Source: Alteromonas macleodii ATCC 27126 (GTDB lineage: Bacteria; Pseudomonadota; Gammaproteobacteria; Enterobacterales; Alteromonadaceae). Taken from it: 64,000 nt of DNA. Made by a program: the position numbers and the translations under genes. Location of the stretch: positions 3,286,001 to 3,350,000 of the forward strand of contig NC_018632.1 in assembly GCF_000172635.2 (NCBI RefSeq). The letters run 5' to 3'. The notes under the pieces were generated by a model that made no database searches, was not told the origin of the DNA, and saw only the letters and a program-made list of their open reading frames with translations. Of this stretch, positions 1-64,000 are shown piece by piece. The number at the start of each line of letters is the position of its first letter. The stretch's first letter is position 1.

Positions 1-693
1 TGAAGTGAAACAGTTATAGATATCTGCATCTTCGCCTAATTCGGGCATTTCAATATTAAACGCCTTTATTCCAGGTAAGGCTACGGTGACATTTATTGGG
101 TCTTCTCCGCGAAAGAAGCAGCCTTCGTCGGGCGTGTACTGAATGAAATAGCAGTCTGGGCCAGTCGCTTTACAAAGTAGGTCTAAGTCAGCGTTTCTAC
201 CAAAATTGACGATCAGTGCTATGTGCTCTTCGCTTAGCGTTTGCGGGTCAGCTATTGGGCTTTCGTTGTTAACCGTGGCGCTGCTTTCATCGACTTCACT
301 CGAAGCTGTCGGGTCGATAAAGTGTCTTAATTGAGCACTAAGCTGTGTCGATATTGGTTTCCATTGCTCTACATTCTGAGAACCTACTTCGAGCTCGTCG
401 AACCATATTGAAATTTGGTCTAAGGCTTCAAGCAACAAATCGCCTATATCATCGCTGTAGGTGACCTCGTTAGACCTTACACTATCAAGCAAATCTTCTG
501 CTGCGTGAGCCAAGCGAGTTAAAGGTTTAATATCAAATAAATCAGAAGAACCTTTAATGGTGTGCAGGTCGCGAAAAATTTTGTCCACACGCTCAGAAGC
601 TGGGCCCGACGACTGAATTTCTAAAAGCTCTTGGCTCGCCGACTCTAAATTCTCGCGGGACTCGCCAATAAACACATCAAGTAATTCACTCAT
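1..693 (-). CDS. cheA: Chemotaxis histidine kinase CheA, N-terminal part (cut by window edge)
   Basis: This is the amino end of a CheA-type kinase, which passes phosphate to CheY and CheB in response to receptor signals. The frame stays open from the ATG at 693 to base 1 (231 residues visible). The Hpt domain is clear: the stretch FRDLHTIKGSSD carries the phosphoryl-accepting histidine at residue 44. Residues from about 130 onward are acidic and look like the start of a linker or response-regulator-binding domain; the catalytic ATPase and CheW-like domains lie outside the window. The start codon overlaps the end of the upstream cheY by 8 bases, which suggests translational coupling. The Hpt motif and the operon context make CheA very likely; the chemosensory class cannot be told from this part. 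Confidence 0.9.
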   Translation of the reverse strand, partial: MSELLDVFIGESRENLESASQELLEIQSSGPASERVDKIFRDLHTIKGSSDLFDIKPLTRLAHAAEDLLDSVRSNEVTYSDDIGDLLLEALDQISIWFDELEVGSQNVEQWKPISTQLSAQLRHFIDPTASSEVDESSATVNNESPIADPQTLSEEHIALIVNFGRNADLDLLCKATGPDCYFIQYTPDEGCFFRGEDPINVTVALPGIKAFNIEMPELGEDADIYNCFTS

Positions 694-1063
694 TGGCTTC
701 CCCCCCAATCACTGCACTTACTACTGACTTCAACGTGTCTGCATCCACAGGCTTCGTCATGTAATAGTTTGCTCCACATTGATAGGCTCGTTCGGCATCT
801 TGATTAGCCGACTCGGTGCTTATCATGATAATGGGGACAGCACGTAGTGCCTCATTGAGCCGTATTTCCTTACATAGCCTATAACCGTCCATCTTTGGCA
901 TGTTCACATCAACAAGGAACAAGTCCACGTTTGTACCTATAGCTTTCTCAAGCGCTTCTACACCATTCTCCGCCTCTTCGATAATTCTGTCAGGCGAAGT
1001 CACCAGCATTTTGTGGAACATTCTTACCGTAGAGGCATCATCAACAATCATTACTGTTTTCAT
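686..1063 (-). CDS. cheY: CheY-like single-domain response regulator
   Basis: This is a 125-residue stand-alone receiver domain, the usual length for CheY. It has the acidic pocket at D8-D9, the phospho-acceptor D52 in LFLVDVNMPKMDG, a conserved switch Ser/Thr in IIMISTES and the lysine of the YMTKPVD motif. I start it at MKTVMIVDD, because a strong AGGAGG sits 7-8 bases before that ATG; a longer frame begins 12 codons upstream inside cheR. The start lies 1 base after the cheR stop codon and the end overlaps the cheA start. It probably takes phosphate from the adjacent CheA. Whether its output is a flagellar motor, a pilus motor or a regulatory target is not visible. Confidence 0.93.
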   Translation of the reverse strand: MKTVMIVDDASTVRMFHKMLVTSPDRIIEEAENGVEALEKAIGTNVDLFLVDVNMPKMDGYRLCKEIRLNEALRAVPIIMISTESANQDAERAYQCGANYYMTKPVDADTLKSVVSAVIGGEANE

Positions 1064-1064
1064 G

Positions 1065-1919
1065 TTATGCCCCTCCTGCAAGTGGCTTCTGGTAAGCAAT
1101 CACATCACCGAATTTGCGTACTTTAAACATAGACGAAATACGGCTCATAGATTCGCTGTGTCCCAAAAAGATATAGCCGCCAGGCTTCATGGCGTCGTAA
1201 AGCACGTGCGCCGCTTTTTTTCGAGATTCATCATCAAAATAAATAAGCAGGTTGCGACAAAAAATAAGGTCAAAATGCCGAAACTGTTTCATGTTGCTGC
1301 CCGACAAAATATTAGCCAATGTGAATGACACCGACTCACGAATATCTTCACTAAGCTGGAATTGCCCATTGATTTCTTTGAAATACTTCTTCACCAGCGG
1401 GAGCGGAATGTTCTGAACAGAGCGCTTGGAATAAAGCCCTTTTTTTGCTGATGCCAGCACGTTGCTGTCAATATCAGAAGAGATGAGCTCTACATCTCTG
1501 TGCGCCAACCCTTTCCAATACTCGATAAGATATATCGCTATTGAGTATGGCTCTTCGCCCGTACTTGAGGGTACTGACCAAATGCGCAAATCTTCTCCGG
1601 CAGGACGATAACCGTCTAACTCATCCATTATTTCTCTTGTCATCGCTTCAAATTGATATTCTTCGCGAAAGAAATACGTTTCATTGACAGTCATTGAATT
1701 CACGAGGTTTTGAAATTCTTCACCTGACGCTTGGAATCGCATGTAAGTGAAGTAACCTTTAAAGCTCGTATGACCTGTAGCCTTCATGCGTTCATGAAGA
1801 CGTTTGTCTACAAAATAGCGCTTCGAGTCTTCGAAATGGATCCCGGTTTTTCGGTAAAACATAGAGCGGAACCGTTCGAAATCGGCAGCACCTATTTTGT
1901 CTAGTGCTACACTATTCAT
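1065..1919 (-). CDS. cheR: Chemoreceptor glutamate methyltransferase CheR
   Basis: CheR transfers methyl groups from S-adenosylmethionine to glutamates of MCP receptors and so sets adaptation. The protein has 284 residues, normal for the family. An all-helical N-terminal domain (about 1-80) precedes the Rossmann methyltransferase domain with the family motif SSTGEEPYSIA near residues 118-128 and FCRNLLIYFD at 220-229. The gene overlaps the end of the HEAT-repeat gene by 8 bases and is followed 1 base later by cheY. Its substrate is probably the double-tip receptor encoded at the head of the operon, since no other receptor gene is nearby. Confidence 0.96.
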   Translation of the reverse strand: MNSVALDKIGAADFERFRSMFYRKTGIHFEDSKRYFVDKRLHERMKATGHTSFKGYFTYMRFQASGEEFQNLVNSMTVNETYFFREEYQFEAMTREIMDELDGYRPAGEDLRIWSVPSSTGEEPYSIAIYLIEYWKGLAHRDVELISSDIDSNVLASAKKGLYSKRSVQNIPLPLVKKYFKEINGQFQLSEDIRESVSFTLANILSGSNMKQFRHFDLIFCRNLLIYFDDESRKKAAHVLYDAMKPGGYIFLGHSESMSRISSMFKVRKFGDVIAYQKPLAGGA

Positions 1920-2553
1920 CGGCGTTTCTCACTTGATTACGAATTAGTGAAATAACAAACTGAATGTAGTTATGATTCGGAAATCGGCTTTCAACAGTTT
2001 GCAAAATATCCAAAGTAGACACATCAGCAATTTCAGCCAGTTTGTCCAGTGCAGTACCCACAACGTTTTCATTGTCGTCATTTAGAGCGAATTGGTGCAG
2101 CCAGTTCACTGCATCTATGTGAGCAACCGCACCTATAATGTCTACGCAGAAAATACGGGTGTCAGGGTCCTCGTCGTGCATGAGTAAATTGACATTCGCA
2201 GCAAAAATATCAGGGTTTTGCTGCATAAGCTCAATAGCCCCATTTCGCAATTGCACGTGTTCGCTTTTAAGCATGGTAATAACCTGCGAGGCATGACTTT
2301 GAGTCATATCATGCTCGAGCGCACTAAATAAAGCCTCGATCACTGTGGGGTCATCTTCTTGTGGCAATCGATATATAAAAGCGTCGTGCGCATCTTTTTG
2401 GCCACTCAAATCTCTTACTGCCCACCGGCGCACATCACTGTCGCTCGAGTTTAGGTCGCTAATGAGTTGCTCTTTCGTTCGAGGGTGTTCGCGCTTTTCC
2501 TCAAAGTCATCGGAAACATCGGCAATAGGTTCTACTTTCTTCTTGAGACCCAT
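1912..2553 (-). CDS. HEAT-repeat protein of the chemosensory operon
   Basis: This 213-residue protein has no recognised catalytic motif. After a charged N-terminus (about residues 1-35), it contains repeated helical pairs of HEAT/Armadillo type, with phrases such as DSDVRRWAVRDL, EHVQLRNGAIELM and DPDTRIFCVDIIG spaced about 30 residues apart. Such solenoids normally serve as protein-binding scaffolds. The start MGLKKKVEP is preferred because GAGGAG lies 8-11 bases upstream; that ribosome site overlaps the cheB stop, and a longer frame starting 8 codons earlier would run into cheB. It is placed between cheB and cheR, so a role in organising adaptation enzymes or coupling proteins is plausible but is inference. 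Confidence 0.75.
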   Translation of the reverse strand: MGLKKKVEPIADVSDDFEEKREHPRTKEQLISDLNSSDSDVRRWAVRDLSGQKDAHDAFIYRLPQEDDPTVIEALFSALEHDMTQSHASQVITMLKSEHVQLRNGAIELMQQNPDIFAANVNLLMHDEDPDTRIFCVDIIGAVAHIDAVNWLHQFALNDDNENVVGTALDKLAEIADVSTLDILQTVESRFPNHNYIQFVISLIRNQVRNADE

Positions 2554-2567
2554 AATTACTTCTCCTC

Positions 2568-3605
2568 TTAACGACAAAGCGCGTTCAATTTAGATGCGAC
2601 TTTGGGACTATCTAGTACGAAGCTGGCGCAACCCGCTTCAATAAGCTCTTTTGGCATACCGAAGACAACTGAGGTCGCCTCACTCTCTGCGATCGTTGTC
2701 GCACCTTCTTTAAACGCTTTGCTCATAGCGGCAACACCATCACACCCCATTCCGGTCAGCTGTACGCACAGCATAGAAAGTGGCTTGTAGCAGTTAAGTG
2801 CGCTGTCTACCATACGATCCACACTTGGATGCCACAGAAAACTTGGGCTTGATGGCACAGGGCGCGCTGAGACTTCACCGCCGATTTTTGAGAAGGCAAG
2901 ATCAGCATCCCCTTTTGCAAGATAAACATTGCCAGCCTTTATGGGCATCTTCGCATTCACCTCAACCACGTTGAGCGGACTGATTCCGTCCAAGCGCTTA
3001 GCCAGCGCACTGGTGAAAGAGGCTGGCATGTGCTGTGAAATAACGATAGGAACCGGAAATGCGGGGCTTAAGTTAGCTACCAGGTGTTCAAGCTTTTTGG
3101 GACCACCAGTGGAAACGCCTACCAGAACGACTTCAAAGGGTACGCTCGTTTTGTGGCGAACAACTTTCTGTGTCACGACTGGGGGCGGTTTAATTGTAGG
3201 ACGCTGTGGTTTGCCAGTTTTGGCTAGGGCGTGAATTTTGTTTATTAAAGGCGCCTCTAAATCTGAAATATCCCGCGAAACAGTACCCCCTGTTTTTAAC
3301 ACAAAGTCACTTGCGCCAAGCGCGAGTGCCTCTAGGGTAATGGAGGCCCCCTTTTGCGTGAGCGAAGACACCATGATAATAGGACAAGGATAAAGTTTCT
3401 TGAGCATCGCCAGACACGTCATGCCATCCATTACCGGCATATTAATGTCCAGTGTTATACAGTCTGGCTCGAACTCTACAGCTTTAGTTAGCGCTTCTTC
3501 GCCGTTACGTGCTACTTGAACAATAAAGCCCTCTTTCTCGAAGAGTTGCGTAAACAGCTTTCGCATTAACGCGGAATCGTCGACGATAAGTACTTTTACT
3601 GTCAT
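2568..3605 (-). CDS. cheB: Chemotaxis protein-glutamate methylesterase/deamidase CheB
   Basis: CheB removes methyl groups from receptor glutamates and deamidates glutamines, opposing CheR. It has 345 residues. An N-terminal receiver domain (1-120) carries phospho-acceptor D53 in TLDINMP. After a proline- and lysine-rich linker (130-150) comes the esterase domain with the catalytic triad visible as S165 in GVSTGGP, H192 in SQHMP and D289 in GMGCDG. The start is well placed, with GAGG six bases before the ATG. It follows the triple-CheW gene after a gap of only about 20 bases. Activation by phosphate from the operon's own CheA is expected from the family. Confidence 0.96.
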   Translation of the reverse strand: MTVKVLIVDDSALMRKLFTQLFEKEGFIVQVARNGEEALTKAVEFEPDCITLDINMPVMDGMTCLAMLKKLYPCPIIMVSSLTQKGASITLEALALGASDFVLKTGGTVSRDISDLEAPLINKIHALAKTGKPQRPTIKPPPVVTQKVVRHKTSVPFEVVLVGVSTGGPKKLEHLVANLSPAFPVPIVISQHMPASFTSALAKRLDGISPLNVVEVNAKMPIKAGNVYLAKGDADLAFSKIGGEVSARPVPSSPSFLWHPSVDRMVDSALNCYKPLSMLCVQLTGMGCDGVAAMSKAFKEGATTIAESEATSVVFGMPKELIEAGCASFVLDSPKVASKLNALCR

Positions 3606-3624
3606 AAATAACCTCGAATATTAG

Positions 3625-5172
3625 CTAGCATTGCTCTTGAGCTTTAGATACCGCATTGTCATCGAGCAAGACTTTGGGCTCGATAATTTGAATAATGCGT
3701 TTTTCATCGTTCAGCTTAATCAGGCGGTTTAAGAACTCAGATTGCATCTCAGAAAGAGAAGGCGCTTCTTCAATAGTCTGTCTAACGACGGTCTTCACTT
3801 CGGCAACGCCATCAACGATAAACCCGGTACGCTGTTTATCCTTGGTAAGAACAACGATGCGCTGACGTTCTGACGTTTCGCTGCACGGCATGCCTAAGCG
3901 GCTACGCAAGTCGATAACCGGCAACACTGTACCGCGAAGGTTAACAATACCTTTCAGGTAATCTGGCGTACTCGGCACACTTTCAAGCTTCTCTGGTACT
4001 CGCGTAATCTCTTGCGTATCGTCAATGCTTACACCGTATTCTTGCCCATTAATCCAAAAGATGACGTATTGCTCGCAGTCATCTTCATCAATTGCTAAAT
4101 CGTTGCCATCATTCATTTGAGACTCCTGCTGAATATCGGCATCAAGACTGGTTAAAGCGCTCATCAGCGCACGGCTGTAGATGTTAGAAAGGTTGATAAT
4201 AGACACCAGACGTTTGCCGCCATCGCTGCGGTAGACCGCTTCAAGCAGCCCCGATTCCGCGCCGTCATTACATACCGAAGGAACAGATTCCAGTTCAGCT
4301 TCAGAAATAGACACCACATTACTGACTTTGGCTACCACAAAGCCAACGCTACCAAACTCGCTGTTTTGCGTTACTACAATGCGCGATGCTTCGTTAATTT
4401 CAGTGCGCATCATGCCAATGGAGTTCGACAAGTCGACAATGGGAATGATGCGGCCGCGCAGATTGACCAGCCCCAAAACAGAAGGTGCACTGTCCGGAAG
4501 TTGCGATATCTCTGCGGGAACACGCACAATTTCTTCTACGTCTTGAAGGTGAAATGCGAACTCTTGTTCCTCTAGCGAAAAGCACACTAACTGCTGCAAA
4601 TTCTCGTCCTCTTGAGAATCTTCAGGCGCATCGTTATCAATATGCTGCATTCCCGACAGCTGCATAGTATTGCCATCTTGCTTGACGACTGCCTGTGCTT
4701 TTGCAAGCGCAGAAACATCAAGGATTTGCTCTACAGGCTGGTCGCTTTGTTTAATGATGCCCTGCATATAGTCGTAGGCGATAGAATCCGTCATTGAGGT
4801 TTTATCGATAACAGCATCGCTGCTAACACTGTAGACGCGCAGTACTCTGTCTACCAGAAATCCTACGCTACCAAGCTCAGACTCCACTACAACTACGCGG
4901 GTCACGTCACTCTCTTGTGACTTCGCTCCAAGTAAGATTGTGCTTAAGTCATACACGGGCAACACGTTCCCACGTAAGTTTGCTAAGCCAATCATTTGTG
5001 CGGGACCAAGGGGGACAGACACCATAGTCGGTACGCGAATGATTTCGCCCACCGCAAGCATGGGAAAAGTGAAACGCTCCTCGTTGACCATGAAGGACAC
5101 GAACTGTTGTTCACCACCTGACATTGGCTCAGTTTCGTTTGCGGTCTCGTTATTCGTATTTTCGTTACTCAT
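3625..5172 (-). CDS. Coupling protein with three tandem CheW domains
   Basis: CheW couples receptors to CheA. Ordinary CheW has about 160 residues and one domain; this protein has about 515 residues and three. The domains begin near residues 20 (QQFVSFMVNEERFTFPM), 195 (QLVCFSLEEQEFAFHLQ) and 370 (QYVIFWINGQEYGVSID). Each keeps the IIRVP/IVRVP/ITRVP-type strand and a NLRGxxLPV or NLRGRIIPI motif typical of CheW. The linkers are acidic and variable. The start MSNENTN is chosen because GAGGAG lies 8 bases upstream. The gene directly follows the receptor gene. Three domains could bridge several receptors or kinases in one array; that is inference. Confidence 0.88.
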   Translation of the reverse strand: MSNENTNNETANETEPMSGGEQQFVSFMVNEERFTFPMLAVGEIIRVPTMVSVPLGPAQMIGLANLRGNVLPVYDLSTILLGAKSQESDVTRVVVVESELGSVGFLVDRVLRVYSVSSDAVIDKTSMTDSIAYDYMQGIIKQSDQPVEQILDVSALAKAQAVVKQDGNTMQLSGMQHIDNDAPEDSQEDENLQQLVCFSLEEQEFAFHLQDVEEIVRVPAEISQLPDSAPSVLGLVNLRGRIIPIVDLSNSIGMMRTEINEASRIVVTQNSEFGSVGFVVAKVSNVVSISEAELESVPSVCNDGAESGLLEAVYRSDGGKRLVSIINLSNIYSRALMSALTSLDADIQQESQMNDGNDLAIDEDDCEQYVIFWINGQEYGVSIDDTQEITRVPEKLESVPSTPDYLKGIVNLRGTVLPVIDLRSRLGMPCSETSERQRIVVLTKDKQRTGFIVDGVAEVKTVVRQTIEEAPSLSEMQSEFLNRLIKLNDEKRIIQIIEPKVLLDDNAVSKAQEQC

Positions 5173-5208
5173 GAGGCAAGCTCCTCTATTAGACACAAGC
5201 GCTATCAA

Positions 5209-7116
5209 TTAGCCGTTTTGCATTTCGTCAGCCACTGAAGCAATTTCTTCAATGGACTTGGCCAACACTTTCATGCCTTTGCTTTGCTGGTCTGCTGCGT
5301 TAAGTGCCTGCTGACAGTTACTGCTCGCTTGCTCATTTGCCGTCGCAATTTGCTCTAGTCCCCGCTGGGCCTGTGTAACACCCGCGGCAATTTCTTCACC
5401 CCGCTCTTTCATTGCCTGGTTATATTGCACAACTTCGTTGATGTCAGTCGCAATTTGCTCGACATCTTGCGTAGTTTGCTTCGCTTTCATGACCTCTCTA
5501 GATGCACTTTCAGCAACATTAGTTAAGTCTGTTTTTACGCTCATTGTCTGGTCTTGAATGGCTTTGATGAGGTCTTTTATCTGCTCTACATTTTCAGCAG
5601 CTTCATCTGCTAGGCTTTGAATATCTGCAGACACAACCGCAAAACCTTTGCCATACTCACCTGCTCGCGCCGCTTCTACTGCGCCGTTTACTGCCAACAT
5701 GCTGGTTTTCACTGATACCGTGGTAATAGTGTCGATAACCTTGTCTATTTGGCGCGTCATAACTTCCATCTCACTGATAGCACTCACATTTTCTTTGCTA
5801 GTTTCAAGCGCCAGATTTATGCCGCTAACCATTCCCTCAATCAGCGCACGGTTTTCTTTAAGTAATCCAGTGATAGCATTGCCTTTCTCTAACGCTACAT
5901 CACACTGCGCTGAGGCTTTATCAACACCTTCTCTTAACAGGTCGATATTTCCCACGGCTTGGTCGACAGAGCTTGCTGCCTGCTGCGAACCGTTATTCAC
6001 TTGAGTCAACGCCGTCATTATTTCACTTGATGAGCGATTGATTTCTTCGAGGGTTGCTGACAGCTCTTCAGCTGACGATGCCACCTCTTCTGCGCTCTTG
6101 TTAATGTCTGTGCTGTTTTTAAGCTCTTCGGTGATTATTTCTAGTGACTGTGCAGCCTGTTCAGCTTGAGACAAAGCAACACTCTGCTCAGAGACATTAG
6201 ATGACACTTCCTGGGCAGCGGTTGACTGCTCGTCGGCTGCGCACGAGATTGCTTCTGAACCAGTTTGTATTTCTTTGGCTGCGGCATCCATCCCCTTGAC
6301 CTGTGCCTGCAACTCACCTGCTCCGTCTGCGATACTTTGCATATCTGATTTAATCGTAATGAGTTGCTCTGTAACCGCTTCGCCTTTCGTTACTTCTTCA
6401 AGCGCTGCTTCTGAGGAGGATTTAACGGCGTCAGAGACTCGATTTGATTGCTCTTGAATACGCTCTATCTGCTTAGCTATATCAGCAGCACTCTTGTCTG
6501 AGACTTCTGCGAGCGCGCGAACCGTATCGGCAACTACAGCAAATCCCTTCCCGTGCTTACCTGCGCGTCCCGCTTCAATAGCAGCGTTAAGCGCTAGCAA
6601 GTTCGTCTGATCAGCAATGCGGGTCACTTGTTTGACAGCTTCGCCGATGTTTGATGCTTGTTGCTCTAACTCGCTCATCATGACCACTGAGCGTGATTGA
6701 TGCTCAGACGCAGTTTTAACGCTGGTCATCATGGTGCTTAAATCGCCAACCACACGCTCAAGGTACGTTTGAAGCTCGTTGGTTTTGTCCATTGTCGAGC
6801 CTGCCAATTCAAGCTGTGCAACAAGGCCACCTGAAATCTGAGTGATAGCCGCTAAGCTTTCTTGGCTTGCACTGCTCGATTCCTCGGCGCCTGCTGCAAT
6901 TTCGTTAACTGCAGTGGATAACTGATCGGTTGCGCTTGAGGCCTGATTTATACCACTTGCTAATTCAGTCGTGGCGGAAGCAACGCGCTCTGCGGCTTGC
7001 TGCTGCCTCGCGAGTGTTCTTGCTTTGCGGCGCTCCTCTTCCGCTTCTTTACGCATCTTTGCATCAACTCGCACTGCTGGAGCGACTGTTTGTTCGGTAG
7101 ATTTTTTGAGCGCCAT
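5209..7116 (-). CDS. Soluble MCP-like chemoreceptor with two signalling-tip regions
   Basis: The protein has about 635 residues, no signal peptide and no hydrophobic segment, so it should be cytoplasmic. Nearly all of it is predicted coiled coil. Two separate MCP hairpin-tip motifs are present: the first at about 167-204 ([19 protein letters not shown]...[16 protein letters not shown]), the second at about 460-503 ([19 protein letters not shown]...[17 protein letters not shown]). Ordinary receptors have one. No ligand-binding domain is apparent, so input may come from partner proteins. The start MALKKSTEQ is preferred since GAGG lies 6 bases before it. It heads the operon and is presumably the substrate of the CheR/CheB encoded behind it. 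Confidence 0.88.
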
Positions 7117-7264
7117 AAGTAACCTCGATATGTGAATGGCTGTAAAAACACTATTCAAATATCGTTGAGAACCGGGCGCATTAATGTATTAAACGAAATA
7201 CGTTTGTATGGAGAGGGGTACGTTGTTTCCGTAGAAACATAATTCAACGGCAAAATGGCGCAAA

Positions 7265-7278
7265 TGTCATAAATGACA
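7265..7278. promoter_or_regulatory. Palindrome upstream of the chemosensory operon
   Basis: The inverted repeat TGTCAT-AA-ATGACA is perfect over both 6-base arms and lies about 150 bases upstream of the receptor start. It could be an operator for the operon. No regulator is identified, and a chance palindrome of this size is possible. Confidence 0.3.
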
Positions 7279-7441
7279 CTTTTTTACATATCAATATAAA
7301 ATCAAAAACTTATATACGTGTGTTCTAGAAAGATGATGCTAGCGACTTTGTCAAAGTACAATAGTCTAATGCGCTTCTGAGGATTGAGATTAATTTTTAA
7401 AAAAATTACCGAGGAATTAGCAACTTATACTTAGGTATAAG

Positions 7442-7463
7442 AAAAAAGCGGCTGAACGCCGCT
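7442..7463 (-). terminator. Intrinsic terminator after mutT
   Basis: A hairpin with arms AGCGGC and GCCGCT and a 5-base loop is followed, in the minus direction, by a run of T. It lies about 30 bases past the mutT stop and should end the lpxC-side transcription unit. Confidence 0.85.
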
Positions 7464-7490
7464 TCACTTTGTACGGTGGATAACGCAGAA

Positions 7491-7871
7491 CTATTGTAAA
7501 GCGTTAATTATGGGAACGTTTGCTTCAGGAAAGTCAGAGGCTTTTAGTGACGTTACCTTGACCCACCGCGACTGTTGGCCTTCTTTGCCGTGCGGCTCGC
7601 CGGTAAAATCACACACGCGATGAACATCTAGTTTAACTTGCTTGTCGCCGTAATCATGGGTGATCACAATCACAGGCTCGCTGCGGTTCACAATAATCCC
7701 AACTTCTTCAGCAAGCTCTCGCTTCAGCGCCTGTAGAACGGTCTCACCGTCTTCTACTTTGCCGCCGGGAAATTCCCATTTTCCGCCCTGATGAACATTG
7801 TCAGGGCGAAGAGTAATGAATATTTCATCGCCGCGGGCGATAACGCCCACAGCAACATGTACTACTTTCAT
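7491..7871 (-). CDS. mutT: 8-oxo-dGTP diphosphatase MutT (Nudix hydrolase)
   Basis: MutT hydrolyses oxidised guanine nucleotides to monophosphates and prevents A:T to C:G mutations. The 126-residue protein is the family's usual length. The Nudix box is intact, running from GGKVEDGE through the REL-EEVGI segment (roughly residues 36-59), including the metal-binding glutamates. The ATG overlaps the secA stop by one base (TAATG), so translation is probably coupled. The secA-mutT order is the same as in E. coli. Confidence 0.95.
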   Translation of the reverse strand: MKVVHVAVGVIARGDEIFITLRPDNVHQGGKWEFPGGKVEDGETVLQALKRELAEEVGIIVNRSEPVIVITHDYGDKQVKLDVHRVCDFTGEPHGKEGQQSRWVKVTSLKASDFPEANVPIINALQ

Positions 7872-10579
7872 TACTTAAGCTTGCCGTGACACTGCTTATA
7901 CTTTTTACCAGAGCCACAAGGACATGGGTCATTACGGCCCACTTTCGCACCTTCGCGAACTTGCGTACGTACTTTGTCACTTGCCTCTTCTGGCGTTGCG
8001 TTCGCTTCTTCGTGCTCGAAGTTCTTTGGCACATCGTCAGCTTGACGACGTTGTTCTTCTACTTTTTGCACGTCTTCTTCAGCTTGTACTTTTACACGCG
8101 CAAGAATAGTGATCACTTCAACTTTAAGCGCTTCTAACATTTGTGAGAACAAAGCAAACGACTCACGCTTGTATTCTTGTTTAGGATTTTTCTGCGCATA
8201 GCCGCGTAAATGAATACCTTGGCGCAGGTGATCCATTGCCGCCAAATGCTCTTTCCAATGGCTGTCTAGGTTTTGAAGCATTACCGCTTTTTCAAACTGG
8301 CGCAGTACCTGCTCGCCCACTACCGCTTCTTTCTGCTTATAAGCATCAACGACTTCGGCAAGAATGCGCTCGCGAAGCTTCTCTTCGTAAAGTTTGTCGT
8401 CATTTTCAAGCCAGGTCTTGATTGGCAAGTCTACGGCGAAATCGGCACGCATGCGCTCTTCAAGTCCGCTTACATCCCACATTTCTTCTAGAGACTGTGG
8501 CGGAATGTACTCATCGACAACACTTGAAATAACGTCTTCACGAATAGCCGCGATAGTCTCGCTAATATCGCCTTCATCAAGAAGCTCATTGCGCTGCTCG
8601 TAGATGACTTTACGCTGGTCGTTGGCCACATCATCGTATTCAAGCAACTGCTTACGAATGTCGAAGTTACGACCTTCTACTTTGCGCTGTGCATTCTCGA
8701 TGGCGCGAGTTACCCACGGATGCTCAATGGCTTCACCACGCTCCATACCTAAACGCTTCATCATGTTGCCCATTTTTTCAGAGGCAAAGATACGCATAAG
8801 TGCGTCGTCTAATGAAAGGTAGAAACGGCTTGAACCCGGGTCACCCTGACGGCCCGAACGACCGCGAAGCTGGTTATCAATACGGCGAGACTCGTGACGC
8901 TCTGTACCAATAATGTGTAAACCACCTGAGGCAAGCACAGCGTCATGGCTTTCTTTCCATTCGGCTTTGATCTTCTCGATTTGCGCTTCAGTTGGATTTT
9001 CAATCTTTTCTACTTCTGCCTGCCAGTTACCACCTAACACGATATCGGTACCACGACCTGCCATGTTAGTCGCAATCGTAACCGCGCCTGGCTTACCAGC
9101 CTGAGCGACGATATCTGCTTCGTGTTCGTGGAACTTAGCGTTAAGCACTTTATGAGGAATTTTCGACTTCTTAAGAATGCGAGAAATGAGTTCTGAATTC
9201 TCGATAGACACAGTGCCCACAAGCGTAGGTTGACCGCGTTTAACGCACTCTTTAATGTCTTCAACAATGGCTTCGTATTTTTCTTCTGCCGTTAGGTAGA
9301 TGAGGTCAGCCATATCTTTACGCTGCATAGGACGGTTTGTTGGGATAACTACCGTTTCTAAGCCGTAAATATGATTAAATTCGAAGGCTTCTGTATCTGC
9401 TGTACCTGTCATACCCGCAAGCTTGTTATACAAGCGGAAATAATTCTGGAAGGTAATTGACGCAAGGGTTTGGTTTTCGTTTTGAATACGAACCCCTTCT
9501 TTCGCTTCTACAGCTTGGTGTAAACCTTCAGACCAGCGACGGCCTTCCATCGTACGACCCGTATGCTCGTCAACAATAACGATTTGGTCTTCTTTAACGA
9601 TGTAGTCTACGTCTTTAGCAAACAACTTGTGTGCACGAAGCGCAGCGTTAATATGATGAAGCAGTGAAATATTACCTGCAGCAAACAGCGACTCGCCTTC
9701 AGGCAGCATGCCCTCTTGTTGAAGAATTTCCTCAACGTGAATTTGACCGCGCTCGGTAAGATGAATTTGTTTTGCCTTAAGGTCAATCGTGTAGTCACCA
9801 TCGCCCTCTTGGCCTTCTTCATCCTCTTTTTCTTGCTGAACAAGTTTAGGAATAATGGTGTTGATGCGGCGATACAGCTCTGAGCTATCTTCGGCCTGAC
9901 CAGAAATAATAAGTGGTGTACGGGCTTCGTCGATAAGAATTGAGTCAACTTCATCCACTACCGCATAGTTAAGCGGGCGCTGTACGCGGTCTTGTGGGCT
10001 AAATGCCATATTGTCACGAAGGTAGTCAAAACCAAATTCGTTGTTCGTACCATAGGTTACGTCAGCTTGATAAGCTTCACGCTTTTGCTGCGGCGACATA
10101 CCAGGCACGTTACAGCCCACACGCATACCTAGGTAAGTAAATAACTGATTACTCCACTCAGCATCACGACGAGCAAGGTAATCATTCACAGTAACAACGT
10201 GAACCCCTTTGCCAGACAAAGCATTAAGGTAAGTTGGCAAGGTAGCAGTAAGCGTCTTACCTTCACCCGTGCGCATTTCTGAAATTTTACCTTGGTGAAG
10301 TACTTGACCACCTAGCATCTGAACGTCGAAGTGACGCATGCCGTATACGCGTTTACTTGCTTCACGCACAGTAGCGAAGGCTTCTACAAGAATATCGTCA
10401 AGGGTTTCACCCTTTTCAATACGCGCTTTAAATTCGTCTGTCTTAGCCTTTAGCGCCTCATCGGAAAGCTTTTCAAATTCTGCTTCCAGTGCATTGATGG
10501 CATCTACGTTTTTGCGTAATTTTTTTAATAGTCGGTCGTTTCTACTACCGAATACTTTTCGAAGGATGCTTGAAAACAT
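7871..10579 (-). CDS. secA: Preprotein translocase ATPase SecA
   Basis: SecA is the cytoplasmic motor that pushes unfolded preproteins through SecYEG. The protein has 902 residues from [10 protein letters not shown], close to the E. coli length. It has Walker A GEGKT at 105-109, the DEVDS Walker B region, the helicase motif [10 protein letters not shown], the [13 protein letters not shown] motif VI, and a C-terminal zinc-binding SEC-C tail with [14 protein letters not shown] that binds SecB. A frame extends 13 codons upstream but adds residues foreign to the family. The ribosome site is weak (GTGGAATAAT). No secM-like gene precedes it; the upstream gene is an M23 peptidase. Confidence 0.98.
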
Positions 10580-10642
10580 TAGCTTTATTATTCCACTACT
10601 TGTCGAGGCGCCGCACAATGTGCACAGCTAAATTAAACGTAT

Positions 10643-10671
10643 AAAACACAACGGTAACCACGTTGTGTTTT
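10643..10671 (-). terminator. Perfect hairpin in the secA leader / after the M23 peptidase gene
   Basis: An 11-bp perfect stem (AAAACACAACG with CGTTGTGTTTT, 7-base loop) lies between the M23 peptidase stop and the secA start. Read on the minus strand it ends in UUUU and may be a weak terminator. It could instead be a leader structure that tunes secA expression. Confidence 0.5.
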
Positions 10672-10760
10672 GCGATGTTCTAAAATTATGCTTCTTCGTT
10701 TTAGATGACTTTTAATTAATAAAGGCACCGTCTACGAGAATTACCTGGCTGCTACCTATG

Positions 10761-11639
10761 CTACTTTTTGTAGACAAAAGGCAGAGGATCGACTTGTTTT
10801 CCGTTTCTTATTACTTCGTAGTGAACATGAACGCCAGTTGAGCGCCCCGTATTGCCCATTTTAGCGATAGGTTCCCCTTTGGTTACCACGTCGCCTATTG
10901 AGACAGTAAGGGTGTCGTTATGCCCATAGCGGGTAACAAAACCATCACCGTGATCAATTTCTACAAGTTGGCCATAGCCGTAGCGATCACCCGCCCAGGT
11001 CACAATACCTGCAGCAGTTGCCACTACGTTTTCCCCTGCCTTACCAGCGAAATCTAGCCCTTTGTGCATAGTTGGTTCGCCGGTAAACGGGTCGGCCCGC
11101 ATACCATAATAAGAAGACAACCACCCTGACTCTATCGGACGACCAGATAATTGGCTCTGTTCGTGGATATGGTGACCCCTGACCAAACTTTCAAGCATAG
11201 ACAACTGTTGAGACTTCAAATCGAGTGATTGCTCTAGTTTGGCTATTTCGTGAAGGATGGGATCATCTTGAAGGTTATCCGGTATCGATACCGGTACGAA
11301 AGCGTCCAGGTCAGCCGCTGACATACCTAATTCTGTTGCGATTTGCTTACCTTTCTCGTCCAGCAATGTAGCCTGCGCAGATAACTCTGCGACGTGAGAA
11401 AGCAAAGCTTGTAATTTGACCGTTGTTTGCTGTTTTAACGCTTCAACGTCTTTTTGTCGTTCGTTGACTTCAGTCTGCGCCAAACGAACTCGTGCAATAT
11501 CTTCTGATACCGATTCTGTTGAACGGCTCGACACTAGCATAAAAATAGACGAGAGCACGGTTGCGCTCACAAGCGTACGGACACTAATACTGTGCCTATA
11601 GCGTTTATTTTTACCAGCGAGTGTAATTGTTAGTTTCAT
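10761..11639 (-). CDS. M23-family (LytM-type) metallopeptidase, membrane anchored
   Basis: This 292-residue protein has a basic N-terminus, one hydrophobic segment (about 21-38), a coiled-coil region (about 45-155) and a C-terminal M23 domain (about 172-290). The zinc and catalytic ligands are complete: H192 and D196 in MHKGLD, H271 and H273 in HVHYE. Such enzymes cut peptidoglycan cross-links or activate amidases in the periplasm. The gene lies between lpxC and secA, the slot used by secM in enterics. With complete ligands it is probably an active endopeptidase rather than an EnvC-like activator. The exact bond cut is unknown. Confidence 0.88.
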   Translation of the reverse strand: MKLTITLAGKNKRYRHSISVRTLVSATVLSSIFMLVSSRSTESVSEDIARVRLAQTEVNERQKDVEALKQQTTVKLQALLSHVAELSAQATLLDEKGKQIATELGMSAADLDAFVPVSIPDNLQDDPILHEIAKLEQSLDLKSQQLSMLESLVRGHHIHEQSQLSGRPIESGWLSSYYGMRADPFTGEPTMHKGLDFAGKAGENVVATAAGIVTWAGDRYGYGQLVEIDHGDGFVTRYGHNDTLTVSIGDVVTKGEPIAKMGNTGRSTGVHVHYEVIRNGKQVDPLPFVYKK

Positions 11640-11813
11640 ACCACGAAGAAAATTGCTGTTTCACGCCACTCTTTTCATACCACTTCATACAACGATGAAT
11701 GTGTTTTTAGCCAAAGGCGACAACCTTCGACCTATAGTTTTTATGTCACATGGGTGAAATTTATATTAATTATTCGGCTACTGTATCATTTATTTCAGTA
11801 AATGCCATACGAA

Positions 11814-11840
11814 AAAAAGCCGCCCGTAAGGCGGCTTTTT
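11814..11840 (-). terminator. Intrinsic terminator after lpxC
   Basis: A strong hairpin with an AGCCGCC/GGCGGCT core and a 5-base loop is flanked by A-run and T-run, so it could work on both strands. It sits 8 bases past the lpxC stop and separates lpxC from the M23 peptidase gene. Confidence 0.88.
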
Positions 11841-11847
11841 AAAATTC

Positions 11848-12759
11848 TTACGCTAATGCGGGCTGAGCATAACGAATTGGTGCTGTTTCCTGCGAGTCGT
11901 AGGTCACGAACTCCCAACACTCTTTTTGCGCAAGTACTGCATTTAATAGCTTGTTATTCAGACCATGGCCTGTTTTGTACGCACGCAATTCACCAATTAG
12001 ACTGTGGCCGCCAAGGTACAAGTCACCAATAGCATCCAAAATCTTGTGCTTTAAGAATTCATCGTCGTAACGTAGCCCTTCAGGATTAAGCACGCGGAAT
12101 TCGTCTAGCGCCACCGCGTTTTCCATGCTGCCACCCAACGCTAGGTTGTTAGCATTCATGTACTCTAAGTCACGCATAAAGCCAAAGGTACGCGCACGAC
12201 TTACTTCGTTCACATACGAGCATGAATCAAAATCCATCACCATATGCTGACGAGTTTGACTGATCACAGGATGATCAAAGTCAATTTGGAAATCAACGCG
12301 GAAACCGTCATAAGGCACTAATTCGGCCCACTTATCGCCATCTTCTACACGAACTGGCTTTTTAATACGAATAAATTGCTTAGGCGCGTTTAGCTCTTCG
12401 ATACCGGCAGATTGAAGTAAGAATACGAACGGGCTAGCACTTCCGTCCATAATTGGCAGCTCGTTACTGTCTACTTCAACAATAATATTGTCGATACCTA
12501 AACCTGCAAGCGCAGACGCTAAGTGTTCTACCGTTTGGATAGTCACACCGTCTTCGTTATTCAGGCACGTACACAGCATGGTATTACCTACCGCGTTCGC
12601 ACGCGAAGGTATGTCAACATGTGGTTCAAGGTCAACACGCCTAAACACGATACCCGTGTTTGCTGGCGCAGGTCGGAGAGTCATTGTGACCTTTTCCCCT
12701 TTATGAAGCCCAATTCCGGTCTCTTGTACCGATTGCTTGATTGTACGTTGTCTAATCAT
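11848..12759 (-). CDS. lpxC: UDP-3-O-acyl-N-acetylglucosamine deacetylase LpxC
   Basis: LpxC performs the committed zinc-dependent deacetylation of lipid A synthesis in the cytoplasm. The protein has 303 residues, against 305 in E. coli. The zinc ligands fall at H79 (TVEHL), H238 and D242 ([10 protein letters not shown]), and the catalytic H265 lies in KTGHGLNN, matching the E. coli numbering. In E. coli the level is set by FtsH proteolysis through the C-terminal tail, which here ends ...RYAQPALA, similarly small and hydrophobic. A consensus promoter lies just upstream and a terminator just downstream, so lpxC can be expressed apart from ftsZ. Confidence 0.98.
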
Positions 12760-12797
12760 CTGCTTAAGCTTTTACCTATTAAAAAAAGCGGGCGCGA

Positions 12798-12826
12798 ATT
12801 ATAGTGAGTTATTACTCACATGTCAA
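12798..12826 (-). promoter_or_regulatory. Perfect-consensus sigma-70 promoter of lpxC with palindromic spacer
   Basis: On the minus strand the sequence reads TTGACA, 17 bases, TATAAT, an exact match to the sigma-70 consensus at optimal spacing. The -10 box lies about 40 bases before the lpxC ATG. The spacer is itself an inverted repeat (GTGAGT-AATA-ACTCAC, 12804-12819), so a repressor could bind between the two boxes. The -35 box overlaps the T-run of the preceding ftsZ terminator. Confidence 0.85.
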
Positions 12827-12862
12827 AAAACACCCGATCTGACGGATTTTACTCTGTCAGAT
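12825..12862 (-). terminator. Probable terminator after ftsZ
   Basis: A 10-bp stem with one G-U pair (ATCTGACGGA and TCTGTCAGAT, 6-base loop) is followed on the minus strand by a short gap and six T. It lies about 110 bases past the ftsZ stop. The stem is only moderately GC-rich. Confidence 0.5.
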
Positions 12863-12973
12863 TACGTATTTAATCAACCTATCCACGCGAAATTTTTCAC
12901 GTTGTGTAAATACACCTTACTGGGTAAGACATCACAAACGCAAAATAATTCCCTTCCGTTTCAAGCAGCTAAA

Positions 12974-14140
12974 TTAGTCTGCCTGCTTACGAAGAAACGC
13001 AGGAATATCTAAGTATTCCAAATCGTTGTCTGGCTGCGCACTATCATCAGCTTTTAGCGCCTGGTTACCCTCTGTACCGCCTACTGCAGAACGTGGCTCA
13101 CTTGATTGCGTGCTACCATATTCTTTTGCTGGCTGAGTTAGACGAGAACCTTCAGAGCTAACTAGCGAAATGTCAGGCTTGCGCTCTGCGCCAATACCGG
13201 TTGCAACAACCGTAACGCGAAGCTCATCTGTCATTTCCATATCGATAACCGTACCCACAACCACTGTGGCATTTTCTGAAGCAAATGCTTTAACGGCGTT
13301 ACCTACAGTCTCGAACTCGTCGATAGCGAAATCTGGACCAGCCGTAATATTCACAAGAATACCGCGCGCGCCTGACAAATCGATATCTTCAAGAAGTGGG
13401 CTAGCAATCGCTGCTTCAGCAGCTTCTTCAGCACGGTCAGGACCGCTTGCAGCACCACTACCCATCATGGCTTTACCCATTTCAGACATAACAGTACGTA
13501 CGTCTGCAAAGTCAACGTTGATTAGACCAGGACGGGTAATCAGTTCAGCAATACCTTGAACTGCACCGCGTAATACGTCATTTGCTGCGCTAAACGCTTG
13601 AAGAAGCGGCGTGCCCGGACCCATTACTTTAAGTAGTTTTTCGTTTGGAATAGTAATTAACGAGTCAACGTTGTTAGACAGTTCGACAATACCCTGTTCA
13701 GCAAACGAAGTACGCTTTTTACCTTCAAATGGGAATGGCTTAGTTACCACAGCTACCGTAAGAATACCCATTTCACGTGCAATCTTCGCCACTTCTGGCG
13801 CTGCACCCGTACCTGTACCACCACCCATACCGGCAGTGATGAAAACCATATCTGCACCGTCTAGCGCCTGACGAATGGTTTCTCTGTCTTCTTGTGCTGC
13901 TTCACGACCAATGTTCGGATCAGCCCCCGCACCTAACCCTTTCGTTACACTTGAACCAATTTGAAGTGTAACGTCTGCACTTGAGCTACGAAGCACCTGT
14001 GCATCGGTATTAACTGCAATAAATTCTACGCCTTCAATGCTTTGAGACACCATGTGCTCAACAGCATTGCTGCCGCCGCCACCGACACCGATGACTTTGA
14101 TTACGGCTTCTTCGCCGTGACTATCCATTAATTCGAACAT
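12974..14140 (-). CDS. ftsZ: Cell division GTPase FtsZ
   Basis: FtsZ is the tubulin-like GTPase that forms the division ring. From [13 protein letters not shown] it has 388 residues. It shows the N-terminal [10 protein letters not shown] loop, the tubulin signature GGGTGTG, the FEGKKR loop and the conserved C-terminal peptide [15 protein letters not shown] that binds FtsA and ZipA. The start is chosen because GGAGAG lies 5 bases upstream; an upstream extension of 11 codons has no support. A variable linker rich in Ser, Gln and Glu (about 325-370) precedes the tail. It follows ftsA after a 109-base gap. Confidence 0.98.
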
Positions 14141-14249
14141 ACTTACTCTCCGGTTGTACGTCTTTTTAAACACTACGCCAGGTCATTCCCTTAGGCTAAT
14201 TGCTTCCTGCTAGCCTTGATGCCGTAGCTATAGCGCCCCCAAAATAAAA

Positions 14250-15479
14250 TTAAAATTCACCTTTAAACCAGCTTTGCACTCGATGAAATAAACTTTCACC
14301 GGTCTTCTGCGTACTGGACTTCTTATTATCAGATTGTACTTTGCCATATTGCAGCAGTCCTACGACTGTCGCAAAGCCAGCATCATCAACATATTCGGAG
14401 AAGCCTTTTACGTTGATGGGTTTGCCCACGCGCACGGGCATCTGGAAAAGTTCTTCGGCAAATTCCACAGCACCTTCCATCTTAGCGGTACCGCCAGTAA
14501 GTACAAGACCTGCTGCGATTTGCTCTTCCAGACCGCTGGCACGAATTTCATCATGTACCAGCTCAAAAAGCTCTTGATAGCGAGGTTCTATAACCTCAGC
14601 TAACGTATGGCGAGACATCACTCTAGCTGGGCGTCCACCCACGCTAGGTACTTCAATGCTGTCTTCCATACTCACCATATCTTTCAATGCACAGGCGTAA
14701 TTCACCTTAATTTCTTCTGCATTGCTAATAGGCGTTCTAAATATTTTAGCGATGTCACTAGTAATTTGATTACCCGCAACCGGTATAACGGCGGTGTGAC
14801 GAATGGCACCATCTGTGAATATAACCATATCCATTGTGCCGCCACCGATATCAACCACGCATACGCCAAGCTCACGCTCGTCGTCAGTGAGAACCGCATA
14901 ACTCGATGCCAATGCTGAGAAGATCAACTGATCGGCATTAAGTTCACAACGCTCTACACATTTCACCATATTTTTTGCCATATCGTCGGCACAGGTAATA
15001 ATGTGAGCATCAGCTTCCATTCTTACTCCTGACATACCAATAGGGTTTTTAATCCCTTCCTGCACATCAATAGTAAATTCTTGTGGTAACACGTGTAGTA
15101 GACGACGTTCAGCTGCAATTGGCACACTGCGCGCTGCATGAATAACGTTATCTACGTCTTCTTGTGTTACTTCCTGATTGTTAATCGGTACCATGCCATT
15201 TTCATTTTGGCACTTAACGTGGCGACCCGAGATAGACATGAAAACTGAAGACACACGGCAATCTGCCATTAACTCCATCTCGTTCACAGCACGCTGCACT
15301 GACTTAACCACCAGGTTCAAATCGTTAACGCCGCCCTTATCCATGCCTTTCGATGCATGGGTGCCCACGCCAACAATACTGATTTGATCATCTTCTAGTA
15401 ATTCACCCACCACAGCTTTTACTTGGCTGGTGCCGATATCTAGTCCTACAATCAAATTGCGTTCAGCAGGTTTTGACAT
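14250..15479 (-). CDS. ftsA: Cell division actin-like ATPase FtsA
   Basis: FtsA tethers FtsZ filaments to the membrane and recruits later divisome proteins. From MSKPAERN it has 409 residues, near the E. coli length of 420. The actin-fold phosphate-1 motif VGLDIGTSQVKAVVGE and phosphate-2 region VVDIGGGTMDM are visible, and the C-terminus ends in an amphipathic helix, LFHRVQSWFKGEF, that serves as the membrane anchor. AAGGA lies 4 bases upstream of the chosen ATG; a 7-codon extension would overlap ftsQ. Confidence 0.97.
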   Translation of the reverse strand: MSKPAERNLIVGLDIGTSQVKAVVGELLEDDQISIVGVGTHASKGMDKGGVNDLNLVVKSVQRAVNEMELMADCRVSSVFMSISGRHVKCQNENGMVPINNQEVTQEDVDNVIHAARSVPIAAERRLLHVLPQEFTIDVQEGIKNPIGMSGVRMEADAHIITCADDMAKNMVKCVERCELNADQLIFSALASSYAVLTDDERELGVCVVDIGGGTMDMVIFTDGAIRHTAVIPVAGNQITSDIAKIFRTPISNAEEIKVNYACALKDMVSMEDSIEVPSVGGRPARVMSRHTLAEVIEPRYQELFELVHDEIRASGLEEQIAAGLVLTGGTAKMEGAVEFAEELFQMPVRVGKPINVKGFSEYVDDAGFATVVGLLQYGKVQSDNKKSSTQKTGESLFHRVQSWFKGEF

Positions 15480-15486
15480 GGTTTCC

Positions 15487-16257
15487 TTAACTCTCTTCAT
15501 CTGTGGCGCTGTCGTCTTTCCATCCGACTGCTACGCCCGTGTCATAGCGAAGGTCGACGTATTTCACCGCCTTCTCTTGTTGCGCCAGAAGTGGATAAAC
15601 ATCAATAAAGCGTTGTAGCCTATCGATAAACTCCTGGCGTCCTAAATTCAATTTAATGCCGTTTTTCAACTGCACTTGCCATGCAAATCGCTCGCTTAAG
15701 GACAGCTCGTCTAACGTCATATCCGTCGTCGCAATCAACGCGTGCATGGCGTTGTAGCCTTCAAGGGCGGTTTTTTCGCTGCCACCCGGGCCATAAAGAC
15801 GCGGTAAGTCTAACTTCACGCCTTCGTCGTTAAACGTATCGCCATAAGGGTTTAACAACAAATCTTCATTCCATTGCGCAACCGGCTGCTGCTCAACCAA
15901 ATAAATTTTTAACGTATTTGGCCACTTCTTTCTTACTGACGCGCGATAAACCCAGGGCTGCGCTTCAACAAGCTCAAATACTTCGTTGACGTCAAGCGCG
16001 AAAAAGCTTCCAGGCTGCGCCTTGCGTATTAACCGCTCTAGCTTGGTAATATCGATGTGCTGATAATCACCAGAAAAATCGATAACCTGTACCGGCATTT
16101 GCTGTTCATCCTGCAAATACTGGTTTGCTTTAAGCCCACCAAACACTAATCCAGCAATAACAAACAGTAAGAAAGCGACGCCGCCCCACACTGCCGTTTT
16201 ACTTTTGCCGTTCTTTGCAGAAGCGGGCTTACCTTGATTAGTGTTGGTATCAGCCAC
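15487..16257 (-). CDS. ftsQ: Divisome protein FtsQ
   Basis: FtsQ is a bitopic inner-membrane protein that links early and late divisome components through FtsB and FtsL. The 256-residue protein has a polar cytoplasmic tail (1-24), one transmembrane helix (about 25-46), a POTRA-type domain (about 55-125, beginning VQVIDFSGDYQHI) and the beta domain. The motif QPWVYRASVRKKWPNTL is characteristic. It sits between ddl and ftsA as in E. coli. Confidence 0.95.
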   Translation of the reverse strand: MADTNTNQGKPASAKNGKSKTAVWGGVAFLLFVIAGLVFGGLKANQYLQDEQQMPVQVIDFSGDYQHIDITKLERLIRKAQPGSFFALDVNEVFELVEAQPWVYRASVRKKWPNTLKIYLVEQQPVAQWNEDLLLNPYGDTFNDEGVKLDLPRLYGPGGSEKTALEGYNAMHALIATTDMTLDELSLSERFAWQVQLKNGIKLNLGRQEFIDRLQRFIDVYPLLAQQEKAVKYVDLRYDTGVAVGWKDDSATDEES

Positions 16258-16259
16258 GT

Positions 16260-17243
16260 TTACGCCTTGTTTGCAACGTCATCAAAACTGGTAGAAAGAA
16301 TACTTAATACCAGTTCATCAAAAGTTAATCCTGCAACTTTGGCTGCCTTAGGCACCAAACTTTTTTCTGTCATGCCAGGCACTGTGTTCGCCTCTAGCAA
16401 ATAAAACTGCCTTTGGTTGTCCTGCATAACGTCAATTCTACCCCAGCCGCTGCCAGAAATAGCATCAAAAGCACGGGATGCTAGTTTTGCTAGCTGTGCT
16501 TCTTGCTCTTCAGACAAGCCGCTTGGGCAATAGTATTCTGTTGTATTATCCTGATATTTCGCAGCATAATCATAGAATGTATGTGGAGTAGACATGCGAA
16601 TAGACGGCAACGCCTGTCCCTGCAATACAGAAACAGTGAATTCGGGGCCATCTATATACTGCTCTAACAGGACTTGATTATCGTATTTAAAGGCGTCCTG
16701 AATGGCAGTTTCGAGCTGTTTAGCGCTTGTCACTCTCGCCATGCCAATACTCGACCCTTCTCTGGCCGGTTTTACCATGACTTCATTCCCCAATTTATCC
16801 ATTATAGCGCTGCACTTACCAGCTTCAAAGTGCCTTTTATCAGCAATTTCATATTTTGCAGTGGGTAAGCCTAAACTTTGCCACACTTGCTTAGTATGAA
16901 TTTTGTCCATTGCCAGCGCAGAACCTAAAACTCGGCTTCCCGTGTAGGGGATTTTTAGGAACTGAAGGGCTCCTTGCATAGAGCCATCTTCACCACCGCG
17001 ACCGTGCAGCATAATGAGCGCTCTATCGACGTTAAGGTCGATAAGGTCGGTCAGAGGTCGCTCTGCTGGGTCAAACGCAAACGCATCTACGCCTTGTCGT
17101 AACAATGCATTTAACACCGCATTGCCCGAATTAAGCGATACTTCCCGTTCGGCAGAGTCACCGCCGAGCAGCACAGCTACTTTGCCATACTCGTTCGGCG
17201 AGTGGGTTTTCTGTGAGTGAATACTTACTGAAGGTGTAAACAT
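16260..17243 (-). CDS. ddl: D-alanine--D-alanine ligase
   Basis: Ddl joins two D-alanines with ATP to give the terminal dipeptide of the peptidoglycan precursor used by MurF. The protein has 327 residues from MFTPSVS. ATP-grasp features are visible: GGDSAEREVSL near the N-terminus, HGRGGEDGS, MVKPAREGSSIGM and the metal-binding LLEANTVPGMTEKSL. A strong GGAAGGGG lies upstream of the chosen ATG, which is just past the murC stop. The position between murC and ftsQ corresponds to ddlB of E. coli. Confidence 0.96.
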   Translation of the reverse strand: MFTPSVSIHSQKTHSPNEYGKVAVLLGGDSAEREVSLNSGNAVLNALLRQGVDAFAFDPAERPLTDLIDLNVDRALIMLHGRGGEDGSMQGALQFLKIPYTGSRVLGSALAMDKIHTKQVWQSLGLPTAKYEIADKRHFEAGKCSAIMDKLGNEVMVKPAREGSSIGMARVTSAKQLETAIQDAFKYDNQVLLEQYIDGPEFTVSVLQGQALPSIRMSTPHTFYDYAAKYQDNTTEYYCPSGLSEEQEAQLAKLASRAFDAISGSGWGRIDVMQDNQRQFYLLEANTVPGMTEKSLVPKAAKVAGLTFDELVLSILSTSFDDVANKA

Positions 17244-17244
17244 C

Positions 17245-18690
17245 CTATTCCCCTTCCTTTGCAAGTGTGATCGGCTCTAGCGCGTGACGAGCTAAGAGCT
17301 TAGCAATTTGTCCGATGTTGCCCGCCCCTTGTGTCATGACGATGTCGCCATCTTGCATGATATTCGCCAAAATAGCTGGTAAGGCGTCTTTGTCACCTAC
17401 GTATACAGGCTCGATTTGACCACGCTGACGAATGGAGCGGCACAACGCTTTACTGTCAGCGCCTTCAATAGGTTGTTCACTGGCTGCGTAAACATCCAGA
17501 AGCAACAAGGCATCAACACTCGACAGTACTTCAACAAAGTCTTCGTAAAGGTCGCGGGTTCGCGTAAAGCGATGTGGTTGATAAACCATAACCAAGCGCT
17601 TATCAGGCCAGTTTGCACGAGCCGCAGCGATAGTCGCTCTTACTTCGGTTGGGTGGTGACCATAGTCATCCACCAAACACACCTCGCCCTTACTGGTAGT
17701 AAACGTACCTAGCTGCTCGAAACGACGACCTATGCCGCCAAAACTAGCTAGTGCGCGAATGATAGCGTCGTCATCTACACCTTCATCCGTTGCTACAGCG
17801 ATAGCGGCAAGCGCATTAAGCACATTGTGGTTACCGGTGAGGTTCAGCGTTATATCTAACGGTTCGCGTTCTGGGCGAATAACCGTAAAATTCGCTTTAC
17901 CGAATGACAGTGAAACATTTTCTGCGCGATAGTCATTGTGAGATTCAAAACCGTAGGTCAGAATACTTCGGCCTATACGAGGGCGAATCTCTTGAATATT
18001 TGCATCGTCACCGCACACGATGGCCTGCCCGTAAAAGGGTAGGTTCGACAAGAAATCAACAAAGGTATCTTTCACCTTTGAGAAATCGCCACCATAAGTA
18101 TCCATATGGTCGGCTTCAATATTGGTCACCACGGAAACCATCGGCTGCAAGTGAAGGAAGGACGCATCGCTCTCGTCAGCCTCTGCTATAAGATAACGGC
18201 TTTTACCCAAACGCGCATTCGTACCAGCACTGTTAAGCAAACCGCCGATAACAAACGTAGGGTCATACTCCGCTTCTGCGAAAATCGTTGAAATTAAACT
18301 GGTTGTGGTCGTTTTGCCGTGGGTACCCGCCACCGCAATACCGTGGCGGAATCGCATCAATTCTGCCAGCATTTCTGCACGGCGAATAATCGGAATGCGC
18401 TTTTCACGAGCCACGATAATCTCTGGGTTTTGCTCGTTGATGGCGCTAGACACCACAATAACGTCCATGCCTTCAACATTTTCCGCACGGTGGCCTATTT
18501 TCACATCAGCACCTAATTCGCTTAGCCGCTGTGTCATTGGCCCTTCTTGAATGTCAGAGCCAGCAATAGCATAACCTTCGTTTAATAATACTTCGGCAAT
18601 ACCACCCATACCGGCACCGCCGATACCAATAAAGAATATATTTTTAACCCTGCGCATTTGCGGGCTTTCAAATGGGGTTTTAAAAACCAT
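17245..18690 (-). CDS. murC: UDP-N-acetylmuramate--L-alanine ligase MurC
   Basis: MurC adds L-alanine to UDP-MurNAc, the first amino acid of the stem peptide. From [11 protein letters not shown] it has 481 residues. It shows [14 protein letters not shown], the Mur ligase P-loop [10 protein letters not shown], the EADESD motif and HHPTEVRAT. The ATG overlaps the murG stop by one base (TAATG) with a GGAG/GGGG ribosome site, so I reject a 23-codon basic extension lying within murG. Confidence 0.97.
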
Positions 18691-19808
18691 TAGTCCCCTA
18701 CTCCTACCACGCTTTTTACGTGGCTTACTACATTTTCCGTGGCATGAGTGCTTGCACATGTTTTTGCTACAGCGCCCATCTTTAAGCAGTCTTCAGGGTG
18801 TTGTAACCACTGACGCACCGCCTGCCCTAAATTTTCTTTTAATACAGATTGAGCAATCATCAGTGCCGCATTTTGCTTAACTAACGACTGCGCATTTTTT
18901 GTTTGGTGATCGTCTACCGCAAAAGGTAGCGGTACGAAAATCGCCGCGCGTCCGGCAGCTGCAACTTCACTTACCGTAAGCGCACCGGCTCTACAGACAA
19001 CAAAGTCTGCCCATTCATAAGCTGCGGCCATGTCATCAATAAAGTCACTGACATCGATTTTCGACATATCTGCGCCCACCGACGTGTAGGCTTTAATGAC
19101 ACCTTCACTGTTACCTTTTCCACATTGGTGTTTGATTGATAAACCTTCTAGCACCCCGCAAGTCTCCGGCACGGTTTCATTGAGAATTTGTGCGCCTAAA
19201 CTGCCGCCTACAACAAGTAAATTAAGGCCTTGTTTATGCTCTGTGGTGTTTTCACGAGCGTCTGCGTCAATGTCTACAGATTTGGGCTTCACCTGCCAAA
19301 TTTCATCACGAACAGGATTGCCCACAGTATGCACCTTAGTAGCGCCACCTGAAAATTGTTCTTTGGCATCGTCAAAGCCCAGAAGCACGCGACTTGCGAA
19401 TTTACTAAGAAGCTTATTGGTCATGCCTGCCGCTGCATTTTGTTCATGCACAATAACGGGAATACCTAAGCTTTTTGCAGCAACCCCACCAGGGCCGCTA
19501 GCGTAACCGCCAAACCCAACAACGATATCAGGTTGAAGGCGCTTTATAATTCGCCTTGCAGAAAATAAGCTTTTAACTAACGCAACAGCACCTTGAAGAC
19601 GTGCCGTAACACCTTTGCCACGAAGCCCTTTTACCGGAATAAAGTGAATAGGTATGTCGTGCTTAGGCACAACTTGCGCTTCCATCCGCTCGGCGGTGCC
19701 TAGCCAATGAATGTCCCAACCTTCCTTTCGAAGCGCGTTTGCCACTGCAAGGCCTGGGAAAACATGCCCGCCTGTACCGCCAGCCATAATTAAGCAACGC
19801 TTAGCCAT
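18690..19808 (-). CDS. murG: Lipid II synthase (GlcNAc transferase) MurG
   Basis: MurG transfers GlcNAc from UDP-GlcNAc to lipid I, giving lipid II at the inner face of the membrane. The protein has 372 residues. The first glycine-rich loop [14 protein letters not shown], a second region [10 protein letters not shown], and the donor-binding segment [17 protein letters not shown] are conserved. It overlaps the ftsW end by 8 bases and the murC start by one base. Confidence 0.97.
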
Positions 19809-21225
19809 TATCAGCCTCCTGCGCTACCCGCGCGAGTATAGCTTTAATGCCAGCTTTTCCTTCATCTTCTGCACTTGATGTTTTGGCGCCAGGTTTAGCT
19901 TCAACCGTCGCTGTAGAAAAATCCGCTTCATCGGCCCCGCTCTCTACACTTGCCTCACCTTCAGCTTGTGACGCTTTAGTTTGCGACGCGCTTGTAGGAA
20001 TAGGCTTTTTACGGCGGGCCTTGCTCTTACCGGATTTGCTGTCGCCCCGGCCAATCGCCTGTACGCCATCAACCCGTAATTCAAAATCGATACGAAGTAA
20101 TATGGCTACTGCTACTGACATGATGATAAGTGACGAGCCGCCGTAGCTAACTAACGGCAGTGTTAACCCTTTTGTTGGCAGAATACCTGCGCTTGCACCA
20201 ATATTTACCGCCGTTTGGAAACTGAACCAGATGCCTATGCTGTAAGCCATGTAACCATCAAACGCTCGCCCTTTTTCAAGTGCCTTATTTCCAATGCTCA
20301 GCGCACGCAACACCATCCACAAAATTAGGCCGAGTACGGCAAGCACACCAACAAAGCCTAACTCTTCCGCTAAGATGGCCATAACAAAGTCAGTGTGTGC
20401 TTCGGGTAAGAATTCCAGTTTTTGCAAACTATTGCCTAGGCCTTGCCCAAACCAGTTACCGCGGCCATAGGCCATCAAAGACTGGGTTAGCTGATAACCA
20501 GCGCCAAACGGATCAGCCCAAGGGTCTAAAAAGGAAGTAACCCGTTTCATTCGGTATTCTTCAAACACGATAAGCGCTACAACCGCCAATATGCCTGCAA
20601 ACACCAGTGCGAAGAACTGCCAAAGTCGTGCACCCGCTAAAAACAGCAAGCCAATCGTGGTTGCAAACATCACAACGACGGTACCTAAGTCTGGCTGTAG
20701 CAGTAATAGCATCGCTAACGCAAAGAACACGACAAGGGGTTTAATAAATCCTTTTAGATTTTCGGTCACTTCTTCGTAGCGGCGAACCAGATAACCCGCC
20801 AAATAGGCAAAGAAAAAGAGCTTAGCAGGCTCGGCAGCTTGAATGGTTATAGGCCCAATCGCCAACCAACGGGTACTCCCGTTTACAGTTCTTCCCACTA
20901 CCAGAACTGCTAACAATAGCGCGATGGCCGCGAGCAGAAGATAGGGATTGGTCATGCGCCAAAACTGCATGGGCAAATTCAGCACTACCATAGCGGCAAC
21001 GATCGCCCCAACAATGTAAATACCGTGGCGAATAGCAAAATAGAAGGGGTTGTCGTGCAGCCTATCGGCCACCGGCATCGACGCCGAGGTGACGATAATA
21101 ATGCCAATACTCATTAGCGCGAGCGCAATTAAGATAAGCGTCACGTCATAGGGGTGCGTTGCCGAAGGTTGTCCGTCGTGCTTCGCGGCAAATAACGCGC
21201 TAAGTTTGGTAGAGGCAGCAATCAT
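19801..21225 (-). CDS. ftsW: Peptidoglycan glycosyltransferase FtsW with long C-terminal tail
   Basis: FtsW polymerises lipid II at the division septum together with FtsI. It is a SEDS protein with about ten transmembrane segments. The conserved regions [22 protein letters not shown] and [21 protein letters not shown] are present. At 474 residues it is longer than E. coli FtsW (414), because the last 80 or so residues form a hydrophilic tail rich in Ser, Ala, Lys and Glu after the final helix. The start overlaps the murD stop by 4 bases (ATGA). Confidence 0.96.
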
Positions 21226-22754
21226 GATGTGGCCTCCACAGCGTCGTCGTTCTTACTGTGTAGATTAAGTAGGTCGTGTACATCTTGTTTAAACACGTCA
21301 CCGCGATGCATATAGTTCTTAAACATATCTAAACTTGCACACGCAGGCGAAAGCAGCACAACATCACCAGGGGCAGCAAGTCTTGTTGCTGCTTTTACGG
21401 CGTCTTTCATCGTTGCCACACGAGTTGTATGCGCAAAACTCTTTTCAAACAGGTGTGCATCTTTGCCCAAAGCAAACACGTGCGATACATATTTAGTTAG
21501 ATAAGGCGAGAGGCTGGCTATATCAGCGCCTTTAGCGTCACCACCTGCAATAAGAATGAGCTTCCCTTGTATAGTCGGGGCTAACCCTTCAAGGGCAGCT
21601 ACAGTGGCGCCAATGTTGGTTGCTTTGGAGTCGTCGATATAGCGGATGTCGTTTACACGGGCTATTTCCACACAACGATGTGGCGCAGCTTTAAAACTGC
21701 GTAGATGTTTAACAGCGAGCGCTGGCGAAACACCTAGCTGAAGGCAGATACCCAATGCAGCCATGATGTTTAGTACGTTGTGCATGCCCGCCAAATGAAT
21801 ATCGCTAAGGGCAATAAGCTTTTCGTCTTTAAACGTTATATATAGACTTTGTTCATCGTCACGAGCACTATCGTCACCGTCAAAAGACGCAATCGCAAAC
21901 CCTGTGGTCGACTCTCCCAGTCCATATTCAACGATATTTTTTGACGCTAGCGACTCTTCATTAGACGCGGCATTAGATTCGCCATCAGATACTGCATTTG
22001 ATGCAGCAATCCCCTTAGCATCGGTAATAAGCTGCTCGTAAGGTGCTACAAACTCACCGTCTCGCCACACAACCGCAGATTTCGCGTTATCAAAAATGCG
22101 ATGCTTGGCATCGATATAGGCTTCAAGGGTACCGTGACGGTCTAGGTGATCATCGGAAATATTAAGGACAGTAGCAGCTTCGAGCACCAAGCTAGACGTT
22201 GTTTCAAGTTGAAAACTTGATAACTCCATCACCACTACATCTGCATCACTTTGAAGCGCTTCAAGCACAGGGCGACCTACGTTACCCGCTTCAATACTTT
22301 TTACGCCGCAGTTTTTGAGCAGATGGTTCACTAATAAAGTAACCGTGGTTTTACCGTTAGAGCCGGTGATACCTACTACGCGCTTAGCTGGCGTAGCATC
22401 ACTCGTGGAGGCATTTAAACGGGCAAACAATTCCACGTCGCCGATCACCTCAACACCACACTTTTGCGCTAAAGCCACTTGTTCAATATCAAGAGCAAGC
22501 CCTGGGCTTAACACCAAGGTGTCTACACCATCAAAGTAATCTTCGCTTAGAGCAGTGCAAGTGACCTTCTCTGCCATAAACGCTTGCATGTCGGTATCAA
22601 GATCAGAATCAGGGTCGGTAACTAGAGTAAAATTAGCACGGGTATCAAATGCTTTAACCGTTGCCTGCTTTTGCAACAAAAAGCGCACGCAAGCCTGACC
22701 TGTAACACCTAGGCCACCGACTACATAACTATGCTCACGTACGTTATACGACAT
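21222..22754 (-). CDS. murD: UDP-N-acetylmuramoylalanine--D-glutamate ligase MurD
   Basis: MurD adds D-glutamate to UDP-MurNAc-L-Ala. The protein has 510 residues against 438 in E. coli. It shows the N-terminal Rossmann [17 protein letters not shown], the P-loop TGSNGKTT (130-137) and the central motif [16 protein letters not shown]. The extra length comes partly from a Ser/Asn/Glu-rich insertion at about 246-272 and a second acidic stretch near 290-302. The ligase motifs remain intact, so activity is expected. Confidence 0.96.
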
Positions 22755-22775
22755 TACGATTTATCTCTTTACCGC

Positions 22776-23858
22776 TTATCTAAGTTTGAGGGTAGCAAGA
22801 CCCACCAACACCAAAATGATTGAAATGATCCAAAAACGCACTATTACGCGCGGCTCTGGCCAGCCCTTCAATTCATAGTGATGGTGAATAGGCGCCATAC
22901 GAAAAATACGCTGGCCACGCAATTTGTAAGAACCTACCTGAAGGATGACCGACAGGGTTTCCATAACAAAAACACCACCCATGATGATTAACACGAGTTC
23001 TTGGCGCACTAATACAGCTAACACACCTAGTGTGCCGCCTAGCGCTAGTGAGCCAACGTCACCCATAAATACTTGTGCCGGATACGTGTTAAACCATAAA
23101 AAGCCTAAGCCTGCACCGACCATGGCGGTACACACAATCACCAGTTCGCTGGTAAGCGGAATATGAGGAATATTCAGGTATTCAGCAAAGTTCGCATTAC
23201 CTGTCACATAGGCGAAAATGGCAAATGCGCCTGCCACCAATATAGTGGGCACAATGGCAAGTCCATCCAATCCATCGGTAAGGTTTACCGCGTTACTTGT
23301 GCCTACAATGGCAAAGTAGGTAATAATGATGAAGAACGCACCTAACTGCGGGAACACTTCTTTGAAGAAAGGCACCAGTAGTGAGGTTTCAGCGCTTATT
23401 GTTGCACTGCTGTATAGATAGAATGCGACGCCTAACGCAACCACAGATTGCCAGAAATATTTCCAACGGGCGATAAGCCCCTTCGAATCTTTGCGGATCA
23501 CTTTTCTGTAGTCGTCAACAAACCCAATAATACCGTAGGCCACAACCACGGTAAGGGTTACCAACACATAACGGTTAGTCAGGTCAGCCCAAAGCAGGCC
23601 GCTTACTACAATTGCTGCGAGTATTAGTAACCCGCCCATAGTGGGTGTGCCTGATTTTGACAAATGGCTTTGCGGGCCATCGTCTCGTACAGTTTGACCA
23701 ATTTGCATACGCTGCAAATAACGAATCATCTTAGGGCCAATAAGAATGGCAATAAGTAATGCGGTCAGCGTGCTTAAAATTGCACGAAGGGTAAGGTATG
23801 AAAATACGTTAAACCCTGAATCGAATTGTGTCAGCCAGTCGGCTAGCCAAATTAACAT
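22776..23858 (-). CDS. mraY: Phospho-MurNAc-pentapeptide transferase MraY
   Basis: MraY transfers phospho-MurNAc-pentapeptide to undecaprenyl phosphate to make lipid I. This is a 360-residue integral membrane protein with about ten helices, exactly the E. coli length. Active-site aspartates lie in GFVDDYRKV and [10 protein letters not shown], and the HHH motif is in [11 protein letters not shown]. Its start overlaps the murF end by 7 bases. Confidence 0.97.
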
Positions 23859-25261
23859 GCTATTCGCTCCCGACGGCTATCGTGCTTTCCCAGCGCAGAG
23901 GCCTCTACCGCCTCTACCACACGTTCCATTCTGGAACTGCGTGAACCTTTAACTAAAATTGAAATATCGCGCTGCTGCACTAACAAATCACTCTCCATTG
24001 CGGCCAACAAACTTTCAACATCGCTGAAATGGCCACCATTTTCATTAAACACAGCACTGGCTGATTGACTCAAAACACCCATGGTATACAGGTAATTAAT
24101 TCCTTTTTGTTTAGCGTATTCCCCCACCTGCTCGTGGTAAAAACGCGCTTTTTCACCCAACTCTTTCATGTCGCCTAGAACAAGAACGCGGATACCTGAA
24201 AAGCTACTTAGCGTATCAATTGCCGCATTTACAGACGCCACATTGGCGTTGTAGGTGTCATCTAACAGGCGAACCTGTTCGGTAAGCTGCTTTACATTCA
24301 AGCGGCCGCTAACTTGCTTCATGGCAAGTAAGCCGTCGCGCACGTTTTCTAGTGAGGCGCCAACTTGCAGCGTTAATGCCGCAGCAACAAGGGCATTCCC
24401 TACGTTGTGAACGCCAGGAATAGTAAGCTGAATAGACATATCTCCTTGCGGGCAAACCAAGTGGAATGCGGCGCACCCATCTAGCCCAATAGTGATATCT
24501 TCTGCTCTAAAATCAGCATCGTTTTTCTGCTGGGGCGAAAACGTTAGCGTTTTGGTCTGTTTAAGTTTGCCTTGCCAAAATTCAGAAAACTGGCTATCAA
24601 CATTGACTACCGCCACGCCGTCACTGCCTAAGCCTTTAAAAATTTCACTTTTGGCGCGCGCTACACCTAGCAAACTTCCAAAGCCTTCTAGATGAGAAGC
24701 GGCGGCGTTTACGATAGTCGCGACGTCCGGCTTAACAAGGTTCGTGGTATAGGCGATTTCACCAATGTGATTTGCGCCTAACTCCATAACCGCGTATTCA
24801 TGCTGAGGCTCTAGGCGTAAAAGGGTTAGCGGCACACCAATGTCATTATTGAAGTTACCGTTTGTGGCTAATACATTGCCTCTTCGCTCCAAAATAGCGG
24901 CACACATTTCCTTTACGGTGGTTTTGCCACTGCTTCCGGTAATCGCAATCGTTTTGGGTGCCACATAAGCTTTTACTGCCGCACCTAATAGACCAAGTGC
25001 TTCTTTGGTATCTTCAACCATGATGACAGGTAACGAGGTTGCTACGTCTTCACTGGCAATAACCGCACTTGCTCCCGCTTTCTCCGCCGTTGAAATAAAA
25101 TCATGGCCGTTAAAATTCGGACCTTTCAAGGCCAAGTAAACTGCGCCATCTTCTAGGGTGCGGGTATCGGTACTTACTGCAGACACTTCAACGTCAGCAG
25201 CGCCTTTCAATAATTTTCCATTAACCTTTTCGGCTATCCATGACAGCGTTGTTGTTATCAT
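23852..25261 (-). CDS. murF: UDP-MurNAc-tripeptide--D-Ala-D-Ala ligase MurF
   Basis: MurF attaches the D-Ala-D-Ala dipeptide made by Ddl and so completes the pentapeptide. The protein has 469 residues. The N-terminal substrate domain has [18 protein letters not shown], the P-loop is [10 protein letters not shown], and [15 protein letters not shown] is characteristic of MurF. It overlaps the murE stop by 4 bases (ATGA). Confidence 0.97.
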
Positions 25262-26823
25262 TTGCTGTACTCCTGTTGCAGTCGCGCCACAACTGCACGT
25301 TCGTTATAGTTAGTCTTTTTGTCACCGATAATTTGGTAATCTTCATGGCCTTTTCCGGCCACGATGATGATGTCGCTTTCATGCGCATGCTCAAGGCAAT
25401 GACGAATAGCTTGCTCGCGATCGGGAATAGACACTGCCAGCTCACGGTTTTTCAAACCCGCAATGATATCCTCGGCGATAGATTCAGGGCTTTCACTGCG
25501 ACTGTTATCTGTGGTGATCACAATAGCGTCAGCACCAACCTCGGCAGCCTGCCCCATTAACGGTCGCTTGCCTTTGTCTCTGTCCCCGCCACAGCCAAAC
25601 ACACACCACACTTTGCCCGTTGTATGGAATTTGGCGCTTAACAGCACTTTCTCCAGAGCGTCTGGTGTATGCGCGTAGTCCACCACCAAGTTAGCCGCAC
25701 CCGTTACAGGGAAAACTTCCATTCGCCCGGGTACAGGCGTGATCGCATTTACCGCGTTAACCACGTCATCAAAACGCTCACCTTCAGCGAGTAACGTACC
25801 TATAGCACTCAATACATTACTGATATTGAACTTTCCGAATAGTGGCAGCGAAATAGCAGCGCTTCCCCACGAACTCACCAGTTCAAAGCTACATCCACCT
25901 GCATGATAAGAAGCATTTGTGGCGAAACAATGGCGACTTTGAGGATTGTTATGCTCTCGCAAGCACTCACTTTCACCGCTTCCATCCAGACCACTTTCGT
26001 CTATACCTGTCCAGATGCGTGTAATCGACTTATCTGCTGCACCATCCCACTTCTTACTTTCATCATCATTAACGTTTAATACAACAGCCTTTAAACCTGG
26101 CTGCTGAAGCAGCAAGCGCTTGGCTTTGCCGTACTCTTCCATGGTGCCGTGGTAATCGAGATGATCTCGAGTAAGGTTGGTGAAAACAGCGATATCGGTT
26201 TTTACTGTACCAAGCCGCCCTTGAACCAATGCGTGAGAACTTGCTTCGAAGGCCGTATGGCGCACTTCACTTTGCACAAAGTCTGCCAACAAATACTGCA
26301 TACGTATGGCATCGGGCGTAGTGTTTGCTGCCGGCGTGTTCGACCACTGGGTTTCATCGCCTTCAAACACACTGCTCCCTAGAGTTCCGATGCTTGCACT
26401 ACGTGTACCTAACGCATCCTTAAGCTGGGTAAGCAATTGAACTGTAGAGGTTTTTCCGTTTGTCCCTGTCACTGCTACCGTCGTCATTTTCTGAGCAGGG
26501 TAGTCGTAAAATGCAGCAGCTAATGCAGAGAGCATTTGTGGTAATTCATACAGCGAGATAATGACGCTGTGGTCACGCATTTCCATCTGACCATGGGCAC
26601 TACTGTCTTCAGTTTGCGCCAGAATTACACGGGCCCCTAAACTTATTGCCTGGGGTATAAAATCTCGACCATCGCGTTCGTGGCCCTTAATTGCCAAGAA
26701 CGCTAAGCGTGTATTCACTTCTCGGCTGTCTAGCGTTAAACCTTCAATGCGGATATCTGGGGCGTCTACACCAAATTTCGCCAATAAAGCTTTTATACTT
26801 TGAATAAAGGCACTAACTACCAC
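25258..26823 (-). CDS. murE: UDP-MurNAc-dipeptide--meso-diaminopimelate ligase MurE
   Basis: MurE adds the third stem-peptide residue, meso-diaminopimelate in Gram-negatives. The protein has 521 residues with the P-loop TGTNGKTST (119-127) and AFEASSHALVQGRL. The start is a GTG with an excellent GGAGG 5 bases upstream, inside the ftsI 3' end. The specificity motif, normally DNPR in meso-DAP enzymes, reads DNSR (439-442), followed by SESP. The change is real in the DNA. The phylogenetic context still favours meso-DAP. An insert around 275-300 also adds length. Confidence 0.95.
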   Translation of the reverse strand: MVVSAFIQSIKALLAKFGVDAPDIRIEGLTLDSREVNTRLAFLAIKGHERDGRDFIPQAISLGARVILAQTEDSSAHGQMEMRDHSVIISLYELPQMLSALAAAFYDYPAQKMTTVAVTGTNGKTSTVQLLTQLKDALGTRSASIGTLGSSVFEGDETQWSNTPAANTTPDAIRMQYLLADFVQSEVRHTAFEASSHALVQGRLGTVKTDIAVFTNLTRDHLDYHGTMEEYGKAKRLLLQQPGLKAVVLNVNDDESKKWDGAADKSITRIWTGIDESGLDGSGESECLREHNNPQSRHCFATNASYHAGGCSFELVSSWGSAAISLPLFGKFNISNVLSAIGTLLAEGERFDDVVNAVNAITPVPGRMEVFPVTGAANLVVDYAHTPDALEKVLLSAKFHTTGKVWCVFGCGGDRDKGKRPLMGQAAEVGADAIVITTDNSRSESPESIAEDIIAGLKNRELAVSIPDREQAIRHCLEHAHESDIIIVAGKGHEDYQIIGDKKTNYNERAVVARLQQEYSK

Positions 26824-28588
26824 TTTGACCTCCTTTCAATAAGCGGCTAGATGTAACCTGCTTGTCATCGGGCGTAACGTTTAACATGTGCAGTGCGCCA
26901 CCCATAATTGATGAAAAGACAGGTGCAGCGGTATCCCCCGCGTGATACAAATCACCGCCAGGTTCGTTGATCAATACAATAGTTACTAGCCTGGGGTCAG
27001 ACACAGGTGCGATACCGGCGAAAATGTTGACGTACTCTTCGCCGTACCCGCCGGCCACCGCTTTTCGGCTTGTTCCTGTTTTCCCAGCAACGCGATAACC
27101 TGGTACCGACGCTTTTGTTGCTGTGCCGCCACGCTGGGTTACGCTTTCCATCATTTGAACAATAGCGTTAGCGTTTTCTTCGCTGATCACCCGCTCAGAT
27201 TGAGCCTGCCATGAAGGTTGCTCTGGCGACTTGATGACGTTAAGCGGTGTTTTAATACCGCCGTTCGCCAACGTTGCGTAAAGACGCCCCAACTGTGCAG
27301 TTGTCACAGAAATGCCGTATCCAAATGACAGCGTGGCTAGCTCAAATTCAGACCAGCGGCTGCGCTCATGAAAGATACCGCTACTCTCACCCGCCATATT
27401 AAGCCCGGTATCGCTCATTAAGCCCATATTGTAATAGGTATCCAGCAGGAACTGTTTAGGCACAGAAAGCGCCAGCTTCGACGTCCCCATATTTGAGGAA
27501 TGCTGAATAATTTCTTCTAGCGTTAGTTCGCCGTAATTGCGCGAATCTTTTACTAGGCTGCCGCCTAATCGCATCCATCCTGGATGAGTGTTTACTGAGT
27601 CTTCAGGCTCCACTTCACCAAACTCTAATGCAGTAAGGACGGCCAGCGGTTTTAGCGCCGAGCCTGGTTCGAACGCATCGGTAATAACCCTGTTACGCAT
27701 TCTGTGCGCAGAAATATCGCTTCTATCGTTAGGGTTGAACGACGGTGCATTCACCATGGCTAATACATCACCGCTTTTTACATCGATGACAATGGCGGAA
27801 GCCGAACTTGATTGGTAGTAAATCATGGCTTCTTTAATTTCTTTGTAAGCAAGTGCTTGAATACGCTGATCGATGGTCAGCTGCAGGTCACCGGCTTTTT
27901 CACCAGACTTTGTTTCCAAGATCTCTACCTGACGGCCTTTCGCATCGCGGCGAATTTTACGAGAACCCGGCGTGCCCGTTAGCCACTCGTTATACATGCG
28001 CTCCAAGCCTTCAACGCCCATGTCGTCAACATCGGTTACGCCGATCAACTGCGCTGAAACTTCACCTGTAGGATAGTAGCGGCGGCTTTCACGGCGAAGA
28101 TAAATGCCTGGAATGTCCAGTTTATCAACGTACTCTGCCATGGCAGGCGACACCTGACGCTGCAAGTAAACAAAGCGGCGTTTGGGGTTTGCCACTTTTT
28201 CTTTGAGTTCATTCACGTCTTGGCGCAGTACATCTGCCAGCGCTTCCCAACGGCGCTCTTCCTCGAAGCCGTTGTTTTCATGGATAACCTTAGGGTCTGC
28301 GTAGATGGCCCGAACAGGCACACTCACCGCCAGCTCAACACCATTTCTATCGGTAATGAGCCCGCGATAGGTTGGCATATCACGGGTTCTTAGTGTGCGG
28401 TTGTCGCCCTGTTGAATTAGCTCGTCTGGCTCAATAACTTGAATATAGGCTGCACGGGCGGCGAGCACGCTGAAAACTAGCATAATAACAACAAGCACAA
28501 CGACAAAGCGCCAGTGCACTAAGCTTGGCGTGACATTTTGTTTTGCACCGGTTTTTTTACGTTGGCGAGAAAGTGCTGTTGTACTCAT
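26813..28588 (-). CDS. ftsI: Septal transpeptidase FtsI (PBP3)
   Basis: FtsI cross-links septal peptidoglycan and works as a pair with FtsW. The protein has 591 residues: cytoplasmic tail, one transmembrane helix (about 27-46), a non-catalytic pedestal domain, and the transpeptidase domain. Active-site motifs are S310-A-L-K313, S364-S-N366 and K503-T-G-T. The frame overlaps ftsL by 4 bases at the start and murE by 11 bases at the end. Confidence 0.97.
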   Translation of the reverse strand: MSTTALSRQRKKTGAKQNVTPSLVHWRFVVVLVVIMLVFSVLAARAAYIQVIEPDELIQQGDNRTLRTRDMPTYRGLITDRNGVELAVSVPVRAIYADPKVIHENNGFEEERRWEALADVLRQDVNELKEKVANPKRRFVYLQRQVSPAMAEYVDKLDIPGIYLRRESRRYYPTGEVSAQLIGVTDVDDMGVEGLERMYNEWLTGTPGSRKIRRDAKGRQVEILETKSGEKAGDLQLTIDQRIQALAYKEIKEAMIYYQSSSASAIVIDVKSGDVLAMVNAPSFNPNDRSDISAHRMRNRVITDAFEPGSALKPLAVLTALEFGEVEPEDSVNTHPGWMRLGGSLVKDSRNYGELTLEEIIQHSSNMGTSKLALSVPKQFLLDTYYNMGLMSDTGLNMAGESSGIFHERSRWSEFELATLSFGYGISVTTAQLGRLYATLANGGIKTPLNVIKSPEQPSWQAQSERVISEENANAIVQMMESVTQRGGTATKASVPGYRVAGKTGTSRKAVAGGYGEEYVNIFAGIAPVSDPRLVTIVLINEPGGDLYHAGDTAAPVFSSIMGGALHMLNVTPDDKQVTSSRLLKGGQSGS

Positions 28589-28920
28589 TTTAACTTCACC
28601 ACTACTTCATCGTCTGCGGTTGGACGGTACATTTCTAACTGTTTTTCAACCAGGTTTTCTATGCGGTTATGCTCGGTCAACGCGCGTTGCTCAAGCACTA
28701 GGTTACGCCACTCGACATCAAGCTCATCTTTCTCTTGCATAAGGTCTTCAAGGGCAATGACCTGCTGTCTGTTGTGATGACTGCTTAGTGTCACTGCCAT
28801 GGCACTTGTGATAACCATTAAATACAACAAAACCCGCAACTTGTTGCGGGTCAAATCTGAAACAATTATTAGCAGTAATTTAAAATTAGTGCTGGCCTTG
28901 TCTGGCGCGGCTTTGGTCAT
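28585..28920 (-). CDS. ftsL: Divisome protein FtsL
   Basis: FtsL forms a complex with FtsB and FtsQ that activates FtsWI. The 111-residue protein has the expected layout: short cytoplasmic tail, one transmembrane helix (about 28-47) and a periplasmic coiled coil (about 50-95). Sequence conservation in the family is low, so the call rests mainly on architecture, size and position between rsmH and ftsI. Both neighbours overlap it by 4 bases. Confidence 0.92.
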
Positions 28921-29858
28921 AACTTTTCTGCCACACGTAATACCGAACTGCGAGAGCGAACGTTGTTCGCAATCTCCTGTTCTGAAGGTTTTATCGCTTT
29001 GCCCAAGGCTTTTAACACTTTATCTGCATCTATTTCAGCCTGAGTAATCGGTAAGTTGTGCGGTACTGATTTCCCTTTACTTTGATCCTTAATGAAGCGT
29101 TTTACTAAACGGTCTTCAAGAGAGTGAAACGAAATAACGGCAAGACGTCCTTCTTTCGCCAACACCTGTGTCGCGGCTTTAAGGCCAACACGAAGTTGCT
29201 CAAGTTCCGCATTGATATAAATGCGAATACCTTGGAATGCACGGGTTGCCGGATGTTTAAACTTATCCTTTACAGGAACCGCTTCGTCGATAATTTTGGC
29301 TAGCTGAGCTGTGCGCGTAATGGGTGTTTCTTTTCGCGTGTTTACAATGGCATGGGCTATGCGTTTGCCGAACTTCTCTTCGCCAAACTCTTTAATAACC
29401 TGCGTAATGTCTTGTTCTTCGGCGTTAGCCAACCAGTCTGCAGCACTTTGTCCACGTGAGGTGTCCATACGCATATCCAGCGGGCCGTCACGAAGGAAGC
29501 TAAAACCACGCTCGGCATCATCTAGCTGAGGTGAAGACACCCCTAAATCCATAAGCACACCGTCAATCTTACCGGTTAGTCCCAGCGCTTCGATTTCTTC
29601 TGCCATATCACCAAATGGTGAGTGGATAATGCTAAAACGCTTATCATCGGCGAAACGTTCTGCCGCTTTGATTGCTTGCGGGTCGCGGTCAAAGGCGATG
29701 AGACGCCCGTGTTCACCCAATGCATCCAAAATATGTGCTGAGTGCCCCCCACGGCCGAAAGTGGCGTCAATGTAGATACCGTTCGGTTTAATCGCTAGGG
29801 CTTCAATGCATTCATCAAGCAATACTGAAATATGTTTAAATTCGCTAGGCTGCGTCAT
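28917..29858 (-). CDS. rsmH: 16S rRNA (cytosine-1402 N4) methyltransferase RsmH
   Basis: RsmH (formerly MraW) methylates C1402 in the 16S rRNA decoding centre. The protein has 313 residues, the same size as in E. coli. It opens with [13 protein letters not shown], carries the SAM-binding [14 protein letters not shown] and the motif [18 protein letters not shown], and ends with [13 protein letters not shown]. It follows mraZ with a 4-base overlap, the standard start of the division cluster. Confidence 0.97.
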
Positions 29859-30313
29859 AGAGAAAAGTCCTGTAATCGTTCGGTAAGTTCAAATTCGCCT
29901 TTGCGTTCGGTGTCTATATCAGCTTCAACTTGTTGTGCCCAAATATCGGCATCCCAAATTTCGAATTTGTTTAACTGACCAACTAACATGACTTCTTTTG
30001 AGAGTTTTGCGAAACTTCGCAGTGGAGTAGGAACAAGAATGCGCCCGCTTTTATCCATCTCACCTTCAGAAGCATAACCTAGTAGCAATCGCTGCAAGCG
30101 ACGCTCGGCTGGGATCATGCTTGAAAGTTTAGAGAGTTTAAGCTCAATCTCTTCCCATTCGGGAAGTGGGTAAAGTAGCAAACAACTTTGTTGTGTATCG
30201 ACTGTACAGACCAGTTGTCCCTGACAATCATCCAGCAGCGACTGACGATACTTCGTCGGTATAGCCAGTCTGCCTTTTGTATCCAGATTGATTGCGTTAG
30301 CGCCGCGGAACAT
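29855..30313 (-). CDS. mraZ: Transcriptional regulator MraZ
   Basis: MraZ is an AbrB-fold DNA-binding protein that represses its own operon, the division and cell-wall cluster. The 152-residue protein matches the E. coli length. The two SpoVT/AbrB-like halves are visible, the first starting [18 protein letters not shown] and the second around [17 protein letters not shown] matching operator of three spaced repeats and a promoter lie directly upstream, consistent with autoregulation. Confidence 0.97.
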
Positions 30314-30387
30314 TCCCCTAGCCTTTTATTATTTGCTCTTGGTTTTCTTGTTTTTTGAGTACTAATCTGCAAAGTGATGATGATTTG

Positions 30388-30412
30388 ATCCACAATTCGC
30401 CACATTTACCCA
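30388..30412 (-). promoter_or_regulatory. MraZ operator (three direct repeats)
   Basis: On the minus strand three repeats TGGGT, TGGCG and TGGAT are spaced by exactly 5 bases, giving a 10-bp period. This is the layout of the known MraZ-box (TGGGN repeats with 5-base spacers). It lies just downstream of the predicted transcription start and about 75 bases before mraZ. The first repeat fits best; the other two deviate at the fourth position. Confidence 0.8.
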
Positions 30413-30421
30413 CTGTGATAC

Positions 30422-30451
30422 AGTTTAGGTATCAATGATCCCCACTGTCAA
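30422..30451 (-). promoter_or_regulatory. Probable promoter of the mraZ division cluster
   Basis: On the minus strand a perfect -35 box TTGACA is followed after 18 bases by a weaker -10 box TAAACT. The start point would fall near 30415, immediately before the MraZ operator, so bound MraZ could block initiation. Confidence 0.65.
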
Positions 30452-30714
30452 GTAGAAAAAAGGCGTGAAGGCCGCATAAACACTGGGTTCAAACTGGTTG
30501 GATATACAGTGTTTTTAGGAAGTGTATGATTAGGCGTGTAAAAAAGATTAAAAAATATTCAGGTGAGAAAAAATAAAGGTGTAATTAATCGATGAACTGC
30601 TGTTTTTGACCGTAAATAAGCGGCGAGATCTCACGATTATGTTTAACGCTGTTTTCAGCCCTATTGCACGTATGCTGAGTCGTAATTCAAACAGCTGCGC
30701 CACATCAGCACGTT

Positions 30715-30753
30715 AAAAAACGAGTGAGTTAACCCGACTAGTGCTAACTCACT
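30715..30753 (-). terminator. Intrinsic terminator after the porin-like gene
   Basis: A 9-bp perfect stem (AGTGAGTTA and TAACTCACT, 13-base loop) is followed on the minus strand by six T two bases later. It lies about 50 bases past the stop codon of the porin-like gene. Confidence 0.7.
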
Positions 30754-30804
30754 GCATTTACATCAACGCGTGCTAACGCATAGCGATAATCAAGGTGTCC
30801 TAAC

Positions 30805-31629
30805 TTAGAAACGATAGGATGCGGTTAGCGAGGCCACGTCACTGTCAACGTCACTATCTATATCTGTTTCATAGCTAGCAGACACTGAAAACTGCTCATT
30901 TACCCAGTAATCAAGCGCAACACCTGCGGTTTTTACATTATCGAACCCATCAGGTGCGTTGGTATAGCTGTAGCTTCCCTGAACGCTCAAACCTGGAGTG
31001 AAGAAATATCTGGCGCTGCCTGATAGAACGTCAATATCGTCTGCTACGTACTGAGCGGTAAAGTCCCAGCCTGTTCCCGCATTCCCTACCGTGGTATAAC
31101 GTGTAAATACAAGTGGTGAAGTCTCATTCTCACTTTCGCTGTAATTATCTGTACCAGTATTAATGTCGTAAGTGGCACGCTGATAGATGACACCTGCACC
31201 AATTTGCCATTGACGGGATAAGTTAAATCCGACTTTTAAATCAATATTTGTGTAATCCTCTTCACTGAATTCGTCGTCAAATTTACTGTGAGCGCCTTCT
31301 ATGGCAAGCATCCACGTATCGTCTAGGTAAAAAGTGCTGCCTAAATTAAATACGTCAATACCATCTAAATTGGCGTAACCACCAGATAAACTCGATACAC
31401 GCTGAAGATAAGGGTTGATAAGGTAAGCGCCGCTGTTTCCGCTAACTTCTTCCAGGTAGCGCACATATCTTGCACCGTAGAGGTTGTCATCTACCCCTTC
31501 AAAATCGACAGCAGTTACCTGTACTTCGTTTTGTGTAGCTGCATGTGCTGCTGAGACTGTAAATACTGAAGCCGTGATAAGTGATAGTGCAGTTAGCGTA
31601 GTTTTTAGCTTATTAGTGTTAGTGTTCAT
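30805..31629 (-). CDS. Putative porin-like outer-membrane beta-barrel protein
   Basis: The 274-residue protein starts with a clear signal peptide (cleavage probably after AHA, near residue 30). The mature part is rich in aromatic, Gly, Asn and acidic residues in alternating patterns typical of beta-barrel strands, and it ends in phenylalanine (TASYRF), the usual C-terminal signal for BAM-dependent insertion. It resembles the small putative porins of marine gammaproteobacteria. The substrate is unknown. AAGGA lies 8 bases before the ATG. The gene stands alone with its own terminator. Confidence 0.8.
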   Translation of the reverse strand: MNTNTNKLKTTLTALSLITASVFTVSAAHAATQNEVQVTAVDFEGVDDNLYGARYVRYLEEVSGNSGAYLINPYLQRVSSLSGGYANLDGIDVFNLGSTFYLDDTWMLAIEGAHSKFDDEFSEEDYTNIDLKVGFNLSRQWQIGAGVIYQRATYDINTGTDNYSESENETSPLVFTRYTTVGNAGTGWDFTAQYVADDIDVLSGSARYFFTPGLSVQGSYSYTNAPDGFDNVKTAGVALDYWVNEQFSVSASYETDIDSDVDSDVASLTASYRF

Positions 31630-31737
31630 GTCTTTTGTCCTTAAAAAATGTGTTGGGAACGAGGTGTAAGATAAGACATTAAAACTTAACGGTTTCTGAA
31701 CGAAACATGACGAAGTCTGAACGTGAATTTTAGGTAC

Positions 31738-31765
31738 AAAAAAACCCGCAACTTTGCGGGCTTTT
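31738..31765 (-). terminator. Intrinsic terminator after the SapC-family gene
   Basis: A 6-bp hairpin (CCCGCA and TGCGGG, 4-base loop) is flanked by seven A on the left and four T on the right. It ends the SapC-family gene on the minus strand and might also act on the plus strand. Confidence 0.85.
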
Positions 31766-31787
31766 AAACTTCAAAATGAGGGAGCGA

Positions 31788-32558
31788 TTACGCGTTTGGC
31801 GCCGCTTCAGGTGCTGCTTCTTCTGCTTTAACCGCAGAAAGCTGCATGCTGCGAATTGGGTTTTCTGTGTCATTAGAAAGCTCAACAAGGCGGTTTAGCT
31901 GACCAACAGACATCATTACTGCGTAGATAGCACCTAGGAAGCCTTGCTTGTGTAGCTCAAGCACCTGCTCTTCTGGCAGCTCAAGAAGCTTCTTCTCATT
32001 GATGCTCATCATGCCGGTAACATTGCGCTGTTTACCATCTTGGTAAGTAAGGCGAATTTGAATTGGATCAAGAAGGTCCAGTTCAACGACTTTCGCAACA
32101 AAACGCTGAGTTAGCATTTCGCTATTCGCAAGGTCTGCTAGGAATTTCTGACGGTTATCTAGGAACTCGCTTGCTTCACCAGCTTCAGTGAATAGCGCTT
32201 GGCCTTCGTCAGAAATAAGGTCAGAGTTTTCATCAATGTAAACGCCAAGCTTGTCGCCGTCTGGACGCACGTCAAATGGATAGCGAAGGATGTTCATTGG
32301 AACGTGAGGGCCTTTCCAGCTGTCGCCAGTTAGAAAAAGGTTTTGACCTTGTTCCATACCAAGCATAGTCACAACGTGGTGACGCTTTGATGTAGTGTCT
32401 TCAATGAACACTAGCGGCATTGTCGCAGCTAGTTGTGCAAATTCACGGATCGTTGCTGCTGCAAGGTGTGTATTTTTCGCAAAGCTGAAAGATGTATTTA
32501 CCGCAACCTTTAGGTCTTTATGCTTTTCTTTATCTAGCGGTACAAAATTAATAGCCAT
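31788..32558 (-). CDS. SapC-family protein
   Basis: This 256-residue soluble protein matches the SapC family, common in Alteromonadales and Caulobacterales. Visible family features are the start FVPLDKEKHKDLKV, the core MPLVFIED, LGMEQGQNLFL, and ILRYPFDVR. The C-terminus is rich in Ala and Glu. SapC was first linked to S-layer proteins in Campylobacter, but in marine gammaproteobacteria the genes usually sit near TonB receptors and tryptophan halogenases; neither is here. The precise function is unknown. It is monocistronic with its own terminator. Confidence 0.82.
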   Translation of the reverse strand: MAINFVPLDKEKHKDLKVAVNTSFSFAKNTHLAAATIREFAQLAATMPLVFIEDTTSKRHHVVTMLGMEQGQNLFLTGDSWKGPHVPMNILRYPFDVRPDGDKLGVYIDENSDLISDEGQALFTEAGEASEFLDNRQKFLADLANSEMLTQRFVAKVVELDLLDPIQIRLTYQDGKQRNVTGMMSINEKKLLELPEEQVLELHKQGFLGAIYAVMMSVGQLNRLVELSNDTENPIRSMQLSAVKAEEAAPEAAPNA

Positions 32559-32951
32559 ATTTATTTCTCATACTTGTTAGCTGTGGCCCCGGCTTGATTA
32601 TGTGAGAAGAGCGGGTGCCACTAAAAAATTACGTCGGCCGCGCTGATGCATAGTAGTCATCGATAATTGGCGGAGCGCTTGGGAGTATCCCGTATTCGCG
32701 CAATGAAGTCACGCAGTCTTCACCATAACAAGTTTTAAATTTTTATTGCAATGTAAACTTGAAGTAAACAAGCACAAGCGCTCTAAAAATGAGCAATATC
32801 GACTAATTTAGGGCTTAACGAGAGCAATCTGGGGTAAATGCATAGCAAGTAAAAGCCTATTGTCGCAGTGCGCATTATCCTTTAGTCTCGTATAGCTATT
32901 AAGTTAGCGGTTGTTGACCTAAGCGATAAAAAAACAAAATAAGGATTTTCT
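32559..32951. other. Divergent intergenic region between SapC-family and dipeptidase genes
   Basis: About 390 AT-rich bases must hold two divergent promoters. I see no open frame of note. A TTGACC motif at about 32915 is a possible -35 element for the dipeptidase, but I find no convincing -10 partner. Confidence 0.55.
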
Positions 32952-34166
32952 ATGAAGGGGCGCTTCCCACTCTCATCTTGCGCATTACTTATCTCTGCGC
33001 TTTTTGCTTCACACTCTGTACTTGCTGAGACCTCTACTTATTCAGCATCTGAAAAAGCTATCAAGATCGCACAAGAAACTATTATTGTTGATGGACACAT
33101 TGATGTTCCTTATCGCGTAAAGGAAAAGTGGGTTGATGTCACTAAAGCCACGCAGGACGGCGACTTCGACTACCCTCGTGCAGTATCTGGTGGTTTGAAC
33201 GCCCCTTTTATGAGTATTTACGTGCCTGCTAGTTTAGACAACTCTCCAGAATCTACGCAGCTTGCCCATGAGCTCATCGATTCAGTAGAAGCCATTGTTG
33301 CCCGTGCACCTGATAAATTTGCCATTGCTAAAAGCCCTTCTGACGTAAAAGCCCAATTTGAAAAAGGGTTAATTTCACTGCCAATGGGCATGGAAAATGG
33401 TTCTCCTATTCAAGGTGACTTGGCGAATCTAACGGCTTTTTACGAGCGCGGGATTCGCTACATCACCCTTGCTCATAGTCAAGCTAACCACATTTCTGAC
33501 TCTTCGTATGACCTGCGCAGAAAATGGAAAGGCCTTAGCCCGTTTGGCAAAACCTTAGTGGGCGAAATGAACAACATTGGTATTATGCTGGATATTTCCC
33601 ATGTGTCTGACGACGCCTTTTACCAAGTTATTGAGTTAACAAAGGTGCCAGTTATAGCGTCACATTCTTCACTGCGCCGCTTTACCCCCGGTTTTGAGCG
33701 CAACATGGACGACGAGATGATCAAAAAACTCGGCGAAAATGGCGGTGTTATTATGATTAACTTTGGTTCTAGTTTTGTATCTAAAGAAGCTGGAAAGTGG
33801 CGTAGTGGCCTTACTGCAGCGCGCAAAGCCTTGGTTGAAAAAGAAGGCGAAGACAGCCCTAAGCTAGAGAACTTTGAAGAGAATTATCGCAAAGAAGTGC
33901 CATACCCTTATTCAACCCTTGATGAAGTGCTTGACCATATCGATCACGTGGTAAAACTGATTGGTGTTGATCACGTGGGTATTGGTTCAGACTATGACGG
34001 TGTAGGTGACTCACTCCCCATTGGGCTTAAAGACGTGGCGAGTTTTCCAAACCTAGTACAAGGATTGCTGGATAGAGGTTATAGCCGTACCGACATTGAA
34101 AAGATATTGAGCGGAAACCTTTTGCGCGTTTGGCAACAAGTGGAAGACTATGCGAAAGCGCACTAG
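32952..34166 (+). CDS. Exported M19-family (membrane) dipeptidase
   Basis: This 404-residue zinc hydrolase of the renal-dipeptidase family has a signal peptide (cleavage near VLA-E, residues 25-26). The binuclear metal site is complete: H49 and D51 in GHIDVP, E148 in MGMENG, H217 in ISHVSD, H238 in ASHSS and D347 in GIGSDYDG. It should cleave dipeptides, possibly with a D-residue or beta-lactam-like substrate, in the periplasm. AAGGA lies 6 bases before the ATG. It is the only plus-strand gene in the first 43 kb and seems to be transcribed alone. Confidence 0.92.
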   Translation: MKGRFPLSSCALLISALFASHSVLAETSTYSASEKAIKIAQETIIVDGHIDVPYRVKEKWVDVTKATQDGDFDYPRAVSGGLNAPFMSIYVPASLDNSPESTQLAHELIDSVEAIVARAPDKFAIAKSPSDVKAQFEKGLISLPMGMENGSPIQGDLANLTAFYERGIRYITLAHSQANHISDSSYDLRRKWKGLSPFGKTLVGEMNNIGIMLDISHVSDDAFYQVIELTKVPVIASHSSLRRFTPGFERNMDDEMIKKLGENGGVIMINFGSSFVSKEAGKWRSGLTAARKALVEKEGEDSPKLENFEENYRKEVPYPYSTLDEVLDHIDHVVKLIGVDHVGIGSDYDGVGDSLPIGLKDVASFPNLVQGLLDRGYSRTDIEKILSGNLLRVWQQVEDYAKAH

Positions 34167-34251
34167 TCGCGCAATGCTTTAAAAATGAAGCGTAGGGAAG
34201 CGTGTTATCGCTTCCACATGCTTTATCTACTCTACTGCACTTTCAACTCTA

Positions 34252-37200
34252 TTATTTTTTGCGTGACACAATTAAGTAAAACGCGCTTGGCAATACCAAC
34301 AGTGTTAATACCAGTGCACTCGCCATACCGCCTACCATAGGCGCCGCAATGCGCTGCATCACTTCACTACCAGTTCCAGTGGCATAAAGCACAGGCAACA
34401 AGCCAACAATAATAGAAAGCGATGTCATCATAACTGGGCGAAGTCTTGCCGAGGCGGCATGGACAATAGCCTTTTTCACAAGCACATCTTTTTTAGTGTT
34501 GCCATTTTCTGTTGCGTGCTTAGTAAGTGCATCTGATACATATTGGTTTAGATAGACCAACATGATAACGCCTATTTCTACCGCTACACCTGCTAAGGCA
34601 ATAAACCCGACACCTACCGCCACCGACAGATTGAAGTTAAGAAGGTAAAGCAACCATACACTGCCCACCAGCGCCAACGGTAAGGTCGCGAGTATGAGTG
34701 CCACATCGCGAAGGCGTTTAAATGCCAGATAAAGTAAAAGGCAGATAATGGCTAACGTTAGCGGTATAACCACCGACAGTTTTGCTTTCGCGCGCTCAAG
34801 GTAAGCAAACTGCCCCGCCCACGTAATGGAGTATCCAGTGGGTAAATCAAGTTGCTCTGACAAATGACGTTTTGCGCTATCTACATAACCCCCTAAGTCA
34901 ATACCCGTGGCTGAGTCTGACGAGATATCAATGTATACCCATCCGTTTAATCGGGCATTTTCACTTTTAATCCCAGCCGGCCCGTCGTCAATACGCACGG
35001 TCGCCACATCGCCAAGGGTAATGTGAACACCGCTTGGTGTGACGAAAGGCATGGATGCTAAAGATTCAGGCGTATCGCGGTAGTGCTGTAAAAAGCGCAT
35101 GGCAATAGGAAAACGCTCACGCCCTTCCACTGATTGTGTAACCACTTTGCCGCCCACTGCCGAGCCTACAATACTGTGAACATCGTCTATCGTCATGCCG
35201 TAGCGCGCCGCCAACTGCCTGTCGATATCGATATAAACGTAACGGCCACCCACCACACGCTCAGCGTATACTGATGCTGTATTGGGCAGGTCTTTAAGCA
35301 GTATCTCAATATCCTTTCCTATGGCTTCAATGCCTGCTAGGTCAGGCCCCGCAATCTTGATCCCAACAGGGGTTTTTATCCCGGTTGCCAACATGTCGAT
35401 ACGGGTTTTAATTGGCATTACCCACGCATTGGTCAGCCCTGGAAATTGCACCAGAGCGTTAAGCTCTTCTTTGAGCTTTTCAGTGGTCATGCCCGCCCTC
35501 CACTGGGCTTTCGGTTTAAGCTGAATGAAGGTTTCAATCATCGTCAATGGTGCAGGGTCTGTGGCCGTATCTGCGCGTCCAATTTTCCCGAATACCGTTT
35601 CAACCTCGGGCAAGGTTGCAATAAGCTTGTCCGTCTGCTGTAAAAGCTCTCTGGCTTTACCCACTGAAATACCCGGATAGGTAGTAGGCATATACATCAA
35701 ATCGCCTTCGTCCAGTTCGGGCATAAATTCGCTACCTAGTTGGTTTAACGGCCAGTACATGGAAAGCAATAAGCAAAATGCCCCCGCCAGGGTGAGCAGT
35801 GGGTAGTTAAGCAGCCGCGTTAGCAATGGCTGATACACACGTTCTAAAGCTCGATTTACCGGGTTCTGGGCTTCAGATCGTATTTTTCCGCGTACAAAAT
35901 AACCCGCCAGCACAGGAACTAAAGTAATTGCCAGCGCCGCAGCTGCTGCCATGGCATAGGTTTTGGTAAAGGCAAGAGGCGCAAAAAGACGACCTTCTTG
36001 CGCTTCTAATACAAAAACAGGAATAAAGGATACGGTTATAATTAGGAGCGCAAAGAATAAAGCTGGACCAACTTCGGTGGTCGACTTAATCACCAGTTCC
36101 CAGCGTTTGGCTGCCGAAAGCTTTGCAAATGTTGGCGCAGAGGCTGGTATAGATGTTCGCGACTGGGCACTCCCTGCCCCCCCCTGACTTGCTGAATCCC
36201 TTTGACTCGCTGAGGCTCCCTGACTTGATGAAACAGCATGCTGATGAAGGTGCTTGTGTAAATTTTCAACCACAACAATAGCGCCATCCACCATTGCACC
36301 AATAGCGATAGCAATGCCACCTAAAGACATGATGTTGGCATTAAGTCCCTGCAGCTTCATTACGATAAAGGCGGCGAGAATACCAATGGGCAAACTGATT
36401 AGCGCAACCATAGATGAACGTATGTGAAACAAGAAGATAGCGCATACCAAACCAACAACTAGCAATTCCTCCACTAGCTTATTGGTGAGGGTATCGACGG
36501 ACTTATCAATAAGGGTGGAGCGGTCGTAAACGGGGACGATATTCACCCCTTCCGGCAAGCTCGCTTTTAATGTATCCAGCTTAGCTTTAACCGCATCGAT
36601 AGTGGCTTTTGCGTTTTCGCCATAGCGCATCACTATAATGCCACCCACGGTTTCGCCATTCCCGTTTAGTTCAGCAATACCGCGGCGCATCAACGGGCTT
36701 TCTACCACTTGAGCTACATCGTTAATCGTTATGCTAACACCGTCTTTGATAACGCCTGTGGGCAACGCCAGTATGTCATCAATGCCCTGAATATAGCTTT
36801 GCGCGCTAACCATGTACTCTGCCTCGGCCATTTCAAAAACCGAAGCGCCTGACGCACGGTTACCCCGTTTAAGGGCAATATCTATCATGGATGGCTGGAT
36901 GTTATAGGCACGTAATTTTTCAGGGTCGACAATAACTTGGTATTGTTTAACCATCCCTCCAACAGACGCAACTTCAGATACGCCTTCAACTGACTGAAGC
37001 TCAAACTTCAAGAACCAGTCTTGCAACGCCCTTAACTCACCAGCATCTAGCGCATTTGGCTGACTAGCATCGTTCTCCAACGCATAAATGTAAACCCAAC
37101 CTACCCCTGTCGCATCTGGACCTAGCTGAGGTGTCACGCCTTCTGGAAGTTGCGAAGACGCCTGGCTTAGGTATTCCAGAACGCGGCTTCGAGCCCAGTA

Positions 37201-37509
37201 CATGTCTGTATCGTCATCAAAGATTATATATACGTAGGCATCGCCGAAGAATGAATACCCTCGCACCGTCTGTGCGCCAGGCACTGACATTAGCGCAGAG
37301 GTGAGAGGAAATGTCACCTGATCTTCCACCACTTGCGGCGACTGACCGGGATAGTTTACTTTCACTATAACTTGGACATCAGATAAATCAGGGATAGCAT
37401 CAACGGGGGTGTTTTTCACCGCCCAGACACCCGCAATACTGAGCATAATAGCGCTCAGCAATACCAGTATTCTATTGTTTACCGACCAGCGAATTACCGA
37501 TTCAATCAT
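34252..37509 (-). CDS. cusA: Heavy-metal RND efflux pump inner-membrane subunit (CusA/CzcA type)
   Basis: This is the proton-driven transporter of a tripartite copper/silver-type efflux system. The 1085-residue protein has twelve predicted membrane helices and two large periplasmic loops. HME-family motifs include NTPVDAIPDLSDVQVIVK near the N-terminus and GSEFMPELDEGDLMYMPTTYP in the second half. It exceeds E. coli CusA (1047) mainly because of a Ser/Gln/Ala-rich stretch after the His-containing KHLHQHAV segment (about residues 420-460). It overlaps cusB by 8 bases. The fused CusF domain in cusB favours copper or silver over zinc or cobalt. Confidence 0.93.
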   Translation of the reverse strand: MIESVIRWSVNNRILVLLSAIMLSIAGVWAVKNTPVDAIPDLSDVQVIVKVNYPGQSPQVVEDQVTFPLTSALMSVPGAQTVRGYSFFGDAYVYIIFDDDTDMYWARSRVLEYLSQASSQLPEGVTPQLGPDATGVGWVYIYALENDASQPNALDAGELRALQDWFLKFELQSVEGVSEVASVGGMVKQYQVIVDPEKLRAYNIQPSMIDIALKRGNRASGASVFEMAEAEYMVSAQSYIQGIDDILALPTGVIKDGVSITINDVAQVVESPLMRRGIAELNGNGETVGGIIVMRYGENAKATIDAVKAKLDTLKASLPEGVNIVPVYDRSTLIDKSVDTLTNKLVEELLVVGLVCAIFLFHIRSSMVALISLPIGILAAFIVMKLQGLNANIMSLGGIAIAIGAMVDGAIVVVENLHKHLHQHAVSSSQGASASQRDSASQGGAGSAQSRTSIPASAPTFAKLSAAKRWELVIKSTTEVGPALFFALLIITVSFIPVFVLEAQEGRLFAPLAFTKTYAMAAAAALAITLVPVLAGYFVRGKIRSEAQNPVNRALERVYQPLLTRLLNYPLLTLAGAFCLLLSMYWPLNQLGSEFMPELDEGDLMYMPTTYPGISVGKARELLQQTDKLIATLPEVETVFGKIGRADTATDPAPLTMIETFIQLKPKAQWRAGMTTEKLKEELNALVQFPGLTNAWVMPIKTRIDMLATGIKTPVGIKIAGPDLAGIEAIGKDIEILLKDLPNTASVYAERVVGGRYVYIDIDRQLAARYGMTIDDVHSIVGSAVGGKVVTQSVEGRERFPIAMRFLQHYRDTPESLASMPFVTPSGVHITLGDVATVRIDDGPAGIKSENARLNGWVYIDISSDSATGIDLGGYVDSAKRHLSEQLDLPTGYSITWAGQFAYLERAKAKLSVVIPLTLAIICLLLYLAFKRLRDVALILATLPLALVGSVWLLYLLNFNLSVAVGVGFIALAGVAVEIGVIMLVYLNQYVSDALTKHATENGNTKKDVLVKKAIVHAASARLRPVMMTSLSIIVGLLPVLYATGTGSEVMQRIAAPMVGGMASALVLTLLVLPSAFYLIVSRKK

Positions 37510-39283
37510 GGTGCATATGCTCCTTATGATTTATCGATTTTTGTTCTGCCGACTTGTGAACCATTGACTTATGAACCATTGACTCGTGAGCATCGCTTTG
37601 ATATCCATCGCCCTTCCGCTCGCCCGCATTATGGTTATGATTGCTGTGACCTGAGTTATGCACCATGCCCTTGTCCACCGCATGTTCACTATGTTTACGC
37701 ATATCAATAACCGTGAATTCTTCGCCAGTCACAAAGGTAAACATGATGTTGTCACCTTCTTTGAACTGAGATAAGTCAATATGCTTTGATACCGCAAATG
37801 ACATTGTCGCAGGTCCCCGTCCCCATTTTTCAATCGGCCCGCGAGCGATCACTAACTTTGCGTTATTCGAAGCGCTATTCGTTTCGGTGTCAGCCGGCAA
37901 TTCAATTGCCTCAATAGTACCTGTTGTCGTGGCCTGATGATCGGGCGCTTTCATTCTCTCAAAGTCACTGCTTTTCGACGACTCTGAATCAATCAAAAAT
38001 TGTGCTGATACCACAACATCATCCTCTGGCAGCAAGCCTTCGACGACTTCAAAATGTGTACTATCGCTTTGCCCCAGCGTGACGCGTACCGACTTAAAGT
38101 TGCCATCGCCATCACTGAGTACTACTTTTGCGCCCTCGGCCGTGCGAATAACGGCACTGCGAGGAACCAGTAACGCCGCCTTGCGTTGAGTAGGCTTTAT
38201 TCCAACGTGGGCAAACATATTGGGCTTTAACGTGTGGTTGTTATTGTTTAGCGGTATGCGCACTTTCAGGGTTCGGGTTGTTTCTGACAAAGACGGATAA
38301 ATATACTCTACGTGGCTTTCCCATTTAGCATCGGACCCATGGTCCATTTCGTCGAGGGTAACCACAGCGCTATTATGAGGCGCTATGATTTGCGCGTATT
38401 TTTCAGGTACCTCAGCAATCACCCACACCGTATCTAGCTGTGCGATGCTCATCAAGGTTGTCCCGGGCTGAACGTAAAATCCTTCCCTGATATTCAGCGC
38501 TTCTACTACACCGCTTTGCGGCGCGTTAAATGTGACGGTTTGTGCTACCCGTCTACTTTTCTGCAATTCTTCGATAACGCCCTTTGATAGCCCTAGAGTT
38601 TTTAGGCGCTCGGCTGCACCCTCAATTAAACGTGAATCTCCTCGCTTAAGAGCTAAAACGTATTCTTCTTGTGCGCTAACTAATTCTGGCGAATACAGGG
38701 TATAAAGTGCCTGTCCTTTTTCTACTTGCTCACCTTGAGATTTAATGAAAAGCCTGTCGACCCAACCTGATACTCTAGGGTGGATGTGCACAATGCTATC
38801 TTCATCGTAAGCAACGTTGCCCACCGCCGTTACAGTCTGTTGAAGTGTTCCAATGGTAACGGGCGCGACTTTAACCCCTATATTGTGCTGTACATTTGGC
38901 GGAATCATTACGGTACCAGGCGAACGCTCATTACTTTTCGCAGACGTTGCGTCGTCATTGGCGTATACGGGCACCAAGTCCATTCCCATTGGTGACTTTC
39001 CTGGTTTGTCACGGCGATAGCTGTCATCCATAGGCGCTACCCAATATAAAGGGGCTTTATTATCAGTTTCGTCGCTGTGGGCACTTTTATCGCTGTGGGC
39101 ACTTTTATCGCTGTGGGCACTGTCACCTCTGTGGGCACTTTCACCATTTCCGTGTTTTGATGAATCAGACAACAATAGTGAGGCCAAGCCGAACGCTATC
39201 AGGCCGCCAAATAGCAGACCTATTAGCAAGCCCTTTATTAGCGTGCTTTTTGTATCTGGAGCAGGGTTAGTTGAAGATGTCAT
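37502..39283 (-). CDS. cusB: Efflux adaptor CusB fused to a CusF-like metal-binding domain
   Basis: This 593-residue membrane-fusion protein has an N-terminal membrane anchor (about 15-36) and a low-complexity AHSDKS repeat stretch. A heavy-metal-binding motif follows (APMDDSYRRDKPGKSPMGMDLVPVY, key residues Met, Asp, Pro, Gly). Then come the lipoyl/hairpin/barrel core (about 140-420) and a C-terminal CusF-like domain (about 450-535, with KWGRGPATMSF). The end is a His-rich tail (HSNHNHNAG ... HKEHMHHD). In E. coli CusF is a separate periplasmic chaperone; here it is joined to the adaptor, which would hand metal directly to the pump. Confidence 0.92.
   Translation of the reverse strand: MTSSTNPAPDTKSTLIKGLLIGLLFGGLIAFGLASLLLSDSSKHGNGESAHRGDSAHSDKSAHSDKSAHSDETDNKAPLYWVAPMDDSYRRDKPGKSPMGMDLVPVYANDDATSAKSNERSPGTVMIPPNVQHNIGVKVAPVTIGTLQQTVTAVGNVAYDEDSIVHIHPRVSGWVDRLFIKSQGEQVEKGQALYTLYSPELVSAQEEYVLALKRGDSRLIEGAAERLKTLGLSKGVIEELQKSRRVAQTVTFNAPQSGVVEALNIREGFYVQPGTTLMSIAQLDTVWVIAEVPEKYAQIIAPHNSAVVTLDEMDHGSDAKWESHVEYIYPSLSETTRTLKVRIPLNNNNHTLKPNMFAHVGIKPTQRKAALLVPRSAVIRTAEGAKVVLSDGDGNFKSVRVTLGQSDSTHFEVVEGLLPEDDVVVSAQFLIDSESSKSSDFERMKAPDHQATTTGTIEAIELPADTETNSASNNAKLVIARGPIEKWGRGPATMSFAVSKHIDLSQFKEGDNIMFTFVTGEEFTVIDMRKHSEHAVDKGMVHNSGHSNHNHNAGERKGDGYQSDAHESMVHKSMVHKSAEQKSINHKEHMHHD
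39075..39146. repeat. 18-bp tandem repeat inside cusB (four units)
   Basis: Four adjacent 18-base units share the core CTGTGGGCACTTTT. Units one and two are identical; three and four diverge slightly. They encode repeats of six residues (SAHSDK-like) in the periplasmic linker of CusB. Copy number may vary by slippage. Confidence 0.9.
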
Positions 39284-39288
39284 ATTAA

Positions 39289-40719
39289 CTACTCTTTATT
39301 CGAAAAATGGGCGTGAGTGGGCAGGTACAAATAAGCAAGTGACGCCAATGTTCTGGCGCGCTCTATGTCGATTTTGAGTAAATCATCCTGTACCTGTACT
39401 TGCTTGAGGTTGGCATTGACAACATCACCGATATCACCGGTGTCTGTGGTATAAGCTGTCAGTTCAGCTTCAGAAAGTTGCTGTGTTTCTCCAATTAACG
39501 CCGTTTCATAAAGCGCTTTGCGCTCACTTAGCGCCGACAAGCGTGATTTAAGCACCTCTGCATTCGCGGCAAGCTCGTTCACTTTCAAGCGGAAGTCCGT
39601 TTCAGACGCACTCATTTTGGAAGCCGCCGCGGCTATTGAAGCGTCTTGACGAGATTTATTGAAAAGCGGAAGGTCTACTTGAACACCCAATGACACAAAG
39701 TCAGCCCGGCTCGCACCATTTTGCGCGTCTTGTCTGTATCCATAGCTTGCTTCAAATGCCCACTGAGATTTAGTTTGTTCTCGCGCTATATTTAAATTTT
39801 GCGCCTCTATCTGGGTTTGAATCTTAAGTAATGTTGCCTCGGGGTGATGCTGTAGTATTGAAAAAGGCTCACTGCTCTCAATAACCGTCAAGAACGAAGA
39901 AAGGCTGAGGTTGCTGTCGTTTAAGATAGCATCGAGCTCGATACGCTTTGGATAAGAAAGCGTTGATTCTTGCGTTGATTGAGCCAGCGGTGCGCTTACA
40001 GAGTCATCTAGCGGCGCACCAAACCATTTTGAAAGTGCCGATCTCGCTTCACTTTTTTGCTGGTAGGCCTGCACATATTTGTCGTCTAGTGACAACAATG
40101 CCAAGCGCACTTGCAGTATGTCTTGCTGCGCCGCTGCACCAACGCCTTGGCTGTATCTGGAGTCAGTAAAATCGAGTAGCTGTGTAAGCAATGATTTCTC
40201 TTTGTCCAATAATCCAATGCGACGTGTTGCATAGACCCAATCTAACCAAGTAAGGGTAACTTCACGTTTAAGCCACGCCTTTCTAGCTTGGCTCTCTACC
40301 GACATTTGATCAGCCATAACCTGATACTTTTGCTGGCTGTAGAGGTTTTCATCACCTCGCGGTAACTGCTGCTTCAACCCAACTTTAAATTGCGTCATAG
40401 GCTCTTGGTCAAATGCGAAGCCGTCGGTAGGCAAGTTTTGTACAGACGCTGAAACCTGAGGATTTGCCCAATATGATGACGCTTCAGCTTCTGCATTAAA
40501 GCGATCCTTTCGATGCGCATTCCCTTTAAGCAAAGGGTCGTATTGAATAGCTAACTGCAGCGCTTGTTCCAGGCTTAGGGTCTGCGCGACAACAGGCTTA
40601 TTAGCCATCAAAAAAGAAGAAAGCACAAAAATTAAGGCGAACAAGGCGCTTACTTTACAAGGTCTGTTAGCGCTTTCGTTCACTTTTTTAGGTACCGAAT
40701 AGTTGCTCATGTATAACAT
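39289..40719 (-). CDS. cusC: Outer-membrane efflux channel (CusC/TolC family)
   Basis: This about 476-residue TolC-like protein forms the outer-membrane exit of the Cus-type pump. It has a signal sequence (cleavage near VVAQ-TLS), the family opening LSLEQALQLAIQYDPLLKG, and long coiled-coil helices with alternating Leu/Ala/Gln. There is no lipobox cysteine, unlike E. coli CusC, which is a lipoprotein. Start choice is uncertain: ATGs at 40719 and 40710 and a GTG at 40722 share one weak ribosome site. It leads the cusCBA operon, followed by cusB after 5 bases. Confidence 0.9.
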   Translation of the reverse strand: MLYMSNYSVPKKVNESANRPCKVSALFALIFVLSSFLMANKPVVAQTLSLEQALQLAIQYDPLLKGNAHRKDRFNAEAEASSYWANPQVSASVQNLPTDGFAFDQEPMTQFKVGLKQQLPRGDENLYSQQKYQVMADQMSVESQARKAWLKREVTLTWLDWVYATRRIGLLDKEKSLLTQLLDFTDSRYSQGVGAAAQQDILQVRLALLSLDDKYVQAYQQKSEARSALSKWFGAPLDDSVSAPLAQSTQESTLSYPKRIELDAILNDSNLSLSSFLTVIESSEPFSILQHHPEATLLKIQTQIEAQNLNIAREQTKSQWAFEASYGYRQDAQNGASRADFVSLGVQVDLPLFNKSRQDASIAAAASKMSASETDFRLKVNELAANAEVLKSRLSALSERKALYETALIGETQQLSEAELTAYTTDTGDIGDVVNANLKQVQVQDDLLKIDIERARTLASLAYLYLPTHAHFSNKE

Positions 40720-40898
40720 CACTTTTCAGGTGTAAGGCGTGTTGACGTTGCCCCGCTCTTCGCTAAATTCGACAAAGGGAATTAGCAAAAAGGCTTACCA
40801 CGCGTTACATAGATAAAAGATTAGAGACATCTCAAAACGACTAGACGACGTCGTGACATAAAAACGTCTCTGCTGCGAAATAAATCCGCGAGATAGAT

Positions 40899-41453
40899 CT
40901 ATGCTGTGAAAAGTGACTTAGGTGGGCGAAACTGCCCGAAGTGAGGAGATGAGCGCTGCCCCAGTATAGGTGCAGTGGCAGCCATTCTGGCTACCGATAT
41001 TTCGGTTTCAACGGTAGGCTGAATAAGCGCACTCGCGCTAAGATTAAAACAGTGATCGGCTGGGCAATTACATTCATCCTTGCAGCAAGGCATGTCGCTC
41101 ATCTGCGATGCTTTCACGCTTTTCACGCCTGCATTGCTAACTTGGACGCCGTCGAGCTGAGCGGGTTTGCTCTTGCTGTTTTTAGCACTTAAATCCGCAT
41201 GTTGTGATGACAATTCTTGGTGCTGACAATGTGTATTAGCAGACTCAGGCATTCGAACCTGATGGTTAGCATGAGCAGCATCCGACTGCGGTGTCATCAC
41301 CGCCATTGAATGAGCATGTTCGTATGAATGTTCGATAGATACAGCGCTACCTGACGACACGAGGGCCACCATTAAAAACAGTGTAAGGATAAACGAACTT
41401 GCATTCGCCGACCTATACCGTTTGCGCGTTAAACTAATCCGAAACTTTCTCAA
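40899..41453 (-). CDS. Small exported His/Cys-rich CopL-like protein (intact copy)
   Basis: This 184-residue protein has a basic N-terminus and hydrophobic segment (about 20-37) that form a signal peptide. The mature part is rich in His (SIEHSYEHAHSM, THCQHQELSSQH) and has a Cys cluster, MPCCKDECNCPADHC. This layout resembles CopL-type proteins found beside copper-resistance genes, which may sense or buffer copper. The start appears to be a TTG. It lies directly upstream of cusC and probably belongs to the metal-response operon. The last 42 residues lie left of the 11.4-kb duplication boundary, so only this copy is intact. Confidence 0.65.
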   Translation of the reverse strand: MRKFRISLTRKRYRSANASSFILTLFLMVALVSSGSAVSIEHSYEHAHSMAVMTPQSDAAHANHQVRMPESANTHCQHQELSSQHADLSAKNSKSKPAQLDGVQVSNAGVKSVKASQMSDMPCCKDECNCPADHCFNLSASALIQPTVETEISVARMAATAPILGQRSSPHFGQFRPPKSLFTA

Positions 41454-41546
41454 ATACTGTACTCAAAATATTGCTGTCTATTGTGCAACGAAATAATAGC
41501 GTGATGTGACCAAGCAGTAAAGCCAGCCGTTAATGTCGCTAAGCTA

Positions 41547-41588
41547 GGGCCTGTTGACCTTTATTGTACACCAAAGGTCAACAAGCCC
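41547..41588. repeat. Long inverted repeat (hairpin), copy 1
   Basis: Two 16-base arms (GGGCCTGTTGACCTTT and AAAGGTCAACAAGCCC) pair with one mismatch around a 10-base loop. It lies 8 bases past the hydrolase stop. There is no T-run, so it may be a dispersed intergenic hairpin that also ends transcription rather than a classical terminator. Confidence 0.75.
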
Positions 41589-41595
41589 CAGTAAC

Positions 41596-42681
41596 TTATT
41601 CAAACTGAGACAGGTAATCTCGCAACATAAGGCCCATGGTTGAAAATAGCGGGTTTGCTTTAGGTACCGCACACTCTTCTTGCTGATTAACCATGCTTGC
41701 GTTGAAATTCATTTTATTGAGCAAGCTTGTATTCACAACTAAATCTGCATGGCACAACCCGTACGATTCATCGATAACGAAAAAGGTATTCGGACCTTTA
41801 CTTGCGTCCATTAACTGCTCTATGCCGCGAATTGGCGTGGTTACATCAGCTTGAGAATGAGCGGCAAATAGCGGCACTTCAATTTGCTGTCCTTCCTCGA
41901 CTTTGTCCCGAATGATGTTTATTAAATCCATCAATTCCAACCCTGCTAAACCTGCCACATTTGGATACTTATAAGGGTTGGGGCCATGAGTTTGATAGGT
42001 TCCATCAATAATTCTGGCTAAAAGTTTAATGCCCCAAATTCGAGACATACTTTCAGCATTATCAGACAGCGCCAGCGCGCCAGAAAATAGCATAAGACCA
42101 TCAATATTATTTACTTCGTTTCCTGCACTATCCAGATAATGTTCAACCGCCAGCGCACCACCTGTAGAGAAGCCACCTACAAGCAAAGTATCACCCATGC
42201 TATCAGCCAATTTAATGACTTCATCAACATGCCCCTGCCAGCGCTCAGCTAAATCCCAGTCAGACATGTCATCATCTGCATCTCGTTTACCATGCCCAGG
42301 CAAAAGCGGCACGACTACAGTAAAACCCTGTTCAAATAAGATGTTGGCGATTTCACGCATAAAGAAAGGTGAGTCGCTTAAGCCGTGGATAAGCACTGCC
42401 ACCTTGCTGCTTGATTTGTTGGTCAGCATGAAAGGCGAATTGCCTTCATTGCGCAATACGTTGCTGCATACCGAAAAACGATTGAGTGCCGTTTCTCTAC
42501 ACGGCTGGGTTTGGCCCCACTCTTTTTCGTAAAATGCTTTGAACTGATTTTGAAGGTCTGAAAAACTTCTGCTTTTCATTTCGCTCGTATCGGGTATAGA
42601 TAAATTTGCGGCTATAGCCATATTTACACCTAAAAGCGCAACAATACCTATGAGCATTTTTACAAAAAACTTCGATGACAC
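41596..42681 (-). CDS. Exported alpha/beta hydrolase (lipase/S33-like), copy 1
   Basis: This 361-residue protein starts at a GTG with GGAG seven bases upstream. A signal peptide (about 1-25, AIA-AN) points to the periplasm. The alpha/beta-hydrolase fold shows the oxyanion motif LIHGLSDS, the nucleophile elbow GGFSTGG with S172, and the acid and base as D279 (HSQAD) and H311 (GLCHAD). Four cysteines could form disulphides. It resembles monoacylglycerol-lipase or serine-aminopeptidase families; the substrate is unknown. It is followed by a long hairpin and preceded by the peroxiredoxin gene's terminator, so it is probably expressed alone. Confidence 0.82.
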   Translation of the reverse strand: MSSKFFVKMLIGIVALLGVNMAIAANLSIPDTSEMKSRSFSDLQNQFKAFYEKEWGQTQPCRETALNRFSVCSNVLRNEGNSPFMLTNKSSSKVAVLIHGLSDSPFFMREIANILFEQGFTVVVPLLPGHGKRDADDDMSDWDLAERWQGHVDEVIKLADSMGDTLLVGGFSTGGALAVEHYLDSAGNEVNNIDGLMLFSGALALSDNAESMSRIWGIKLLARIIDGTYQTHGPNPYKYPNVAGLAGLELMDLINIIRDKVEEGQQIEVPLFAAHSQADVTTPIRGIEQLMDASKGPNTFFVIDESYGLCHADLVVNTSLLNKMNFNASMVNQQEECAVPKANPLFSTMGLMLRDYLSQFE

Positions 42682-42711
42682 TATTATTCTCCGCTACGGA
42701 TAATTAATAAA

Positions 42712-42741
42712 AAACGGGAGCAGTTTACCATGCTCCCGTTT
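42712..42741 (-). terminator. Intrinsic terminator after the peroxiredoxin gene, copy 1
   Basis: An 11-bp perfect stem (AAACGGGAGCA and TGCTCCCGTTT, 8-base loop) is flanked by A-run and T-run. It lies just past the peroxiredoxin-glutaredoxin stop. Confidence 0.88.
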
Positions 42742-42768
42742 CTTGTGACGATTAATACGTATATTACG

Positions 42769-43509
42769 TTAGCTAAAGTAAACCTCTAGATCGTCAGAAC
42801 CACCGATATGTTTACCACCGATAAAGACCTGCGGCACAGTTTCACGACCGCTAATCGCCGTTAAGCTGGTTAGTGATGCATCTTTGCCCAACACGATTTC
42901 TTCGTACTCGTAGCCTTTTTCATCAAGCAGTTTTTTCGCTTTAGCACAGAAAGGACAACCCGGTTTTGTGATAATAGAAACAGGTGCGTTAGTTTGCTCC
43001 TCTGGCGCAATGTAAGCCAGCATGGTATCTGCATCCGACACCTCAAACGGGTCGCCAGCTACATCAGGTTCAATAAACATTTTGTCTACCACGCCATCTT
43101 TCACTAGCATCGAGTAACGCCAACTTCTTTTGCCGAAACCCAAATCCGCTTTATCGACTAGCATACCCATGCCATCGGTAAATTCTCCGTTACCGTCGGG
43201 AATAACGGTTATGTTAGCGGCTTCTTGATCTGCGGCCCATGCATTCATAACGAAAGTATCGTTTACCGATACACAAACAATCTCATCAATGCCGTGTTTC
43301 GCAAACTTTTTCGCTAAAGCGTTATAGCGAGGCAAGTGGGTAGAAGAACAGGTTGGTGTAAAAGCACCTGGAAGTGAGAAGACCACAACATTTTTGCCAG
43401 AAAATAATTCATCTGTCGTTTTCGTTACCCACGTCTCACCTTCTCGGCACGGAAATGAAACGCTAGGTACTTTTTGGCCTTCTTTGGAAGTGAAGCGACT
43501 TTCTGACAT
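42769..43509 (-). CDS. Peroxiredoxin 5-glutaredoxin fusion (hybrid peroxidase), copy 1
   Basis: The 246-residue protein joins a Prx5-type peroxiredoxin (about 5-165) to a glutaredoxin (about 175-246). The peroxidatic cysteine is C54 in [14 protein letters not shown]; the glutaredoxin motif is C185-P-F-C188, with TVPQVFIGG and GGSDDL of the glutathione site. Hybrids of this kind reduce hydrogen and alkyl peroxides with glutathione, without a separate thioredoxin. AGAGG lies 5 bases before the ATG. It is divergent from parA across a 225-base region. Confidence 0.95.
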
Positions 43510-43659
43510 AACAACCTCTTATCGGTAATCTCAATTATAAAGTAAGAAGACTAGAATGAGTTTTTGCACAAATCAATAGGTATTGTCTTACATTCGTTAA
43601 TATCGATTTTGATGCTGAACCTAGCTGATAGCCTGCCTATGCTTTGAGTGGAGGTTAGG

Positions 43660-43691
43660 TACGGTCGTAACACCATTCACGACCCACCGTA
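43660..43691. promoter_or_regulatory. Nested inverted repeat upstream of parA-like gene, copy 1
   Basis: GGTCGT and ACGACC (10-base gap) are enclosed by TACGG and CCGTA. It lies about 45 bases before the ParA-like start in the divergent region. It could be an operator for the adjacent ribbon-helix-helix protein; this is inference. Confidence 0.4.
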
Positions 43692-43734
43692 ACGCTCAGT
43701 ATTTTAACATAAGCGATATTCGAGGGTTATCACC

Positions 43735-44430
43735 ATGATTATTTTGGTTGGTGGAGAAAAAGGCGGTAGCGGAAAGAGCTGCCTGGCACAAAACATTGCA
43801 GTGTATCTTCGCACTGAAAAAGGTGCCAAGGTGTTAATGGTCGACTGTGACCCGCAGCGAACGACCTCAGACTGGATCCAAGAGCGTAAAGCTAACCCTC
43901 GTCTCGCTGAAATTAACTGTGTTCAGTTATACGGTAAAATACGTAACGAATTACTTAGCCTGCGTCAGTATTACGATTACGTTGTAATAGACTGTGGTGG
44001 ACAAGATAACCTAGCGCTTCGCTCGTCAATGGCGGTTGCTGACCATATACTGATTCCACTTAGACCCAAACGTCGCGATCTCAAAACGGTACCTCACATG
44101 GAAGATATTTTATCTACCTGTAAAATGGTTAACCCGAAAATGAACGCCGCGTTCGTTATCACACAGTGCCCTTCTCTACCTAGCCTGGCAAACCGTATTC
44201 TAGAGGCAAAAGAAGTGTGTCGCTCATTTGGTATTCCCGTCCTAAACTCTGTTACTTTTAGTAGAAACATGTATGACGATTCAGAAGAGTCAGGGCAGTC
44301 AGTTATTGAGAGTGAACCAGAAGGTAAAGCGGCCACAGAAATAAGAACCTTGTTTGAAGAGCTACTAGCTGGCAAAGTGGAGGATGCTTATGAGTTTACT
44401 CAACCTCAAAAAGTCGAAGCCGTTAGCTAA
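43735..44430 (+). CDS. ParA/MinD-type ATPase, copy 1
   Basis: This 231-residue P-loop ATPase has the deviant Walker A motif EKGGSGKS (signature K9), followed by VLMVDCDPQRTTSDW and YVVIDCGGQ. These are hallmarks of ParA-family proteins that position plasmids, chromosomes or protein clusters by ATP-dependent DNA binding. It has no N-terminal helix-turn-helix, like the small ParA class (ParF). It overlaps the next gene, a small RHH protein, which is the normal partner of small ParAs. No plasmid replication gene is nearby, so this is an orphan pair, perhaps for positioning a protein complex. Confidence 0.88.
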   Translation: MIILVGGEKGGSGKSCLAQNIAVYLRTEKGAKVLMVDCDPQRTTSDWIQERKANPRLAEINCVQLYGKIRNELLSLRQYYDYVVIDCGGQDNLALRSSMAVADHILIPLRPKRRDLKTVPHMEDILSTCKMVNPKMNAAFVITQCPSLPSLANRILEAKEVCRSFGIPVLNSVTFSRNMYDDSEESGQSVIESEPEGKAATEIRTLFEELLAGKVEDAYEFTQPQKVEAVS

Positions 44431-44713
44431 GCCCAATCTACGAACTGTAGAAGATTTTATCGACGATGCGCTGCTTTATGCCCAAGGTAAAGTGGATAAA
44501 AAGCAACCATCGGCGGCAAAAAACGATTTAAAAGACGTTCGTACAGACCGCGTTGTGCCGATAAGAAAGCCTGCAAAATCAGAAGGTATGCGACATGCTA
44601 CCTTTACGTTAACACCGCAATGTATTGAAAAACTTGCAAACATTGCCCAAAAGACAGGTAAAGCCAAGTCTGCACTGATTCGAGAGTGGATTGAAAATAA
44701 CAGCATAAATTAG
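44390..44713 (+). CDS. Ribbon-helix-helix partner of the ParA-like ATPase, copy 1
   Basis: This 107-residue protein has a basic, unstructured N-terminal half and a C-terminal ribbon-helix-helix-like fold (about 65-105), visible as RHATFTLTPQCIEKLANIAQ followed by KSALIREWIENN. N-terminal tails of such proteins stimulate ParA ATPases, and the RHH binds DNA. The start at 44390 is preferred because GGAGG lies six bases upstream; a second ATG two codons earlier abuts that site. The overlap with the ParA-like gene shows translational coupling. Confidence 0.75.
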   Translation: MSLLNLKKSKPLAKPNLRTVEDFIDDALLYAQGKVDKKQPSAAKNDLKDVRTDRVVPIRKPAKSEGMRHATFTLTPQCIEKLANIAQKTGKAKSALIREWIENNSIN

Positions 44714-44841
44714 ACTAAAGTATAAATCCAAATACGTATTTCATTCGTTTTATCCTTCACAATAATAATGTTGCCTTGGCGTTAGCCTACTGGGATACTC
44801 ACCGACAGCATGTTCTGACAGCGTATAGGAGATACAATCGA

Positions 44842-46974
44842 ATGGGCCGTGAAGGATTTAGCACAGTGCGCGTGCTGGTGTGTGCCCTGCTAATTGCTGT
44901 GCATGGCGCACAGGTAAAAACGGTAGAAGCGTTCGAGCTTTTCAATACCGAGATTGCTGATGTCGAGAACCTTTTAAATGCCAAGCAATATGCTGACGCC
45001 GATAGCAAGGCACTGTTGCTTTTAGAGCAAGCGCTACAACAGCAACAAATGTCTGCTGATACATTTTCTGCCCTCGGACTCTTACTTCAAAACGCATCGC
45101 GTTTTGAGGTGTCAAAAGCCATTTTTAATGCCGCCTTAGAGCGCTACACCACAGATGGTGAATTAAACAAAATGGCGTCAACGCTATTACAACTAGCCAC
45201 CTCAGAAAGACACCTTTCAAATTATTCCATTGCACTGACTTATGTGCGTCGCGCTATGTCTATTGCTCAAATTGAGCGTAATGAATTACTTAAGGCTAAA
45301 TTGAACCTTGAGCTAGGCATAATTCAACAAGAACAAGGCGAAATTGAAACCGCTTTGGAGCCGTTAAAGCAAGCGCTACGTTATTTTCGTGAAAATAACA
45401 TGGCCAGTGAAATGAGTGTTACGTTGCTACGCATCGGTGAGATATACAGTTTGCTCAATCAAGCTACTTTGGCTCATACCTACTACCAAGACGCTTTCGA
45501 CAGTATCGAGGAAACACAGGAGACCCGATTACTTGGTGTGATCAAAACTCGTATTGGTGCCCTATCTCTCAAAACAGGCTCTGTAGACCAAGCAATAAGA
45601 GCAATTAACGAAGGTCTTGAACTCCTGCTATCCACCTTTGATGTAGGGGCCATAGCCGAAGCAAAAATGCTATTGGGAAGAGCATTGGTTGAAAACGGCG
45701 ATACAGCTAAAGGGCGAGAGTTATTGCAAGAAGCCATGCAATTTGCCGATTCATCGGGTCAGGCAAAATTGGTCAAAGAAGGCAGACTCGCTTTAGCGCA
45801 AGCCTATATGAAAGAGCAGAGTTTCGAATTAGCCTTAGAAGAGGCCCGCACGGGTACTATTGACGCGAGAAAAAATAGAGACCTTAGAGGACAGCTTAGT
45901 TTTCTGTCGTTACAGCTAAGCGCCTTTGTATCACTAGGCGAATTCAAAAAAGCCTTAGATATTCAATCTGTTATGCAGCAGTTGCGTGAGGTGCTACTTG
46001 ATTCAGAAAACAAGTCTGCCATTGAAGGCCTGCAGGCTGAGATTGAGCTTGTGAGGCAATCTAGGACGTTGGAGAAACTGGAAGAGTCCAAGCAGCTGGC
46101 GTTAGCGCAAGCTGAGCGAGAAAACCTGCAGACGACTCTTTTTTGGAGTATATCATTAGCAGCGTTACTCTTGACGTTTTTAGTGTGGAGCCGCTACAAA
46201 CAACGTCAGCAAACGATTATTTTGCGCCGAGAAGTACGCCAGCAAACACTAAATCTTCAAGAAAAAAATCAAGAACTGGAAAGAGCCTATAAAACGCTAG
46301 AAGAGGTAAGCCTGCGCGATCCGTTAACGGGTTTGTACAATAGGCACTACCTCGAATCGCAGCTTCCCGGTGAAATAAGGCGCAGCCAGTTCTCGGCAAA
46401 ACAAAGCCCCAGTACAGGAAAGACGAAACAAGACTTACTTTGCTTACTTATTGATATCGACCACTTTAAGCGCATCAACGACGACTATGGGCATATTGCC
46501 GGCGATAAAGTGCTATCAGCGTTTGCCAATGTCCTCAAAGAGGTGTTCAGACAAACGGATTTAATTATTCGATGGGGAGGCGAGGAGTTTTTGGTGGTTT
46601 GTCGCCAATCTACTCGTGAAGAGCTCCCTGAGGTTGCCGAGCGCTGCCGAGAAATGGTCGCTAACACTCCTTTTGATATCGGCTTAGAAAAACCAATCAA
46701 TATTACTTGTAGCATTGGCTTTTCGCTGCTTCCTCCAGATAGAGAGGAAGACTTTGATACCGCGTGGAAACGCACATTCGCCGTTATCGATTACGCGCTG
46801 TATGCCACCAAATTATCAGGGAGAAATGGATGGGTTGGCGTAATCGAAACGCTTAAAACTCCAAGGGAATACCCCACTCCACTAGATACGAAGTTTAATT
46901 TTCCTGGTTCGAGAATTGCCACATCGTTCAACAACGTGGCAAGTATCAAATGGCCGGAGACCCTCGAGAAATAG
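44842..46974 (+). CDS. TPR-containing diguanylate cyclase (GGDEF), copy 1
   Basis: The about 710-residue protein has a signal peptide, a large periplasmic part of tetratricopeptide-like helical repeats (about 35-400), a coiled coil, one transmembrane helix (about 433-449), a second coiled coil, and a cytoplasmic GGDEF domain (about 490-665). The active-site loop reads GGEEF (579-583) and an RQTD I-site lies five residues before it. Both suggest an active, product-inhibited cyclic-di-GMP synthase. The ATG at 44842 is preferred, with AGGAG 10 bases upstream; a TTG 22 codons earlier is less likely. The ligand of the periplasmic sensor is unknown. Confidence 0.92.
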   Translation: MGREGFSTVRVLVCALLIAVHGAQVKTVEAFELFNTEIADVENLLNAKQYADADSKALLLLEQALQQQQMSADTFSALGLLLQNASRFEVSKAIFNAALERYTTDGELNKMASTLLQLATSERHLSNYSIALTYVRRAMSIAQIERNELLKAKLNLELGIIQQEQGEIETALEPLKQALRYFRENNMASEMSVTLLRIGEIYSLLNQATLAHTYYQDAFDSIEETQETRLLGVIKTRIGALSLKTGSVDQAIRAINEGLELLLSTFDVGAIAEAKMLLGRALVENGDTAKGRELLQEAMQFADSSGQAKLVKEGRLALAQAYMKEQSFELALEEARTGTIDARKNRDLRGQLSFLSLQLSAFVSLGEFKKALDIQSVMQQLREVLLDSENKSAIEGLQAEIELVRQSRTLEKLEESKQLALAQAERENLQTTLFWSISLAALLLTFLVWSRYKQRQQTIILRREVRQQTLNLQEKNQELERAYKTLEEVSLRDPLTGLYNRHYLESQLPGEIRRSQFSAKQSPSTGKTKQDLLCLLIDIDHFKRINDDYGHIAGDKVLSAFANVLKEVFRQTDLIIRWGGEEFLVVCRQSTREELPEVAERCREMVANTPFDIGLEKPINITCSIGFSLLPPDREEDFDTAWKRTFAVIDYALYATKLSGRNGWVGVIETLKTPREYPTPLDTKFNFPGSRIATSFNNVASIKWPETLEK

Positions 46975-46992
46975 CAGTAGAGGAATAGAGAT

Positions 46993-47310
46993 ATGTACAG
47001 AGGAAGCTGCAGCTGCCAAGCAATTCAATATGAAATAGATCATATCGGAGAGCTTGACGCCGATGACGAAACGCTAAGCCATTCAGATACCAGTGAACTG
47101 CGCGTTACAATTGAAAAAGAGCAGCTGGTTATTGACTGTGCACCGTCAGCGCTAGCGGAACTACACGAGGCTAATGACGAAACCCACCACGTGTGTAACA
47201 CTTGTGGGAGCGTTATCTTTGTTGAGCGTGGCTCTAACCAAGTGTCGGTTGAGGTGACCTTCAGCGGTCATGACGTCTTAGCAGAGTCTCACTGCCAGTT
47301 TGTCTTTTAG
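46993..47310 (+). CDS. Short GFA/CENP-V-like zinc protein, copy 1
   Basis: The 105-residue protein has the N-terminal CxC of the GFA family (GSCSCQAIQYE) and a C-terminal HHVCNTCGSVIF. The family usually has a further central Cys motif (HCxxC), which is missing: residues 15-45 are acidic and hold no cysteine. It is also shorter than typical members. It may bind one zinc instead of two and is unlikely to act on glutathione adducts as the founder does. It lies 18 bases after the GGDEF gene and is probably co-transcribed. Confidence 0.65.
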   Translation: MYRGSCSCQAIQYEIDHIGELDADDETLSHSDTSELRVTIEKEQLVIDCAPSALAELHEANDETHHVCNTCGSVIFVERGSNQVSVEVTFSGHDVLAESHCQFVF

Positions 47311-47329
47311 GTGGGTACACAAGGATAAA

Positions 47330-47389
47330 GGCGAACTGCGAGTTCGCCCAGATACCAACAGGTGAGAAGTACATTTCTCTCCTGTTTGG
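47330..47389. terminator. Two hairpins between convergent genes, copy 1
   Basis: Between the GFA-like gene (plus) and prsR (minus) there is a perfect 8-bp stem (GGCGAACT and AGTTCGCC, 3-base loop) and a second imperfect 14-bp stem (47355-47389). Neither has a T-run, but they probably end transcription from both sides. Confidence 0.45.
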
Positions 47390-47403
47390 TAGTCATGTCT
47401 ACC

Positions 47404-48765
47404 CTAGTCGCTATTTTTGATGTCTTCCATATGGTATTTATCAATGAGCGAATACAACGTGGGACGAGTGACGCCAAGTAATTCTGCCGTTTTCGACATA
47501 TTCTTATCTGCTTTTTGATAGGCCCTGCGAATAGCTCGACTTTCAGCAATTTCTCGCACTTCACGCAGATTCAACGTTTCAGGCTCATCATGAGCATCTA
47601 CAGGCATCAAGCCTAAATCGTCAGGTTGAATTACCGTACCTTCAGCCATAATAACCGCCGACTTTAGCTTGTTTTGCATTTCTCGAATGTTGCCCGGCCA
47701 CTTATGGGCTAGCATGGCGTTAACTGCAGTTTCTGAAAAGCTCTTCGCTTTAGCTTTGAATTCTTCGCGATAAATATTCAAGAACGTACGTGCAAGTAAA
47801 ATAATGTCTTGGTCTCGTTCACGTAAAGGAGGGATCATGATCGGCATTTCCCCCACACGGTAATATAAATCTTCCCTGAACGTTTCTTGCGCCACCATAG
47901 CCTGTAAATCGCGGTGCGTTGCACAAATTACGCGTATATCAACGGGAATTTCATTGCGTCCACCAACGCGCTCGATCACGCGCTCCTGCAAAAACCGAAG
48001 CATCTTAGCTTGCAGACCAATGGGCATATCACCAATCTCATCTAAAAACAGTGTTCCGCCTTGTGCTGTTTCTATCTTGCCGACGGTGGTTTTGTTCGCG
48101 CCAGTAAACGCCCCTTTTTCGTAACCGAACAACTCACTTTCTAGTAAGTTCTCTGGGATAGACGCACAGTTAATAGCAACAAAAGGTTTGTCTTTTCTAG
48201 GGCTGTGTTCGTGAATACTGCGCGCGAAAACTTCTTTACCTGTGCCACTTTCACCAAGTAACAGAGTGCTTATGTCGGTATTGGCAATTTTCTCAGCGCG
48301 ACGTACCACTTTTTGAATAGCTTCGCTGTTACCCACTATTCTGGACATGCCAGAACGGGTGCGGGCAAGAATGCTATTCTCATGCTCTAACTTAGACAGG
48401 TTAAGCGCACGGTGCACCAATAATTTGATGGTATCTGAATCGATAGGCTTCTGATAAAAATCGTATGCCCCAAAATCGATTGCTTTTAATGCGTGTTGTT
48501 TATCGTTATTACCTGTAACAACGATAACTTTGGTTCTAGGCGCTAGCGCAATGATGTCGTGAAGAATACGCAAACCTTCCGACGCATTCGCTGGATCTGG
48601 CGGAAGCCCTAAATCTAGGGTAACAACCTTAGGTTCAAAACGACGGAGTTGGGCTATGGCAGATGTGTGATCGTCCGCAAAAACAACGTTGTAATCGGTA
48701 AGACTCCATTTAAGTTGCTTTTGGATACCTAAATCATCATCTACTACCAAAATGGTATCGGTCAT
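47404..48765 (-). CDS. prsR: Sigma-54-dependent response regulator PrsR, copy 1
   Basis: This 453-residue NtrC-type regulator has an N-terminal receiver (phospho-acceptor D51 in VVTLDLGLP), an AAA+ domain with Walker A GESGTGKE (171-178) and the sigma-54 contact loop GAFTGA (218-223), and a C-terminal Fis-type helix-turn-helix (NMSKTAELLGVTRPTLYSL). PrsR activates RpoN promoters of PEP-CTERM protein and exopolysaccharide genes in XrtA-type exosortase systems. It lies 75 bases after prsK in the same direction. The assignment depends on the pairing with PrsK; the exosortase genes themselves are outside the window. Confidence 0.88.
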   Translation of the reverse strand: MTDTILVVDDDLGIQKQLKWSLTDYNVVFADDHTSAIAQLRRFEPKVVTLDLGLPPDPANASEGLRILHDIIALAPRTKVIVVTGNNDKQHALKAIDFGAYDFYQKPIDSDTIKLLVHRALNLSKLEHENSILARTRSGMSRIVGNSEAIQKVVRRAEKIANTDISTLLLGESGTGKEVFARSIHEHSPRKDKPFVAINCASIPENLLESELFGYEKGAFTGANKTTVGKIETAQGGTLFLDEIGDMPIGLQAKMLRFLQERVIERVGGRNEIPVDIRVICATHRDLQAMVAQETFREDLYYRVGEMPIMIPPLRERDQDIILLARTFLNIYREEFKAKAKSFSETAVNAMLAHKWPGNIREMQNKLKSAVIMAEGTVIQPDDLGLMPVDAHDEPETLNLREVREIAESRAIRRAYQKADKNMSKTAELLGVTRPTLYSLIDKYHMEDIKNSD

Positions 48766-48840
48766 TTCATCATCCTATTATTCTACTTCATCCATCGAAA
48801 GGGAGTGGATTTGATAATATCCACTTTTTAGTTATACACC

Positions 48841-50913
48841 CTATCCTATCGGAAAATAAAGCGTAAAACAGCTACCGCGTCCAGGTTCACTTTGAACAGT
48901 TAGTTTGCCACCGATAGACTCGATATATGTTTTTGCATCATATGCACCAATACCCATACCAGCATTGCCTTTCGTGGTATCAAATGGCTTGAATAGTCGC
49001 TCTTCAATAAACGCTTTATCCATACCTGACCCTGTATCTTCTATCAAAACTAGCTGCGTTTTGTTGTCAGAATTTCCAGTAATCACCACGTCGACTTCTC
49101 CGTCATCTGCGGTTGCCTGCTGAGCGTTGCTGATTAGGTGATAAAGCACGTTTGCCACCTTATCCTTATCAACCGTCACGGCCGTTTCTTTTAGCACATG
49201 AACTGTTGGTAGCGGACGTAAACCTGAACAGCGGTTGTTGACCACATCTTTGGCCAGCTCCGAAATCAAAAATTCTGAGTTTACACCTTCTTCAACGGCC
49301 TTCTTATCAGTCAGCTGCTTGAGCATTTTTTCCATTCTTGCCTTAGTATGCTCCAAGGTTTCGAAGGTGTCTTCGATAAATTCAGGGTTGTGTTTATGCT
49401 GTTGAGCATTGGCAAGAATAAGGTCGACTTGAGCAAGTACATTTTTTAAGTCATGTAAAACGAACGCAGACATTCGATTGAATGCCGCAAATTGGGCGTT
49501 TTCTGCTACCACTTGAGCGGCCTCGTGGTGCTGCATGTATGTGCCTACTTGCTCAGATACGGCGGTTAGATAGTCTTTCACTTCCCAATTTAAAGTGATT
49601 TTTTCATTGTCTCCTGACGCGAGAACAGCAAATCCCCACAGTTTTCCCTCTTTTAAGAAAGGCACGAAGAGTTGGTAGCCCCATGCTTTTAGTGCATCTC
49701 TATCTAGCTTTAACCCCTCGTAATCGAATGGTTTGACGAGGTAGGCGTCCGTATCAATGATCCAGCCATTTTTGTCGCTGTAACTTGCGAGCGTTTCCAA
49801 CGTTGTACAGGTAGCGTTGTTTTCTTTCGAATCAGTTGACGCTTCATTGTTATCTGTTGACGCAGTGTTTGTAATAGGTGATGCCTTAGCCACGCATTCA
49901 TAGCCATTCTGCGTTACTTTAAACAGCAGACCTGACTCATATTGAATGGCGTTAAGCATTCCGGTTAGGCCAGCGTGGTAAACATCTGATGAGGTATCCC
50001 CTGCACGTGTTAACCACTGCGTTAATTTCACCCATTCAACCCGGTAGTCGAACTGATTCGCAAAGAAATGTTTAGTGATAAATACTTTTATCTTAGTGCG
50101 AAAGCCGTTGGACAAGAATACCGTGGCGAGCAATGCGAATGACATCACAACCAATATGATTTGAACCGTCGCTCCCCAGTTGCCTCCCATATAATTTATG
50201 GCGTAGCCGACAACAGCCATCACAAAAAGATAACCGCCCGCCACTAAGAGTAGAGAGCTGTGCAATACCACGTCCCGCGAGATAAAGATATCAATGCCCC
50301 AGTGATGAATTCGTCGAATCGATATGACGAGTAAGGGCATTAACAAGAAGTAAATATAGCCTCGTGCCGCTATGTAGCCAATTTCAACCTGGTTTACCAT
50401 GGTAGCGTTTGCATAGGTAACGAACTCAAACAGGTTGGTAGCTCCCAGATAAATAATAATGGGTTTAAACGCCCACTGCTCACGCCCCGCCTGTCGATAC
50501 ACAACTTCCAGAAGAACAAGCACTTCTAATGACAGCACGATCAGTACAAGAAAGCTCCACGCGGGATTTACTACCAATAGATAAGGGGCGAGCAATGCTG
50601 CTAGTGCGGGGGCAATAATAATTAACGTTACAGGTCGTTTTAGAACGTCGAAGATATTACTAAAGCTGGTCTGTATACAGCCAGCCAAAAAGAGTAGCCA
50701 TGCGAGCTGCTTAAGCACGTCAGCGCTGAGTAACCAGCTTAGCGAGATAGGTCCAAATAGCGAAGTGATTAAGGTTGTAGACCATAAAAAGGTGGCTGCG
50801 GTCGCCAACACCAATAAATGCTTGGCTACGCCGGGTTTGCGTACCGTTAACAACAGCAATAAAAGGGCTAAGTGCGCCAGACTATTTAACCCATAGCCTA
50901 CATCTGAAATCAT
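48841..50913 (-). CDS. prsK: Membrane sensor histidine kinase PrsK, copy 1
   Basis: The 690-residue protein has about eight N-terminal transmembrane helices (1-270), a GAF-like region (about 295-460), a phospho-acceptor motif FVLHDLKN with H487, and a HATPase domain (about 580-690) with ISNAQQAT, EDTGSGM and GNAGMGIGAYDAK. A multi-helix sensor joined to GAF and an HDLKN-type kinase core is the PrsK layout of PEP-CTERM/XrtA systems. It should phosphorylate PrsR. A Ser/Asn/Thr-rich insertion at about 347-370 interrupts the GAF-like part. Confidence 0.88.
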   Translation of the reverse strand: MISDVGYGLNSLAHLALLLLLLTVRKPGVAKHLLVLATAATFLWSTTLITSLFGPISLSWLLSADVLKQLAWLLFLAGCIQTSFSNIFDVLKRPVTLIIIAPALAALLAPYLLVVNPAWSFLVLIVLSLEVLVLLEVVYRQAGREQWAFKPIIIYLGATNLFEFVTYANATMVNQVEIGYIAARGYIYFLLMPLLVISIRRIHHWGIDIFISRDVVLHSSLLLVAGGYLFVMAVVGYAINYMGGNWGATVQIILVVMSFALLATVFLSNGFRTKIKVFITKHFFANQFDYRVEWVKLTQWLTRAGDTSSDVYHAGLTGMLNAIQYESGLLFKVTQNGYECVAKASPITNTASTDNNEASTDSKENNATCTTLETLASYSDKNGWIIDTDAYLVKPFDYEGLKLDRDALKAWGYQLFVPFLKEGKLWGFAVLASGDNEKITLNWEVKDYLTAVSEQVGTYMQHHEAAQVVAENAQFAAFNRMSAFVLHDLKNVLAQVDLILANAQQHKHNPEFIEDTFETLEHTKARMEKMLKQLTDKKAVEEGVNSEFLISELAKDVVNNRCSGLRPLPTVHVLKETAVTVDKDKVANVLYHLISNAQQATADDGEVDVVITGNSDNKTQLVLIEDTGSGMDKAFIEERLFKPFDTTKGNAGMGIGAYDAKTYIESIGGKLTVQSEPGRGSCFTLYFPIG

Positions 50914-50956
50914 CCTTTTATCTCACCTTTATTATCATTATTTAGGAGATGAAATA

Positions 50957-50985
50957 CAGGGAGGCGCATTGATGCAACGTCCCTG
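50957..50985. other. Hairpin after the ketoacyl synthase gene, copy 1
   Basis: CAGGGA and TCCCTG pair across 17 bases that contain a further small palindrome. It lies between the synthase stop and prsK and may be a weak terminator. The second copy is at 62322-62350. Confidence 0.35.
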
Positions 50986-51060
50986 AAACCTTCGATATAC
51001 AGCACATAACGTTTTTTAGCTAGGTACGGTGCGCAGGCATCGCCCGCGCTATGATAAAAA

Positions 51061-52185
51061 CTATCGTTTACGGATCACTAGTGAGCCAATTGAATACCCT
51101 GCACCGAAAGAGCAAAGTACTCCCACGTCACCGGCAACCAGGTCTTCATGGTTTAAACCAAACGCAATCACAGAACCCGCAGAAGCCGTGTTGGCATACT
51201 CGTCCAACACAATTGGCGCTTCGGTACGGTCAGCATCGCGACCTAACAGGCGTTTGCAAATCAAGGTGTTCATATTGATATTAGCTTGGTGAAGCCACCA
51301 ACGCTTGACGCCTTCTGGCGTAATGTCGTGACTCGCTAAATGCGCTTCAATATGCGCTGCTGCCAATGGACACACTTCCTTGAAAACTTTGCGACCCGCT
51401 TGATGGAACAGCTTATCAGGTCCATACGGATCAACGTCTTCGGCACGTGTCATGTAACCAAAATTAGAACGAATATTGTTTGAGAATTTCGTCAATGCTT
51501 TGGTGCTTAGCACGTCGTACACGTGCTCACTTTTGGCGGTTTCAGCAAGCTCAAGCACCGTCGCCGTAGCCACATCGCCAAAAATAAAGTGACTGTCGCG
51601 ATCAGCGTAGTTAATTTGCGGTGAGACCAACTCAGGGTTAATAACCAACACGCGAGTCGCATTTTTCGCGCTCAGCATTTCATAGGCGCGATGCATACCG
51701 AACGTTGCTGCAGAACAAGCAACTAGCATATCGAAACCAAACCCTTCAATATTAAGGGCTTCTTGTACTTCAATTGCAATCGCAGGATAAGCACGCTGGG
51801 TGTATGCACACGACACAATCACAGCATCAATCTCATCGGCAGTAACATTGGCGGATGCAAGAGCTAACTTGGCCGCTTCGACGGCAATTTCACCTTGGTG
51901 AGAAAGTTCGTCATCTGCTCGAGGGGCAATCTTAGGCTTCATTCGAGTGATGTCTAGCGCACCCTCTTTTCGATAGATGTAGCGACTTTTAATTCCTGAT
52001 GCTTTTTCGATGAACTCTGCACTTGAATAAGGCATTGCTGCTACATCACCTGATTCGATTTGCGCTTTATTTTCTTCGTTAAACGCATCTACGTAAGCAT
52101 TGTAGCTATCTACGAGCTCTTCGTTAGTTATACTGTCTTTAGGGTGCCATACACCCACACCACTAATCACAACTTGCTGAGACAT
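51061..52185 (-). CDS. 3-oxoacyl-ACP synthase III-like enzyme, copy 1
   Basis: This 374-residue thiolase-fold enzyme carries the FabH-type triad: C157 in LVACSAATFG, H299 in WWLHQANINMN and N332 in EYANTASAGS. It is longer than housekeeping FabH (about 317), with an extra N-terminal helical segment (about 25-60), as in FabH-like enzymes used for special acyl chains. The start at 52185 has GAGA seven bases upstream; an ATG two codons earlier touches that site. It is transcribed towards prsK. A role in producing an acyl chain for a lipid or secondary metabolite is possible. Confidence 0.85.
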   Translation of the reverse strand: MSQQVVISGVGVWHPKDSITNEELVDSYNAYVDAFNEENKAQIESGDVAAMPYSSAEFIEKASGIKSRYIYRKEGALDITRMKPKIAPRADDELSHQGEIAVEAAKLALASANVTADEIDAVIVSCAYTQRAYPAIAIEVQEALNIEGFGFDMLVACSAATFGMHRAYEMLSAKNATRVLVINPELVSPQINYADRDSHFIFGDVATATVLELAETAKSEHVYDVLSTKALTKFSNNIRSNFGYMTRAEDVDPYGPDKLFHQAGRKVFKEVCPLAAAHIEAHLASHDITPEGVKRWWLHQANINMNTLICKRLLGRDADRTEAPIVLDEYANTASAGSVIAFGLNHEDLVAGDVGVLCSFGAGYSIGSLVIRKR

Positions 52186-52329
52186 AGGCATTCTCTATTA
52201 TTTGATAGCACTATGGCGGTATTGAGCATTGCGTTACTCTGTGTCCTAAACGCATCTATACCAGTGCAATTGAGCCTAATCGTATTTACCTTTAAAAATA
52301 CGACTGCGTTTTATGTGTTATAGCTTACC

Positions 52330-52818
52330 CTAATCCTTAAACGGTGTAACCATAGTGAACGCAAGGAAAGCTCTATTCCTCCGTTTAATACCAGCACTCG
52401 CGCTAAGATTAAAACAGTGATCGGCTGGGCAATTACATTCATCCTTGCAGCAAGGCATGTCGCTCATCTGCGATGCTTTCACGCTTTTCACGCCTGCATT
52501 GCTAACTTGGACGCCGTCGAGCTGAGCGGGTTTGCTCTTGCTGTTTTTAGCACTTAAATCCGCATGTTGTGATGACAATTCTTGGTGCTGACAATGTGTA
52601 TTAGCAGACTCAGGCATTCGAACCTGATGGTTAGCATGAGCAGCATCCGACTGCGGTGTCATCACCGCCATTGAATGAGCATGTTCGTATGAATGTTCGA
52701 TAGATACAGCGCTACCTGACGACACGAGGGCCACCATTAAAAACAGTGTAAGGATAAACGAACTTGCATTCGCCGACCTATACCGTTTGCGCGTTAAACT
52801 AATCCGAAACTTTCTCAA
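52330..52818 (-). pseudogene. Chimeric, truncated CopL-like gene at the duplication junction
   Basis: The first 142 residues equal the intact CopL-like protein, up to NLSASA. At the duplication junction (52394-52395) the frame passes into intergenic sequence and ends after 20 unrelated residues (GIKRRNRAF...). The signal peptide, His-rich part and Cys cluster survive; the 42-residue C-terminal part is lost. It may still be expressed from its duplicated upstream region. No cus genes follow it. Confidence 0.85.
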
Positions 52819-52911
52819 ATACTGTACTCAAAATATTGCTGTCTATTGTGCAACGAAATAATAGCGTGATGTGACCAAGCAGTAAAGCCAGCCGTTAATG
52901 TCGCTAAGCTA

Positions 52912-52953
52912 GGGCCTGTTGACCTTTATTGTACACCAAAGGTCAACAAGCCC
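52912..52953. repeat. Long inverted repeat (hairpin), copy 2
   Basis: This is the duplicate of the 16-base-arm hairpin downstream of the hydrolase gene, with the same arms and loop. Confidence 0.75.
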
Positions 52954-52960
52954 CAGTAAC

Positions 52961-54046
52961 TTATTCAAACTGAGACAGGTAATCTCGCAACATAAGGCCC
53001 ATGGTTGAAAATAGCGGGTTTGCTTTAGGTACCGCACACTCTTCTTGCTGATTAACCATGCTTGCGTTGAAATTCATTTTATTGAGCAAGCTTGTATTCA
53101 CAACTAAATCTGCATGGCACAACCCGTACGATTCATCGATAACGAAAAAGGTATTCGGACCTTTACTTGCGTCCATTAACTGCTCTATGCCGCGAATTGG
53201 CGTGGTTACATCAGCTTGAGAATGAGCGGCAAATAGCGGCACTTCAATTTGCTGTCCTTCCTCGACTTTGTCCCGAATGATGTTTATTAAATCCATCAAT
53301 TCCAACCCTGCTAAACCTGCCACATTTGGATACTTATAAGGGTTGGGGCCATGAGTTTGATAGGTTCCATCAATAATTCTGGCTAAAAGTTTAATGCCCC
53401 AAATTCGAGACATACTTTCAGCATTATCAGACAGCGCCAGCGCGCCAGAAAATAGCATAAGACCATCAATATTATTTACTTCGTTTCCTGCACTATCCAG
53501 ATAATGTTCAACCGCCAGCGCACCACCTGTAGAGAAGCCACCTACAAGCAAAGTATCACCCATGCTATCAGCCAATTTAATGACTTCATCAACATGCCCC
53601 TGCCAGCGCTCAGCTAAATCCCAGTCAGACATGTCATCATCTGCATCTCGTTTACCATGCCCAGGCAAAAGCGGCACGACTACAGTAAAACCCTGTTCAA
53701 ATAAGATGTTGGCGATTTCACGCATAAAGAAAGGTGAGTCGCTTAAGCCGTGGATAAGCACTGCCACCTTGCTGCTTGATTTGTTGGTCAGCATGAAAGG
53801 CGAATTGCCTTCATTGCGCAATACGTTGCTGCATACCGAAAAACGATTGAGTGCCGTTTCTCTACACGGCTGGGTTTGGCCCCACTCTTTTTCGTAAAAT
53901 GCTTTGAACTGATTTTGAAGGTCTGAAAAACTTCTGCTTTTCATTTCGCTCGTATCGGGTATAGATAAATTTGCGGCTATAGCCATATTTACACCTAAAA
54001 GCGCAACAATACCTATGAGCATTTTTACAAAAAACTTCGATGACAC
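52961..54046 (-). CDS. Exported alpha/beta hydrolase (lipase/S33-like), copy 2
   Basis: The translation is the same 361 residues as copy 1, with the S172, D279, H311 triad and signal peptide. It keeps its GTG start, ribosome site and downstream hairpin, so both copies should be expressed equally. The substrate is unknown. Confidence 0.82.
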   Translation of the reverse strand: MSSKFFVKMLIGIVALLGVNMAIAANLSIPDTSEMKSRSFSDLQNQFKAFYEKEWGQTQPCRETALNRFSVCSNVLRNEGNSPFMLTNKSSSKVAVLIHGLSDSPFFMREIANILFEQGFTVVVPLLPGHGKRDADDDMSDWDLAERWQGHVDEVIKLADSMGDTLLVGGFSTGGALAVEHYLDSAGNEVNNIDGLMLFSGALALSDNAESMSRIWGIKLLARIIDGTYQTHGPNPYKYPNVAGLAGLELMDLINIIRDKVEEGQQIEVPLFAAHSQADVTTPIRGIEQLMDASKGPNTFFVIDESYGLCHADLVVNTSLLNKMNFNASMVNQQEECAVPKANPLFSTMGLMLRDYLSQFE

Positions 54047-54076
54047 TATTATTCTCCGCTACGGATAATTAATAAA

Positions 54077-54106
54077 AAACGGGAGCAGTTTACCATGCTC
54101 CCGTTT
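54077..54106 (-). terminator. Intrinsic terminator after the peroxiredoxin gene, copy 2
   Basis: This duplicates the 11-bp stem terminator of copy 1, with A-run and T-run intact. Confidence 0.88.
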
Positions 54107-54133
54107 CTTGTGACGATTAATACGTATATTACG

Positions 54134-54874
54134 TTAGCTAAAGTAAACCTCTAGATCGTCAGAACCACCGATATGTTTACCACCGATAAAGACCTGCGGC
54201 ACAGTTTCACGACCGCTAATCGCCGTTAAGCTGGTTAGTGATGCATCTTTGCCCAACACGATTTCTTCGTACTCGTAGCCTTTTTCATCAAGCAGTTTTT
54301 TCGCTTTAGCACAGAAAGGACAACCCGGTTTTGTGATAATAGAAACAGGTGCGTTAGTTTGCTCCTCTGGCGCAATGTAAGCCAGCATGGTATCTGCATC
54401 CGACACCTCAAACGGGTCGCCAGCTACATCAGGTTCAATAAACATTTTGTCTACCACGCCATCTTTCACTAGCATCGAGTAACGCCAACTTCTTTTGCCG
54501 AAACCCAAATCCGCTTTATCGACTAGCATACCCATGCCATCGGTAAATTCTCCGTTACCGTCGGGAATAACGGTTATGTTAGCGGCTTCTTGATCTGCGG
54601 CCCATGCATTCATAACGAAAGTATCGTTTACCGATACACAAACAATCTCATCAATGCCGTGTTTCGCAAACTTTTTCGCTAAAGCGTTATAGCGAGGCAA
54701 GTGGGTAGAAGAACAGGTTGGTGTAAAAGCACCTGGAAGTGAGAAGACCACAACATTTTTGCCAGAAAATAATTCATCTGTCGTTTTCGTTACCCACGTC
54801 TCACCTTCTCGGCACGGAAATGAAACGCTAGGTACTTTTTGGCCTTCTTTGGAAGTGAAGCGACTTTCTGACAT
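54134..54874 (-). CDS. Peroxiredoxin 5-glutaredoxin fusion, copy 2
   Basis: The 246-residue translation equals copy 1, with C54 and the C185-P-F-C188 motif. The complete divergent promoter region is also duplicated, so peroxide-reducing capacity could be doubled in this strain. Confidence 0.95.
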
Positions 54875-55024
54875 AACAACCTCTTATCGGTAATCTCAAT
54901 TATAAAGTAAGAAGACTAGAATGAGTTTTTGCACAAATCAATAGGTATTGTCTTACATTCGTTAATATCGATTTTGATGCTGAACCTAGCTGATAGCCTG
55001 CCTATGCTTTGAGTGGAGGTTAGG

Positions 55025-55056
55025 TACGGTCGTAACACCATTCACGACCCACCGTA
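55025..55056. promoter_or_regulatory. Nested inverted repeat upstream of parA-like gene, copy 2
   Basis: This is the duplicate of the GGTCGT/ACGACC element. If it is the partner protein's operator, two sites 11.4 kb apart now exist. Confidence 0.4.
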
Positions 55057-55099
55057 ACGCTCAGTATTTTAACATAAGCGATATTCGAGGGTTATCACC

Positions 55100-55795
55100 A
55101 TGATTATTTTGGTTGGTGGAGAAAAAGGCGGTAGCGGAAAGAGCTGCCTGGCACAAAACATTGCAGTGTATCTTCGCACTGAAAAAGGTGCCAAGGTGTT
55201 AATGGTCGACTGTGACCCGCAGCGAACGACCTCAGACTGGATCCAAGAGCGTAAAGCTAACCCTCGTCTCGCTGAAATTAACTGTGTTCAGTTATACGGT
55301 AAAATACGTAACGAATTACTTAGCCTGCGTCAGTATTACGATTACGTTGTAATAGACTGTGGTGGACAAGATAACCTAGCGCTTCGCTCGTCAATGGCGG
55401 TTGCTGACCATATACTGATTCCACTTAGACCCAAACGTCGCGATCTCAAAACGGTACCTCACATGGAAGATATTTTATCTACCTGTAAAATGGTTAACCC
55501 GAAAATGAACGCCGCGTTCGTTATCACACAGTGCCCTTCTCTACCTAGCCTGGCAAACCGTATTCTAGAGGCAAAAGAAGTGTGTCGCTCATTTGGTATT
55601 CCCGTCCTAAACTCTGTTACTTTTAGTAGAAACATGTATGACGATTCAGAAGAGTCAGGGCAGTCAGTTATTGAGAGTGAACCAGAAGGTAAAGCGGCCA
55701 CAGAAATAAGAACCTTGTTTGAAGAGCTACTAGCTGGCAAAGTGGAGGATGCTTATGAGTTTACTCAACCTCAAAAAGTCGAAGCCGTTAGCTAA
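55100..55795 (+). CDS. ParA/MinD-type ATPase, copy 2
   Basis: The translation equals copy 1 (231 residues; deviant Walker A EKGGSGKS). Small ParA proteins work at tuned ratios with their partner; here both partners are doubled together, which keeps the ratio. Confidence 0.88.
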   Translation: MIILVGGEKGGSGKSCLAQNIAVYLRTEKGAKVLMVDCDPQRTTSDWIQERKANPRLAEINCVQLYGKIRNELLSLRQYYDYVVIDCGGQDNLALRSSMAVADHILIPLRPKRRDLKTVPHMEDILSTCKMVNPKMNAAFVITQCPSLPSLANRILEAKEVCRSFGIPVLNSVTFSRNMYDDSEESGQSVIESEPEGKAATEIRTLFEELLAGKVEDAYEFTQPQKVEAVS

Positions 55796-56078
55796 GCCCA
55801 ATCTACGAACTGTAGAAGATTTTATCGACGATGCGCTGCTTTATGCCCAAGGTAAAGTGGATAAAAAGCAACCATCGGCGGCAAAAAACGATTTAAAAGA
55901 CGTTCGTACAGACCGCGTTGTGCCGATAAGAAAGCCTGCAAAATCAGAAGGTATGCGACATGCTACCTTTACGTTAACACCGCAATGTATTGAAAAACTT
56001 GCAAACATTGCCCAAAAGACAGGTAAAGCCAAGTCTGCACTGATTCGAGAGTGGATTGAAAATAACAGCATAAATTAG
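55755..56078 (+). CDS. Ribbon-helix-helix partner of the ParA-like ATPase, copy 2
   Basis: The translation equals copy 1 (107 residues from the preferred start). It overlaps the ParA-like gene in the same way. Confidence 0.75.
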   Translation: MSLLNLKKSKPLAKPNLRTVEDFIDDALLYAQGKVDKKQPSAAKNDLKDVRTDRVVPIRKPAKSEGMRHATFTLTPQCIEKLANIAQKTGKAKSALIREWIENNSIN

Positions 56079-56206
56079 ACTAAAGTATAAATCCAAATAC
56101 GTATTTCATTCGTTTTATCCTTCACAATAATAATGTTGCCTTGGCGTTAGCCTACTGGGATACTCACCGACAGCATGTTCTGACAGCGTATAGGAGATAC
56201 AATCGA

Positions 56207-58339
56207 ATGGGCCGTGAAGGATTTAGCACAGTGCGCGTGCTGGTGTGTGCCCTGCTAATTGCTGTGCATGGCGCACAGGTAAAAACGGTAGAAGCGTTCG
56301 AGCTTTTCAATACCGAGATTGCTGATGTCGAGAACCTTTTAAATGCCAAGCAATATGCTGACGCCGATAGCAAGGCACTGTTGCTTTTAGAGCAAGCGCT
56401 ACAACAGCAACAAATGTCTGCTGATACATTTTCTGCCCTCGGACTCTTACTTCAAAACGCATCGCGTTTTGAGGTGTCAAAAGCCATTTTTAATGCCGCC
56501 TTAGAGCGCTACACCACAGATGGTGAATTAAACAAAATGGCGTCAACGCTATTACAACTAGCCACCTCAGAAAGACACCTTTCAAATTATTCCATTGCAC
56601 TGACTTATGTGCGTCGCGCTATGTCTATTGCTCAAATTGAGCGTAATGAATTACTTAAGGCTAAATTGAACCTTGAGCTAGGCATAATTCAACAAGAACA
56701 AGGCGAAATTGAAACCGCTTTGGAGCCGTTAAAGCAAGCGCTACGTTATTTTCGTGAAAATAACATGGCCAGTGAAATGAGTGTTACGTTGCTACGCATC
56801 GGTGAGATATACAGTTTGCTCAATCAAGCTACTTTGGCTCATACCTACTACCAAGACGCTTTCGACAGTATCGAGGAAACACAGGAGACCCGATTACTTG
56901 GTGTGATCAAAACTCGTATTGGTGCCCTATCTCTCAAAACAGGCTCTGTAGACCAAGCAATAAGAGCAATTAACGAAGGTCTTGAACTCCTGCTATCCAC
57001 CTTTGATGTAGGGGCCATAGCCGAAGCAAAAATGCTATTGGGAAGAGCATTGGTTGAAAACGGCGATACAGCTAAAGGGCGAGAGTTATTGCAAGAAGCC
57101 ATGCAATTTGCCGATTCATCGGGTCAGGCAAAATTGGTCAAAGAAGGCAGACTCGCTTTAGCGCAAGCCTATATGAAAGAGCAGAGTTTCGAATTAGCCT
57201 TAGAAGAGGCCCGCACGGGTACTATTGACGCGAGAAAAAATAGAGACCTTAGAGGACAGCTTAGTTTTCTGTCGTTACAGCTAAGCGCCTTTGTATCACT
57301 AGGCGAATTCAAAAAAGCCTTAGATATTCAATCTGTTATGCAGCAGTTGCGTGAGGTGCTACTTGATTCAGAAAACAAGTCTGCCATTGAAGGCCTGCAG
57401 GCTGAGATTGAGCTTGTGAGGCAATCTAGGACGTTGGAGAAACTGGAAGAGTCCAAGCAGCTGGCGTTAGCGCAAGCTGAGCGAGAAAACCTGCAGACGA
57501 CTCTTTTTTGGAGTATATCATTAGCAGCGTTACTCTTGACGTTTTTAGTGTGGAGCCGCTACAAACAACGTCAGCAAACGATTATTTTGCGCCGAGAAGT
57601 ACGCCAGCAAACACTAAATCTTCAAGAAAAAAATCAAGAACTGGAAAGAGCCTATAAAACGCTAGAAGAGGTAAGCCTGCGCGATCCGTTAACGGGTTTG
57701 TACAATAGGCACTACCTCGAATCGCAGCTTCCCGGTGAAATAAGGCGCAGCCAGTTCTCGGCAAAACAAAGCCCCAGTACAGGAAAGACGAAACAAGACT
57801 TACTTTGCTTACTTATTGATATCGACCACTTTAAGCGCATCAACGACGACTATGGGCATATTGCCGGCGATAAAGTGCTATCAGCGTTTGCCAATGTCCT
57901 CAAAGAGGTGTTCAGACAAACGGATTTAATTATTCGATGGGGAGGCGAGGAGTTTTTGGTGGTTTGTCGCCAATCTACTCGTGAAGAGCTCCCTGAGGTT
58001 GCCGAGCGCTGCCGAGAAATGGTCGCTAACACTCCTTTTGATATCGGCTTAGAAAAACCAATCAATATTACTTGTAGCATTGGCTTTTCGCTGCTTCCTC
58101 CAGATAGAGAGGAAGACTTTGATACCGCGTGGAAACGCACATTCGCCGTTATCGATTACGCGCTGTATGCCACCAAATTATCAGGGAGAAATGGATGGGT
58201 TGGCGTAATCGAAACGCTTAAAACTCCAAGGGAATACCCCACTCCACTAGATACGAAGTTTAATTTTCCTGGTTCGAGAATTGCCACATCGTTCAACAAC
58301 GTGGCAAGTATCAAATGGCCGGAGACCCTCGAGAAATAG
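56207..58339 (+). CDS. TPR-containing diguanylate cyclase (GGDEF), copy 2
   Basis: The translation equals copy 1 (about 710 residues; GGEEF active site and RQTD inhibitory site). A second dose of an inner-membrane cyclase could raise local cyclic-di-GMP, though product inhibition would limit this. Confidence 0.92.
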   Translation: MGREGFSTVRVLVCALLIAVHGAQVKTVEAFELFNTEIADVENLLNAKQYADADSKALLLLEQALQQQQMSADTFSALGLLLQNASRFEVSKAIFNAALERYTTDGELNKMASTLLQLATSERHLSNYSIALTYVRRAMSIAQIERNELLKAKLNLELGIIQQEQGEIETALEPLKQALRYFRENNMASEMSVTLLRIGEIYSLLNQATLAHTYYQDAFDSIEETQETRLLGVIKTRIGALSLKTGSVDQAIRAINEGLELLLSTFDVGAIAEAKMLLGRALVENGDTAKGRELLQEAMQFADSSGQAKLVKEGRLALAQAYMKEQSFELALEEARTGTIDARKNRDLRGQLSFLSLQLSAFVSLGEFKKALDIQSVMQQLREVLLDSENKSAIEGLQAEIELVRQSRTLEKLEESKQLALAQAERENLQTTLFWSISLAALLLTFLVWSRYKQRQQTIILRREVRQQTLNLQEKNQELERAYKTLEEVSLRDPLTGLYNRHYLESQLPGEIRRSQFSAKQSPSTGKTKQDLLCLLIDIDHFKRINDDYGHIAGDKVLSAFANVLKEVFRQTDLIIRWGGEEFLVVCRQSTREELPEVAERCREMVANTPFDIGLEKPINITCSIGFSLLPPDREEDFDTAWKRTFAVIDYALYATKLSGRNGWVGVIETLKTPREYPTPLDTKFNFPGSRIATSFNNVASIKWPETLEK

Positions 58340-58357
58340 CAGTAGAGGAATAGAGAT

Positions 58358-58675
58358 ATGTACAGAGGAAGCTGCAGCTGCCAAGCAATTCAATATGAAA
58401 TAGATCATATCGGAGAGCTTGACGCCGATGACGAAACGCTAAGCCATTCAGATACCAGTGAACTGCGCGTTACAATTGAAAAAGAGCAGCTGGTTATTGA
58501 CTGTGCACCGTCAGCGCTAGCGGAACTACACGAGGCTAATGACGAAACCCACCACGTGTGTAACACTTGTGGGAGCGTTATCTTTGTTGAGCGTGGCTCT
58601 AACCAAGTGTCGGTTGAGGTGACCTTCAGCGGTCATGACGTCTTAGCAGAGTCTCACTGCCAGTTTGTCTTTTAG
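58358..58675 (+). CDS. Short GFA/CENP-V-like zinc protein, copy 2
   Basis: The translation equals copy 1 (105 residues), with CxC and CxxC but no central Cys motif. It follows the GGDEF gene by 18 bases. Confidence 0.65.
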   Translation: MYRGSCSCQAIQYEIDHIGELDADDETLSHSDTSELRVTIEKEQLVIDCAPSALAELHEANDETHHVCNTCGSVIFVERGSNQVSVEVTFSGHDVLAESHCQFVF

Positions 58676-58694
58676 GTGGGTACACAAGGATAAA

Positions 58695-58754
58695 GGCGAA
58701 CTGCGAGTTCGCCCAGATACCAACAGGTGAGAAGTACATTTCTCTCCTGTTTGG
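58695..58754. terminator. Two hairpins between convergent genes, copy 2
   Basis: This is the duplicate of the paired hairpins between the GFA-like gene and prsR; neither has a T-run. Confidence 0.45.
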
Positions 58755-58768
58755 TAGTCATGTCTACC

Positions 58769-60130
58769 CTAGTCGCTATTTTTGATGTCTTCCATATGGT
58801 ATTTATCAATGAGCGAATACAACGTGGGACGAGTGACGCCAAGTAATTCTGCCGTTTTCGACATATTCTTATCTGCTTTTTGATAGGCCCTGCGAATAGC
58901 TCGACTTTCAGCAATTTCTCGCACTTCACGCAGATTCAACGTTTCAGGCTCATCATGAGCATCTACAGGCATCAAGCCTAAATCGTCAGGTTGAATTACC
59001 GTACCTTCAGCCATAATAACCGCCGACTTTAGCTTGTTTTGCATTTCTCGAATGTTGCCCGGCCACTTATGGGCTAGCATGGCGTTAACTGCAGTTTCTG
59101 AAAAGCTCTTCGCTTTAGCTTTGAATTCTTCGCGATAAATATTCAAGAACGTACGTGCAAGTAAAATAATGTCTTGGTCTCGTTCACGTAAAGGAGGGAT
59201 CATGATCGGCATTTCCCCCACACGGTAATATAAATCTTCCCTGAACGTTTCTTGCGCCACCATAGCCTGTAAATCGCGGTGCGTTGCACAAATTACGCGT
59301 ATATCAACGGGAATTTCATTGCGTCCACCAACGCGCTCGATCACGCGCTCCTGCAAAAACCGAAGCATCTTAGCTTGCAGACCAATGGGCATATCACCAA
59401 TCTCATCTAAAAACAGTGTTCCGCCTTGTGCTGTTTCTATCTTGCCGACGGTGGTTTTGTTCGCGCCAGTAAACGCCCCTTTTTCGTAACCGAACAACTC
59501 ACTTTCTAGTAAGTTCTCTGGGATAGACGCACAGTTAATAGCAACAAAAGGTTTGTCTTTTCTAGGGCTGTGTTCGTGAATACTGCGCGCGAAAACTTCT
59601 TTACCTGTGCCACTTTCACCAAGTAACAGAGTGCTTATGTCGGTATTGGCAATTTTCTCAGCGCGACGTACCACTTTTTGAATAGCTTCGCTGTTACCCA
59701 CTATTCTGGACATGCCAGAACGGGTGCGGGCAAGAATGCTATTCTCATGCTCTAACTTAGACAGGTTAAGCGCACGGTGCACCAATAATTTGATGGTATC
59801 TGAATCGATAGGCTTCTGATAAAAATCGTATGCCCCAAAATCGATTGCTTTTAATGCGTGTTGTTTATCGTTATTACCTGTAACAACGATAACTTTGGTT
59901 CTAGGCGCTAGCGCAATGATGTCGTGAAGAATACGCAAACCTTCCGACGCATTCGCTGGATCTGGCGGAAGCCCTAAATCTAGGGTAACAACCTTAGGTT
60001 CAAAACGACGGAGTTGGGCTATGGCAGATGTGTGATCGTCCGCAAAAACAACGTTGTAATCGGTAAGACTCCATTTAAGTTGCTTTTGGATACCTAAATC
60101 ATCATCTACTACCAAAATGGTATCGGTCAT
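58769..60130 (-). CDS. prsR: Sigma-54-dependent response regulator PrsR, copy 2
   Basis: The translation equals copy 1 (453 residues; D51, GESGTGKE, GAFTGA and Fis-type helix-turn-helix all intact). Kinase and regulator are doubled together, so stoichiometry is kept while dosage rises. Confidence 0.88.
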   Translation of the reverse strand: MTDTILVVDDDLGIQKQLKWSLTDYNVVFADDHTSAIAQLRRFEPKVVTLDLGLPPDPANASEGLRILHDIIALAPRTKVIVVTGNNDKQHALKAIDFGAYDFYQKPIDSDTIKLLVHRALNLSKLEHENSILARTRSGMSRIVGNSEAIQKVVRRAEKIANTDISTLLLGESGTGKEVFARSIHEHSPRKDKPFVAINCASIPENLLESELFGYEKGAFTGANKTTVGKIETAQGGTLFLDEIGDMPIGLQAKMLRFLQERVIERVGGRNEIPVDIRVICATHRDLQAMVAQETFREDLYYRVGEMPIMIPPLRERDQDIILLARTFLNIYREEFKAKAKSFSETAVNAMLAHKWPGNIREMQNKLKSAVIMAEGTVIQPDDLGLMPVDAHDEPETLNLREVREIAESRAIRRAYQKADKNMSKTAELLGVTRPTLYSLIDKYHMEDIKNSD

Positions 60131-60205
60131 TTCATCATCCTATTATTCTACTTCATCCATCGAAAGGGAGTGGATTTGATAATATCCACTTTTTAGTTAT
60201 ACACC

Positions 60206-62278
60206 CTATCCTATCGGAAAATAAAGCGTAAAACAGCTACCGCGTCCAGGTTCACTTTGAACAGTTAGTTTGCCACCGATAGACTCGATATATGTTTTTG
60301 CATCATATGCACCAATACCCATACCAGCATTGCCTTTCGTGGTATCAAATGGCTTGAATAGTCGCTCTTCAATAAACGCTTTATCCATACCTGACCCTGT
60401 ATCTTCTATCAAAACTAGCTGCGTTTTGTTGTCAGAATTTCCAGTAATCACCACGTCGACTTCTCCGTCATCTGCGGTTGCCTGCTGAGCGTTGCTGATT
60501 AGGTGATAAAGCACGTTTGCCACCTTATCCTTATCAACCGTCACGGCCGTTTCTTTTAGCACATGAACTGTTGGTAGCGGACGTAAACCTGAACAGCGGT
60601 TGTTGACCACATCTTTGGCCAGCTCCGAAATCAAAAATTCTGAGTTTACACCTTCTTCAACGGCCTTCTTATCAGTCAGCTGCTTGAGCATTTTTTCCAT
60701 TCTTGCCTTAGTATGCTCCAAGGTTTCGAAGGTGTCTTCGATAAATTCAGGGTTGTGTTTATGCTGTTGAGCATTGGCAAGAATAAGGTCGACTTGAGCA
60801 AGTACATTTTTTAAGTCATGTAAAACGAACGCAGACATTCGATTGAATGCCGCAAATTGGGCGTTTTCTGCTACCACTTGAGCGGCCTCGTGGTGCTGCA
60901 TGTATGTGCCTACTTGCTCAGATACGGCGGTTAGATAGTCTTTCACTTCCCAATTTAAAGTGATTTTTTCATTGTCTCCTGACGCGAGAACAGCAAATCC
61001 CCACAGTTTTCCCTCTTTTAAGAAAGGCACGAAGAGTTGGTAGCCCCATGCTTTTAGTGCATCTCTATCTAGCTTTAACCCCTCGTAATCGAATGGTTTG
61101 ACGAGGTAGGCGTCCGTATCAATGATCCAGCCATTTTTGTCGCTGTAACTTGCGAGCGTTTCCAACGTTGTACAGGTAGCGTTGTTTTCTTTCGAATCAG
61201 TTGACGCTTCATTGTTATCTGTTGACGCAGTGTTTGTAATAGGTGATGCCTTAGCCACGCATTCATAGCCATTCTGCGTTACTTTAAACAGCAGACCTGA
61301 CTCATATTGAATGGCGTTAAGCATTCCGGTTAGGCCAGCGTGGTAAACATCTGATGAGGTATCCCCTGCACGTGTTAACCACTGCGTTAATTTCACCCAT
61401 TCAACCCGGTAGTCGAACTGATTCGCAAAGAAATGTTTAGTGATAAATACTTTTATCTTAGTGCGAAAGCCGTTGGACAAGAATACCGTGGCGAGCAATG
61501 CGAATGACATCACAACCAATATGATTTGAACCGTCGCTCCCCAGTTGCCTCCCATATAATTTATGGCGTAGCCGACAACAGCCATCACAAAAAGATAACC
61601 GCCCGCCACTAAGAGTAGAGAGCTGTGCAATACCACGTCCCGCGAGATAAAGATATCAATGCCCCAGTGATGAATTCGTCGAATCGATATGACGAGTAAG
61701 GGCATTAACAAGAAGTAAATATAGCCTCGTGCCGCTATGTAGCCAATTTCAACCTGGTTTACCATGGTAGCGTTTGCATAGGTAACGAACTCAAACAGGT
61801 TGGTAGCTCCCAGATAAATAATAATGGGTTTAAACGCCCACTGCTCACGCCCCGCCTGTCGATACACAACTTCCAGAAGAACAAGCACTTCTAATGACAG
61901 CACGATCAGTACAAGAAAGCTCCACGCGGGATTTACTACCAATAGATAAGGGGCGAGCAATGCTGCTAGTGCGGGGGCAATAATAATTAACGTTACAGGT
62001 CGTTTTAGAACGTCGAAGATATTACTAAAGCTGGTCTGTATACAGCCAGCCAAAAAGAGTAGCCATGCGAGCTGCTTAAGCACGTCAGCGCTGAGTAACC
62101 AGCTTAGCGAGATAGGTCCAAATAGCGAAGTGATTAAGGTTGTAGACCATAAAAAGGTGGCTGCGGTCGCCAACACCAATAAATGCTTGGCTACGCCGGG
62201 TTTGCGTACCGTTAACAACAGCAATAAAAGGGCTAAGTGCGCCAGACTATTTAACCCATAGCCTACATCTGAAATCAT
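60206..62278 (-). CDS. prsK: Membrane sensor histidine kinase PrsK, copy 2
   Basis: The translation equals copy 1 (690 residues; multi-helix sensor, GAF-like region, H487, HATPase). No divergence was seen, so both copies should respond to the same signal. Confidence 0.88.
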   Translation of the reverse strand: MISDVGYGLNSLAHLALLLLLLTVRKPGVAKHLLVLATAATFLWSTTLITSLFGPISLSWLLSADVLKQLAWLLFLAGCIQTSFSNIFDVLKRPVTLIIIAPALAALLAPYLLVVNPAWSFLVLIVLSLEVLVLLEVVYRQAGREQWAFKPIIIYLGATNLFEFVTYANATMVNQVEIGYIAARGYIYFLLMPLLVISIRRIHHWGIDIFISRDVVLHSSLLLVAGGYLFVMAVVGYAINYMGGNWGATVQIILVVMSFALLATVFLSNGFRTKIKVFITKHFFANQFDYRVEWVKLTQWLTRAGDTSSDVYHAGLTGMLNAIQYESGLLFKVTQNGYECVAKASPITNTASTDNNEASTDSKENNATCTTLETLASYSDKNGWIIDTDAYLVKPFDYEGLKLDRDALKAWGYQLFVPFLKEGKLWGFAVLASGDNEKITLNWEVKDYLTAVSEQVGTYMQHHEAAQVVAENAQFAAFNRMSAFVLHDLKNVLAQVDLILANAQQHKHNPEFIEDTFETLEHTKARMEKMLKQLTDKKAVEEGVNSEFLISELAKDVVNNRCSGLRPLPTVHVLKETAVTVDKDKVANVLYHLISNAQQATADDGEVDVVITGNSDNKTQLVLIEDTGSGMDKAFIEERLFKPFDTTKGNAGMGIGAYDAKTYIESIGGKLTVQSEPGRGSCFTLYFPIG

Positions 62279-62425
62279 CCTTTTATCTCACCTTTATTAT
62301 CATTATTTAGGAGATGAAATACAGGGAGGCGCATTGATGCAACGTCCCTGAAACCTTCGATATACAGCACATAACGTTTTTTAGCTAGGTACGGTGCGCA
62401 GGCATCGCCCGCGCTATGATAAAAA

Positions 62426-63550
62426 CTATCGTTTACGGATCACTAGTGAGCCAATTGAATACCCTGCACCGAAAGAGCAAAGTACTCCCACGTCACCGGC
62501 AACCAGGTCTTCATGGTTTAAACCAAACGCAATCACAGAACCCGCAGAAGCCGTGTTGGCATACTCGTCCAACACAATTGGCGCTTCGGTACGGTCAGCA
62601 TCGCGACCTAACAGGCGTTTGCAAATCAAGGTGTTCATATTGATATTAGCTTGGTGAAGCCACCAACGCTTGACGCCTTCTGGCGTAATGTCGTGACTCG
62701 CTAAATGCGCTTCAATATGCGCTGCTGCCAATGGACACACTTCCTTGAAAACTTTGCGACCCGCTTGATGGAACAGCTTATCAGGTCCATACGGATCAAC
62801 GTCTTCGGCACGTGTCATGTAACCAAAATTAGAACGAATATTGTTTGAGAATTTCGTCAATGCTTTGGTGCTTAGCACGTCGTACACGTGCTCACTTTTG
62901 GCGGTTTCAGCAAGCTCAAGCACCGTCGCCGTAGCCACATCGCCAAAAATAAAGTGACTGTCGCGATCAGCGTAGTTAATTTGCGGTGAGACCAACTCAG
63001 GGTTAATAACCAACACGCGAGTCGCATTTTTCGCGCTCAGCATTTCATAGGCGCGATGCATACCGAACGTTGCTGCAGAACAAGCAACTAGCATATCGAA
63101 ACCAAACCCTTCAATATTAAGGGCTTCTTGTACTTCAATTGCAATCGCAGGATAAGCACGCTGGGTGTATGCACACGACACAATCACAGCATCAATCTCA
63201 TCGGCAGTAACATTGGCGGATGCAAGAGCTAACTTGGCCGCTTCGACGGCAATTTCACCTTGGTGAGAAAGTTCGTCATCTGCTCGAGGGGCAATCTTAG
63301 GCTTCATTCGAGTGATGTCTAGCGCACCCTCTTTTCGATAGATGTAGCGACTTTTAATTCCTGATGCTTTTTCGATGAACTCTGCACTTGAATAAGGCAT
63401 TGCTGCTACATCACCTGATTCGATTTGCGCTTTATTTTCTTCGTTAAACGCATCTACGTAAGCATTGTAGCTATCTACGAGCTCTTCGTTAGTTATACTG
63501 TCTTTAGGGTGCCATACACCCACACCACTAATCACAACTTGCTGAGACAT
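62426..63550 (-). CDS. 3-oxoacyl-ACP synthase III-like enzyme, copy 2
   Basis: The translation equals copy 1 (374 residues; C157, H299, N332). Its upstream 200 bases are the same as in copy 1 up to the duplication boundary. This copy keeps the original right-hand flank, whereas copy 1's upstream region is followed by the chimeric CopL-like gene. Confidence 0.85.
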   Translation of the reverse strand: MSQQVVISGVGVWHPKDSITNEELVDSYNAYVDAFNEENKAQIESGDVAAMPYSSAEFIEKASGIKSRYIYRKEGALDITRMKPKIAPRADDELSHQGEIAVEAAKLALASANVTADEIDAVIVSCAYTQRAYPAIAIEVQEALNIEGFGFDMLVACSAATFGMHRAYEMLSAKNATRVLVINPELVSPQINYADRDSHFIFGDVATATVLELAETAKSEHVYDVLSTKALTKFSNNIRSNFGYMTRAEDVDPYGPDKLFHQAGRKVFKEVCPLAAAHIEAHLASHDITPEGVKRWWLHQANINMNTLICKRLLGRDADRTEAPIVLDEYANTASAGSVIAFGLNHEDLVAGDVGVLCSFGAGYSIGSLVIRKR

Positions 63551-63957
63551 AGGCATTCTCTATTATTTGATAGCACTATGGCGGTATTGAGCATTGCGTT
63601 ACTCTGTGTCCTAAACGCATCTATACCAGTGCAATTGAGCCTAATCGTATTTACCTTTAAAAATACGACTGCGTTTTATGTGTTATAGCTTACCCTAATC
63701 CTTAAACGGTGTAACCATAGTGAACGCAAGGAAAGCTCTATTCCTCCGTTTAATACCAGCCCGCATAGATAATTACCCACTCAGCGAGACTTAAAATGTT
63801 CGTAATCGTGGCGTGTTTTCGAAGGTATAGTGGCTCTACATCAAGGTGACACAACAAAGATTAAGGACACTTTGAACTCGGCCTTCGGGAAGGTCTGGCA
63901 AGCTACCAATAAAAAACCCCGCTTCAAAGCGGGGTTTCATGTAATCAATACGGGAAC
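63551..63957. other. Intergenic region spanning the right duplication boundary
   Basis: About 400 bases hold the upstream region of the ketoacyl synthase gene, the right boundary at 63759-63760, unique sequence and a terminator. I see no supported gene; short frames here lack ribosome sites. Confidence 0.6.
63911..63937 (-). terminator. Intrinsic terminator of the gene at the right edge
   Basis: An 11-bp perfect stem (AAACCCCGCTT and AAGCGGGGTTT, 2-base loop as drawn) is followed on the minus strand by a T-run. It lies about 20 bases past the stop of the partial gene at the edge. Confidence 0.88.
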
Positions 63958-64000
63958 TTACAGCTGGTTGATTTGCCACACTGTTACTGTGCCGCTAACT
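63958..64000 (-). CDS. 3' end of an unidentified gene (cut by window edge)
   Basis: The minus-strand frame reads VSGTVTVWQINQL and then a TAA stop, followed by a strong terminator. The spacing supports a real coding end. Thirteen residues are too few to name a family. Confidence 0.5.
   Translation of the reverse strand, partial: VSGTVTVWQINQL

Follow-up and report, generated by a model that had tools for sequence, protein, structure and literature searches.

An exact 11,365-bp head-to-tail tandem duplication in the genome record of Alteromonas macleodii ATCC 27126

Genes and extent of the repeated segment

The window analysed was a 64,000-nt stretch of contig NC_018632.1 (3,286,001-3,350,000) of Alteromonas macleodii ATCC 27126, whose 4,653,851-bp genome is recorded as one contig; positions below are those of the window. 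Protein families were assigned by Pfam and NCBIfam. Nine ORFs of at least 100 aa taken as genes lie fully within a unit that occurs twice, and a tenth, encoding a CopL-like protein, is cut by the left boundary of the unit. The antisense ORF at 42197-42532 was excluded from this count. On the left flank, genes of the TolC, CusB and CusA families (family matches) lie downstream of the CopL-like gene on the same strand, and the right flank carries the gene of a choice-of-anchor I protein.

40899..41453, minus strand: CopL-like protein, intact, 184 aa (NF033807, 29.3 bits, below the cut-off of 40); crossed by the left boundary
41596..42681 (copy 52961-54046), minus strand: alpha/beta hydrolase (PF12146)
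42769..43509 (copy 54134-54874), minus strand: peroxiredoxin-glutaredoxin fusion (PF08534, PF00462, TIGR02190)
43735..44430 (copy 55100-55795), plus strand: ParA-like ATPase (PF13614; NF041546, 151 bits, below the cut-off of 180)
44384..44713 (copy 55749-56078), plus strand: 109-aa ORF overlapping the ParA-like gene (weak RelB-like match, 21.5 bits, cut-off 50)
44776..46974 (copy 56141-58339), plus strand: TPR-GGDEF protein, probable diguanylate cyclase (PF00990)
46993..47310 (copy 58358-58675), plus strand: GFA-family protein (PF04828)
47404..48765 (copy 58769-60130), minus strand: PrsR, PEP-CTERM/XrtA response regulator (TIGR02915, 701 bits, cut-off 502.6)
48841..50913 (copy 60206-62278), minus strand: PrsK, PEP-CTERM/XrtA histidine kinase (TIGR02916, 565 bits, cut-off 300)
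51061..52191 (copy 62426-63556), minus strand: beta-ketoacyl-ACP synthase III, KASIII (NF005703, 593 bits, cut-off 304)

The genes of the unit look ordinary and chromosomal. The region 34252-41595 holds CusCBA-like efflux genes headed by the Cys/His-rich CopL-like protein, and the intergenic region between the hydrolase and CopL-like genes varies in length among relatives. At 43735-44713, near prsRK, the ParA-like gene is followed by the overlapping 109-aa ORF, in which the weak RelB-like similarity lies at the end of the ORF. Rfam models gave no match in 38000-64000 at gathering thresholds.

Each position was compared by a base-by-base script with the position 11,365 further on, and runs of at least 30 identities were listed. 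The sole exact run in the window was 41029-52395 (11,367 bases, 0 mismatches), which corresponds to two head-to-tail copies of an 11,365-bp unit plus a GC shared by the left, inner and right junctions.

41029..52393: first copy of the unit (11,365 bp), identical to the second
52394..63758: second copy of the unit, identical to the first
41029..41030: left endpoint, shared GC, within the stem of the small hairpin at 41026-41039
52394..52395: inner (novel) junction, GC, located by the end of the run and the junction probe
63759..63760: right endpoint, shared GC, in the gap between the KASIII and choice-of-anchor I genes

An earlier sequence-only reading had described an exact head-to-tail duplication of this length with a GC common to three junctions, and both points were confirmed, the GC by the two bases by which the run exceeds the unit. 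Its ten recurring genes are also found, provided that the CopL-like gene, of which the unit has the 5' part, is counted, and so is its lack of long repeats at the ends. Besides this pair, the window contains no direct or inverted repeat (exact seed 20, minimum 40), and a 120-bp inner-junction probe matched in full at one place in the complete genome and by halves at the two places where this was expected, and nowhere else. With two direct copies, one novel junction and flanks that are otherwise unchanged, the structure has the form of a short-junction tandem duplication.

The unit in related genomes

Among 28 loci with relatives of PrsK, the closest ones under a name belong to Alteromonas, A. 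marina AD001 reaching 99% over its best segment. A. abrolhosensis, Alteromonas sp. ALT199, A. gracilis and others were also near, and Bowmanella, Glaciecola and Thalassomonas were more distant. KASIII was searched at E <= 1e-100 in 59 Alteromonas genomes (one per species), and a single match was obtained in all 58 other genomes and two only in ATCC 27126. Eleven of the 58 are single contigs, and most weight is placed on these because an exact tandem repeat would be hidden in short-read drafts. The PrsK search, which covered 40 genomes including its own, gave one strong match (>850 bits) in each of 23 other genomes of the genus and two here.

Alignment to close relatives, which had been proposed as a check for a single-copy state, agreed with the KASIII counts: nine relatives compared by DNA (G020, G017, G008, G013, G019, G018, G050, G051 and G061) have one unit each. 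In G051 a single unbroken alignment runs across the right junction (63259-64258, 93.7%) and another across the left (40529-41477, 87.6%), and the left junction is also crossed by a one-piece alignment in G050 and G017. The unit stands at one place in the relatives compared, with the same outer neighbours on either side; parts of the left cus region are absent from, or too divergent in, G013, G018 and G019, and the right flank of G061 fell outside the stretch compared. The inner-junction probe matched at all in eight of the 59 genomes, its own included, and the seven others matched one or both halves. A match across the junction was found in 0 of the 58 other genomes, in 51 of which the probe was too diverged to tell. 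On these comparisons the single copy is ancestral and the duplicated state, seen in one genome only, is derived.

The right endpoint falls in the gap between the KASIII and choice-of-anchor genes (63557-63957), a variable site that ranges from 294 bp to 9.3 kb in the eight of nine relatives where it was measurable. G050 and G017 have 9 kb extra there, an insert common to both and 84% alike, which in G050 codes for a dehydrogenase, an MFS transporter, a TonB-dependent receptor and a 910-aa protein with no family match above cut-off.

Identity to G020, taken in 1-kb steps, is 94-98% at 33.5-38.5 kb and 92-96% from 71.8 kb onward; between those stretches it is 78-92%, and it is likewise reduced, to 86-92%, at 30.5-32.5 kb. 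More distant relatives show a smaller drop than G020 over about 39100-72300 (the window plus its right flank), and against A. marina AD001 the same interval is a mosaic of 82-96%. Homologous replacement of a tract that includes the entire unit may account for the interval, or its genes may just be changing faster. Homologous import was rejected as the cause of the duplication, since the low-identity edges (~39.1 and ~72.3 kb) do not match the unit ends and import would not alone yield two identical copies.

Endpoints and inner junction

One endpoint of the unit lies within a gene and the other in an intergenic gap. The sequence-only reading took the 2-bp homology to imply a microhomology event and gave weight to an additional AATA similarity, and neither step was upheld. 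Endpoint pairs drawn at random from the same region with similar spacing shared at least 2 bp in 15.9% of 20,000 cases, and the local alignment of the 60-bp windows at the two endpoints scored 7, a value that 57.6% of 3,000 random pairs matched or exceeded. Because both values are at chance level the microhomology argument fails, and membership of the microhomology subclass (joint homology above chance, too short for RecA) is not claimed.

The 100-nt DNA fold at the left endpoint had a z of -4.48, with 0 of 200 shuffles as stable, and ranked in the top 0.75% by stability of 3,195 windows of the same sequence; the 40-nt fold ranked only in the top 5.8%. The right endpoint was ordinary (82% of windows at least as stable), as was the inner junction (z -0.55). 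This last value, and the lack of any inverted repeat of at least 40 bp at seed 20 in the window, led to rejection of an inverted (TID-type) duplication. The left-end hairpin is a hint to mechanism and no more, because two endpoints and two sizes were examined, and such a structure may also be where a sequencing contig stops.

The inner junction creates one new reading frame.

52330..52818, minus strand: chimeric 162-aa ORF, consisting of the first 142 CopL-like residues and a 20-aa foreign tail; the 42 C-terminal residues of the intact copy are lost

Read along the minus strand, the CopL-like upstream region is followed by the 142 codons, the 20-aa tail and the stop (52330), and then, after 138 bp, by the KASIII start (52191), PrsK and PrsR. 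The first CopL-like copy and KASIII copy 2 keep their natural neighbours. No terminator-like site was found on the minus strand in 52100-52900, and a single promoter-like match (minus strand, 52886-52858) is no more than chance would give (1 found, shuffle mean 1.6). None of 19 database relatives of the chimeric protein aligned past residue 145 of 162, i.e. none had the 20-aa tail; because the database was clustered at 90% identity, the junction may still occur elsewhere.

If the duplication is real, the second CopL-like copy is without its own last 42 codons, and its start and upstream region are joined to the copy-1 KASIII, prsK and prsR genes, all on one strand, which could then be transcribed from the CopL-like gene promoter. 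It is conceivable, at long odds, that such an arrangement was selected, with the CopL-like/cus promoter region before a second KASIII-prsK-prsR set coupling metal stress to exopolysaccharide control and the original set staying under its own control. The same-strand order and the lack of a terminator-like site in 52100-52900 allow this reading, in which a metal response of the CopL-like promoter is presumed only from the adjoining efflux genes.

Origin of the second copy

The record holds two exact copies of a segment with a single-copy ancestor, with no end repeats and no above-chance homology. Youth or selection on the one hand, and assembly error on the other, had been left as readings by the sequence-only reading, and the present results support that choice. 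A real short-junction duplication and an assembly error are about equally likely; both predict the same sequence. We give an even chance to a real, recent, non-mobile tandem duplication of an Alteromonas chromosome segment, of the short-junction kind, and something short of an even chance to an assembly error; both weights are judgements and were not computed.

For a real duplication, sister strands would have been joined, without usable homology, at points separated by 11,365 bp, perhaps after a replication stall at the left-end hairpin. We infer the presence of the duplication in cells, the stall or template-switch step and the copies being too young to differ. Exactness, head-to-tail order, the ancestral single copy and the left hairpin favour a real event. 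Against it stand the chance-level 2-bp junction and the lack of a comparable hairpin at the right endpoint; RecA recombination is also expected to remove tandem repeats of this size readily.

Published systems bear on both sides. In its available portions, the E. coli lac study (PMC3161906) places 19 of 24 non-REP amplification junctions on a predicted stem or stem and loop, a preference that favours a real event here; the same portions give microhomology at 40 of 40 sequenced amplification junctions, which disfavours it, and mention joints of just 2-3 bp in some complex events. Excerpts of a Salmonella chemostat study (PMC3411829) estimate duplications in about 20% of cells, and this commonness also favours a real event. 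The same excerpts report that five of eight tested duplications were confirmed, all five with at least 11 bp of homology, which counts against it with the reservation that the candidates were pre-screened for longer homology and therefore scarcely test 2-bp junctions. A further point in favour comes from A. macleodii HOT1A3, for which excerpts of PMC4781885 describe about twofold coverage over ~70 kb of the chromosome, a region regarded by the authors as possibly a tandem repeat. The word start 'duplicat' is absent from the main texts of PMC12021255, PMC12838423 and PMC11325263, although we do not claim that the duplication is unreported, and a literature search returned no paper joining Alteromonas macleodii and PrsK. 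A Nanopore assembly exists for a galE-disruption mutant of ATCC 27126 (BioSample SAMN39273374, BioProject PRJNA1061545), according to the part of PMC11325263 available.

Under an assembly error, an 11,365-bp overlap between two contigs, or between the ends of a single circular contig, was left untrimmed at joining, the record start then being set near dnaA. The record begins ~409 bp before a DnaA-like ORF, which is followed by ORFs that look DnaN- and RecF-like. The position of the DnaA-like ORF indicates that the record start was chosen, which leaves room for an untrimmed contig overlap and fits the interior position of the duplication. Zero mismatches, chance-level homology and a single copy in relatives are all predicted by such an error, and hand joining in finishing is a step open to mistakes. 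Such an artefact typically leaves exact copies whose endpoints bear no relation to genes or repeats, as found here; the strong left-end hairpin is a mild exception that fits a biological breakpoint, though also a sequencing stop. A further point against an error is that assemblers normally merge exact 11-kb overlaps, and de Bruijn contigs overlap by less than one k-mer. Start-end overlaps are a known assembler habit, as described in part of PMC6966772. The authors who closed ATCC 27126 describe finishing other Alteromonas genomes, in the sections available of PMC4119200, from short reads with Velvet, Geneious with reference genomes, and contig-end oligonucleotides.

An older duplication whose copies gene conversion has kept identical, or which is maintained by dosage selection on the PrsK, PrsR and diguanylate-cyclase genes, is very improbable. 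The unit does contain regulators for which dosage could matter, but two KASIII copies and an inner-junction match each occurred in 0 of the 58 other Alteromonas genomes; there is thus no sign of age among these genomes, which represent one per species and include short-read drafts that hide exact copies. Least credible, to the point of being negligible, is the tandem insertion of two copies of a plasmid or of a mobile or integrative element: head-to-tail order and the ParA-like gene inside the unit would suit it, but the ten unit proteins scanned (Pfam, NCBIfam) include no integrase, transposase or relaxase family, the end repeats are no longer than 2 bp where a tandem integrative element should have att-like ones, and the unit's KASIII is present in 59 of 59 Alteromonas genomes, with no empty site seen for it among them and one place with the same outer neighbours in the relatives compared.

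The exact tandem duplication in the record was correctly seen; its class is already known and no new mechanism is involved. Should the event be real, regulator genes have been freshly doubled in tandem on this chromosome: disrupting prsK, prsR or the KASIII gene once would leave another copy intact, and results from passage or expression work would be affected. Should it be an assembly error, 11,365 bases of the record are false, and nine of its genes are surplus along with one chimeric ORF. Either outcome merits a correction or a note on the record.

Repeat-mediated duplications form between rRNA operons or insertion sequences. The present one is like them in direct tandem order and differs in having no homologous repeats or insertion sequences at its ends, and a repeat-mediated (RecA, IS, rRNA) origin was rejected. 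Untrimmed contig-overlap artefacts, as characterised in the accessible part of PMC6966772, resemble it in exact copies, arbitrary endpoints and a single-contig record with a chosen start; in contrast to a start-end overlap, the interior place here needs rotation or a hand join. From the short-junction duplications of E. coli lac (PMC3161906) and Salmonella (PMC3411829), as far as the available excerpts describe them, it differs in a joint homology at chance level (2 bp) and in being known from the sequence record alone. It shares with those events direct tandem copies, a simple joint and one endpoint in a potential hairpin stem, and its 11,365-bp unit is similar in size to the embedded inverted segments of 5.2-42.6 kb given in the lac excerpts (PMC3161906).
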